From Saxidomus purpurata (Eukaryota; Mollusca; Bivalvia; Venerida; Veneridae), in NCBI GenBank assembly GCA_022818135.1, contig JAFMSR010000015.1, forward strand, positions 16,879,823 to 16,943,822: DNA of 64,000 bases, in the 5' to 3' direction. Both the position numbers and the translations under genes were made by a program. This document shows, piece by piece, positions 1 to 64,000 of the stretch. Numbering within the stretch: the stretch's first letter is position 1; each line of letters begins with the position of its first letter. The notes below the pieces were generated by a model. It saw only the letters and a program-made list of their open reading frames with translations. It ran no database searches and was not told the origin of the DNA.

Positions 1-92
1 AAATCACAATCATTTGTAGCAGGTGGAAACGTCGACAAATATTTATTTATTACACCTGGACGAGTTTCTGTGTTAGCATAAGATTCACATAC

Positions 93-514
93 CACCAAGA
101 TGCGAGAAACGGAATTCCGATAACAGCAGCAAGTAAATGTATCTTCCGCCAGTCATGTAACCACCAAGCTGCAAACGCAAACAAACTTGCCGCCATTGAC
201 CATGATGGTATTAAAACAGCCACAGCACGCGACGACTTGGGGGTATATTCAGCACAAAGACTCGTACCAACATTTAGATAGGCCTCAAGTGCAACACCTG
301 TGAGAAACTGCAAAATTGCATACATCTCCCAGGATGTTGAAAAAACGCTGATACCATTACAAATAACTAGTAGAAGACTGGACGTGCAATATACAGGTTT
401 TCTACCGAATCTGTCTGCAATCGGACCAGATGCGACTGCTCCTAGGGATGATCCAATGAAAAGAATCGTGAAGATAAACGTTGGTATCCATTTTCGATCA
501 CAAATTAAGTCCCA
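93..514 (-). CDS. SLC22-family transporter, second coding exon
   Basis: Continues the transporter from 1009-1290. The acceptor TTTTTTCAG|TGG is phase 0 and the exon opens with WDLICDRKW. It then carries membrane segments 2 to 5 or 6, including the MFS loop signature GPIADRFGRK and an SLC22-type AEYTPKSSR motif. The best donor is TTGGTG|GTATGT, leaving phase 2, so the exon is 422 nt. Reading past it gives only a short out-of-family tail and a stop, as expected of intron. The rest of the protein, including the usual PESPRWL motif and membrane segments 7-12, lies beyond the left edge. The intron of about 490 bp between the exons holds nothing recognisable. Confidence 0.88.
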
Positions 515-1008
515 CTGAAAAAAGCAAATGATAGGACTAGAAACTATAGATAAAGAAAAACAAAAAAGTGTATTTCGATTAGGGTAACTCAATGTGATAA
601 TCCAAATAAACATTTTTAGTCAGCCTTTATACATATTTTCACGCACCCCTGTCAAAAGATACAGCAACATTGGTTATCGTGATGCCATAGACCTTCAGCA
701 GCAAGTCTATGATTGAGACATACGTGCTTACCACAGAGGGCCTACACACGGTAGCGTATCACATACTCTCTTTTTTTTTTACTGACGATTGCTTTATCTT
801 TCCAGATTGTTTTACAATTGTATTCTTGTTTATATATATGAACTCTATTAATTGATTCTGTTAGATATACCTACGTTTTTATATATATATACGAATAATG
901 AAACTATCATTCGATTAGTGACCGCCAGTATGTTAAACATATCTTTATTGATTATCAATGTTATTTTTGGTACAGGAATTACATTATTATGTAATATTGT
1001 AATCTCAC

Positions 1009-1290
1009 CTCAGAAACGATTGTAGCCATGCCCTTATCATATGTTATTGTGCTATTCTCTTTGAAACATATGTCTTGCACTGTGATATTTGATATCTGTT
1101 CTTGGGAATATGTTATATCTGTTTCACAAACGCATGTCATCTCGGGAGTTTGTCCACCAAATGTCAAAAAGTGGTAATTCCAAACCGGAAGTATCTTCGC
1201 GGTATGCATCATTGCTGATGTCATATACTGGAATACCCCACATCCTCCAGTTTTCAGAACTATGTCTTCAAGAAGTTCACTGTATGACAT
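1009..1290 (-). CDS. SLC22-family transporter, first coding exon
   Basis: This exon encodes the N-terminus of an organic cation/anion transporter (major facilitator superfamily, SLC22). It starts at an ATG at 1290-1288 and reads 94 codons: an LLED motif near the N-terminus as in SLC22 proteins, then the first membrane segment, then an extracellular loop with two N-glycosylation sequons (NIT, NST). It ends with codons S-E at a good donor, GAG|GTGAGA, phase 0. The next exon begins WDLICDRKW, so the junction recreates the family hallmark SEWDLxCDRKW, which strongly supports both splice sites. The product should sit in the plasma membrane. Substrate cannot be told from the sequence. The large SLC22 loop between membrane segments 1 and 2 is rather short here. 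Confidence 0.85.
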
Positions 1291-2862
1291 CTTAAAGCAG
1301 ACACTTAGGCAACTATTTACGTTATAATTTTCAAAACGAATTTAGAGTTGACAAGCTATGGAGAGAATGTTTGTTTTAGTTTGAAGCAAATAAAACACAA
1401 ATAATGATTAAACCGTGTTAAATCTCGCACGTTTATTGGATCTCTCCAATCCAAGTAGAAGCTGCCCTACGTGAGTGTAGCGTAGAACGAATACTAAATA
1501 CCTGAAATAATGGACAGAAAACAAATTTAAATGTATTGTCGTAATGAAAAAATATCATGTCATAAACTATTTTGAATTACTATACAGACCGAAATGAAAA
1601 ACTGATTTTTAATTTGATTATAAATATTTAGACATTATAGTCGTTAAATATTCATGTACTTTATATATGCAATTCAGTTTTGCTACCTAACATTAGAAAG
1701 ACATGTGTTTATGGTTTAAGACTAATTGTTATCGATTGTGCAAGCCATGTTACTGCACCGAAATGATTCGAACTCACAACTTCCCTACACAAAACCGACC
1801 TGCTCAAAACATGTATATATATTACCAAGTGTATTTTGTAACTGACTAGCTAGCATATAAAACACATTCAGAATTATTCATATTAGAAATCCGACTTCAA
1901 ATAACTTTTCCGTAAACACATGGCGGTCTTACGTTGACTGCAAAATCTTCGTTTAATCTATTTTACATGCGAACTTATTGTATTGATTATACATTTGTAC
2001 ATTTTGTACTTCAAAATTAAAGAAAAAACGAACAACTAAAACGTGACATGAATTTATATTTCATTTCCCTTACATAACTATGTATTGAGACAGACTGATT
2101 ATTAATTTCCTTCTCAGTCAGTACCAATTTAAAGTGACACGGCATCTCTACAGTCTGTCCTATTCAACCGGTAGACTTCGATTAAATTTCGAATATGCAC
2201 CGGTTAGTAATAAATATGCAATCAGCAATTAGAAAATTAATATTCCCAGACACCTTTTTCACTTTATTGATTAATATAATATTTTAGTCAAGTATTTTTT
2301 CCTATAGCCTAAGGTCGGTTATGTTACTGACGTGAATCCAAGATGGCGGCGCCCGTTATGTCTATCGGGAATGATGGAGTCAATTTGTACATGACGATGA
2401 CGCCTAATGAAGATGCCTGCAACATGTGACGCTTTTCATTTCTATGACAATGCAGTGAATTTACCATCTAATTCAGTATCTTCATTCGTCAGCCACAACT
2501 AGTCGATGCAGGAAGCTGGTGCTATTTAGACCTACTCGTATACCATGTCTGCTATTCTTTGCTAAACTATTTGTTTCCGTTTCAATGTAAAAGAAAAATT
2601 AACAGCAAACACAATTAAACATTACACCTAACTACCAGATCCATGCATAGAAGACAAAAATGTAGTCCGCATTATGGTAGGGACAGTCAGTTTTACACGT
2701 TTAAACATCTTCCGCCTTTCACTATTATAGGTTTCTTTGACAATTCCTTTCGGTCACATGGCCAAAACAAGGATTTTTTCTTAAAGGAGGGTGTGTGAAA
2801 TCCAGTCGTCGATTTAACAATTTTATATTCCTATAATTTGAAGCAATCACTGTCAAACTCAA

Positions 2863-2907
<45 letters not shown>

Positions 2908-5140
2908 AGGGTGAGGGTGAGGGAGGGAATGTGTAATTATTGTGTTTTGCCTTGGTTGAATGGAATACGAGACATTCTAATCTTAAGGGTAATTGGGCTA
3001 CGGGTTTAGTTGCATTGGGACTGGGACGCGAAGGCCCAAGAAGTTTGAACAATACCATACAATGTAAGACAAAAAAGGAGGTGATCACATAATTGCATAT
3101 AGTTTCTTAATTTTCATTCTTAACTTTCGGCGGACTAAAATAGACAGTTTACATTCGTGCTGGGAGAACCTACATACGTTTTCCATGATACTATATAAAC
3201 TCATCCGGACCTCGAGGGTAAAGGGTATCGATACATTGACTCAAGATACATTTGTAGCGCTAATGTACGTTCATCGGCTCTACGGGCACTGCCTATGTTT
3301 GTTACTCGCAATGAATTGTATTAATTTAGTGAGTGACGTCAGTAATTACGTTATAATACACTCAATAAGTTTCCTCAAGTTACGGGTCGTTTTTCGTGGC
3401 ATGGTTTTGAAACACTGAACCTACTCAATAATGTTTCAATAGTATACCATGACTGTTTACCCGGAGACCGCATTGTAGAAATTAGAATTGATGTCACACG
3501 ACGCATATTTAAACGAAGTCTCTGCTTAGAGACCCTATTTTTATAAGTCAGTGATGAGTTTGAGTGACGGTGAATATGTGTTTTTTCACATTTTGAATAA
3601 AGAACATGCATAGAGCATGCACGTAACTCAATAAATTTGGCTCAGTCTCCAGTTTGACCCGGTTTTTAGATCTGATATTTCTTACAGTTGTCAAACCTAA
3701 GTGTCCAATTCTAAACTGTAATAAACCGAACGGAAATATGCCGTGTTCAACCCGTCCATGTATCGATCAAACTACGTACAACCATTCAATTACCTGCCAT
3801 TTAAAGCTCATGAACTTGTTATTATAATAAATAAATTATTTCTTTCTTTAAGGAAACCCTTGAATTCTATTTATTCCTCACCGTACGAATTTTCCTATAT
3901 GACGTTATTCAGTCGTGAATTATTTAACAACCGCCGTGCACAAACGTTAATGTTAGCTGTATTTTACACGCTAAAGATATACAATTTTGATACCCGTACT
4001 AATATCTGACCGAAAAACAACCTTCGTTCGTTTTTGATGCGATTCTCATGTTATAGATTTTAATTAAAACTGTTATGTACATTATAGGAACATCAGAATC
4101 AAAAATATTTACTATTTAAAAGTGTTTGTCGAAGATGCAAAACAGAAACAAAAAGACTGACCTCGCGTAAAATACTTCCTTAATGAAATACAGTGACACC
4201 ACACCACGGCTGTTTAGGCTTACAATATATCTAAAAAAATGAAGCTGCGTTAAAACAAAATTTTGTAGAAAAGACTTCACTTGAAAAACTTTAAATATTT
4301 GAGAGAGACTTTGAGCAAACAAATGTACGATACTTGTGTAATAGTGTTATAAATAAGAAAATAAACGCTGTTTTAATTTTAATTTCCCGATGCGAACTGT
4401 TGAAAACCAAATTTACATAAAGTTTGATATAAAAATAAGTAGCAATATCAATAGCTAATTATATTATGTCTTAATATCACTATTTTGAATATTAGTTCAA
4501 ATATTTTAATTTAGTATGGAACATTTACGATTATAAAGAGATTGACAAATAACACATCGATTTCTGTAAAACTGTACTTGGTGTACGTCAACAGACGCCT
4601 TATATAGCAGTATACGGCGAGCTTGGTAGATATCCATTATCACTTATTTGTGGAGAGTATTGAAACATCGGCTGAAAATAACGCAAAGTCAAAACTCACA
4701 TATGAATAGAATACTCATTGAACAATGCAATAATTATATTAAAACTGTTTGGCTTATAGCATAAATCGTTTATTATATAATTGAAAGTTCTGCACGTTAC
4801 GTGGAATAGTGCAGAACAAATGTCTTAACATGACGGGAATCACAAGCTGTTTGGATAATTGTTGTACCGGTACGTTAAGTCTCATACATGACTGTAATGT
4901 TTTTGTTCAAATCTGTTATACGAACTATATATTCATGCTAGGACACAGGAATGGACGATTTAATTCGTTCAGCCAGGGGTGCATTTGGTTTTACAACACT
5001 AGCGTCGCCTAACTCTATGTGGTTGCGGTTAAATCAAACACTCTCCGTGTCACGGACACATGTTTTTTTCCTATTAAAAGAATATATAAACTACAAATGA
5101 GGTCAATGTCCGTAATACGTTGGTCATTATGCGTTAACAA
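1291..5140. other. Gene-poor stretch upstream of the transporter gene
   Basis: I see no convincing exon here. The open frames are short and have no family resemblance. About 2390-2590 resembles stretches near 18960-19110 and 41710-41890 (shared pieces such as TTTCTATGACA, TGCAGT and CTATTTGTTTC), so it belongs to a dispersed repeat family. The transporter's promoter must lie just upstream of 1290 but I cannot point to a core element. Confidence 0.4.
2867..2928. repeat. GA microsatellite grading into GAGGGT/GAGGGA repeats
   Basis: An uninterrupted run of GA dinucleotides followed by GAGGGA and GTGAGG variants. Open frames through it consist of Ser-Leu or Pro-Ser repeats and are not genes. Confidence 0.9.
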
Positions 5141-5159
5141 TAGCTTGTTAACACTCTAG

Positions 5160-5965
5160 AGGTCTAAATTCTTGGTCCAATATTCATTAGACTTGATCAT
5201 AATGTATGTCTGCTTGAAATCTTGAAGGAGTTTGAACTGGGTCATGTGGTGTAAAAACTAGGTAATTCAGTCAAATAATAGAAAACCTTCTTAACAATCT
5301 AGATGCCACATTTGACCCCAACTCGTCATGAAAATTGGTTAATAGTATATCTGTCACAACGATCTCAGAAAATCAGAAAAATCCTTGTTGACTGTAGAAT
5401 TCACATTTCATACCCAATTATGTTGAAAAGTAGATAGAGTGTTTGTTTTGATTAACTTAAGGTTAAGTTCGAAACTTAGTCACGGGGTTAAAAAACTAGA
5501 ACACTTTAATGCCAAGTCATAGAAATACCTTGCAAACATTCTGGAGGCCACATTTGACCCCCAATCATTAAGAAATTAGTCAAATTGTTTATCTCGATGA
5601 ACTCTGGGATAAGTTCAAAACTCGGTCACGTGGGGTCGAAATCTAGGTAACCAGTTTAAACGAGGGAAAAACTTTGTGAACACTTTATTTTACACCCTAT
5701 TATCTCGAAAAATAGTCAACATATATTATATTTGATAAAATATCACTCAAGTGCGAAAACTTAGTGACGTAGCATCAAAAATAGAACACTAGGTCAACTC
5801 TTAGAAAAATCTTGTGATTACTCAAGAGGCCACATGTACTCCCAGTAATCTTAATCATTTGTCAGTATGTTTGGCTCTGTGCTTTCTAGGCCATGATCGA
5901 ATTCTGGTTAATACGTGGATTTAAAAACCAGTAACCAAAGAAGGATTTTCATTATTCCACCTACG
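5160..5965. repeat. Degenerate tandem repeat, period about 140-146 bp
   Basis: Similar phrases recur: GGTCAnGTGG..., AAAACTAGGTAA, and GCCACATTTGACCCC. The GTCACG-type landmark recurs at about 5241, 5479, 5625 and 5764. This is the decayed interior of a bivalve-type non-autonomous element; I could not define its ends. No coding potential. Confidence 0.6.
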
Positions 5966-6574
5966 CACAGGGATCACCCTGTCTGAAAACTTGCGTATGC
6001 ACTTTTTTGTTTGCTTACGAGAGGTAAGTTTTAAGTCTTCCATTAAAATTTAATTATATCTGGATTTAGCACGACATGTCAGCTTTCCGTCTATGAAAAC
6101 ATTATCACGCGGTAAAAACACAAATCCTACTGGGGCCTGTAATCGAACAAGGGTAAACTGAAAAGTTTCAAATCTTGTAAAATAGTGTGAAAGGTCGTTT
6201 TCAATGTCGCCAAATGTCAGCATTTGCCTCAGATGTCTGATCTTTCAGTATTCAAGAGCTATTGGCATAGCCTTTAAATTCACATTGAATAGTTTTATGC
6301 ACGATAACTGTTGATTTTGGAAGGCCAAGCATTTCTTAACCATCATATACAGTTTTTATGTTAATGGTGTCGATTCTCTCCATGGTATGAGTGTGAATAC
6401 GATTTCATCAATGCAGTTTACATTTGTAGCTATCATTTTTAAAGATATTCCTAATCAGGAGAGTCGAAACTGGTAAAATTCTGCAGACTAAACTAGAACT
6501 TTCACTGAAGGCGATGAATACCACCTGAACACCCCACTGACACAGTATATAAAACTATTGTAACATTTGATGCT

Positions 6575-6895
6575 TTGATTATTGGACCTGCACAACTTAA
6601 GGCATGGTACTTATTACTTCAGAATCTGTGAAATATCATTAAATTGTGACAAGGGGTTAAGGAGAATAAGAGCGCACACGGATTTATTATCTCGAGCCCC
6701 TGTGACCTTGACCTTTGACCTAGTGACCCGAAACATGGACCATGCACAACTAGGCATTGTACTTATCACTTCTGTGAAGTATCATGAAATTCTGACCAAT
6801 GGTGATGTCTATAAGATTCCGTAAATAGATTTACGGACGGACAGACAAGCTGTAATCTTACACTTTGTATGCAGGGGGGGGGGGGGAGGGGTATA
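6575..6895. repeat. Non-autonomous repeat with GACCTTGACCTTTGACC core and poly-G end
   Basis: Contains GTGACCTTGACCTTTGACC followed by ACGGACGGACAGAC and a run of more than ten G. The same order of pieces is seen at 9591-10200, so it is another member of that class of small elements. Short open frames over it are artefacts of the repeat. Confidence 0.55.
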
Positions 6896-7124
6896 GTATT
6901 CCGACATTGCATTTTACATTTTCCTAGTGAGTCTATTGATATTTTCCCAAGATTGTGCTTCTTCTGACGAGAATGGGGCGCTGAGACAGGGAAAAAGAAA
7001 ACCTCTGTCGTTTCATTTTTATTATTGAGCTTTTGCAGAATGAACAGGGTGAATAAATACATTTACATATGATATTGTGTAAAAGCATAATTTTAACATG
7101 AGTGGCTGCGCTTCCTATATAAAC

Positions 7125-7378
7125 ATATACTCAGTTCCAAAAGAAAGTGTGCAATTTTTAATTTAAAATATCTCCATTATGATAAATGGTAACGGTCTGG
7201 AATTTCGAATACTACCTTTGTACACAGTTTGCTATCGATTGAATGTGATGTCAATGCACATGCAATTAAGCACAAATTGCTCAAAATTTTGATACCAGAC
7301 ATCATATATATCTGTCAAAAATAATACATTAAATTAACAAAAACCTAAATGCACACTTTCTTTTGGAACTGAGTATAT
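7125..7378. mobile_element. MITE with perfect terminal inverted repeats, Tc1/mariner-like
   Basis: The left end (ATACTCAGTTCCAAAAGAAA, continuing to GTGTGCA) is repeated exactly in inverse orientation at the right end (7350-7378), giving a terminal inverted repeat of about 27-29 bp around a non-coding AT-rich core. TA at both edges fits a TA target-site duplication. The size of about 250 bp and absence of an ORF mark it as a non-autonomous element. Confidence 0.85.
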
Positions 7379-9590
7379 AGAGAAAAGGCTGTGTTTCATT
7401 TTACGATAAAATACAAGATTTTAAGTGACGTCATGGCCCGTCAGGGCATGTGATTATAACTGAAAACACTAAAAAGTATAACAAAGTAAAAACAACCTAA
7501 CAGCAGTACATACAAAAATACAATATTAGATCAAGAATAGAGCATGTATGAGATGAGATCATGTGTCATTTGAGACTGTATTTACGTTTAAAAATGAATA
7601 TTCAACAAACAAACAAAAAGGAAATATAGTATAACAGTGATGACTTTTACAATAAGAATATAACGAAGCATTGAATATGAATATCAAACGTACAATAACA
7701 ATAATGAAGTATAGACTAACAGTTTAGAATTTGCAGTAAGAATAACGAAACATAGAATAACAATACCTTGTACTAAGGCTACTGCATATCTATACTGAAA
7801 GACATGTAACTTTTTTACTTTGTTATCGTTTGTAGAAATAAGGCAGCACACACATTTTTCATGATTTCTTGCAGTCTGTAAAGTTCGTTACCAGAATGCA
7901 TTAAATTACACTGTGTTAAATTTGTGTCTTAGTATTAACCCCTGTTTAACCGAGCGCAAACAGTTAAAGTTCAAAGTTTTTTAACGTAAAGTTGCATTTC
8001 TTTTGTCGTTCAGCATCTATGGGAAAACAATGTACTGTATTTCTGATAGTTTGCCCTGTGTATGGGGGCGAAGCTAAGCTGTGATCTATATATAATATAG
8101 AACAGGAGCTACCTATAATATTCCGGTAGAACAGTTACATGTGTCATAACACAAAATAGATAGAGTGTTACTGACTTGAACTATTACGTCATTTCCTCCA
8201 AAAAATAACGTAATTATTCTCGCAAACGGTATTCTATTGATTACAAACATATCAAATTTGAAATGTTGGACATGACACGATTAACAGTTTCAAGTTAGTT
8301 ACACAATGAACCTTAGAAACAGAATGCTGGAATATTCCGTTGTTTTTAAAGAAAATGTTGTGTTAGAATCATAATCGAAATAATTGTGTGTTCATTATAT
8401 CGTTGAGTATATACCGTAATAAATATATATTTTACTGACTAGCAATCGCTATTAAAGCGCACAAAATATATCTGAATAAGAATTGAAATTCCCTCTTATT
8501 TCGGACCGTAAACACGAATAACATACTAACAAGCAAAATAGAGTATGACATCAACTCATAAAAGTTTAAACAATAATAATAATAAGTTCAGTTGCTTTCC
8601 TTTTCGTGTAGTTTGTTATCAAAATAGTATTTTCAAAATTGTAACATCATTGAAAAAATGATGCGCTACATGTATTAAATGTTCATTTGACTTAAAACCA
8701 ACTTTAGAAATGTTTTTGTACAAAAAGAACTACTGTCACTATAATTCAAGTAACTGAGTATTAATTTAGATACTGTTTTGTCACAGACGTAAAGCTTAGA
8801 CAAAACCTGTCCTAAATAGTTGCGATAAAATATCACTCTTCTAATTAGTGTGCACAAACACAACTGTTTTATATCCAGAGTTTCAAGTCCTAGAGTATCT
8901 GTAGAATCTTTTTTTCTAGGAAATCTTGTAACAATATAGTTGTGATGTAATTAGATAGCTTAACGGTCAGGTTAGAGACAAACCTGCTACACATTTGGTT
9001 TCATAATCGCCATAAAAACTAACTAATATTATAAAGTAAAAATTAGGTTTCCATTTCCTTTAAAATATCTATATACTAAGTGACCATTTCAAAATAAAAT
9101 TTTGATTATCTGAAATGTCCTTCAGATACATAGCATGCATGTCCATAATCTAAGTTTAGAAAACCATTGGTGACAATCCTGATACCTAAACTAACACAGT
9201 ACGAAACACAGGGGCATTCGTCATATACCACATTCAAAATGGCTAAAGAAAAAACAAAAACTACATGTACTACCCGACCATACTATTTTCGAACAAATGC
9301 CACAACGTTTAAACAACAACGTAAAATAACATCATTAAAGTCCCATGATCACATTTACTGATTTAGAAAACTGAATTTACTGAAAGGATAATGATAGAAC
9401 AATGTTCTAACCACTCTAAAACAATGTTCACATATGCCTTTCAGAAAGTCATTCTTATTTTTTGCAATATCACTGAAAATAAGACAGTCACGTCACTGCG
9501 CTATATTTCTAAGACATACATGTACATTGATTGAAAAAGTAAAGTAAGGAATGATTTAAGTACAAACTAGAACTGTCTCAAGAGTGACGA
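7379..9590. other. AT-rich stretch without recognisable features
   Basis: No exon-like frame, RNA gene or clear repeat was recognised; the few open frames of about 60 codons have no family resemblance. Confidence 0.4.
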
Positions 9591-10200
9591 ATTATACCCC
9601 CACAATACAGCTTTGTCACAGAAGTATGGCAACCATAAGAAAGGAATGGCCACAAGGAAATAGAGTTGAGTTATTAAACAATAACTTGTGTAAATGAGAC
9701 CTTAACCTTAGACCTACTGACCCCAAAGTCGAACTTGACCTGTATTTCATGATGTTACAGTTGTGTACCGAAAATCATTTAAATCGGTCAAGCCTTTCAT
9801 GAGTTATCATCTGGAAACTGTTTTACATTACAGTTCAGAGTCACTGTGACATTGACGTTTGACCTACTGACCCCAAAGTCGAACTTGACCTGTATTTGAT
9901 GATGTTACAGCTGTGTACCGAAAATTATTTAAATCGGTCAAGCCTTTCATGAGTTATCATCCGGAAACTGTTTTACAGTTCAGAGTCACTGTGACCTTGA
10001 CCTTTGACCTACTGATCCCAAAGTTGAACTTGACCTGTATTTCATAAAGCTGCACGTGTGTACCAAAAATTATTTAAAAGGGTAAAGTCGTTCATGGGTT
10101 ATCATCCGGAAACCATGAAAAGCAACAGACAGACCGACAAACCGACAAGCTCACTCCTATATACCCCCCCCCCCCAAACTTCGTTTTGTGGGGGTATAAT
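9591..10200. mobile_element. 610-bp TIR element with three tandem internal monomers
   Basis: The ends are perfect 15-bp inverted repeats (ATTATACCCCCACAA at 9591-9605 and its reverse complement at 10186-10200). Inside, the phrase GACCTACTGACCCCAAAG recurs at about 9711, 9861 and 10006, a period of 145-150 bp, each unit containing ATTTAAATCGGTCAAGCC and a CATCnGGAAACTG segment. A C-run forms part of a terminal hairpin. No protein is encoded; it resembles the molluscan non-autonomous elements with central core repeats. Confidence 0.85.
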
Positions 10201-10439
10201 AAAGATGATTTCCACCGGTAAGACATCTTTCTTGGTAAAGTAAGAGCTACTTTTAATTGTGATCCTGGGGCTTTAAGGACAAAAGTACGGTAACATATTA
10301 ATTTCGTCGTTACAAACACAGGTTATTATATGAATATATTCGAATCATGCAATAAAAATTTCGTTCATCGATATCACAGCAGGGAATATTTGTTATGATT
10401 GTGGAATATTATAAACTAGATGGGTGTTCAGTAGAACAC

Positions 10440-10869
10440 TTGTGTCGCCCTCTTACGCTTTGTCAGAAAAAAACAATAATTTTGTGACAAAATCTAAGTA
10501 CAAAAAGGGGCATAACTTGACCAACAAAATTTGGTGGCATCACGACCCTTGTGTCATAAGCAATGCAATTTGAAAGTTAGATGAAGAAATCTTAAGAAAT
10601 GGCAAAGTTATAGCTAACGTTAAGTTTTCGTGACAAAATCTAAGTACAAAAAGGGGCATAACTCTGTCAAATATGACCTTGACCTACAAAATTTGGCGGC
10701 ATCATGACCCTTTTGTCATAAGCAATGCAATTTGAAAGTTAGATGAAAAAATCTTAAGAAATGGCAAAGTTATAGCCAACGTTAATTTTGTGTGACGGGC
10801 GGAGGGACCGACGGACGGACGGACAAAGCGGTCCCTATGTATCGCCTTTTCTCCGAAAGGGCGACACAA
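10440..10869. mobile_element. 430-bp TIR element with duplicated 146-bp monomer
   Basis: The ends are a perfect 12-bp inverted repeat TTGTGTCGCCCT (10440-10451 and 10858-10869). The phrase GTGACAAAATCTAAGTACAA occurs at about 10484 and again at 10630, so the core is two copies of a 146-bp unit. An ACGGACGGACGG run sits near the right end, as in other elements of the window. Non-coding. Confidence 0.85.
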
Positions 10870-11725
10870 AAACCAGAACTTTTGTCACACGTAGGTACAC
10901 GCATTATAATTTTAGAATATAAATATAACTAAGTATAACTCACCAGTAAAAACAACATGTGTCGGCTCATGCGAAAAATCAAGGGTTTTTGGAATCTGGT
11001 ATTAATGGCATTTATTAAACTCTTCGCGGATACAAAATAGCGCACTTTACAACAAAATTAAAGTTTTACTGTTTTGCCATTGAACAATTAACAGAGGCAT
11101 GTTACTACATATACTAACACTGGTTGTCATTGCGCAAGAGGCTGCCTCTATGTAGAAAAACGAAACATTAAACTTAATTTTTTTATGAAAATTATAACCC
11201 ACTGAAGGTTTATTGTAACAAATAGAATGCAACAACAACAAAAGAATGAAATGATTAAAACACAAGTACGATTTCGCCGATAAGATAGCTTTCTTGGTAT
11301 AATTATACATTACAAGTGTTTACGTCCGAAGTGCTAATTGAACCAACATTTCGCCGTATGATCCCGTGCTCTTTACAGATTTAGGTCTATGACAATATAC
11401 ATGTATAGATATACAATTGAGATATTTACAATATATATATTAAACAACAACAACAAATTAAAGTAATAGAGTTATTCTAAACATTTATTGGTCTTTAATG
11501 ACAGGTTCGTGACGACGTAGCTTGCCAGAGTTCTTACTAACTGGTTGCTTGAACAAGTTTATGTTCTCTACACCAGACAAATTATTCCATTTCTATTGTT
11601 ATTTTGTAGAATGTCATTACTTGAATTTTTTTCTATATCGCATATACAATGGCGTGTAGCTGCCCTCTCAGAAGACTTAATACGATCGATATCCATTAAT
11701 AAGGATGTGAGAAAACCCCATATAA

Positions 11726-11731
11726 TTTATT
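11726..11731 (-). terminator. Candidate polyadenylation signal of gene 1
   Basis: AATAAA on the minus strand about 215 nt after the stop codon. A second AATAAA lies at 11489-11484. In an AT-rich genome such hexamers are frequent, so this is only a candidate. Confidence 0.3.
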
Positions 11732-11944
11732 ATTACATTCCGGGTAATTCACATTAGCTGACGGCTTACTTTTTAGACTGGTCAATGTTTAGTCTTTCCT
11801 GCAGTAAAACGGAGGCTTATGTTTTTTTAGATGGGCTTATTTTCAAACCGACTTGTTTTCGGAATTTTCAAGTTAAAAAATGCGAGCAAAACATATTATA
11901 TATACGCAAATGATCAAACATAATTGCCTTGACACTGTTGCATC

Positions 11945-12441
11945 TTACTGCTGTTGATTTTGGATCATGTTAATTTTCGCTTCCAGTCGATTTTCCATAG
12001 CTTTTATCCGAGCATCAAATAATTCCCAAGTAAGAACTGGATTGAACGGTTTGAGCTGCGAGACGTTTAATTCTTCAAGTATGGCAGTAATTGGTGTAAC
12101 AAAACACTCAGTATCGTTTACGACTCCAACAACCATGCCAATGCATCTAAGATCATTTTGCTCATTGTCTTTCATAAAAACGAGGGCTCCAGAATCACCT
12201 GCCCTGCAAAATGGCACATCATTGGCTGTTGATTTGATGTGATATTGCTTGAACAATGTTGTTGTTAACTGATTGGTTAATACATCCATTCTACTATGGA
12301 ATGCAATTTCTTTGACCACGGCGTTATCAAATTGAATGTTTCCATATGTCTGTTCTGTAACAGCCCCGAATTTCTGCACCAGAGTATTACCCGAAGGCAT
12401 GCCTTCCTTTCCCCAGATATACCCATTTCGATAGCTGGAGT
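11945..12441 (-). CDS. Gene 1 exon 9: C-terminal half of serine protease
   Basis: 497 nt to the TAA at 11947-11945. Acceptor CTTTCCTTTAAAG|AC (phase 1). It contains GKEGMPSGNTLVQKFGAVTE, the usual strand pair after the Asp in PA-clan proteases, then CRAGDSGALVF with the nucleophile Ser (12193-12191), then GMVVGVV and a short helical tail (ENRLEAKINMIQNQQQ) that may be coiled coil. All three catalytic residues of the triad are therefore present across exons 8 and 9. Confidence 0.88.
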
Positions 12442-15400
12442 CTTTAAAGGAAAGAAGAATTTAATTTGATTAACGTTTGTTTCGAACTTATTCTTCGTGG
12501 TGAAAGCATAAGGACTAAACTCTTGCTCACAAAAAACATAACATAACAGAATATAACATGGCAACTAAGATATGTTATTTGTTTAAAAAAAAAAGAAATA
12601 CTGGCCAACGGGAAGTGTTAGAAGATTATTTTGAGAGTTTGACAAGATCATTTGAGGGATTTTATCACGTCTGAATATAATCTAAATTGTAAAACGTATC
12701 GAAAAATGAGTGGGAGAAGAGATTCCTTGTACAAACTTTCTTTTAGATAAAAAATAGTAAGCCCCTTTCTGGGTTAGTGTACATGTATTATATCGTATTC
12801 GAAAAACGAGGTGGAAATTAATGTGTTAATTTAAACATAGTGCAAATAGTTTTGACTATTACCCTTTATTGCTTCTGTCCGATGACTATTTCTATGTTTG
12901 GTTTCAATGCCAAACGCAAAATCAAAGTAATTAAGCAATCAGCAGAGCTTAAAATTTCATAATAGAATGTTTTTCACAACGTGTAGAAAACAAAATAGAA
13001 ATTGTAAGAAGTTCTTACAAAGAACTGATTATGGTTTACAGGATATATGTCAAGGACTGGAATGAATATAAGAAGATATGCGTTTTCAATTTTATATAAT
13101 TTTATACGATATTACAAAGTAGTACTTATGTTTTAAACTTACCTGTTATATTTTCTCCGACATCTGGAAACGTTCCCGCAATTGGAGTTCGCCTTTCAAT
13201 TTTAAACAGTGCAAGATCAACACCGGGCTTACCATCAACTCCTTCTTTGTACGTCATCTCAACAAGTGACCCAACCTTTTTTTCAATAGAATAACTAGGC
13301 TGAAATATTAAACAATCTTCCGTTTTTTTAATTTTTCTTTTGGTATCTTCTTTGAGTATATATTTCTCGTAATCGTTCAAAAAAACATGCGCACATGTAA
13401 ACCCACACAACCCGTATACTGGATGTTCAATAAAACCACCAAGTGTACCACTATTTTTCGGTAGGTTACTGGATGTTATACTACAGCCCATGCGTAGGTT
13501 TTCTTGGAACTGCTTAGCTGAACGCCCGCATAGCTGAAATTCACCTTCCCGTACATGGACGGGAATGCCTTCTATTTCTGTTGGAAATGGCTCCTCGTCT
13601 AATGGTATAAAATGCTTTGCATGAACATACAAAATGATGAATGCCCTTTGTGAAAAAGTACCATCTCTCTTTGAACCCGCCGTAATTGCTGACAGATATG
13701 TGTGCTTATTTATTATATCGAAAGCGTGTGTATCAATAATGTCGCTAATTTCTATGGCTTTCTGTATAGGTAATGGACAGTCATTTATGTGGCTCATGTC
13801 CGTGCGTCTGCCTTTCCTCTCATCGGTTTGGTGTAGAACCTTCACTTCAACTTCCCATGTAGGCTGTATGTTAATATTCCGTTTAGCAAATACGACAAAA
13901 ACAATTTTTTTATCATCTTTAAGCTTGTATGCTGGGTAAACATGTACAATATCCTCAGACATATCTTTGATGATGGGACATATTTTGTTGCATTTCTTTA
14001 TCACATCAATTGAAAATCGCCCTTCTCTTGTATATAAATCTTCCAATTCAGCTTTGCCAATAGGAATGAGCTTCGCATCATTCACTAGAAATCAAATAAA
14101 ATGTGCATATTGTATGTACCATGCTAGAAAAAGAGTTACGTTGTATAAATGAACGTCGAACAATTATACTTAGTTACAGTAGTCGGAACGTAACAGTTGT
14201 CAAAATTTGCGTATATCGTGCGTGTAACGTGCGTGCGCTCATCGTGTATTTTTTTTCAATCGTACATCGTGTATCATATCGCATCATTCATCGTGCAACG
14301 TGCACCATATACTATGCACGATATACGATTCCCGGTACACGATGCATGATAGACATATACGGTATATGATACGATGTTTTATTCAGTCCTGAATTGTTTG
14401 ACTTTGCGTGTATAAACAAAGTGCTTACAACACATTGTATTATTTTTCATTCGTCAGTGCAATACGGGTAATCGGAGACAGTTTACACCTGAAAAACGAA
14501 ATTCAATTCTATCTTATCGACGGAAAGGACATAATTTCTCCTCAATATCTAAACTATTGTTGTAACGACATTCTCCTATATGCAGTCGACAAGCTATAAG
14601 GGAATTCATTAGGAACTATAAGAGGACAGGGAACATCAACTACTTTCGAAATGAACACGGTTGGGTATTTTCCCATATTTAATTTTTGATTTTAATACCG
14701 ATCGTTTTAACATGACAGATAGCATGCAATATGAACTGTACACAATCAAACCTTTGCAATTTCATATTATTGCAACAGTACGCTAAACTGAAAGCCATTC
14801 CTGCTAAAACAAATGAAAATAGATGCTTATCTTTTAATTCCATGTCTGCATCGAAACACCATGATATGATATGATGTAACCAAGTTATTTATTGGGTAGA
14901 TAAAGATAATATGACGAGTCAAAGATAGTTTTACAAAATCAGTTAAAGTCCGAGCAAAAAATAATAAAATGATTGGACTGTACCTTCTTGTTTAGGGTTA
15001 TCCTCGTATTCCTTATAAAATTCTATTTTATGACATATATTGTAGAACCAAAGCAGTAGCAAATTGCTATAAGCGTTTAAGGCACAAGGTCTAAATAAAG
15101 CTTGTAACAATAACACTTTTAACAAGTTAAACAAGACAAATTTTGCATTATCAAACACTACAAATACTGGAAAATTCACATAAAATATAACATAGATTTG
15201 TCAAATTATCTAACAAGTTATACTGGGGTCATGTTATCTTAATGCAGAAATGAAAGACTTAGTGCTACAGTGTGTAAACATAGTTTAATATAGTAAGATT
15301 TTCCACAAAATGCTAATATTTTCTTATCTGATTAATAGAACTTAAACAAGATCATAGGGTCTACACTGAACACATAGCTCTATAATTATGGTAAGTTTTT

Positions 15401-18400
15401 ACAACGCGTGGTTCATTTTTTAACTGATGGCAACAATTTCAAGGAATTGGATACATGGTCATCGAAAGAGCATTAGTGTAAAATTATTTTGAAATCGGGT
15501 CTGCAATTAAAACTTATATACGTATTAGGTAAACTGGTTCCATCCCTTGCCGCCATGTTTTTTTTTATCAAAACAATTTGAATGAGTTAGGTAGAGGTTC
15601 ATCCAAGGAACATTTCAAGAATATATTCAAATCAGGATAACTGACACCGCTCCGTGGCGGACATGTTTTTACTTGATCAATATAGAGAAACGTTTTTACC
15701 GAATTACTTTGAAGATGAGAAGCGTTTCTGACTAGAAGATATTATTGATTTCAATTTTTGATTACCATTGTAACCAGATGTATGCATGACTTAAATCAAT
15801 TCGAAACTGATAGGAGTACATGTACCAAAAATAATAATTGGTATCACGTTTAGAAACAATTGGTCCAGCGGTTTCATAGAGAAGTTGTTGACGACACACG
15901 GCGACAATTATAGCTCATCACGAGCAATTTGTGCTCATATAAGCTAAAAGCACTGAAATGGGATTGAAAAAGCTTAACCCGGTCTACGCGTAGTAGTATT
16001 TTGTTAAGTCAGTTACCTTTGACGACATATTCTGATGTTTTTGTCTTTCCATTTAATACGTACACTCCAGTCTTAGCAATATTAAGAGCACATAACTTAC
16101 GCCAAGTCGAAGTTTTCTGTTGTTTCTCTTTCAAAAGATGTTCCCGCTTTTCTTCATATGCCGGTTTCTGAGACTTATTCGCTTCACATTCTTGCTTCCT
16201 CTTCGAAGCTTTCTCTTTAATAAGACATTTAGTTTCAATGCGTGATGCTTCACATTCTTGCCAGACATAATATTGCTGAAGTTTGAAAGAACACACATTT
16301 GTAATTTAAAGCAAGGACACGAACGAATGATAGTCTAGTACGGACATATCAGGCTTCCTGCTGTTTATTCAGAAGGCATTACCTCAAGTAAAAAAAGAAC
16401 AGAAAAAATATCTTGCAACAACCGACCAGAAAGTTGACGGAATTTTCATTTCATCAATATCGACACGGTTGAGAAGAAACACCTGTAACAAACAGAAAAT
16501 AAATAGTATTATTTAACTATGTATGCAAAGTGACTTTAATTTTCGGTTATGTCAGGAATAAGAAAAGACAATTACGGAAGATAATTAACAGCGATGCAAA
16601 TGTTTGAAATATAAATTAAATGCCTATGCAAGCATGATAAATCACTCGGCGAAACTGTAACGCATTTGCATTTGAACACTTTTGTAATATCATATCTAGT
16701 TGAAGCAGATCATTTCAAAGGTATTAAGTGTAAGACTTATAAATTGTTTTAATTACGATCTTTTGAGTCGCAAAACGGCCGGGTACACGGAGTTGATGAA
16801 AAAGTCTCGATGTTAGGACTTGCAAATGTTTCCAGAACAAGGAGAGATATCTGTTTTAAAGTTGGCATACCTTGAATAAATGCAAAAAAAAAAAAATAAA
16901 TAAAAAATACAAATCACTATAAGTTTATAAGCCACGTTTTCCTAATTTCTTATGATTTTTGCATTTTTACGTTTAGTACAAATTTTAATGTATGGTGCCA
17001 GTCAGTGAGGAGGATCATTTAATAATTCACTACGAGAATGGCATTTGGAGACATAATTATGACATGCACCCCTTATTGTAACTTCACTGACTTATATATA
17101 AAGTGTTTCCGCGTACAAGTTATGCTACATTGTCAATCGAGGGAACATAAAAAGATGTTTTCATATGACTAAAATAACGAGTGAAAGAGTTGTGGTTCTT
17201 GCACACTGCACACTACACCACTTCTAGGATCCTCTGGCATTAGTAATTTGCCATGCTTTTAGACAAACATGAAATTACATAATGAATGACGAAAATGCAT
17301 TATTAGTCGTATAATACCATTATTCAATGTTTATCAGGCTCCAGGCAAGGAAAATTGGAAAAGGAAACAATGAATACGAACTCATGGTAGAGTTATCAGT
17401 CTTGTGAGCTGTATTGTTCCTTGAAACCATCTACATATGCTGTTATTCAAGTTTGTAGTCAATCCAAATACCTTTTAAGCTATGTTCCGGACAGAGAGAA
17501 AATGAAACAACAGAACTGACTAAAATTACTCATGATTTTGTCATGGTTCTTGCACACTGCACTTTTCCATTATGTACACGCTACATCCAAGGTTTGAAGT
17601 TAATCACTTGAATAGTTTTTTGACTTCTAACACTCTTTGACAGACAAACATGCAGAAGGAAAGACAAACAACATGCTGATGGAAAAACAGATTTCATTAG
17701 TACATATCGCAAGACTTTATAAATCTTTGTGCATCATCTGTATGCATTTAGGACAGTGAAAAATGAAAATCCCTTTTAAATAAAATTAAAACTACACACT
17801 AGATTTTCCCAATTCTACTGTATTTTGAATAAAACTTAAACCGATGGTTTATTTAACAGCCAGTTAAATTTTCAGATATCCGTGACGGTCATATTCCTAC
17901 AATCACCATCGAGTAAAACTTTTGATGAATATCTAAGTTAAAAAAGCTTGAAGTTAAAAAAGCAGGTTTTTTGAGAGTTGTTTATTTATGATAAAACATT
18001 AATTTTATCTAATTTTATTCCCCAAATTCATTATGTCTAAAGTTTTCTTACCATTGGTCCTAGGTTCCTTAAACCCATGTACTTCTTTTTGGCCTGTTCA
18101 AATTCTTTGCAATACAACTCGTAGCCATTGACTTTGTTATACGAGTCAAATTTCACTTGATGATCTATCCCCGTTAGGACGTCCTCTAAAGCGGATGTGG
18201 ATTTTTCGAGTGAAATTCTTTCGAATATGCTGTACATGGTTTTCTGTAATTTGTTTGTAACTTTTGTTAAATACTCTGACTTTCAATTGCTTTTCTCCAT
18301 AAAACTAAATAAAAATATCGAAAACTTAGCCAAGTCCAAAAAAGAATAGTTTTGTTTGCTAAAATTATCTTATCCTATCTTATCTAATGATAACTAATAG

Positions 18401-21400
18401 AGCCAGATTATAGAATTTGATACCATTAAATAACAGGCACATGTATTGCAATTCTTTGATACTGATAACTTGTTATTAGAATTATAGTTTTATCATGGAA
18501 TCATGGAGAAATTGATGCATTCTACATAATTACATTATTTGTATCATAACTATCATAAGAATCTCTATTACCTGTCATCAGATTTTGAAAGTTGCCAGTG
18601 ATTAAAACAAGTACCTACTTATATGGCATCGGTCAATTATATTTAGCCATTTGCAAAATAACTCATGGCGAATAGTACTAACTTAAAGTTTGATGATACA
18701 AAACCTTGAGTTTTAACTGTCATTTTTTAACTAAAACGCATAATCTTATCACTGTTAAATATTGTTTAACTTTATTCGTAATATAAAATGAAAATGTAAA
18801 TCTAAAATGTAAATCTAAATAATGGCATTAATATTTATCGCTTCGATTTCATCTATGTATGGTAATACTGCTAATTATGAAAATTCTATAAATTATCAGT
18901 CATTGCATGCCGAAAAGTCAAACGAGATATAAAACTTAACTGATTACTGGTATCCTACATGTTAACCGGACGTTCAATCATCCGGACAATTTCGATTTGC
19001 ACGTAATTAAACAGTTATCCTTTGATCCAACGTGTAATGAAGATACCCAGATCTTGCAGACGCTTTCCGTGTCTGTGACAGTGTAGTCAACTTATCACTT
19101 AGGTGAACAGCATTAATGAATTTGATATATATGTACCGCACTTGCCTTATATTTTGATTGCAGACGGCCATGGTCACGTGGGGGCTTAATATATCAATGC
19201 AAATGCGCACCTGCGCAAATGGTTAGCGATGTTAGCATTCCGTTTCAACATTAGTTTCAATAGACTTTTAACAGTTGGGAATGGAGAAGGCTTTGCGAAT
19301 CATAAAGAAAATACTAAAATCTTGAAAAAGTAGATAGTTTTCGTTAAATTGATACTGAAAGCATTAAATTACACATTTAGTACACGTAGACCTAAATCAA
19401 TGAACCATGACGGACCTCGGTTCAGGATTTATGCTATTAATAGTTACCAGTTGCTTTTCCCGAGAATTCCACTTGTTTACTTTGAGCCTTACAGAGCATA
19501 ATTTAGGTATGAGACGCCTAAATACATTTCCATAGACTTACATTATAAGGGTTTCTTCCGGTGCGACTACCCAAAATCTCACCGACTGCTGAAATGAACT
19601 TTATTTTGTAGAATCATCCTAGTCCCACATAAAAATAACAAAATTTATACATGTGATCCAATACTTTATGCCAGTAATTTGGAGCTCAATGACACCACCC
19701 CCAATTCTGTGGCAGTTTTAGTGGTCACCGACCAAATATGTCAGTATTTTCAAATACCAAATATTTTGATTATAATTTATATCCAGATTTTTCTCTTCAT
19801 ATTTCATTTGTGATCTATCATGCAGCGATTATTTCAAACTAATTTTTCTTGTATGCATCCACTTAGTTTCAGCCAATCAGCAATCAAACACATAGTGTAG
19901 GTCCGCATGTTCCCTAGACAAAATAACCTTTTTCCGGTTTTCACCGATTTAGGCGTCTCATACCTAAAGACTGAAACGATTGCTTTTGTACGCACTTAGA
20001 ACTCTTTCAAATAATAAAATAATAATTGCTGAACCAAAGTATAGCTTTGATTTAATCTGCATAGCATCACGATGCAGAATATACCTCCATATTGATGACC
20101 AGGTCGAGACGATTTCGTGTGCTGCTGCTGAGCTTTTAAATAATTTGTCAAATTGCTTCAATATCAGTTGTCATATCTGTAGTATTTTCTTTTCAGAGTC
20201 GAAAATGTGAGTGGACAGGGAGCAGAGTGTCTATTAAAAATATATGTGTTTATTTGGTTGATACATCATATACTCTTCTTGCAATGGCATGTTATGTTAC
20301 CCCACCCCTTCCAAAAAATGAAATTTTGAAGAAATTTTGCCTTATTTATCACAAAAGAGTGTTCTAAAAAGCAGGATAGTATCAAAATTTACATCAAAAC
20401 GTACAATAGAGTTAAGGCTGTACATACGCACACCGTACAAACACGCTTGTTCAGTAAAAAACCCAAATTAAACATCTAGATGGACGTTCAGGGTGCCCAA
20501 AATTAAGAGTAATCTGCGTAGTATTTGAATTTCTAACACATGTACCATGAATTGTAAAGAACCAAATGCTTCTTAAGTGCCACTTTTTCATTAAAATATG
20601 AATTGTCACGGCTATGCATGAAATTTCAATTGAAATAGACCATAACTGACGCGATGCATCCCTCTGAGGCCAAAAAAACGTATTTTTGTACACCGTTTTA
20701 GAGTAATATTCGTATTTCTGAGACCGAAATTGCAAATGCGACAAGAAATGATGCATATTTAACAAAATTCGTTTTTAATGTAATGAAAAACAACAAATTA
20801 GCTACAAAAACTGAGCAGATTTTCTCAAAAATTGGGTTTTAAGGCATTTTTGTAATTAAAGGGAGGTAATTCAAAATCTATATTGCCCTTCCGTATGCGT
20901 TCCGGGACATGTTGTCGCATTTTGTGATAAGAATTACGTCGATTTTTGTGAAATTACAATGCTAGCACTGTTTTCACGCAATTTCATGGCGACTAGATCT
21001 ATATCACACATTTTAATTACAACAGTATACTTGTTTGATATGTTTTCAGCTCTAGAATCATAAGGTGACGAAAATCATTTACTAGAACAGTAGCCATTTA
21101 GGTGATATTTACCCGTCTAGTGATTTTGAGATTCAGTTACAGGTCTAAAAAACACAATTTCATCAATAAAATCACAGTACGTACTAAAATCCGAGCATAA
21201 ACAGCTCGGGAATATACTTTGTAAATTATCATTTGTGAATTATATACCACATTTCACACTTCTATTGACAACATGTTATCTGCCCTTGCACATTTCTTTT
21301 CAGCATTTTCTCCACTGCTGGTCCCGTATATTGAAACTTTGTAACCATACCTGCATTCTAGACTAAAAAATCTTCCAGTAATAAATTCAGATTTGCGCTG

Positions 21401-24400
21401 ACATCTCTACACTCCGTATTTATGTGTGCACAACAAAGTCATACAGTTATAATCCCCTATATCTGACCTAGGGGTACATTTTGAACCTTTATTTCATAAA
21501 AAAATATCAGAAAAGCTGATTTGTTTCCTTCCAGACCTCCATTCAATGTATCTGTTACCAAATTAGCTATTTTGAATACAAAACAATGTCTAAAATGAAC
21601 TCGGGGACACACAGAAACATCGTTTTCTGTGCTATATTTAGGTATGAGACGCCTAAATACATTTCCATAGACTTACATTATAAGGGCTTCTTCCGGTGCG
21701 ACTACCCAAAATCTCACCGACTGCTGAAATGAACTTTATTTTGTAGAATCATCCTAGTCCCACATAAAAATAACAAAATTTATACATGTGATCCAATACT
21801 TTATGCCAGTAATTTGGAGCTCAATGACACCACCCCCAATTCTGTGGCAGTTTTAGTGGTCACCGACCAAATATGTCAGTATTTTCAAATACCAAATATT
21901 TTGATTATAATTTATATCCAGATTTTTCTCTTCATATTTCATTTGTGATCTATCATGCAGCGATTATTTCAAACTAATTTTTCTTGTATGCATCCACTTA
22001 GTTTCAGCCAATCAGCAATCAAACACATAGTGTAGGTCCGCATGTTCCCTAGACAAAATAACCTTTTTCCGGTTTTCACAGATTTAGGCGTCTCATACCA
22101 TAATGTGAAACATCAACCAGAAAGAAAAAAATCTGATGAAATAACATACTTTTTACACAAATAAACAATTGTCCGGATGATTGAACGGACGTTGCATATT
22201 TCGGGGACGTTTCATTGGTTATTGTATTACTCGAATTGAACAAGAAAACATACTTTGTGACCATCTCAAAGTATAAGGATGCGTACAGCTGAGACCGAAG
22301 TTCATTGTGTGAAAATTTCGTGTTTCTATCTGCATTATTGGCAGAATTATTTACAAAAAGGTCCCGTTTCTGTCCGATTAATTGAAAGAAACCAGTACCT
22401 CAAACTTTTCTTATTCCATACATCCAACTATCGAGATCCATTTCTTCTGTACGTCTTTAATAGTAGCAAGTCGGTTTTTCTTTTCTAATTCATAAAGTGT
22501 TTCGTCTGTGTCATGTGGTAATGGCCAATTCATCTTCATCTCATTGTCAAACACCTCTAAAGCTAACTCTCTCGATCTTTCATTTTTCTCTTTAAAGATT
22601 TCGGGCCAAATTTTTGAAATTCCATGTAAATCGTCACCATTTACAGCTGCAACTGTCTTGCATACATTTCTTGCCAGCTCTACAACGAAACATAGCTTAA
22701 AGATATTTAAGTTGATATAACTAATGCTGTTTTCCAAGAAATAAAACGTTCATTTTTAGAATTAAAAGTCAATAAAACTGTAGATGTATTTACTGAAATC
22801 CTTTCTATATTATATATTTCAAAAGGGTTCATGTTAACAATTTATTTGAGATAACATATAAAAGAGTTTGCTTTCTTTACACTGTGTTCGACAAAAAGTA
22901 TTTGGTTCAATGCATTCAAAGTTTTACACATATAAATGATCATTTCATTATGCTGTAAGTAAAGGTCCACAGTAAAATTATGTACAACTATGTGTATAAC
23001 TACATTTTGAAACTGTTTATATGGGTTTCATTTTCGCATCTAATATGTTATAAATGAGGTCATAATAGTTTAAAGTACATTTGTAGTTTATATTGTAATG
23101 AGAGACGTAAACAATAGTTTTATTGTTACAAGCATTTGGCACATTGGATGAACGACCACCTGACATTGTCTCGGAATTGAACACATACAATTAGATTTTT
23201 TCGACAAAAGTTTAACAACGGAGGTAAGTTAAAGTGGTTTGTATTTGTGGGCTTACGATACTTTACAAATCCATTGTATTCTCGAGGTGTAAAATAAAGG
23301 TTAGCATGTTAAATATACAAAAAAAAATGATGACAAACATTTATTTTATGCTTTTCTGCGGTTTATCGAAATATAACAGTGGATGATATTCTGATAAACT
23401 CACTGTCCATGCAGTGAAACTTATCAAAATTTGTTATCCTGATTAACGTCAAAACGTATACCGAGCGTAATCAATGCCGGAAACCATATGACGATGACGA
23501 TGTTAAAATGATGCCATGTTTGCGATGCTTTCTGGTGATGTTTCGACATTTTGATAAAATAAACTCCGGAAAAGTATAGTTTGAGACATAAAATAAACAG
23601 AACAATTGTTGGTATAGATGTCATATCACGATAATTTCACTCGTGAACACCAAAAGTAGGTATTTAAACTCGTGGCTGCGCCACTCGTGAAATTTCACTT
23701 TTGGTGCCCTATCGTTGAAATTATAACGTGATCTTACATCGAAACCAACAATTATCCTCTATGTATTCACTCGAAAATTTCGACCGTTAGTAACGTTTAT
23801 TTCGCAAATGTGCTTATTATAAATAATGTGAGCCGAGCGCAAATATAACTCAAATCAGTGCACTGGGTATTGTGTATTTAGCTTGTTGGCGAACTGGCTT
23901 ATATTTGATAAGCTATTCTCAGTGGCAAACAGTTTCATAATGAATAATGTAACAGACAAAACTACTCATGTACGCACCTTTTCCCGAAAGATGCACGTTT
24001 GAATTGACATATAGGGGCTTTGCACTGTCGTTTAAAAACGTTTGTAATCTATCACAGCCATTGATAAACTCTTCAGCTAATTCCATGTCATGTGTATCCA
24101 GCAAATCAGTCACTCTTCTAGCCTTTGGTCTCACTAGTAGAACGGACTTAATCTCGCGAAACACTTGAAATATTATTTCGCCTTCTTTGCCGTCTCTCAA
24201 TAATTCACACAATTGGTGGTCAGGAGACTCTGGTTGATCTAGATCGAAATCTCGTAGTATCGAGACCAATATTGGTTTCGACAACACCTCATTTTGAATT
24301 CTATATCTGCTGACCAGTTTACTTGTACAGCTGTTTGGTATAGGATAAAGTGAAAACTCATGAACAATTATTTTCAAGACTTTGCTAAAAATCCAAGTAA

Positions 24401-27400
24401 AAGCCATACAGGACCGCCAAAATTACTACATATCGCATATTATTACAAGGATAACATATTAATATGAGAAACAATAAATGAGCAGTCTGTCATGGAAATA
24501 CGGACCTAATTTCCTTTTAGGCCTATAATATGGGAAAAGAGTCAACAAATAATACTTTCTGATGACCATGCTCTGTGAGTAATCACTGTTGATGAAGGAT
24601 CAAACAAGAGGGTCATGAAGGACCTATATCAATCATTCGAGTATTATTGCACTTTAAATAGAAAAAAGTAAGTGAGGAGTTCATATTGAAAGTCAGTCAG
24701 ACGAATTATGAAAATAAATTTGCAAAACTAAACTTATAGTCTCTGGCTTGAAAAAAAAACTGCGTCAAAGGTCAAGGTCAACCAAGGTCAAAGTTAAACT
24801 CTGCATGCAACACTGTTAATACGGTTAATATTTCATTGCATTGTCCTTAAAAACAGGATCGTAGTTCAAAAGGTCAAAGTCGGCCAATGTCAAAGTTAAC
24901 ATGCTGCGGCCACTGGAGTCTTTTGTAATTGTGCTTATTGGGTCCACCATCCTCTAAAGAGGCTATAATCGGTACGACCCAAAGACCACTGGAGTCGCGG
25001 CTGTACCTCCTCATATAACACCAGTACTGTTTTTTTTTCCAGGAAGCGAGAGTGACTTGATAAGCTTCAAGGTTACTTCACAATCAAGTTGAAATGAATT
25101 AGTATAAATTAAACTAAATAACATGAAAGGAAATATCTAACAACGCACATTTAATAAATATAAAATATAGCATCTTAATAGAGAAAATACTTAATTTGAT
25201 TCACTGCACTACATAAAATAGAAGAATCCTCACATAATCTAGTTACGTTTTGAATGAAATGAAACATTTTTTTCTGTAGATAGAACTTGTGACAAAGTTA
25301 TGAAACAAGATGTGTATGATTTGCAGCTTTACAAACAATAGTCTAAGCGTAAACATTAGTATTGTTGTCTTCCGTTCACGCATAAATGGAACTCGGTCCA
25401 TCGTTTGCTATTTATATAGGCAATTTTTAATTTTTGCAAACTAAATTATCACAGAAAGGATACATTAAGTTATGTTTCATCTTATAATCATAACAATAAC
25501 CTCTGCTGTTGTACATGATTACATCACATATCTGGCAGACTATCACAAAAAGCTGCTCATAACTCTCATAATCGCATTCCTGAAACACATATAAATTCAT
25601 ACTTACTTAGTAATGTAATATTTTGTACTCGTTAATGTATATCCATGTGAAGGGTGGTCAATATGAAATAAATACAATATAGTTTCAATTTAGATATGTA
25701 GTATTAAGTCGCTTCCTTTGTAGTTCATTGATAATGTAGCTCTAGAAAGTTTAAAAGATTGTCTTACAAAGAAACGTTAACAAGAATAAGCATGAAGCAC
25801 ATAAAAAAAGAAATTAAAACATCTGAAAGTTAAAGCAGTAATTCTTGTTCTTTAAAATTTATTAAAGTTAACAAAGTAAAACATCTAATCGAAGTATTAC
25901 AAAACATAATTCTAAGAAAATGTGCACTTGAAATAATTATATATCATTAATATGAACAAACATGCCATAATGGTCTGATATCACTCGTATGAATTCAATG
26001 GAATATCGGGCTATGATCAACCCTACTGAATTATTATTTTGACATTCAAAATACAACTTATTACAATATGACATATAGATTCACTTGAGGAAAAGTAGAA
26101 AATTACTTACATATTCTAGTACCTCTCACTCGCCTAATTTAAAACAAAGTGAAACTGTTTGTTTCTACTTTACAGACGCGTTGTATTTACAACCACGTGT
26201 GAAGCGATATCAGTAATAGCCACCACACGAATCAATATGTTTTGGACTATATTGATATAGCATCACATAAAGCACATCCTAGAAACGTGTATCTTGGTCG
26301 GATCAAAAGTTTCAGATAGAGAACAGACTATTACATATCTTGACAAAAAATGCAATAACATTGTCATGCGTGCAGGGGTTTTCAAATCATATGGCACAAA
26401 TGCTCTGCATATAAAGACGACGCGTTGAGGACCACGTCCGTACCTCAAATGTCAAGGTCAGACTTGGAGTTTAAGGCCCTTCCCTCCGCTTTTTCATATC
26501 CGGACAGTAACTTTACCTTGCGTGGAGGAATTTTGAAATAAATATAGCATAAATGATTAGCAAATGAAGATGACATGTTGCGTGAAAGACCCATGTCCCT
26601 TCCTTAATCGGCAAGGCCACAATTTAAGTTAAGATGTAATGGACCTTGTATGAACAGAATGCACACATTATATCTCTTAAGCAATGCTTTTAAAACGACT
26701 TGGCACAAATATTTAGCACGTTGCGTTTAAGTCTCGCGTCCCGACTTTAAAGGTCAGTCTCAAACTGACAGGCTTAAAGGTTATCGAATCATGTATATAT
26801 GTACAAATTCGTGTCCGGACTGTAATTATGCCATGCATTGACGGGATGTCAAGCAACTGGGCACACATGTTCAACACATAAAAACAACTTGTCGCAGGCA
26901 AGTACCGCTTCCCTCGCTCGAAAGTCAAGGTCATACATAGAAAGAGTTTACATCTCATGGATTCGTGTATACACGATGGCTCTGTCATGCATTGAAGGAT
27001 TTTAAAATTACATGGCACAAATGCTGAACACAAGAAAATAATATGACCATGCGTGAGTCCGGTAAAAACTGTCTGTATGCACATACTCATGTAACGATTG
27101 TAACTCTTTCATGCACTGAACGATTTCAAAGAACGGATATGTGATTCTATCTTCTACATTGAAGGACTTTAAATAAGTTTGCACAAATGTTTAAAACATG
27201 GCGATCAAATTTCATGCCCAAGTGCCTGGTTCACACCTTGAAGATAAAGCCCACAGACTGTGTGACACCGATTCAGAGCCAGTAACAGCTCTTTTATGGC
27301 ATGTTGAGATATTGAGGAACAGGTAAGGTATAACACATGTCAAAAGATGATTGCAAGCAAAAGTATAACTAGAGGGTTGTATTTACACAAAAACATATGT

Positions 27401-30400
27401 CTCCCCCCACGCATATTACCACTCTCTGTTGTGGGGAATCAAGGCCAGAACTAGCAACAATGACATTCACCCACCCCGAAAAAAACTTTATTTGCTTCAC
27501 ATAATTTAAAAACTAAAAATAAATATCAACAGTGACCTTGACCACGTTCCCCGGAAATTTGTATTTGCTATTTTCGCTTTAAAATTTTCACACTAAAATA
27601 TATATTTATAGTAGCAGTGACCTTGACCCAACCCCCAAAAAACAACACTTTTATTGCTTCATCGTGTTTTATTGCTTCATATGGTGAACATCTAAAGTGG
27701 GTCATTCTAAAAACCTTCAAGGGGTTCAAGAGATATGGAGCGGACACGAAATATAGTCATATGAACTATGATCTATGTTTGTGAACTTGACCTTGAGCCG
27801 TTACAGACGGACGGACGGACGTACTCACCAGACGGACTTTGTGAAGTTATCCCTTTGATCTTTCTTTGATCTTTTTTTAACCCCACAATATAATTATTTA
27901 ACCCTACAATACCATTTTTAACCCCATAATGACGGAATGAACTGAAACAACCTCACAATGCTACGTTGTACTCAAACCCTACAGACGGACGAACGGATGG
28001 ACAGACAGGCAGACGTATTTGGCAAAAACAATATATCTCCCCATAGACTTGATTACATGTACCAACTGAAGGTCATACATGATTATTGTTTGCAAACAAT
28101 TGAAAATCAAATTATTTTATGTATGTATTAAGTAAAATGAGCATTGCCATTTTCGAAAGGTAGGTGGATAGAATATTTGATAAAGAATGTTCTGGTTAGT
28201 CCTTTCTCATCTGTGTTCTATCCTTTTCAAGTTATGAGTGTCCTTTGCCTATGAGCGAATGCAAAACTTTATGATATATATTATTTTTTTATGTTTAATA
28301 TGAAGATAACTTGTGTTGATTTGAGGTTCGCATTTTTCGAATTGGTTTCTAGCACCACACGATAGATGACATTTGTTGGAAAAGTTATAGCAAGGTTTTG
28401 ACCAATATGAGTTCAAGCTTTCACACACTGAACTACAAAAACGTATTCATTTATTGCATGTACCATTACATATTATCATAATAGGTCGCTCATATATGAC
28501 TGTGCTATTATGTATTTTTAATGCCAGAAATAATTGAGCAATTGTGTTTGTAATTGCCTCAAGTTTAAACTAAAGAAACCTAGTTAGATATGCGTGATGC
28601 AAATATTGAAATACAAGGATATCACAAATTACGTGTACGGAAATAAGAGTTTGATTTTAAAACTAATGTTCACTTAAAACTATCAATTACTTAACACTTG
28701 TATATGTTATATAACTGGTATACTTCGTCTCAGCGTTGAGACAGCCTTAGCAAAGTACAATGGTGACATTTGTATGTTATATGAAGTTCACAACAGTCCT
28801 CGTACATAACAAGTGCTCGTTGTCCTCATAATTAAAATTTAGTTTGCAGCTTACTTTTGTTGAGTACTCCGGGCTTTCAACATCAATGTACATGATAGCC
28901 CTTTTAATGGCAGGCTTGAATTGAATATAAATCCAAATTCCTTTGGTCACTTGATCTAAAGACGGACTAGTCGGGAAGACGTCTACAAGATAAAAATGTT
29001 GACAAACATAAACGGAAGCGTAAAATAAAGCGGTATTGAGCACAGAAATTGACTAGAACCATTACTATCATTTACATAATGGAATATAAACAGCTTATGA
29101 CTAATCATAAATATATGGATAGAGCTGTGGAACGCATTTGCTGCCTCATTAAGGTCAAAATACTTTACTATGTTAATAAACCGTAATAAAAGTCATTGAC
29201 TGTAAAAATCGCTATTTGGCATTAACATATCATAATGTTGTAGGGTTAACGCACGTTTTTTTTCGTGTTATAACATCTGCAGAATCCCGAGGGATGGTTG
29301 GTGCCCGAGCCAACATATTCCAAGGGTTTTTGCAGGTGTTATAACACGAAAAAAGTTCGTCAACGCTATTCTAGCATAAATAGAATAAAAATCATAAAAA
29401 ATGAAACGCTCATACTGGTACGACGTTCAACAATGCGCGGGACAACGTCCGTGTTGTTTACGTCATATTTATGACGTCACCAGCGGTTTTTAAGCCCGGC
29501 ACTGTTGACGCCGTACATGATGTAAGACTTGGGAGACAGGTCCATTGTTTACAATGGCCCTGTACTGCGCACAAATGAAAACGGGCTATAACGGCGCGTG
29601 AATCTCCTGTTAAAACACCGGCAAAATGGGAAAAATAGCAGATTTTATGCTAGAATATATGCTAACATCGTTAAGAAGTACATAATGTAGAGAGGTTAGG
29701 TCAGAATGTCCTTGTGCAATGTACAAGCATCTTATGACGGGTAAGAGCATAATTATGGTACGTGTAAACGCCGTTATGTATAAGTTAGTGTTTATTAAGT
29801 CAAATTTCAATTTACTCCAACTTACTTAGTGTTTACCCTCATTTGACCTTTTGCATAGCCACCGACATGTTTTAAGGCACGGACCTATATGTATATAGGT
29901 CTGTGATTGTGGGCGGAGCTTAAGTGCTTTCTATTTAGAGCGCACTCTTAACGAATTATATAATAAGTGATTTCAGTAGTCTAAATGAAAAAGAAAGACG
30001 TTTATTTGAAATTCTGATTTGATTGGTGGGCAAATGGGTCAAACACTAAGTAGCTATAACACGCGAACGTACGAGAATTAAACGCCTACAAAAAAGAATT
30101 AAACGTGTACGTGTAAAATGCGTACACACGAATCTTTTATTAGCGGTATATTTATATTTACAGTGTATTTAGCAGTTAATCAGTGCCAAGTTTATTAACA
30201 TTAGGGCCTGTAAAATGTTTGTGTTTCCAATAAGAACAGGGGTTTATTGCCAGCGATGTGAGACTACTGTAGATATTACTGTACTAAGATGGAAGTTCGA
30301 GCACTCATACTAATATGTTTACGCATAAATCAAAAACACCAAAGAAGTGGACAATTCTTGTTAAAGGTTTATAATTGGAATTTGGCCATGTAATAGATTT

Positions 30401-33400
30401 GTTTGAAACTTTAACATCTGATCATTTACACTTATTTATGTTCACTTAGCGCTTAATTCAAGTAAGATTTTCACTGGAGGTATTTTTAAAATTTGATTTC
30501 CCTATCCTGGTTGCCCAACCAAGATAGAGTTATTTTATCATAAGTAAAAATTTGATACACATACTTTGCCTGCAGAAAGATATAAATATAAGACATATTA
30601 TATTATATTTGTGAAATATTTGCATTAAATATTATATATTTAGATGGAATTCATTAGAAATTCAAGTTTGAAAAGATATTATTACCTCCCTTTACCTATC
30701 TTGGGTGCGCACCCAAGATAGGTTGGAAATAAATCAATTCAGAAGCTACACGTAGGTTTAAAACTTGCATTTTGGTTCAGAATGTTAAGATATTGGTAAA
30801 TCTATCAAATTCAAATGTAAACGTAGAAATTATATTGAAATAAAAAAGAAATACTCAACGTTTTAAATACTTTCATATTAAAGGGGAGTAATAACAAAAT
30901 TTCATAAAAGTTAATAAAATGTAAATTTCTGATAGGGATCTAACTCAATGTAATGGGTCTTTTTGTTCATTAAATTAATCTCTAACAGAATAAACAAAAA
31001 GTAAAAATTGTCATAAAATGTTGCTTAAAAGTAATTGACCACCTTTAAAGTTATTTCAATCATTGATTACAGAAGTCTACCACAACGTTGATAACATACA
31101 AATTCTTGGCGAAGCTATTGCTGTTTTGTCACGTTATTATTAGTACTCTGAGGCACATCGTGAAGCAAAGTACATTTCTCCTCACCGACATTGTATTAGA
31201 GTTTTGTAACTTACACGGACGTGGACTTCGGACTGCTGACTAGTGAATATTCTCAGGGGTTTTCTCAAGCGTGTGTGTCATCTTGTAATTAAAACCGTAT
31301 TGCAGTAAAAGGGTAATTAAAAGAACATTGAGAAATATATATAGATCAATCATTTTCTATTTCAACAATTCAATTCAATTTCTCTTCTTTTACAAACAAG
31401 CCCAGAACAATTATGCATCGGCCTTGGGTGCCGCCAAACAGTACGTATTGAACTTTATGACTTGATTTAGCTCTGAAACACTGACTCTATATAAGTGTAT
31501 ATGGCTATATTCATAAACCTTTCTCCACCCGATTTCTACCAAGGAAGGCTCCGTTACTTGCTGTTAATTGGTCAACTAATTATTAATTGGTCAACTTTTA
31601 ATTTCAAATTATTAAAGGTACTTAGATTTGGTTGATTTATTACTTTAAGTATTCACTGGCCAATCAGATATGCCTAACGGCCCCTTCCTTCGTCTAATTT
31701 AGTTTAAACTAATTTATTATTCTCGATTGCAAAAAAAGTTCTTACAACTTATATTAATCGCTCTCGAGACTCATTCCGGATGAAACCAACCTCGAAGAGA
31801 GAGAGGCAATGTAGATTTATTTGTGTCCTACCTGAAGACACTACCGACATAGTCATGGTAGGGATCGAAACCGGGGCCCTTCGATCCTGAGGCAAACGCG
31901 CTACCACTGCGCCTCGGCTGCTCCTTCCTTGGTCGAGGAACATTTCTGAATATAGCCATAAATTATTTTCCTTGCTTTCGGGTTATTTGAGGCTGTAAAG
32001 CTATTCATCATTGGATTCCTGTTAGCGTAAATGTATATCTTATCCCTTAGAAGATAGGTGGAGCGATTGCCCTGGACCAATATCTTTTTTGAATGTCAGT
32101 ATGCATAAATGACCAGAATTCTCCGGGTGCAAATGCTTAAATATTTCATACAATGAAGTGAATCATTCAACATTTCCCCTTTAACTCGCTGTTTGTAATT
32201 TGAATCGCACGATATGTATCGACAGTTTCGTGTATCAAGTTTTGTTTAAAGGAGTACATGAAGTATTGTTACCATGAATCAAGGCAATTGTCCTATTGAA
32301 GTATTTAATTATAAGCTCCATATTTTATTTAACAAAGACCTTTTAAAACACACTTCTTTAAACATATATACTATCCATGTTTGCTTTGAATAATTAATTG
32401 ACAATTAGTCAAACACAATATATCAATTTTAGAAACAACATTTTACCTAGTAGAAATCGATTTTTTTATCCCTGGCCTTTATTTTTGAGGGAAGAAGTAG
32501 AGAATATCAAGCAAGCAGTGAAACGTTTAGTGCAGCGTTCGGGACAGACTAATCCGCCACAGGCAAAAGACCGAAGGGATGCCAAAGTCAGTGCTATATC
32601 TGATCGTGAGTCCGAAAGTGATCAGATTGGTGAGGAACAAAGAGAGACAAGAGATGTACCAGGTTCTTCGCGACCCCAAACGTCTGAAATACCACATTTG
32701 CCTCATAAGTCTTGCCTCTCAGCATTTTTTAAAAACAAGTTTTAACAGGTTCATTTTTAGAAAGAAAAAACAGAAGCAATATCAGATTATGCGTGTTTAC
32801 GAAACAGAAAATATGAATACATACACTGAACCCTGCTGTATAACATTTAAATCTCGGGTTTTCTATTTCTTTGTGTCATACTCTGTAGACATCTAAGAAG
32901 TTATTGATTTTCAATTGTTGTACGTTTTCAAGGTGCAGAGCCAGGCTAGAACAAGACAACGAGCAGCAAAGAGGCCTTTGGCTACTCTAAATTTGCCTAT
33001 AAAAGAACGTTCAGGATCTATGATACTGAGAACACTGGGCAAAAGTAGTAGCTCAGATGATGAGTAGCATAAACTGATACAGTTTAATAAAGTTCTGTCA
33101 CTGGAAATTGTTGTTTCCTGCATGCCAAACAAAAAATAAATTTATGTGCCGCAACTGCAGATGTATATAAGAATATTTCACTTTGAGAAAACCCCTTACT
33201 TTATTCACTAGTCAGCAGTCTGCAGTCCGAGTCCGAGTAAGTTACAGAACTCTAATATTACAAACCGGTTTGATCGGTATTGTATGGTCAAGCGTACATT
33301 GAGATACTTTATAAAGGGGTAATTGCACTGCATATCAGTTTTAGCGATTCTCGCATTGTGGCTTCAAATTCAATGTTATTTACTGTCGTATAAAATAAAA

Positions 33401-36400
33401 GTCAGGTGTTCACTTTGTAAGTGTGTTACACACATTAATTGATAACAAATTTTGCAAAACCACAAATACACATGTTTACTTAAAACGTAACTTTGGAAAT
33501 GCTTTCTGCAATTATGAGCACACTTTGTTGTACAGTATTACACTTAGTGTTGCGAAGTTCGTTAAAGAAAGCTTTGGAAAATGTAAATGTGCTAATAAAA
33601 TTAAACCAATAAGTATGTTACTCTTGTGTGTGCCATAAAGCGAGAACTTTTTTATCCGGAGATAAAGCGAAGCCAGCCGCGGATACAGGGTTCTAGGGCA
33701 TTTCTCTCCATGAGTTGTCATCTCTGGCTTTACCTGTGCAGCTAGAAGTCTCTTTGACCGTCATTTTAAAGCACACATTCGTTTAAGGCTATGAATATAC
33801 CATGCAGTCATTTCTTGTTTACAATGGTATTAGTCATATACTTGTACGATTGCGATTACTGATGTCGATAAACTACTTAGTTTCATTACATTGTATTACG
33901 TTATATATGGGTTGGGTTCTATGAAATTGTTGTACATTTGTGTATAGTTATTGAGCGTAAACCGTTTTTTTATTTTAGTAATAGTGACCTTAATCCTAGT
34001 GACCCCATCTGCAATGCAAAGCTTCCTCTCTATGCAAGCTACATACACACCAAGTTTCATAAAAATTGGTCACTCCTTACTTAAGTTATTGAGCGGAAAC
34101 CAAATGTTTGACGATCACTGAAAAAGGCTACTACAACAACGCCAGCTACCAAAAAATTATTGTGTAAGATGTAAGAACAAAGTTATTTAAACCAGTTATA
34201 TATGATACCATCCTGTGGGAATAACATGTATCAACATGTGATTACATCAAATTAAATGATTTGTATGAATAAAACTCTAAATTATGATCTAGTTAATTGG
34301 CTTATCTATATAAGTTTGACAGATCCAAATTTATTTAGTAGCTGTACTTATTCTTATATCAAAACGAACTTTGAAATATACATATAGTGAGAAAATTCAG
34401 AGCAAACTTTAGAAAATGGCGGAAAACGTGTTTTTACTAGGTCAAGCGCATTCATACCTGGGAAAGTCTTTTTCTGTACGCTCGGAAATTATATAAATAT
34501 GCCGTTAGATCAAGGGTTAATTGTTACCTTCACTCAGTTCTTTGTTTCCATCCGCAATGACTCGCAGTTTTGAAGTTATTGAAGGTTGAATCTGGTCAGG
34601 TGCAAGCCTTCACGAATGGAAACCGAAAGTGCCCCGACCATTTATCAAAATTTCCATCCAAATCGATAGATGTTGAGGCCAGGGATCGATTGTTTTACGA
34701 GAAAATATATAGGAAGTATTTACCTGCACTTCACTACGATGAGTGTTTTCATATCCCAATATCTTCGTTTTTTTCATACTCCAATATCTTCGTTTAAACA
34801 CATTTTGGAGACAAACTTTATACTTTAACACTTTTAAAAGACAAACTTGTCACGCGCGCTTCACTTAGTATACTCTAAGAAAGAAATGACCTTTTCAAAT
34901 GAATGGAATGAACTGAATTGCTTTTAACACCGCATTTATAATTTACAGACCAATATACATGTACGTGTATATAGGTCCGTGTTTAATTGTATGTTATTCT
35001 CCTTCGAGCACACATACACCAGTGTTTGCTCTACATTTCTACCTAATTGTATTCATAAAATCAGTCAACCCTTCCTCAAAGGGAAGAGTGCAAGAATGAT
35101 TATAGTTTGACATAATGTCTTGTCCAATAAAATTTGTGGATCGTACTAAAGATTTGAAGAAAAATATTGCATATGATGCAAGTAAACCGAATTATACTAA
35201 TATTATCTGATACTTGTGTAAAAGGCACATGACGTCAGCCCTTGCGATTTTTGTGGCTGGACTTATTTTTATAAGCATCAGCGCTTGAGTAATTCAAAAT
35301 GAGCTTTTTGAATGACATAGTTCGTTTCACGACACTGTGAAAGTAGGAAGTAAACTTTGATATACAAACACCGTCGCAGTGTCGTGATATAAAGTGATGT
35401 AAGCATAAAATGTATTTCCAAACAAGCATGTTTTGGTAAAAAAATATCCAAGAAGTGAATAGCTTTCACGTAATTTGCACATACATCTACAGTATTTTAG
35501 AGTTTTGTGGTTGATGCTGATATAATGCTGAAACAGAAAATCAACGCACTAATGGTCTAAACAGTTAGTCTCCGAAATGTGTTTAAACGAAGATATTGGA
35601 GTATGAAAACACGCATGACTGCAGTGTAGTGCAGGTAAACATTTCCTATATGTTTTCTCGTAAGGCCTCAACATCTATCGATCTTGGTAAAAATTTTGAT
35701 AAATGGCCGGAGCATTTTCGGTTTCTATTCGTGAAAGCTTCCGTCAGACCAGATTCAACCTTCAATAACTTCAAAACTGCGAGTCATTGCGGATGTAAAC
35801 AAAGAACCGAGTGAAGTTAACATATAACCTTTCACTTTAATAGTGTAAAGAAAACGAGTTACCCTGGAATGAATGCGCTGCTTGACCTAGTTGAAATATA
35901 CAGTTTCCACCATTTTCTAAAGTTTGCATTCACTATACACCTACCCCCTGTATATAAAACTATAAGAATGATTTAATACTTGTGATCAATGAGTAATGAT
36001 AGAAGACAGTCTAATTTCTGACTGTTTAGGACCTGATAATATTACTGAATATGGAAACCTTGATAAAATGTTTATCTGTCTGTAGCAAGCACTTTTATTC
36101 AGTCCTTTTCCTAACTGCTATAGACAGGTAAGACAATAAATAAATTGAGAACACGTCAGTAACGTCTCGTTACGTCACGCCAATCTTGTATTTTAAGTCA
36201 CCGTTTCAAATGTTGTCCAACTTCAAGAAAGTTTCAGTGGCACAAAAAGTAAGATGGTGACCCCCGTTTTTATCTCATACAATGTAGAAATGCTTTAAAT
36301 TGGTTTAAGATTCCATAGCGCTTTTTGAAAACAATCCCTCGGACCCTTTTTCGAAATTTTCGCTAAATGCGTCAACTTTGCAATTATTTTGAAAATTGTC

Positions 36401-37687
36401 GCCCCTTCAGGGATCGTTCTGTACTTTTTCATATTTATGGCAAAATTATTAGATATTTTCAGATGGACAAATGATTCGACATTGTATTCATGAAAATAAG
36501 ATCGTTTCGTTATCTACATAGACAGAGATATATAAAAAAACACGAAAATTGACGAAAATACACATCCCCGCTAGGTGGTGTTTTTAACTCAGTTTCCACT
36601 TCAATATCACTTCACCGTATGTTTTCTACAAATTTTAACGTCAGTAAGTCACGGGGTTGTAATGCAAAATATCTTAAATCTGCGCTGCCTTTAAAAAAAG
36701 GACTCGATTTCTTGGGGGAAACCGCGAGCTACGAGCGTACCTTAAGATGCTAGTTCAAGCCTGAGTACATAAAAAAATTTATGTGTATGTAAATATCTAC
36801 ATTTGTGATTCAGTGTAATTCAATTGAGGCTTATTAAAAGTTCTTTTAAGAGTTGATTTACTTATGACTTTCCGGCGAATTAATTCAAAAGATATGTCTT
36901 CACAATACATTTAAAGTCCTCTATTTGTTTGATATTCTTTAGTGTACGTATGTACATACATGTAACATTCTCGGAGATGCACGTTAAATTCTCGTACGTA
37001 CGCGTTTAATTCTCGTATGTGAAGTACGATAAATAAACTTGGCTCTGTTCGTTACAGTCAGAACGCTTATGTAGTGGTGGCCTTGATTAGAACATAAATG
37101 CATTTCTAGAATCAGTTTTTAAGAAGCTCAAACATTTTACAAATATCTTCCCCTACGGCGAGGGATACGAATAAAATATCAATTGTTTGAAGATGCTTTT
37201 ACAGAAGTAGTGTCTACAGTCTCGGATGTAAGTGAACTAGTAATATGAGTTAATTCTAAATAAAAAGATAACTTCATAGGAACGAAACTGGACATAAAAG
37301 AATCTGACTTTTAGAAACTGAAAGAATGGAAGACATTAAAAGTTTGAGTTTTGGTTTGAAAAGAATGTATAAAAAAGTAAAAACATGAATAGAAAGTTTT
37401 AGTAATGTAGATTACCAGACTTTTCATTAGGTTTGGTAAAAGTATCTATTGTTGTCTTTCCTAAAGAACCAATAATTGTTTAATCACAAGCACTTACTTT
37501 TCCCAACTAATTTATTCAAAAGAGAGGATTTGCCGGTACGACAAGGACCGACTATAGCCATTGGAGTGATTCCGTAGTCCTCAGGGATGCTCTCAATGAT
37601 CTGTATACCATTGTCTGCGAGTTGCAATTTTACACTATTTCCCACTGTTGTGCGGTATATCAAAACCTCAGCTCTGTCCTGGTCCAT
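11945..37687 (-). CDS. GBP-like large GTPase fused to a trypsin-like serine protease (gene 1, nine exons)
   Basis: Assembled coding exons: 37687-37498, 28982-28855, 25579-25464, 24330-23978, 22679-22399, 18243-18052, 16275-16017, 14084-13143 and 12441-11945. All junctions are GT-AG and phases agree (1,0,2,1,0,0,1,1); the sum is 2958 nt, or 985 residues plus stop. Residues 1-263 form a GBP-type GTPase domain: P-loop GPCRTGKS at 47-54, TKGIW at 76-80, ILRD at 169-172. Residues 264-420 are the GBP helical domain and 421-506 a charged coiled coil. From 507 follow a region of unknown fold and a PA-clan protease with His739, Asp796 and Ser904. There is no signal peptide, so it should act in the cytosol; GBPs hydrolyse GTP and self-assemble on membranes in cell-autonomous defence. 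Odd points: an in-frame TAA at codon 352 (22413-22411) and DVES instead of DxxG at 97-100. It may be a live gene using another donor in exon 5, a polymorphic null, a young pseudogene, or two transcription units. The TAA means this reading is conceptual. Confidence 0.75.
13143..14084 (-). CDS. Gene 1 exon 8: unknown domain plus N-terminal half of serine protease
   Basis: A 942-nt exon. Acceptor TTTGATTTCTAG|TG (phase 1) joins to exon 7; donor ATAACAG|GTAAGT (phase 1). The first 200 or so residues have no recognised fold. They include an ILYVHAKHFIP strand and the phrase PFPTEIEGIPVHVREGEF, which may be a separate module or a pro-region. Then GTLGGFIE and YGLCGFTCAHVF introduce the catalytic His (13389-13387), and KPGVDLALFKI carries the catalytic Asp (13218-13216). 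The order and spacing are those of trypsin-like PA-clan peptidases. There is no signal peptide in front, arguing for an intracellular protease. Confidence 0.85.
16017..16275 (-). CDS. Gene 1 exon 7: coiled coil / linker
   Basis: 259 nt; acceptor TTTCAAACTTCAG|CAA (phase 0), donor GTCAAAG|GTAACT (phase 1). Rich in Lys, Glu and Gln, it is a probable long helix, corresponding to the C-terminal helices of GBPs. The last third (around VYVLNGKTKTSEY) is not coiled coil and leads to the protease half. It aligns at its start with gene 2 exon 7 (YYVWQ / MVVWN) and ends in the same phase. Confidence 0.8.
16940..17720. repeat. Dispersed repeat with GGTTCTTGCACACTGCAC units, in gene 1 intron 6
   Basis: The unit GTTnTGGTTCTTGCACACTGCAC occurs at about 17190 and again at about 17540. 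Related phrases (GTTATGGTTCTTGCGCAATG) occur at 49315 in gene 2 intron 7. It is a tandem-unit non-autonomous element; ends not resolved. Confidence 0.5.
18052..18243 (-). CDS. Gene 1 exon 6: GBP helical domain, second part
   Basis: 192 nt, 64 codons, phase 0 at both ends, identical in length to gene 2 exon 6. Acceptor ATTACAG|AAA; donor CCAATG|GTAAGA. The sequence NGYELYCKEFEQAKKKYMGL followed by RNLGP corresponds to human GBP1 GGYRLFVQKLQDLKKKYYEE and to EYKRLRNLGPQ in gene 2. Confidence 0.88.
19502..19968. mobile_element. 467-bp MITE, copy A
   Basis: Ends are inverted repeats of about 22 bp (TTTAGGTATGAGACGCC...). Non-coding. Nearly identical in sequence and orientation to 21637-22099; by eye only isolated substitutions differ. 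Confidence 0.85.
21637..22099. mobile_element. 467-bp MITE, copy B
   Basis: Direct-orientation near-identical copy of 19502-19968. The last few bases of the right inverted repeat diverge (CATACCA instead of CATACCTAAA), so the right end is slightly truncated or altered. Confidence 0.85.
22399..22679 (-). CDS. Gene 1 exon 5: start of GBP helical domain, with in-frame stop
   Basis: 281 nt. The acceptor TTTCGTTGTAG|AG is phase 1 and matches gene 2 residue for residue at the junction. The sequence (KTVAAVNGDDL..., WPEIF, ...ALEVFDNEMK) is the first helical stretch of the GBP_C domain. Reading to the donor homologous to gene 2 (TTTGAG|GTACTG, phase 0) crosses a TAA at 22413-22411, aligned with or beside a TTA Leu codon in gene 2. 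An earlier phase-0 donor, AAAGAC|GTACAG at about 22455, would avoid the stop by dropping about 19 codons; which is used cannot be decided from sequence. Confidence 0.75.
23600..23765. repeat. Imperfect palindrome in gene 1 intron 4
   Basis: The left arm (CACTCGTGAACACCAAAAGT) pairs with the right arm (ACTTTTGGTGCC...), and ACTCGTGGCTGCGCCACTCGTG lies at the centre. Arms are interrupted. It resembles the hairpin-rich repeats at 47100-47235 and 51370-51680. Confidence 0.55.
23978..24330 (-). CDS. Gene 1 exon 4: guanine-specificity motif and end of GTPase domain
   Basis: 353 nt; acceptor CCAAACAG|CTG (phase 2), donor GGAAAAG|GTGCGT (phase 1). It carries PILVSILRDFDLD, the GBP form of G4 (TLRDF in human GBP1, where the Asp recognises guanine). 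Further on, LLVRPKARR and an acidic helix match the GBP FDRPVHRRKL region. The start puts seven codons before RYR, exactly as in gene 2, which is why this acceptor was preferred to two others nearby. Confidence 0.88.
25464..25579 (-). CDS. Gene 1 exon 3: GTPase core helix
   Basis: A 116-nt exon found by searching for the piece missing between G3 and G4. Acceptor TATGTGTTTCAG|GAA (phase 0), donor TTAAT|GTATCC (phase 2). The translation contains FVIVCQICDVIMYNSRG, aligned with IVCQHCDVLLYNIRG of gene 2 exon 3 and with the LLSSTFVYNSIGTI helix/strand of vertebrate GBPs. It restores the reading frame between exons 2 and 4. Confidence 0.85.
26380..27360. repeat. Tandem-monomer repeat (period about 155-165 bp) in gene 1 intron 2
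   Basis: The phrase TGGCACAAATG recurs at about 26393, 26701, 26860 (GGGCACACATG), 27014 and 27181, each followed by AAAGnnnACnTG and a CAAGGTCA element. Open frames over it are repeat artefacts. Confidence 0.6.
27385..28050. repeat. GTGACCTTGACC-type non-autonomous repeat in gene 1 intron 2
   Basis: Begins near ACATATGTCTCCCCCC and ends near ACAATATATCTCCCC. It contains GTGACCTTGACC twice and ACGGACGGACGGAC-type runs at 27808 and 27985. Non-coding. Confidence 0.5.
28855..28982 (-). CDS. Gene 1 exon 2: switch regions (TKGIW, DVES)
   Basis: 128 nt, the same length as gene 2 exon 2. Acceptor TTTTTATCTTGTAG|AC (phase 1), donor ACAAAA|GTAAGC (phase 0). It encodes the GBP G2 segment VTKGIW (the conserved Thr contacts magnesium in the family) and beta-strand YIDVES. 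GBPs have DTEG at G3; here the glycine is serine, whereas the paralogue keeps DVEG. Confidence 0.88.
29225..29365. repeat. Palindromic repeat in gene 1 intron 1
   Basis: TTTTTTCGTGTTATAACA at the left is matched by TGTTATAACACGAAAAAA at the right, around a core with CCGAGGGATGG and GCCCGAGCCAAC. It can form a long hairpin. Confidence 0.65.
31740..31930 (-). mobile_element. tRNA-derived SINE nested in the 2.06-kb element
   Basis: On the minus strand it starts at about 31928 with GCCGAGGCGCAGTGGTAGCG (a box A-like tRNA segment) and about 50 nt on has GGTTTCGATCC (box B). A tail then runs to TTCATCCGGAATGAGTCTCG. This is the architecture of a tRNA-derived SINE with an internal pol III promoter; the tRNA cloverleaf is not intact enough for a true tRNA gene. 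Confidence 0.75.
32485..33067 (+). CDS. Unrecognised ORF(s) of the 2.06-kb DNA element
   Basis: Two plus-strand segments. The first (about 32485-32742) is hydrophilic and charged (EVENIKQAVKRLVQRS, then ESESDQIGEEQRETRD). The second (32932-33067) is basic, then ends in a serine/acidic tail (GKSSSSDDE) and a stop. A donor GATC|GTGAGT at about 32606 could connect them, but the join is unproven. They may be the remains of a protein of the host transposon; no transposase motif is visible. Confidence 0.35.
33945..34150. repeat. Dispersed repeat copy related to 46780-47060
   Basis: Shares TTTAGTAATAG, CCTAGTGACCC, CTTCCTCTCTA and AATTGGTCACTCC with 46930-47060, in the same order, and TTATTGAGCGGAAACC with that copy's left part. 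Confidence 0.65.
34382..35944. repeat. 1.56-kb inverted (foldback) repeat in gene 1 intron 1
   Basis: The left arm (about 34382-34820) and right arm (about 35560-35944) are inverted copies. The best part, around GCAATGACTCGCAGTTTTGA (34541-34600 and 35746-35806), has essentially one mismatch in nearly 60 bases; other parts have small gaps. The spacer is about 740 bp and non-coding, with a smaller palindrome near 35330-35395. A foldback transposon or an inverted duplication. Confidence 0.75.
37498..37687 (-). CDS. Gene 1 exon 1: GTPase N-terminus with P-loop
   Basis: ATG at 37687-37685; 63 codons plus one base. The sequence ends with AIVGPCRTGKSSLLNKLVGK, the G1 nucleotide-binding loop of GBPs (human GBP1 has a closely similar GLYRTGKSYLMNKLAGK). 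The donor is GGGAAAA|GTAAGT, phase 1. The start is chosen because it matches the start region of gene 2 (IPEDYGI preceding the P-loop in both). Just upstream the sequence CAG|GTAAGA precedes ATG: it could serve as a weak acceptor (AACAG) for a 5' UTR intron, and also looks like a perfect donor. Confidence 0.9.
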
Positions 37688-37693
37688 TCTTAC

Positions 37694-40600
37694 CTGTTTT
37701 AATAAATATTCATAGTATACATATTCTGATGATAAGTTTTAACTACCACACAAGTTTCTAAAGTGAGAATTCGTTTTTCTGCAAAAAACTGTGTTCAAGA
37801 TAATAAACTTTGCTAAATATACATATGAAACCACACGTAAAACCGTTAAAGTAAATGTTTTTTTTTTTTAGGGGTAACAAAAGGAAATCAGTAATAAACC
37901 AATTATCTCTACATGTTGATAAAATGTGCAGTCTGTTTATGGGACTAAATGTCCAGTATAAAGACACCTAATCAGACAGTGTCTTATCGTATAAGGGGTC
38001 ATAAAACAGGTGAGGAATTAGAACTCCTATGGTCTGGGTGGGGTTGGAAGTTTTGATACTATTCGAGCTTTTGATTGTCATTCAATAAGTCATATAATTC
38101 TTTCAAATTTTATATTATCAATCTTGATATATGACGTGAAAAGTGACTGTCTTGCTCTTGTCAGTTTGCTTACATTTTAAAACGTTTGTAAAACAATCAG
38201 AATGCCCTATACATGTATATAACAAATTACTCAGTAAAAGAGTATGTATCATTTTACCAGTAAAGTGTTACCTTATGAAAGTTTTGTCTATGTACAACTT
38301 TTTATAATGCTTTAAATTTTTTTTATACAAATGTAAATGTAAACGAAATAATCCCTACCTGGGAAATCCTTCACTGTAACATCGCATTGGAAATGCTCAA
38401 ATGCATTGTGCAAAAAGTTGTCTATTGAATATAATGTCAACTATAAGACAAACCTTTAAAATCCAACCCAAACAAAGCGTATCAAATAGGGTATTGTAAC
38501 AAAAGGTTATGTTAACTAACGACTATTGTTTTTTTAAAGGATCCATTTCATTGTAAAAAAAAATAAAAAGATTAAGTCGACAAAGTTGATTTCAACTTTA
38601 CTTTTCCGATGAATAAACTTAATGAAATAGTGAATAGCAAAGTACAATATCTGTCTAGGACAGATTAGAAATTTTTTTCTCTTAAAAACTGCTCTACGTT
38701 CAATGTTTAAAAAGAAGAAAATAGTTTAACGTATTCTGAACTTCTAATTTTCAATAACCTCTCCAAGCATGTTTTCAATTAATCGGTACAAAAATATAGC
38801 AATGCCTAGTTGCATGTGTATAAACATTTAAATACACGTATTATTGACCAAAAGTGATTAATTATTAGCGAGTTCTGATCCACTAAAAGATACTCTATTC
38901 AACGCGCATGTTTACTTATCTACGAAGTTACATTCCTTTATATGTAATCTAAGCGGAAGCCTTCTTTAAAATAACCTCGATTATGTATACTATAGGTTCT
39001 ATTGATATGTAAAAGAGATGATATCAATAAATGATCAATATTTTAATTATACATTACAATATCATATACTCAGTACAGCATTTAATAATCGTTCAAAGCT
39101 TACAGAAACATTTCATTACATGATAAAAAGGAACAGGTACAAAATAAAACTCTATCGAAACGAAATACAGAGTTAATCCTCTGTGCCTTAACAGTGTTTT
39201 ACACATAGCATTTGATAAGAACACAAATTTAACTTAACTTTAGCGAAACTATTTAAAGAGTCATCGTACGTCAGTTATTGTCAGGTCACCGTCAGTCTTT
39301 TTTTGTTTTTTTATCTTTATTTAAAGTATTTCAGAAAATTATGTTAATCGCATACGAAAATTTGCTTTTTTTAAACGATGATGTGACACAACATCAACAG
39401 AAAAATACTTAAGCTTTTTAAAACACTATCCTTTCAATGTATTTAACAAAAACATCGTTATTTAGATCGGGTAACGCTTGACTAATTTTGAGATTTTGTT
39501 GAAATAAAGCGATAATGGTTAATAAAAAGAAGGGAAATAACTATTCGTCAGCCGTTCATTTAGTCAGGGAAAATTAATATCTCTTGATTGATTAATCGGG
39601 CAGAGCTTCATATTTAAATGACTAACATGGATGAAAATAATACATATATCAGGTCGTGCTGCAGACACCTTTTGATGACAACAAATTCATCATAGTTTTT
39701 CTAGACAAATAACACGGATATACCAAAGGATGAGGATGAAATGCAAATTCTAGTTGTGAGGTTTATAGATATAATTGCACCACATGTTAATTTAGATGCT
39801 TATTCAAACAGTGGACTGGTAGAAATGTTCACATATGAAAGAGTCTATACGCTGTAGGTAAGAGTAGCCTAGTAGCCTGTTGGGTTATAAATACACGACC
39901 TGTTAATTCAAAATATGCACATGATGACCCATTTATAAATTTTAGGATGAAATACTAAGATATTGTTAAGGGTATAAACACATATTGCCATTCGGTGACA
40001 ACAGGTGTGGGGGAAAGACAGGCTTGACATTAGTTGGTCATGATTTATAAGATATGTATGATTTAGAAGAACTGCAAAAAGAAAATGCATTTGTCTTTTA
40101 TAATTGGAACCATATAATATTCCTTTGTATAAAAAATATAATGACTGCACTGTAAATGACCACGGAAACCAATCGATTGAAATTTGTAAAGCCAATAATA
40201 TGTTCATATGGAATGGACGAATGGGTTCAGATGCTCATATCCAACAGTTAACTTGTAAAAGAGTAGTGTTGTTTATGACTGTAAATTCACTTCAGTTGTC
40301 TGTAAAAATATTATTGGCTTTTGTGTTGAAGAATTGTCTGAGTTTCTTTCCAGATGTACACAATCTTAAACCCTAAACCAGCCTTTGTCAGATAAAATGT
40401 TGGTTCGGTCTTAGATACCAATGAAACAGTGAAGCTATGGGACCGTAAAACAGCTGATTTGGTCTTAGAGAATATAGAGATTGGAAAAGAAGCAGCAATG
40501 GAAAGTGGAATTGAGATGATGCTAGAAAGTGATAACATTACACAAGAAGATACTAAAGACATAGTTATTGATATTTGAAAATTATTCAACGATTGCTCTA

Positions 40601-42140
40601 GAGATACATTTGGTAAAAAAGGAAAAAAGAGTACAAAACGCCCAATGTCACTCCACGGTTGGATATACACATATTATGTATAAAAGAAAATATATTTTTA
40701 GGCAGTTCGGAAAACGATCAGTAAATAATATGAAAGCATTATGCGTATAACAAAACATATTTATAATATAAAAATAATATATCTAAATGATTCAAAAATT
40801 TGAAACTAACATGCATTCAGAATCAAGCGCTTCATTACATGATTGTTTTCATATATTTGTAAAATATTAAATAAAAATGAAATGTCTGATCATGAAAATA
40901 ATGACGATATACATGAAGAAGCATTTCTAAGATCAAGCAGTGAAGACGTGAAGGCAGCAATAAATACTCCTTCAACAACAACCAACATTTTTGATACTGT
41001 TAAAAAGTTTAAAAAAAGTTTAACTGGCAGTTTAGGTATTTAATAGTATCAGTTCTGTATTTGTGAGACAAGCGTGAAAAAAATGCAAGCAATTTCAGAC
41101 ATAATCAACTGTTACAGACCGCATTTTGTACTGAATAATTTATTTCATTTATGTCATGATTAGATGCATTCTACAATTTTAATTTGTTAGTTTAGACCGC
41201 TGTAGCAAATTTCATTATAGTTTTAATCGATGTACATGTTCAAAATAAAGAGCAGTTTTTTTCTTCAAATGAATGATGCTGCAAAAAAATAAAATACGAA
41301 ACACTTCCTGGCAAATCATCTGACATTGTTTAAGAGTGAATAGAACATGGTTCTATCAGTTTCCTATTAGTATATTTATCAGACATTATCAGTAAATTCA
41401 AAGTGATCCTGGGAATTTAATGTCTCGGACTTGGCCAGTTAACTTTAAAGTCTGTTTGAGCTGGGCATTTAAAAGCTCACTTTTTACATATCAGTATTGC
41501 TTGCCTAAATCTAATTAACACATGCCAACACAACCGTCCTACAAGCACTTTCAGTGTTTTGAATGTACTTCTTACTATTATCATCATTTTCATGGCATGT
41601 TTGTTGTTATATAACGAAGATGAATCTATCCATTTGTGCGCAAATTTTGAAACAGAACATTAAGCTATAATGACAGTTTCCTCTCTATTTACCAACGATG
41701 GTTTTCTGTCCGGACAATTACGATTTAACCACAATTAAACATTTATCCTCTGATCAGACGTTTTACCGTGTAGCTTATCATTTCTATGACAGTGCAGTCA
41801 ACGTTACTTTCATTCATCCACAAGGAAGTTAGTGCAAGTTAACTCTTCTCGTATTTCAGATCTGCTTCTTTTCCTTAACTATTTGTTTCTATTATGAAAT
41901 TGAAAATAACAGATAACGATCCACTTTGCTCATTGACAGTAAAATATACTGGCGGGTTATTTGAAATTTTTACAACGACGTTTGGTCTTTTATGTTATTG
42001 CTATTAATTCATTATTTATTTGCAAAAGTTGGACAAAATAACGTAGGTCACTTAGTGCACACAAAAGGCAACATAAAATAGTGCGAATACAGGTTAATTG
42101 GTTCATGCTTCTAGCGACAGAGTTCAATGGCAATACAAGG
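37694..42140. other. Upstream region of gene 1
   Basis: Apart from the LINE fragment, nothing firm. A phrase CCCAG|GTAGGG on the minus strand at about 38357 could be the donor of a 5' UTR exon of gene 1, but this is a guess. An open frame at 40843-41043 (plus, acidic) has no recognisable relatives. About 41710-41890 is a copy of the dispersed repeat also seen at 2390-2590 and 18960-19110. Confidence 0.3.
39725..40755 (+). pseudogene. Decayed LINE endonuclease-region fragment
   Basis: Plus-strand pieces in shifting frames match the C-terminal part of a non-LTR retrotransposon endonuclease: SIEICKANNMFIWNGRMGSD followed by QQLTCK corresponds to the usual L-C-NGR-G-D-T motif series. TQEDTKDIVIDI and KLFNDCSRDTFGKK match the linker before the reverse transcriptase. 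Several stops and frame changes are present; it is a dead fragment between genes 1 and 2. Confidence 0.55.
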
Positions 42141-42142
42141 GA

Positions 42143-42375
42143 AGAGGTGGCGTGGTGGTCAAGTGGTTAACGCTCTGGACTACCAATCCAGACGTCCTTG
42201 GTTCGATTCTCGGCCGAGGCACTAATAATTTCAGAAACGCTTTAAAGTGTTCCCTAACCATTTAGAGATGAACTGGTTAGCAACCCAGAGGTACCTCGGG
42301 TACGTACAATAATCAAGTATCCGTAAAAGATCTAGGGCCTGGTACCCGGGTTCTGCATCTGTCTCTCCTTCCTTA
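42143..42375 (+). mobile_element. tRNA-derived SINE
   Basis: The head has GTGGTCAAGTGGTTAACGC (box A-like), a CTGGA/TCCAG anticodon-type stem and GGTTCGATTC (box B). Stem pairing is too poor for a tRNA gene. A tRNA-unrelated body follows with ACTGGTTAGCAACCCAG and a conserved-looking CCTGGTACCCGGGTTC. Confidence 0.75.
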
Positions 42376-42936
42376 AAATAATGCATTAATTATTTTCTTT
42401 TTAAACTTGTCATCTTTGAATAAAGTACAGGACTCATTTCCCTTAAAACGATGTGTCTTTGAAATTCTAAGTATTTTGAAGGAAGCTACATGAACTTTAA
42501 CTAACTTCAATAAAATAGTTAAGCGTGTTCATGTACTATGGGTATACATAATCAAGGGAAAATACCGGTACATTTTTATAACTCATCATCAAAACCATTG
42601 AGCAGTTACTGTACACGATTATGATATAAGCGTCTCTATTTGGTTCTGAAGCTTGAAAGTTTGTTGCCTTTCGTTTCTGAAGAACTAGCATAGGCATTTA
42701 GATGATATGATTACCAAATATAGCAAGCAAAAGACCATATCATCGCTCATATTGGTAGTGAGACTTACAATGAAGTGTAGTGGAATTTTATCAAGTGGTT
42801 AATGAGTAATGACCAGGACACAGCCATGTGCAGAAATAAATCGAAGGACCACAACTCCGTAAAATCACTTAACCGAAACATTCTTACAGCATATTTCGTA
42901 TTGTAAGTGTTATTGAGTGCTGAAATATTAATACAG

Positions 42937-42973
42937 GGTGGGGGGGGGGGAGGAGGGGGAGGCCGGGGCGGAC
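42937..42973 (+). repeat. G-rich tract
   Basis: A run of about ten G followed by GAGGAGGGGGAGG and CCGGGGCGG. It could form a G-quadruplex on the plus strand. Low-complexity frames across it are artefacts. Confidence 0.7.
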
Positions 42974-43612
42974 GAAACAGGATACAAAATAATAGCAAAT
43001 CAGTCTGTAAGTTCTATTCAAATATATTGTGTATTAACGCGTACAGCAAGACAAATGTATCAAAGAGTTTATTTAAAAGTGCATTACTTAGACCAAATCG
43101 ACTTTTCTTTTAAATCTGTAATGGTAATGTGTGTCTTCTCAGAAGGAAATATATGACATACTACATCGAGTTCGACCATACTGTGTTGAAAATTTGAGTT
43201 CAACAAGAGAATTAATAAATTATATTTTGCCTTTTCAAAAACGAAAGTAGGTTTTTCAGTTATCAAATATCTTTGTAGAGGCTGTAAATAGATTGTACAT
43301 GAATAAGCATCTTTATTTTGAATTATACATTGTAGTTGAAAAAACTTTACTTCTAATGAAGTGCAACGTATATCTCTGACTGTTTACAACATGCAATAAA
43401 GCGAAAATAGGACGAAACAATCTAAGACAACAAAATGTTATGTCAAAATAGTTTTTCTCAAAAGTTCAATTTTTTGGCACTAAAATATTCCTATTATGTT
43501 TAAGTTTACTACTGCATAAATGTTTTTTCCAGTTAAATCATCATTTTTGAAATATAACAAATGTAAATTTCCGGAAGTGCAAAAATTCAAAACCTCACCA
43601 GTGACCCCTTAA

Positions 43613-43677
43613 ACAGGGAAATACTCCACAGCTATTGTAAAGTTATAGAAGCCAGTTTCAAACTGTATTTCCCTGTT
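43613..43677. repeat. Perfect 14-bp stem hairpin
   Basis: AAACAGGGAAATAC at 43613 is repeated as its exact reverse complement near 43664-43677, with a loop of about 37 nt. It is isolated; function unknown. Confidence 0.6.
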
Positions 43678-44749
43678 TGAAATACTGCTGCAGAAAAACG
43701 AGTGAATGTTTTTGTATTTACAATAATTATTCCAGATTTAAAAGAAAATTCGATTTGGTATTAGATGTAGTAATGGATTAAGAATTAATGATAACATTGA
43801 TAATATTGATCATAATAACATCCCATCACCAAGAAATTATTGAAAAACACATATCCGTTTAAGCGTTGTTCATCTTCTAATCAACCACGATTTGAAGTTC
43901 TAATAACAAGTGGTTTATAACTAAGCAGCTGAACGACAGAGAGTTATTTTTAGACGATGAACAACACTACAGGATGTTATTTCGATTCTGACATAACGAG
44001 ATATTACAAAAGGTGAATAAATGCAAAGCGTTAAATTCAACGCGTATATTTATTTAGCGTCATGACGCACACTATGACGTCATTACATTTGTATGACGGC
44101 ATATCGTTTTCCGCGATTGCACAATAAAACATATTTTTCTACGCTTTGTATATAGACACAGAATCATGAGTCATGTTAGAATGTAGATTTTACAACAAAT
44201 GAGTACCTTCTTTGTTTAACTGACAAATAGATTGAGTCATGTTAGAATAAAAAAACTTATTATTGTAAAGTCACGCAACCGGAACAAACATATACACGAA
44301 TAACGGTTAGTATTTGACATGAAACAAGCAAGACATTACTGTGTAACAGTAGAATTTTGAGATTATTTCTAAAATTAGAAAAATACGTTAACAACTTTAT
44401 TAAAATGAAATTGTCAAGAGAACAGATTCTGAAGTCATTCCACAAAATAATTATTAATGCATGAAATATTTGCTCTTTAATTTTGTCAGTAAGAGTCATA
44501 CACTTTATATCTAATTAACCGTTTCAATACCTAAATCTTGTTGTCTGAGGTGTAGTATAATGTCCGTTGCGTACATATTACATGTATGACACGTTTGGAG
44601 ACGTTTACAAAAAAGCTTAAAATTGACACTAGGTTATACTACAAAAAGACGCAGAACACATAATTTACATCTCGCTTAAATGTAACTTAAATGACCATTT
44701 TGAAGCTGCTCGTTCAGATTTTCTGGTGAAAAAATAAATTTCTCCAAAA

Positions 44750-45065
44750 TGATATTTACTAAAACATAAAATGTAAAAGTAATGGCTAGAATCGACAACG
44801 CAAAAAAACAACATCTATATAGCACTTTGAGATAATCTTTTGATAATTTTGGTGAGCTTAGTTTGACGGCACCGTTATAACTGTACTACATGTACATTTA
44901 TCTATATTTGAATTTTAAAAGCGTCTGCACCACTAAATAATTTTGATAACGTGTAATTTTAAAAAATCAGAAATAATTTACAGGGATTTAACTGATGATT
45001 CGTTCTAAAGTATGTTAATTTAAGACAGTTCAGATCTTAGAGCGAGCAGCTTTAATCATTTGACT
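44750..45065. repeat. Possible 3'-end fragment of the Penelope-like element family
   Basis: Shares in order CGGCACCG, AAAAGCGTCTGCA, an AATTTTAnAAA stretch, GTTCTAA and GAGC-AGCAG with 62400-62625, the region just after the GIY-YIG frame of the Penelope-like element. Probably a 5'-truncated copy containing only the 3' untranslated part. Confidence 0.45.
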
Positions 45066-46599
45066 GTGTGGTCCAAAAACGAACATATAGTGCAAGTATT
45101 CGTGTTAGAAATGTACTAGTTTATAAATTGTACAACGCTTTGATCATTACTATTCTGTTTTGATCTACATGTATAATTATAAAAATGTTAACATTTGAAA
45201 ACAAGAAAGATAAAAAAGAACGATTCACCATGTTGAACTTCACAAAGTTTGTTTTAATACGTACACATATATACAAAAAAACTGTAACTACAAAAGGTGA
45301 AATGTCCACAAAATATTTAACTTGTCTAATAAAGACACTCACCAAAAAATGAAAACTTTACACTTTTATTATACAACTATTTAACACAATACTAAATCAA
45401 TGTATTTCGTTCTGACTCTATAAAATAAAACAAATAACAAACTTTAATGCGAAAAATAGGCCAAAAAGTTAGTCACTTATCATGCATAAAAGGGAGATAA
45501 CTCATATAATGAAAACAGACAGTTTATCAAAACAAAATTGGTTGTCAAGACAAAATATTCTTTTCGCTGTCAGTTGAGAGAAACTAATGTCAAGCCTAAA
45601 AAGCTCAACAATGTTGTATGAAAACACAGAGTTGAGATCTAAAGATTCAAATTCTTAAATCCCCTCCCTTTGAATTGAATATATAGGTGAATTTAAATAT
45701 GAAAGCTCCTGTGATGATATTTGTTTTTGATAACCTCACTCCCCTACTGATAAAGTATAACATTATTACAAATGATTGAATTCCGCCTCCTGCATTGTGA
45801 GGTATTGGTGTGTTTTTTTCATGCATAGTAAATCCCATTATAAACCTGAAAAGTTTTCATGTTGGGCCATTAATGATTTTAATAGGTCTGGTCGAAAGTT
45901 TAAAGATAAATTAGCTAGTAGCTTGTCATAGAAATTTTCATTAAAATAATCAGTGCGAAATAAAAGTAGCAAGAGTTAATAAAGCAATCGAAAGCTACAC
46001 GAACAGTAAGTATTTGTTACCAAATAAGGACCCACTTGTGCAAGATGCGTGTTTTGAAGTAATGTGTATGAACTCGGCATGTTGTTTTGGAAAACAAACC
46101 TAATAATTAACAGGCGAAATAATTATTGCAGGTAAGTGAGAAAACTTAGATCTATATTTAAAAGCTGTACTATATACAAACATATAATTATAACGGGAAA
46201 CTCACATTCTCATACTGTAACGAACAGGCCACGTGTCATATAAAAGCATGCACGCAACATATAAGGACACACGCCCATAGTAAAAACATTCATTTTGATA
46301 TTATTCTCCTTAATTTAATCGAAAACGCACTTTGCAGAGACAATCTACTTCTGTAAGTCAGCTTACTAAAATAAGCAACTTACGTTACATTATACGCTTA
46401 CAATATCGCGCATGTATATTGAAATTACCGAAAGATGCACAAGTTTGTAGAAAAACAAAATAAAAAAGCTTCATATTTTCTTTGAAAGGTAATTGCTAAA
46501 AGTTTTGAAATATACTGTTGCTTGCTAAGTTCAAACATAGATGGAAACTTCCAGCTAACAGCAATTTCTAGGTCCGAAATAGAATCAGACAGATATTAT

Positions 46600-47060
46600 T
46601 GATGAGGCTTCAAGTTAATTGTCAGCATATAATTTGAACAACATCCAGAACTAGTATTTAATTTAAAAAAAAACCAGTCACTATGATTCCCCTCCTGCAA
46701 AGAATTTTTTGCTTAAGCAATTTAAAAATTGTTAAAAATTGAAGAAATTGTTTTTCTTAAATCTATTTTTAATAACAGTGACCTTGACCTTGACATTAAT
46801 TATTTTTTTGCTTAAAACAATTAAAAAACTAAAAAAAAATATATCCTTATTTACAGTGACCTTCTTGACCCAAGTGACCACCAAGTTTCATTACAAATGT
46901 CCACTCTTAACTTAAGTTATTAAGCGGAAACCATTCTTTTAATTTTAGTAATAGGGCCCTTGACCTTGACCCTAGTGACCCTTAATGCAATCCCAAACTT
47001 CCTCTCTACGCTATCTACCTACACACCGAGTTTCATTGCAATTGGTCACTCCCGTTACGG
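46600..47060. repeat. GTGACCTTGACC-type dispersed repeat
   Basis: Contains CAGTGACCTTGACCTTGACA, a second GTGACC unit and a third, each about 80-130 bp apart, then a stretch shared with 33945-34150. Non-coding. Confidence 0.55.
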
Positions 47061-47099
47061 CACAAATCAGCACGTACTTAAGAAAGAATATGTATCAGT

Positions 47100-47235
47100 G
47101 TTTTGTTTATCATAGAATAACCAGAGTTTGGAGTTCTTATGCGTAAGAGTATATCACGAAGGCCGAAAGCCTGAGTGATGTATCATAACGCATAAGATCG
47201 ACAAACGAGGGTTATTCTACCATAAACCAAACTTG
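47100..47235. repeat. Long hairpin repeat
   Basis: GTTTATCATAGAATAACC at the left pairs with GGTTATTCTACCATAAAC at the right, and TTATGCGTAAGAGTATATCA with TGATGTATCATAACGCATAA inside it, closing on a GGCCGAAAGCC mini-stem. Same class as 23600-23765. Confidence 0.65.
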
Positions 47236-48422
47236 GATACTTATTTTTTCGATTCTAACACAACTTATTCGAAACAACATTTAAAGAAAATGAGAGAACT
47301 ATTTTCATCGAACGTAAATTACACTTGCGTGCTACGCGCCTAGATTTTGCCGTTAAAGTTAAAAACGCTGTAAAGACGCCTTTTCAACGCGACCTTCATT
47401 TATGATGTATACGCGGTGTTTCAAATTTTTCATCAGCTTAAACTAGTCTCATAAAAAAGAAAAAACTTTAATAATTTTCAATTAAATGTTACAGGAATTT
47501 CATTTTCAGAAATGATTCGTATTTTCAGGGGACGCAATAACGGTTAAAGTTACTAAAATATTGGTAACGAGTATAGATAAATGAAATAACATTTTCACTT
47601 GATAAACGACGTTTCTATGTAAACAGAAACAACAACAACAAAACAGTAAATAAAGTCAGTGTAAATGGTATCGTAACATTAATCAAGTTAATTTGGCGTG
47701 TGTCATCCATCGGATCCCCCCGTTTTGCCCCAAGTCTTCCACAGTATGCAATGTAAGATCCTCTATACTTCGGATAAATTGAACAGCAAAAACATGATGC
47801 GGGAGCAGCGTCGTTCAAGGTCGGTTTATTGCAGAAATACCCAAATATATTTTGTTCTACATGTATGAAGGTTATTCGCTTGTCGTGTTAGAATAACACT
47901 TGACATTTCGTGGAAGGGTAATAAAAGTTTCTGTAAAATTCTAAGGTAATATTTTGTAGTTCTTAGCCTTCACAAATAAGTAATCCGTAAAGTATAAATC
48001 TTCATTTTTATTATGTTAGATATGTGCAGTGGTGCTGGGTAATGTCGTTCTTATCTATTTCTTTGCGTATCTATCAGTTTCAATGTGAAGTTTTTAAGAT
48101 GCTTGCCTTAGTCGTGTCAATGAAAAGCGAAGCACACAAGATAATCAGCTAAGAAAACTTGAATACACTTTGCATTCCGTAAAGTTCCTGTAAAGATACA
48201 AAGAGCTTTAATTATCTACAACAATAATCCATGACTGTAAAAATAAGCCATGCACATTTCGTTTATTTGGATTTTTAAAATCATATAAAACCAAAACGTC
48301 TCTAAAAACTCCTAAATAGCTACATTGTACAATATAAGTTGATTAATTCATTTAATATTTAAATGAAAGTAAATGGCCAAAACATTCAAGAACAGAAAAG
48401 CTTGTATCAAATTAGTACTCAC

Positions 48423-48476
48423 CTTACTGTCTAAACGCTAGCGAAAAGCCAAACTTGACTATTTCCCAAGTTATCT
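48423..48476 (-). CDS. Gene 2 candidate last coding exon
   Basis: 54 nt between a fair acceptor (CTTTTCAAATTACAG|AG) and a strong donor (TAAG|GTGAGT). In the required phase it reads QITWEIVKFGFSLAFRQ then TAA, so it would end the protein 17 residues after the coiled coil, with the 3' UTR in later exons. Support is only the splice sites and phase; another exon could be the true end. Confidence 0.35.
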
Positions 48477-51400
48477 CTGTAATTTGAAAAGATTGTTATA
48501 TATTTAAAATGTTGCCTGCGAAGTGTGACAGGTATATATGGATGACTTTGTACATGGACATCGTTCATCGACTGCCACGTAATTGTTATGATGTATACGA
48601 ATTTGTCTACGCTTTATTGTGGAGATGCGAATTTTTATATATGTTACATATACTAGGCTGATGAATAGGAGAGCTATGAAAATGATCAGTGAGCTTTATC
48701 ATTACTATTTTCAAAGGGTCATTTTCTTCAAAATACTTCTCTCCCATTTATTGCTATGATACATGTATACATAAGTAAAGCATTTGCGTCACTCGACAAT
48801 GATCCAACATTCAAATATTACTTTGATGTTACTACATGTAATTGCCTGTATATAATAAAAGCAAAATGTCAAAAATAACATTGGTGTCTTATCTACCAAG
48901 TAAACTTCGTCGTTATTATACATACATGTAGTTTTAAACGTTTATATATCGATCTTCTTACTGTTAACCAATTAATGAAATGAAAATGAACAAGAGATGT
49001 CACTATTACATAAAAGTGACATATGCCCGAAGGACAGCTTTTGATCCAAAGTTGCAACATCTAATGTACATCAATAAACATTTTAAACAAAGATCATATC
49101 ATTTGTCGTCCTATCTAATTCCAAACATGACAGGAGTATCTTCTAAAATAACTGAAAAACTAGAATAATGGTTCTCGTGCAGTGACCGTTCATTCCTTGT
49201 CCGAAAAATATTGAAAGGAAGAATTCATTCCCCGCAATAACTTGAGTTATGATCTGCACAAGAAACAGTGATAAAAGGAAGTACATTGTAACTCCAAAAA
49301 AGAAGGAAGCAAGAGTTATGGTTCTTGCGCAATGTAATTTACATCGTTGTCTTTCTAAATATACGTTATACAAACTGGCTCCATTTAGTAAAACCAATAT
49401 TGGATGGAAAATACAAAGACTCGAAAAATAAGAATAATATTAAAAAGAAATACAAATATTAAATGGAACAATTTTGCACTAGACAGGAAGACAACATTTT
49501 GAAAATGTACATGAACAAAGGAGGCTATCTCAAATGAATGGTAGTACTATGAACATTACTTAGAGGTAGATGGAGATTTATTTAGATCTGGTTCGAATGG
49601 ATGATGTACACATACGTATTGAGGATTCCACCACAAACTACTTCGAAAGAATCAAAAGTACATACGCAGTGCAGTTTGTGCTAATAGAGCTTCCTGTCTG
49701 CGGGTTTCCTCCTTTATCTTTTCAACCATCAATTCATGCTTCCGTTTTACTTCTTCTAGTACGGCGTTTCTTTCTTCAATCTGTTTCTGTGCCTGTATTC
49801 TCCGTTTTTCTGCCTCCTGATTTCGTTTGATGATTTTTTCTTTGAATCTTATCGTCTGCTCTTTTTCTTGTTGATCTGTTTGATACTTATTCCATACAAC
49901 CATTGCCTTTAAACATATAACAACTGCTACAAATCAAGTTTAACGAGGATGTCTTCTGACAAAAAAAGGTTTGTACACTTATGGAGCGAGGGGTGTTTCT
50001 AAAATCTATCAAACCACTACTGCATTAAAACCGTCTTTCGATCAAACATTATTATACAAAGCATAATAGCGTAGTTAGCTAGGACTTCCGGTCATATTCT
50101 GACTGTTAACAAAAGTTCAATACTAGATAGCACCTGATTCGCCGATACGTAAACGAAAGATAAAGACTACGAAGCCTACCTTAACAAAAATTAAAACCAA
50201 AAATGAAACGAACAGTCCCTATCGTCACACTTGAATACTTTAAAATTTTTAATATACTCTGCCAGTTATTGTGTAGCCCCGGATTTATACTCAGACGACT
50301 GATTTTGTTATCCTTCACCTTTTGCGCTGCCCAAATGTCCGACCATTCACTATTTCTCCGAGGAGTTACAATATTATTGTGCCACGAAAAGTTTTTGTGC
50401 TATCTATTTTATTATATCGAAAAACTAATATATAATTATATGTTCTGCATTCCCTGCATGTCTGTCAATATCTGGAAATGCACGACATAATTTTCTATAG
50501 AAAATGTTACTAAGAACAGTAGGATTGGTGACGGTATATGAATATCACACAGCTTTAGGCGCAACAGTAAAATGCCAACAGTAGGAAAATACTGTTACCC
50601 GAGGCGAAGCACTTGACATACTTGACATACACGAGACCATGCGAGTGTACGCACACTATCATACCGTACGGTTTGACTAAAATCGATACGGTAACCGCGC
50701 GTTTTGCCTTATAGCAGTATATTATATTATTATGCCTCAATTTATTATCAATGTTAAACCCCATAGACAAACAGTTAGCATTAATACTGTTTCTGTTAAG
50801 CCAGCACGTGACCGCTAGAAATAAACTGTTAGCCATGTAACAGTATAATTCACTTTTACATGGCAGAACGCGCGGTATCGATTTTAGTCAAACCGTACGG
50901 TATGGTACATGTAGTGTTTTTTCTTACTGTATGCGTGCGCACCGTCTCGTGTATTATCAACATCCGGTGAATCGTCGTTTAGTACAAGTTGTCAACAAAT
51001 GGAGAAAAAAAACCTTGTCCGTAATAACTTTTTCTTCATCATTAAATAAATATCACACAGCTTCTCCTCGGGTAACAGTATTTTCCTAATGTTGACATTT
51101 TTGCTGTTACACTCAAAACTGTGTGATATATATGCACTGTTACATGCCTGACAGTATATATCTTGCGGATACGTGCTGCCTTGACAGAAACAGTATGAAT
51201 GCTAGCTGTTTGTATATGGGAGTTTAACATTAATACTAATTGAAGCACAATAATAAAAACTGCCGCTTGGCTGATAGTACATCTGTAGCCGTCATGTGGT
51301 ATCTAAGAAGTATACTAACACGATCCGCAACTTTTCGTATATAGATATAGAGGGAAAGAAGCTATACATTATTTTACGATAAAATACATCACGTTTTCCA

Positions 51401-54400
51401 TGAGCGAAACGTGAGGTAATGTCGCACGCATCAAACCGCATTCCGTGCTTGTAAGTTACTTTGGAATGTTGCTACGCGTTGAACATAGTTCGTGGTATTT
51501 TTCACACACAATTTCATGTTAGAATCGAAATTATAAATGCATCTCTGTAATTTATCGTGGAATAAAATACAGCCAGCCATTCGGATGCTAAAAAATTAAA
51601 CCACTCGTGCTACGCACTCGAGATTTAATTACTACGCATCCGAATTCCTGACAGTATTTTATTAAACGATAAAATACAGTGACACATTCATTATTTCTTA
51701 ACTTGACAAGTACACGCTATTGAATCTGAGGATTAATGCAATAAAGCATGTTTTGTCTTTTGAAAGGACAGTAAAATCTGATTCTCAACTTTTTGTCAAA
51801 CTATATCAGTTCCTCAATAAAGATGACCTTTTATAAATTAGTTTTGTGTTTATTGACTGCTCACTTGTGGTCCTAAATTTCTAAGCCGTTTGTATTCTCT
51901 TTCGAGAACGCCCATGTCTGATTCGAAGTCATTGCAACCTCCAATTACGAAGTAACTATCGTTTCCATATTTTCTTTCAATCTCTGAGCCCAATTTATCT
52001 AGCGCCTCCATTGATTTTTGCTGAGAAAGATCTCGAAAACATTGATCGGATTGTACCTTCAAAGAAATATGTATTAAAATGTATTAAAGACTTGTAACAT
52101 AATGTTCTAGAAATATAACTTTATCTTTAATGTATCTTAAACATGATACAGATCATTTTCAATTTACTTTGTCATTTCAAGCAGTGCAAAGATTAAATAT
52201 ATACATTTTTTTCTGTTCGCAAAGTATTGAAACAATAAAACCGTCCCTAGCTTAAATAGCTCAAGATATACATGCTTCGATGTTTAACCACGGACAACGT
52301 CTAAAGCAAAACTAATTATTATATAAGTGGGTTTGTTGTTACAAATGTATGGTACACATAATTTAAACTTGTAAGAGCTTTTCCCGTATGTAATCGCTAT
52401 AAAACAGCCTCAGCTCCCCAATACTAAACCCTTTACACAATTGTATGTGAGCAGTCTTTGGACAACAAATATGTACGGTATCCGTTTAGTATGGCTCTTT
52501 CCGACTTCTAAATGATTTTGAAGAATTTCACAAAGGATATTGATATCTTCGCCATATGTATACCTTTCCAGTCAATATAAAGGAATGAGGGCCACATATA
52601 TGGTTTCCCATAAGAAATATGTCTGAAATTTGCAGAACCGCATTTAAATAGTAGTTAATATATGGTGCAATAAACTTTTCTCAGGCAATACATTTAAGTT
52701 TGAATATTTATTATTATAGGAACACAAACTCTACAAACTAGGGCGCCTATCTTTGAAGAAATAATCTTCACTTTAAAACGATAAGAAGAAAAGATCAATA
52801 AAGCCTGAAATTACTTCCCGTACATTTTCGTATCTAAAATGATCATAGATATAGACAACATATATTTAGGTAAATTCGGTAACCGAAAATGTTTGTCAAA
52901 ATGAAATAAACAAGAGCTGTCAGTAGGACATCGCGTTCGACTTTTCTCAGTGCTTGCCAATAAAACAAAACTTCGGCAGAAAAAGGCAAAGCATATGTTG
53001 TACGAGGAGTTAGGCCGTTACCCCATCGATATTATCGTTAAAACTCGAATGGTAAAATTTTGGAATAAGTTAAGTCTATCCCATGAATCTAAAATTGCCC
53101 ATGTATGTTATAAGTATATGCTGCAATCAAGTCATAATTTCAAATGGATTCCCTCCGTTAAGAAAATTCTGGACTCCACTGGTAACTCATACATATGGTT
53201 AAACCAACGGAATATACAAGGTTATCATATACACACGCTCGTTAAAGATGTACTAATTAATCAGTTTAACCAAGAATAGTCGTCAAGTTTACAAGTTTCA
53301 AATAAAGGTAAAATGTACAATTCTTTTTAAAAATTCTATTCAGCTGGAGAAATATCTTACTGCATTACCAAGTTTACTAAGATTGTCATTATTACATTTT
53401 CGTACAGGTAATCATAGATTCCCGGTGGAAACAGGACGTTGGTCTCAATCATTTGTTCCGTATGACAACCGTAAATGCCGCCTGTGTCCTTTAAGCACGC
53501 TTGCCGATGAATTTCATTACCTCATTTAATGCCCTTATTTCAGTGAAAAAAGGTCAAAACTCATCCCAAAAAGAATTTATACAAGGCCAAATATCATCAA
53601 ATTTAAAGCTTTGTTATCAACTACAAAATCACACACCCTTCAAAATCTTAGCGTCTTTGTCAAAATGTTAATTGAACATTTTAGAAGATAGGCAATTATA
53701 CTAACTTGTCTACTCACATTTTTGCGCAATCAAGCCTTTTTCCATGTACTGTTTTTAAATTTTAATCCATACACTTTCACAACACGTGACTTTTGTCTCT
53801 GTCTGTTTTATATTTGCGATTTTGATTGAAATAGATATAGAAATTACTTAAACTGATCTTAAATATAATGAAGAAATACAACACTTCAAATACAGTTAAT
53901 CTGCACTATTACACAAAACTTTATGAATGACATTCCATAGTAATAATACGCACGCTTTTCACGATTTTCATTCTAGAAGGCTAAATTCTTACAAAAATAG
54001 CATTATCATCTGACCCAGCTTACAATGTTTTCATTGTCTTCATCGTTTGCATATTTTCAAATATTTGTATTTATATGTTGTATTTATTAATTTTTACCCA
54101 ACAATGTGTATTTGAACATGTGTTTTCTTTCTGTAACCATGACAAAATAGAGGTGGTAAGCAATACCTATCAATATACATGCATGGTATAATTGACATGC
54201 TAGTTAAAAACATGTTCTTACCCACAATGTATGTTTTCCTTACATTTATTTGTGCACATGTTATTGCAAAATACTATTATTTTGTAATCTGTGTCTATCA
54301 ATAAAGTTTATGTTGTTGTTGTTGTTGTAGCAAGGATCTGTTAAAACAAGGGCCACAAGTAGCAAGATATTAAGTCAAAAGTTATCAAACTTAATTGTGT

Positions 54401-57400
54401 GATATCCCTGAATACTACAGCAGTTTTAAATTAAAACTTTAAGTGGTTATATGTGCATTACAGTGCTAGTTGCACAAAAAACTTTAACTAAGAATTTCTA
54501 AGTACAATGAAAAACATTATCACAGAGTTATCTTCTCTTGCTTACAGAAAGATGTCATGATGGTACATAGGTATTCCAACTTTCAAAGTAATATCTCAAA
54601 TGGTTAAGTCAACAAGTGGACAAGAATAAAAAAATTAACTGAGTTTCTAAGCCAAAAAGGGCCAATATTCAAATGAAATCCTTGACAGAGTTATCTTTCC
54701 CTGTCTACATTTTGGGTTAGTGATGGTTAAAAAGAATTCCAACTTTCAAAGTAATATCTCATACAGTTCAGTCAAAACGTGGACTGGTACGAAAAAAATA
54801 ACCAAAGTCGATAAAGGTCCTATAATTTTTGTTTAAATCCTTGACAGAGTTACCTTTTATTGCATACAGATGGGGGTAATGATGCAAAAAAGTATTCCAA
54901 GTGTCACAACTATATCTCAAAGGATTAAGTAAATAAGTGGATTTTACCCATATTCATTGTATAAACTGAGTCAAAAAAGGGGCATAATTCTGATTAAAAC
55001 CTTCAAAGAGTTATGTACTCTTGTATGTTGATGGAGGTTATGATGGTAAATAAGAGAGGAAAGTTTCAAAGCAATATCTGTAATGGTTTTGAAAGAAAGC
55101 AGGGGTGTAAGAAAAACCAAGTACGATACACTTTCTAAGTCGAAAAAGGGCCATAATTCTGACAAAATCCTTCACAGAGTTACAATGTATGTACTCTTGT
55201 CTGTTGATGGAGGTTATGATGGTAAGCAAATATTTGAAGTTTCAAAGGAATACCTCTGTTTTGAAAACAGTTGGTAATACGAAAAACTTAACCAAGTTGT
55301 GATACCAACGCCGACAATAAGGCGAGTAGGATATATCCACTTTTCTCAAAAAAAGTTGAGGTGAAAAGCGGCCACACCTGTATTGCTACATATGTCAGAA
55401 TATACATTCTACTAATTTTATAAATGTTTACTGCAATTTGTCCCATTTCAAAATCAAATCTTTCTGCCAAAAATCCAGCTTTAAATAAGTAAGATACGAA
55501 AAGTTTGGATTCTATTTAACTTCTGGATATGTGTTGTTTATCTGCAGTACATAATTTGGGACCAGACCACTTGTTTTTATGCCAATAGAATAACAACAGA
55601 ATTACACCTACTTCAAACTGATCCAAGAGTAATGCAATACAACCGTCAATATCAAAGAGCTTTTCTTGCAATTTCCCTTTTGTTGAGGTTTGCCACTGAT
55701 AATGTACCGGTTCTGGTCCAGATGATGGCGGCCAGTAACTTTGCATACGACGTTTGTAGGAAATGATAGCCTCATCCTTCAATCTTTTGTTTTGTTCTTT
55801 CAATAATTCGGGTAATGTAATTGTCAATATACTTAAGTTGTCGTTGTTGACCGCCTCAACCGTTTTAACGATAGCCTGCACAAATACTGGAAAAAAATAA
55901 TTCGCCTGTCTTATAGCATAAACTAAAAATAAACATTGTGGTGGCACTTTTTAGCCAGCTGATAAAATTCGCATGCAGTTGTTTGGACCGTTACATTGAT
56001 ATTCAATACAATTGTTTGGCAACTCGAATGAATAAATAAATCAGAATTGTAACATATACTGTTTATGGTAAGATGTACCGATAATTTGATTTTAAATCAA
56101 AATAGTATGAATTAAATACTTACGAAGCTTGTATGGAAATTGTTATGACGCTATAGGAGGGAGATGAAAAGTGGAATACTGACATTTTTAGCATACATTT
56201 GTATCTAGACTGGGAACATAGTCCAAAACTTGTAGAGCCGTACCTTCCAGACGTTGTAAAAGTAGCGTTATGTGGGTGTCAATTAAATTAATTACTTCCA
56301 GAAGGCTCATACACACCAAATTATTTTTTTCATCAAATCATTCTTTCGAATATGACTTAGAAACATGTGACAGAGTTGTGCATTCAACGGCAAGGCTAAT
56401 TTTGAAACAAAGCACATTTATTATTTTAATTTTATCCCAATATCATCACGTACCTTTTCCGTTGATATGTTTGTTTGTATGTGTACACAATGGTTTAGCT
56501 TCATTTCTTAAATATGCTTGTAACTGGTTTCGTGTTGCAACAAAATCTGGATCTAACTGCGAATCCGTCATTGCCTTCAGGTTACTCAGGTTCTTTCTCG
56601 CCGTTGGTTTGGAAAGTAGGAATGCCTTAATACTACGAAAGCTTCTATCAAGATTTGCTCCTTCTGAAGTTTGCTTGAATAGATCTTGCAACTCTTTATC
56701 AGGAGAATCTGGTACATCTAAATCAAAATCTCGGAGAACAACAGTAAGTGCAGGCCTTGACAAAACTTGAGTTTCCTTTCTGTATCTTTCAAAGAAATGA
56801 CCGACCATACTAGAAATGTAAATAAATCCGATATATAAGACGTTAGCTTAAAATCACACCAGTACTTTATTCAGTCCAGTGTTGAAATTTTGACAAAGTA
56901 TTCAACTCAATGCACGTAGAAAATAAGTCTAATGCATTAAAACTGTAATCTATATACATGTAATAACATTTACATGTATTAGAAATATTAAATTACAATA
57001 CTTGTCTTTAAACAACGCAAAACAGTCGTATGACCTCTATTTCACACAACTTACGACTATTATGCGTTTGACACTCAAAATGAAGGTTGTTGTCTACATT
57101 TAGTACTGGGATTAGCTCTACCATCTAGTATATGGATGATATCCAACGAGAATATGTTTTCTCTTTTGCTTGTGGTTGCGGTGCTAACAAGACTTTGACA
57201 AATAATGATGTGTAATAAAAGAAATATTTTGTGATCTAACACTTAGTTTAGTTTATACTAATTATTTTTACTTCGATTAAAAAGAAAGCTATGTAGTTTA
57301 TTGAATTGCTCATGAACTCTTATTCGAGATGTCGTCCCTTATAAATTATTGTTTTTAAATTGGCGCAAGGGTATGATATGAGTGTATATATTCTATAACA

Positions 57401-60400
57401 GTGCTCTATAACTAGTTTTGCAATTAGACTAATATCAGATATCAATCATACATTATTTTTTCCATCATTTCGTAGTCAAATACTCCCCTGATGTTGTACA
57501 ATAAGACATCGCAATGCTGACATACTATCAACAACAAATTGGTATCACTGACAGTTGCCTGTAATCAATAAATGAAAAGAAAATACAATTCAGCTTTCAG
57601 GATAAGATAGACATACATGATGCCTGTAAAACTCTCACTATAGTGAACGATTTAAAGTTTAAATGCAACTTTGATATTCAAGACTACAAGTTTGACATGA
57701 ACAAATTAGATTTGTTAAAGTTCACTTTTTACCATTCAAAATGAACCTCATAAAATTAATACAGACATTTAGCACTGCTTGACACTCTATGAAAAATTGA
57801 CATAACAAATGTTATAACTAATAAATACTGATCGGTGTGTCACTTCTTTTGAATATAGTTGAGTATAGAACTAAGAAAATTATTAAACAATTATTTTAGC
57901 AAAAACGATAAAACACCTATAATTGTGTAAGGTTTGTTTTCATTTTTATCTGCTAATGCGAGAAATAAATCAGAATAACTTGTGTCTTATATGTTTTTTA
58001 AAACATTCATTAAAAATTAAAATCTTACTCTATCATGAGTCTTAACTGGAACCGGTTAGGAACAATTCACTTCCCATAATGAAAGAAGATGTAGTGCTTG
58101 TTGAAGTACGAATTCTTAGAGACTATGTGATTTTAAAAGCTCGTTTTGACAAATAAAAGAAAGCCGCAGGCATTGTTGTAACTCAGCGCGATTTGATTGA
58201 TGGGACAAAAGGTAAATTCAACTTGTCCCCGTTACAATAAATATTGATTATTGTGATAGTTAAACTAGAGAGAAAATTACAAACTTTAGACTATATGATT
58301 ATCTTCTTTAAGAAACAGAACCAGAATCCTAATATGTGAACAGATGAGCTTGTAACAAAAAACAAATTGATTTAGTACAGCCAGGGCACTAAACACGTTC
58401 GATGCCCTTTTTTATTGCTCTGCCGCATAAGATTGTTTGGTGCCTTATTACACCAAAAACATACCCGTTTTGGATCTCCAAATCCTTCAACATCAAAATA
58501 AACGGTTGCAAGCTTTTTATCGTGATCCAGAACAATAGCAACCCAAATTCCCTTTGTCACTCGAGCGGATGTTGATCCAACTTCAAAAACATCTTTAATA
58601 AAATATAGATTTAATGACTTAAACAACGTATTATGTTATGATACACATATTTATCTGAAATGTATATAACTTTAGTTGAGTTTTTTTATATTTTGTCTCA
58701 TCTAGGGTCAGCAATGCTATATAACAGCAACACTTATCGGGCAATAAACCTCAACATATGATTTTATTACTTAAACAAGAGGGCCATGATGGCCCTTTAT
58801 CGCTCACCCGAGTACAACTGCTTTTAACAAAGTTGCTAGAAATCATCGAAACAACCTTTCTGACAAATTTCCAGGATATTTGGGCTGAAAATGTTACCTC
58901 TAGAGTATTAACAAGGCTTTTCCATATTTGGGCTGTGTGACCTAGTTTTTGACCCCAGATGACCCATATTCGAACTTGAGCTAGAAATCATCGAAACAAC
59001 CTTTCTGACATATTTTCAGGATATTTGGGCTGAAAATGTTACCTCTAGAGTGTTAACAAGGTTTTTCCATATTCAGGCTGTGTGACCTAGTTTTTGACCC
59101 CAGATGACCCATATTCGAACTTGAGCTAGAAATCATCGAAACAACCTTTCTGGCGAATTTCCAGGATATCTGGGCTGAAAATGTTACCTCTACAGTGTTA
59201 ACAAGGTTTTTCCATATTAGGGCTGTGTGACCTAGTTTTTGACCCCAGGTGACCCATATTAAAACTTGAGCTAGAAATCATCGAAACAACCTTTCTGACA
59301 AATTGCCAGGATATTTGGACTGAAACAGTAGCCTCTAGAGCCTTAACAAGATTTTTCTATTTTTGGGTCATGTGACCTAGTTTTTCATCCGAGATGACCC
59401 ATATTCGAACTCGTCCGAGTAATTACTGGGACAAACATCCTGACCAAGTTTCGTGACAATTGAGGCAAAAATGTGACCACTAGAGTGTTAACGAACTAAG
59501 TGTGGACGGACGACGGACGACGGAAGACGGACATTCATCGATCCTAATAGCTCACCCTGAGCCAGCTCAGGTGAGCTAAAAAGGTACACGACATCGTTGT
59601 ACCTGGATATATAAATGTCATTCGTTGAGAATATTTGGTGCAAAAGAATTGAAAAAAAATGACGGTAGTCGCACCTATTTATTTTAGTCCACGTATTGAA
59701 GAAACCAAGAAATATGAAAGCTTTTCATTATCTGTATTTAGATAATATAGTTGAAAAATAATCATGTACTATTGCACTTAAGTAAGGTCGCAACAAATTA
59801 TAAGGTAACTACATGCATAAGTACTATACGACTCGTGGTCGAACTCGATCGCGATTGCATTTGTATGCATGAACATTTTGATAAACATTATAATTTTGCA
59901 TACTGTTTTGTTTGAATCAAATGGAATGTATTTTAATATTGTCTATACATAATAAAGTATATTTTAAAACTACCAATCACAATGTGCCATTCCTATCAGC
60001 TGTCAAATGACCTTCATCCAAAATGTAAACAGGAAGTCCAGTGTGATACCAAATGTAATAGACAGAGTAGAACATGGAACTGATAAACAGATAAAGGAAG
60101 TCAAAGTGAAACTAAGTCACAATATTGAATTACTAAAGACTGCTGATGTTTTCCAGATGACACATTACTCGCATATACAATAGACGTGAACGACGGCCTC
60201 AATGTTTGGTGGTCAATGCGTTTGTTAATTAACCCAGAAGAACGAGATAAAACCACATGCAGAGACACCTGATGCCGCATGTGTCTCATTTCACACAGTA
60301 ATACATATGGTTATATTTAAGTAATAAAATTATTTTTTACCAATTAAAATAATTAGATGAGTTCTCTTGAGCTATTATTTTACAAAAAAGAAATACACTT

Positions 60401-60578
60401 TACTGTTTCCATGCAAGTAATTCATCAAGGATGACTTTCCAATTCGTCCAGGACCAACTCCAGATATGGTAGCAATTCCATAGTCTTCTGGTATATTCCT
60501 TAATACGTTTAAACCGGATTCATCTAGTTGTAATTTGTCAGAGCAGTCAATGTACATTAAACGGTTGGCATCCGACAT
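48423..60578 (-). CDS. GBP-like large GTPase without protease (gene 2, eight exons)
   Basis: Coding exons: 60578-60404, 58592-58465, 57558-57452, 56809-56454, 55886-55612, 52056-51865, 49906-49666 and a candidate last exon 48476-48423. Phases are 1,0,2,1,0,0,1, the same as in gene 1. It encodes about 508 residues with GPGRIGKS at 42-49 (G1), TKGIW at 71-75, DVEG at 92-95 (G3) and VLRD at 161-164 (G4), so all GTPase motifs are intact. The GBP helical domain follows, then an 80-residue charged coiled coil. No CaaX prenylation box is seen. The product should be a cytosolic, self-assembling GTPase of the dynamin superfamily. It lies upstream of gene 1 on the same strand and is a tandem paralogue; divergence is considerable, so the duplication is not recent. 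Confidence 0.8.
49666..49906 (-). CDS. Gene 2 exon 7: coiled coil
   Basis: 241 nt; acceptor TTTAAAG|GCA (phase 0, weak pyrimidine tract), donor CTGC|GTATGT (phase 1). About 75 residues of Glu/Lys/Gln/Arg-rich heptads (QEKEQTIRFKEK..., RRIQAQKQIEERNAVLEEV) form a long helix, as at the C-terminus of GBPs. Confidence 0.85.
50545..51110. repeat. Foldback element in gene 2 intron 6
   Basis: Nested inverted repeats. CCGTACGGTTTGACTAAAAT (part of a 29-bp perfect arm, 50661-50689) has its reverse complement at 50875-50903. Outside it, AGGAAAATACTGTTACCCGA (about 50582-50601) is mirrored by TCGGGTAACAGTATTTTCCT at about 51070. Non-coding; probably a foldback or MITE-derived insertion. Confidence 0.75.
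51365..51680. repeat. Palindromic repeat in gene 2 intron 6
   Basis: ACGATAAAATACA is present at both ends and ATTCGGATGC at 51579 pairs with GCATCCGAAT at 51635. A GTGCTACGCAC core lies between, similar to the GGCTGCGCCAC core of 23600-23765. Confidence 0.5.
51865..52056 (-). CDS. Gene 2 exon 6: GBP helical domain, second part
   Basis: 192 nt, 64 codons, phase 0/0. Acceptor TTTCTTTGAAG|GTA, donor CCACAA|GTGAGC. It aligns without gaps to gene 1 exon 6 (FRDLSQQKS / FERISLEKS; KRLRNLGPQ / MGLRNLGPM). Confidence 0.9.
52945..53695 (+). pseudogene. LINE reverse-transcriptase C-terminal fragment
   Basis: The first frame (52950-53279) reads ELGRYPIDIIVKTRMVKFWN and further LINE C-terminal domain sequence. 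After a frameshift the product continues with HFRTGNHRFPVETGRW, then DNRKCRLCPLSTLADEFHYL (zinc-knuckle CxxC...H) and IPKRIYTRPNIIKFK, broken by one stop. This is the 3' end of a molluscan non-LTR element inserted in gene 2 intron 5, antisense to the host gene, truncated at its 5' end and dead. Confidence 0.8.
53696..54330 (+). mobile_element. 3' UTR and tail of the LINE fragment
   Basis: Non-coding AT-rich stretch running from the LINE frame to AATAAAGTTTATG and a (TTG)n tail, a usual way for LINE 3' ends to finish. Confidence 0.6.
54340..55335. repeat. Tandem-monomer element (period about 160 bp) in gene 2 intron 5
   Basis: The phrase CCTTGACAGAGTTATC or close variants recurs at about 54524, 54686, 54845, 55003 and 55172, each unit also having an AAAGGGnCATAATTCTGA piece and a GATGG piece. 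Non-coding. Confidence 0.7.
55612..55886 (-). CDS. Gene 2 exon 5: GBP helical domain, first part
   Basis: 275 nt; acceptor TTTTTTTCCAG|TA (phase 1), donor CAGTTTGAA|GTAGGT (phase 0). Encodes IVKTVEAVNNDNLSI, LPELLKEQNKRLKDEAI and a WPP motif. The last codons (GCIALLLDQFE) have no stop, unlike the matching end of gene 1 exon 5. Confidence 0.85.
56454..56809 (-). CDS. Gene 2 exon 4: G4 motif
   Basis: 356 nt; acceptor TTTACATTTCTAG|T (phase 2), donor GGAAAAG|GTACGT (phase 1). Encodes TVVLRDFDLDVP (guanine-specificity LRD) and later FLLSKPTARKNLSNL and QLDPDFV, matching GBP1 FDRPVHRRKLAQL and ELDPEFV. It ends HINGK, matching IQVNG. Confidence 0.92.
57452..57558 (-). CDS. Gene 2 exon 3: GTPase core helix
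   Basis: 107 nt; acceptor ATTGATTACAG|GCA (phase 0), donor ATAAT|GTATGA (phase 2). Encodes SDTNLLLIVCQHCDVLLYNI followed by RG, equivalent to NDSWIFALAVLLSSTFVYNS of human GBP1. Too short to show up as a long frame; found by homology to the gap between exons 2 and 4. Confidence 0.85.
58465..58592 (-). CDS. Gene 2 exon 2: TKGIW and DVEG
   Basis: 128 nt as in gene 1. Acceptor TTATTAAAG|AT (phase 1); donor AAACGG|GTATGT (phase 0). Encodes VTKGIW and VYFDVEGFGDPKR, the intact G2 and G3 segments, close to DTEGLGDVEK of vertebrate GBPs. Confidence 0.9.
58770..59575. mobile_element. Element with four 145-bp tandem monomers in gene 2 intron 1
   Basis: CTAGAAATCATCGAAACAAC starts at 58836, 58981, 59126 and 59271, an exact 145-bp period; a fifth degenerate unit follows. 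The left end has GAGGGCCATGATGGCCC and a CGCTCACC motif, the right end GACGGACGACGGA and a palindrome GAGCCAGCTC inside AGCTCACC...GGTGAGCT. Non-coding. Units are very alike, so the array is young. Confidence 0.85.
59580..60375. other. Rest of gene 2 intron 1
   Basis: No exon, RNA or repeat recognised. Confidence 0.4.
60404..60578 (-). CDS. Gene 2 exon 1: P-loop
   Basis: ATG at 60578; 58 codons plus one base. It contains IPEDYGIATISGVGPGRIGKS, here the G1 loop GPGRIGKS, and ends LHGN at donor AACA|GTAAAG (phase 1). A good acceptor, TTTGTTTATAG at about 60634, suggests that this exon begins with about 54 nt of 5' UTR. The promoter is therefore further upstream and not identified. Confidence 0.88.
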
Positions 60579-60634
60579 GGTGATGAAGTGAAATTCCTTT
60601 TCTAGCTGTCTTCTTGAATTAAAGTTTGAAAACT

Positions 60635-62270
60635 ATAAACAAATACAAAATACAAGTAAAACAAATTTTATACGCAAATTATGTCACAAGTACTTTCAAC
60701 AAAATATAGAAACGGCTTCTCTTCTCTCACCGCTTTATTTAGTAAAGTTGGCAAGTTTAAATAAAACAACAATCATATATAAGCTCATTCGACCACACAA
60801 ATGTTGCCGTATGATGGCCTTACTGTTGGGGGGAGCCGGAGAATCAAGAGAAAACCAAGCCAAAATTGTAATTGATACATGTTCAATGCACTTGAAATCG
60901 GGGAGAAGTTAACACATTGCAGCAACTACATAAAGATCTTAAGCGTTTCCCTCTCATTTATTGATGACATAATATAAATTTGTATTTTATATATAATATA
61001 AAATAGGCATTGAGTACTAAATTTACTAAGATAGAAAATTATATCATCAGCTATAAAACGAATGCGCACTCACTCCTTCACGGGACTTTACCTTTAACTG
61101 GTGTCGACTGAGTAACCTCCAAAACATAAATAATAGGATCTTTAGAAGTATTAAAACTTAACCTAAAAGTTTCAGCTATGCATTCCCAGTCATTATCGAT
61201 AAAATCAGCGGTTTAAAATATACTACAGTACCGTAAACCATTCAATAATCTATGTAGAGCTGTTGTTGTACAATTAATGGGTGGATGCGATTTATTACAG
61301 AAAGCCTCTATATTGATTAATTGTGGTAAAATGAGGCTTTTTTCGCCATAGGTTCTTCTTTGAAATTGTATTTATTTATCATTTTACATTCATTGAACGC
61401 ATAATTTATGTTTCGAGAATATAATCTGCTAGATGCAGGGAGTGCCTCTTTAACAAAATCTTATTTATTTTGCAAGTATTGTAATTCAAGAAGGATTTGA
61501 GCAACACACATAAAATCAAGAACTTTTTATTATTCATGTTATTTGGTTACTTTATGCAGACTAAAACAAGAAATCTAACTCACAACAAACCTGTACAGAT
61601 ACTTCGCAAGTAAATGTCCTGCAATTCGAGCACCGTTTAAATTAATATTCATTATTTTGTACGTGGTGATAACTTCAACCATACTATTCATGAAAACAAC
61701 AACTCCTTCCTTATGTGGTGGTCCAGTAGTGGGTAAATGTTTCACTAAAATTGCATGTCAAACTGCATATTTATTGGTGAGATATACAATTAAGGTTTGT
61801 TGTGTGCTAGATCCCTTGTTATAGTTTACATAGTACAATGTATGTCAAACGAACATTGATATATTTCGATCCCCTGTGTTTTAATCCTCTTGGCCTTGTT
61901 ACAGGTGCGTGGAGTAGCTACATTTGTACTAATACCATACGGAAAATCTAGATTTACCCTTGAGGCAGCCGGCCCTTTGTTTGTTTGACATCTATAACAC
62001 TAAATTAGAATTGAGATGATCTATTTATTATTCAAGTTACAACAGACACATGATATTAAACGTGAATTGTAGTGATAGATTACAGCCGTTGGATTTAAAC
62101 TTTAATAGTAGATTTAAAAGAGAAATGTACGTTCCTTAAAACAGATAGTGAGTTGTATAATATTTTATGTTATATTGTAATTGATGACGGTTGTGCCTGA
62201 TGAATTGTATGAAATGCGTTGCACAGTTAATTTTGTTAATTAAATCTTTTGATATGGCTTAAAAGCTGCT
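60635..62270. other. Upstream region of gene 2
   Basis: No coding exon recognised. The promoter and any 5' UTR exons of gene 2 should lie here but no core element stands out. Confidence 0.35.
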
Positions 62271-62600
62271 CGCTCTCAGTTACCGTTGCAAAAAAAAAAT
62301 TCTCTTTTAAAAATTGACACACTTATACATAGATATAAAACTATATGTTAGAATCAAAATATAGGCAAAAATCTAGGTAGGAATTTGCAAAAATCGATTG
62401 AAAATGTCGGTTACACGGCACCGCTACACTTTATGTTTATATTGGAATTTCAAAAGCGTCTGCAACGCTTTTGAATTTGGTAGCGTATTATTTAAAATTT
62501 AGAAATATACGTGACAGGAATTTATACTGAAGCCTTTTTTTAACTACATGTATTTGTTCTAAGATACGTTATTTACATACAGTTTCAAGAACTTTATTTT

Positions 62601-63152
62601 TTACCCAAATCTGAGAGCAAGCAGATTTAAAATAACAATTGAATTAACAAAATTAACTGGGCTACGCGTTTCATACAATTCATCAATTGTAGTGAATGAC
62701 GTTGTTTCTATGACGTCGACGTCATAACTTCCTACAAGGGAGATTGCTATAGTAAAAATGCAGATAATAAATGTAAATTGAAGCCTTTGTTTGAATTTGT
62801 TAATTAAGTAAATCTCTTTTGCTAAGCTAGCTGAAATACATTTATTTTTTAATTTAAAGAAAGGAAACATTTCAAATTCTTTATTTCCACATCTATCTAA
62901 ATGTTCACTTAGTAAAGGAATTTGTCTTGTTGAAGGGTATGTTATTTGTTGTCCATGGATTATTCTACGTGTTCTTAGTTTTTCTCCAGTTTGGCCAATA
63001 TAATATTCCCTACACCCGGTACATATTATAACATACAATACATTTTGTACATCGCATGATCTATCGTGGTTTACGTAGAACTTTTTTCCTTTGAAATTGT
63101 AAAAAGTATTTTCAACAATATGTTGACAAAGCGAACAGTTGCGTTCGGGCAT
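62601..63152 (-). pseudogene. GIY-YIG endonuclease domain of the Penelope-like element
   Basis: The open frame begins with RNCSLCQHIVEN (a zinc-binding CxxC of the family) and has VLYVIICTGCREYYIGQTGE then KLRTR...H, the GIY-YIG core with the conserved Tyr, Gly and Arg. It continues through HLDRCGNKEFEMFPFFKLKN to a hydrophobic tail that looks non-homologous. The domain itself is uninterrupted although the upstream reverse transcriptase is broken. Confidence 0.85.
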
Positions 63153-63391
63153 TTTGTTACTTTAAAGGTTTAGTTTTAGTGTCTGTGAATTTTGCTCTTG
63201 TAAGTAACTTTTTTAAATTTGGTGCTTGTCTTTTGCTGTTAATAATTTTACAGTTATTTAAGATCACAGGCATATCAGAGTCATTTTGTAAAAGTGGCAA
63301 TGTAGTTCTTATGTTATGAAAAGGTTCTTGATTTTGAGGATTGAAAGTTGGACATAAGGAATGCTATCATAAAACTGTTTAGGTTTTATTT

Positions 63392-63970
63392 TCAAAAATT
63401 CAGATCTTGGTTTTTAAAGCTTTTTGTATGCTGTCTTGTATTAATGTTTTTTGGATAGCCTCTATTTATAAGTGAGAAGTTTAATTCATGTAAGCGAATG
63501 TGTTTGAGTGTAGTGTTTGAAACTATAGAGCAAATTATTCTAGCTATGGCAGAAGGTATATTTGTTTTGGTGTGTTTAGGATGACAAGAATTGAAACTGA
63601 GATACTGCTTAGAATCTGTTGGTTTGTAATATATATCTGTTTCAATTACAGTGTTTTGTTTGATAATTAATATATCCAAGAATGGTAGATTGGTGTTGCT
63701 GTATTCTATTGTAAATTGAATATCAGGATGTAATTAATTTAAAACTATGTGATATTTTTGCAAATCATATAATGCATGTGGTCACAAAATAAAACAGTCG
63801 TCAAGAAATCGTTTCCAGTATTCTTTGATATAATTACAAAACTCTGCACAATGACTGTTTTCTAATAATGTTTTATTTTTCTTCCAAATATGCTTAAACC
63901 AAAGCAGCATATGTCGGGGCAGATTTTGTTCCCATTGCTGTTCCTTTAATTTGTTTGTAGTATGTATCAT
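63392..63970 (-). pseudogene. Reverse transcriptase remnant of the Penelope-like element
   Basis: Two open pieces (63782-63970 and 63392-63679) in one family context, separated by in-frame stops. Landmarks are WKRFLDDCFIL and YYKPTDSKQYLSFNSCHPKH. The N-terminal part of the enzyme lies beyond 64000. Confidence 0.8.
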
Positions 63971-64000
63971 TAAATGAAAAAGTATTATTTTCCAAAAAGG

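Follow-up and report, generated by a model that had tools for sequence, protein, structure and literature searches.

We give a probability of about 0.5 to the reading that a nine-exon gene on the minus strand of Saxidomus purpurata DNA encodes a diverged GBP running in frame into a NAL1/S64-like protease, which would be steered by its sensor part and switched on by clustering (the window is the whole stretch of 64,000 nucleotides analysed, in which all positions are counted). The coding parts of this gene, its intact catalytic residues and the phase match between exons 7 and 8 are all observed, as is the placement of related modules in bivalves C-terminal to varied immune-type domains. GBP exons lie directly ahead of the protease module and would be spliced to it in frame, so that a protease steered by a GTPase is the likely product of the gene. 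Such a GBP-protease would be a new GBP architecture, probable but unproven, and the full-length protein is in doubt through a stop codon in one of the GTPase exons. The clearer finding is a swappable protease module in bivalves, of which the GBP would be one more partner.

An independent rebuild of the gene recovered nine minus-strand exons with GT-AG at every border and a 975-aa model (985 aa in the earlier note). GBP, GBP_C and Peptidase_S64 all pass their Pfam cut-offs in this one model, which bears out the proposal of a GBP and a PA-clan protease in a single reading frame. Exon 1 (37498..37687) holds the start codon and the GBP P-loop GPCRTGKSS (residues 47-55) and ends in the donor AAA/GTAAGT with a score of 7.7, donor scores here being computed from textbook donor frequencies and not from those of this species. 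The GBP G domain continues through exon 2 (28855..28982), with VTKGIW and the G3 motif, exon 3 (25464..25579), and exon 4 (23978..24330), with the RD motif LRDF and the end of the domain. Exons 5 (22429..22679, with an uncertain 3' end) and 6 (18052..18243) encode the helical region, and exon 7 (16017..16275) the helical/coiled-coil region. Exon 8 (13143..14084) encodes the N-terminal part of the protease module with the catalytic His (13389-13387) and Asp (13218-13216), and exon 9 (11945..12441) the GDSG motif with the catalytic Ser (12193-12191), the C-terminal tail and the stop. A candidate alternative last exon lies after exon 6, at about 16492-16395. Rfam gave no match.

The N-terminal part is, by its sequence, a diverged GBP. 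Pfam GBP (PF02263) scores 42.7 bits against a cut-off of 21.1 over residues 21-148, and GBP_C (PF02841) scores 25.1 bits against 24.3, with its best stretch at residues 357-465. Human GBP1 structures align over residues 26-403 (6k2d, E 3.6e-16) and 26-465 (6k1z, E 4.4e-15). The P-loop with its Arg and the RD motif, both of which have functional roles in GBPs, can be read from the model and the alignment. The protein thus shares with human GBP1 (6k2d, 6k1z, 1dg3) and vertebrate GBPs the P-loop GxxRTGKS, a VTKGIW-type switch, LRDF and the helical domain as far as residue 465, but its helical part seems shorter by eye and its C-terminus is a protease, whereas known GBPs end in helices with or without a CaaX box. 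The G3 motif, DxEG, is altered to DVES (residues 97-100), a change of Gly to Ser that the earlier note does not mention; the tandem paralogue described below and the Ruditapes GBP P0013 both have DVEG. GTP-driven assembly may be impaired by this Ser. Compared with the paralogue, exons 1-4 differ at fractions of 0.43, 0.31 and 0.61 of first, second and third codon positions (251 codons), as expected of constrained coding sequence, the third-position excess speaking for history and not for present function.

A second GBP gene, absent from the earlier note, lies in tandem upstream on the same strand (60578-49666), with seven recognised exons and an intact G3 motif. Its exon phases are those of the target gene, exons 2 and 6 are equal in length (128 and 192 nt), and exon 4 starts after the same phase-2 border in both. 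This shared structure backs target exons 1-4, 6 and 7 and the acceptor of exon 5, including exon 3 with its weak donor (0.0 vs 3.1 in the paralogue) and exon 6 with its pyrimidine-poor acceptor (0.35). Exon 7 of the paralogue likewise ends in phase 1, with a weak donor (score 1.3), which suggests that a phase-1 intron following exon 7 is probably ancestral. An exon 8 of the paralogue was looked for and not found. Searches of the window with the bivalve relatives as queries (P0001-P0012, P0013-P0040) found no protease downstream of the paralogue and no second copy of the protease, and three relatives used at relaxed settings found none in 37701-51870. Elsewhere in the window, open frames at 62604-63733 (minus strand) resemble by eye a Penelope-type reverse transcriptase with a GIY-YIG endonuclease, and an exon at 53-619 (minus strand) resembles an SLC22-type membrane transporter. 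Tandem arrays of about 145-bp units occupy 9698-10113 and 58835-59492, the latter inside intron 1 of the paralogue.

The comparison with the paralogue also locates the weak join of the model, between exons 5 and 6. Where exon 5 of the paralogue ends in GCIALLLDQFE/GT, the target reads GCME-TAA-EKFE/GT, with the in-frame TAA (22413-22411, minus strand) immediately upstream of donor 22399 (score 4.2), the position common to both genes. The model therefore needs a non-conserved splice site here, and the earlier description of nine GT-AG exons with matching phases stands with that reservation. We found seven open joins of exons 5 and 6, all on donors other than 22399, among them 22422 (score 4.5, with acceptor 18260), 22453 (0.3) and 22429 (-2.1), the last being the donor used in the 975-aa model. 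The acceptors of these alternatives are pyrimidine-poor (0.24-0.41), 18260 included, and with sites of this quality an open join, taken alone, is no evidence. Exons 1-4 and 6-9 are open, which counts against long decay. Intron 5 also contains a MITE-like pair of 459-bp copies (19506-19964 and 21641-22099), which differ by 2 mismatches and have perfect 18-bp inverted ends (GGTATGAGACGCCTAAAT); the doubtful splice lies some 300 bases away.

By comparison, the join that carries the GBP into the protease (16017/14084), singled out previously for checking, holds up well. Its donor, AAG/GTAACT, scores 7.8, a value reached by 1.26% of the 3896 GTs on the strand (top 1.3%), and its acceptor is pyrimidine-rich (0.71) to a degree found at 8.9% of AGs. 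Its donor ranks first among the 29 open joins that link the end of exon 7 with the start of exon 8, and its acceptor is the most pyrimidine-rich among the 12 of these that were listed. The phases of the two exons match, in keeping with the phase-1 end of exon 7 in the paralogue, and exon 8 begins close to the onset of similarity to the protease family. In its own frame exon 8 has a stop just upstream of the acceptor and its first Met at residue 42 of the exon. If the donor of exon 7 is left unused, a stop follows two codons later, and a GBP product terminating after exon 7 is accordingly possible.

The protease module contains AH, GVD and GDSG in that order, placing His729, Asp786 and Ser894 of the model as the catalytic residues, as had been claimed for a PA-clan serine protease. 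Across 13 aligned modules AH and GDSG are invariant (13/13), and the Asp position holds Asp in nine, the target included, and Glu in four (P0005, P0007, P0010, P0011), members that may be less active or differently regulated. Pfam Peptidase_S64, the family of yeast Ssy5, scores 25.8 bits in the target against a cut-off of 23.6 (best stretch residues 884-936); none of the 30 relatives reaches this cut-off, the best being P0009 at 18.9. Nal1_C stays below its cut-off of 26.1 bits, with 13.6 in the target and 24.7 in the best relative (P0032). Nine of ten PDB matches are NARROW LEAF 1 (best E 0.002) and the tenth is at chance level. The plant protein (7y77, 8hat) aligns with the target through the Ser (GDSG) block and weakly through the His block, the target being very diverged from it. 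In maize, ZmNAL1a is a stand-alone protease and is reported to break down a TOPLESS-like corepressor (PMC12915138).

An ordinary digestive trypsin was considered and rejected, because Pfam Trypsin (PF00089) is absent from the target at E up to 1, NCBIfam has no match for the target module, P0001, P0035 or P0040, and the PDB relatives are NAL1; one relative, P0010, has Pfam Trypsin below cut-off. The earlier label of a trypsin-like protease is thus right as to an active-looking PA-clan enzyme, but what is present is a NAL1/S64-like plug-in module of bivalves and not a one-off trypsin capture. PADLOC matched 53-55 aa of the target module to cyclases (0.0014, 0.011), weak matches that we judged to be chance, and returned none for P0001, P0010, P0012 or P0040.

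Searches with the protease part revealed a bivalve family. A databank search found 12 proteins (Ruditapes, Mercenaria, Mya, Dreissena, Sinanodonta), and a profile search restricted to the 7995 candidates with most words in common found 26, adding 18 to the first set, oysters among them. All 23 of the 30 relatives with an organism name are bivalves. The modules of the 12 first-search relatives are 30-49% identical to the target module, and the family layout, a C-terminal module of about 480 aa behind a variable N-terminus, fits the target. Pfam scans of all 30 relatives placed another domain above cut-off in six: CARD_2 in P0001 (Ruditapes), DUF4559 in P0003 and P0005, nSTAND3 in P0008, ubiquitin in P0010, and CARD plus Death ahead of part of the module in P0036. 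We did not count as partners an 'LRR-like' region in P0007, for which Pfam has no match, or an 'NHL' region in P0012, at 19.6 bits against 20.

Partner swapping of the module in bivalves is strongly suggested by these sequences. In the clam proteins P0005 and P0007 the modules are identical at 80% of 549 aa and the sequences ahead of them have no significant similarity, and P0002 and P0003 are 68% identical in the module, with DUF4559 in P0003 alone. In a tree of 28 rows, which left out P0036, P0038 and P0040 (fewer than 200 aligned positions or no match), the target falls in a nine-row clade with P0001, P0024, P0026 and P0031 (Ruditapes), P0025 (Mercenaria), P0027, P0029 and P0030, with support of 99/98. 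Within this clade Ruditapes P0001 (604 aa), whose module is 49% identical to that of the target, has a CARD where the target has the GBP. Deposited gene models may be chimaeric, which leaves swapping short of proof. In the RAIDD-like Mercenaria protein P0036 (LOC128545989), CARD and Death sit directly on the Ser half, which shares 61% identity with exon 9, and the exon 8 part that bears His and Asp is absent from the protein as deposited.

Outside the target, no GBP joined to this protease was found among the databank proteins recovered. None of the 30 protease relatives has a GBP domain by Pfam, and none of the 10 proteins found by a databank search with the GBP part has a protease among its listed Pfam domains. 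Within the bivalves that the databank covers, this leans towards the outcome that the earlier note itself had named as telling against the fusion. The nearest of the 10, Ruditapes philippinarum P0013 (LOC132754992), is a 570-aa GBP with 40% identity over 86% of the target GBP part; its full sequence has no protease and closes with a coiled-coil-like segment and a tail rich in Gly and Ser. The other nine are vertebrate or carry no species name. Among the matches listed, the titles and abstract openings of open-access papers name no GBP-protease fusion and do not name the NAL1/S64-like protease family in animals. Fusions of GBP with TRADD-N in marine invertebrates are already in print (PMC8195603, in excerpt). 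They likewise use the GBP GTPase as a partner in lineage-specific, swappable immune architectures, but TRADD-N is an adaptor domain and not a protease, and the NAL1/S64-like module is not named in that excerpt.

Several other readings of the locus have to be weighed. Two neighbouring genes, of which one is a decaying or short-product GBP gene finishing with exon 5 or 7 and the other a protease gene driven independently from a promoter of its own (and with an unrecognised first exon or a start at the exon 8 Met), would account for the TAA in exon 5 and the altered G3 motif, and precedents for a lone module exist in relatives without a recognised N-terminal domain (P0002, P0004, P0006) and in deposited models that start inside the module (P0024, P0025). 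Intron 7 also contains AATAAA at 14893 and 14383, weak evidence at 33.6% GC. Against this, exons 6 and 7 beyond the stop are still open and GBP-like (GBP_C, 357-465), and exon 7 retains a strong phase-1 donor that fits exon 8. A search of introns 6-7 for a separate first exon of the protease, in which coding starts alone were considered, found just two ATG frames in 18051-14090 that could lead into exon 8 from a donor scoring at least 4, with leaders of 7 and 2 aa on one shared donor. We regard two genes as rather unlikely.

The stop codon may instead belong to the reference copy only: exon 5 would there carry a nonsense allele, or a base error, while the gene is functional in the species and full-length protein is made from other copies alone; this overlaps with the favoured reading. 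TAA apart, all nine exons are open and have GT-AG borders, and paralogue-like sequence flanks the TAA on both sides (GC[IM] before it, [DE][QK]FE/GT after it), but the segment is 6 nt shorter than that of the paralogue. This explanation is a tentative one that falls somewhat short of even odds. Translation from the Met that forms the third codon of exon 6, in a frame open to exon 9, would give the protease no more of the GBP than its helical and coiled-coil part and exclude the GTPase; exons 1-4 appear constrained, and such a product is very improbable.

Under the favoured reading, a GTPase-steered protease, the coiled-coil end of the GBP would run in frame into the NAL1/S64-like serine protease, and one transcript would cover both parts, via a non-conserved exon 5/6 splice or in individuals without the stop. 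The phase-1 intron that follows exon 7 may have been the entry point of the protease module. The GBP part would bind nucleotide or membrane, and GBP clustering would bring protease units together and activate them, putatively in cell-autonomous defence. In human cells GBPs polymerise on bacteria (PMC12091997, in excerpt). That one and the same enzyme follows CARD, Death, STAND, ubiquitin and perhaps GBP domains suggests activation by clustering, and CARD, Death, nSTAND3 and ubiquitin in relatives make an intracellular immune-type setting more likely. The earlier interpretation gains from these relatives, and loses by the altered G3 motif, the stop in exon 5 and the lack of a second fusion. In the excerpt of PMC7430831, each of the three GBP rows of Manila clam goes down in response to LPS, PGN or poly(I:C); these are other genes than the target and give no test of it, and a fall is not expected of an induced defence gene. 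A wider scheme, in which a NAL1/S64-type effector of bivalves was exon-shuffled among death-fold, STAND, ubiquitin and GBP sensors, and the clam GBP version would form a proteolytic coat on intracellular microbes with assembly as the protease switch, is speculative and, in our estimate, unlikely.

Known animal immune proteases are mostly caspases, brought to their sensors by separate adaptors. If true, a serine protease within GBP, CARD, Death and STAND proteins would link sensing to proteolysis in a second way, by covalent wiring, and would put a NAL1-type enzyme in an animal defence setting. With the GBP version one could also ask whether an enzyme attached to a GBP is driven by GBP assembly. 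Even with the target gene split in two, a family with interchangeable N-termini would offer concrete targets in farmed clams.
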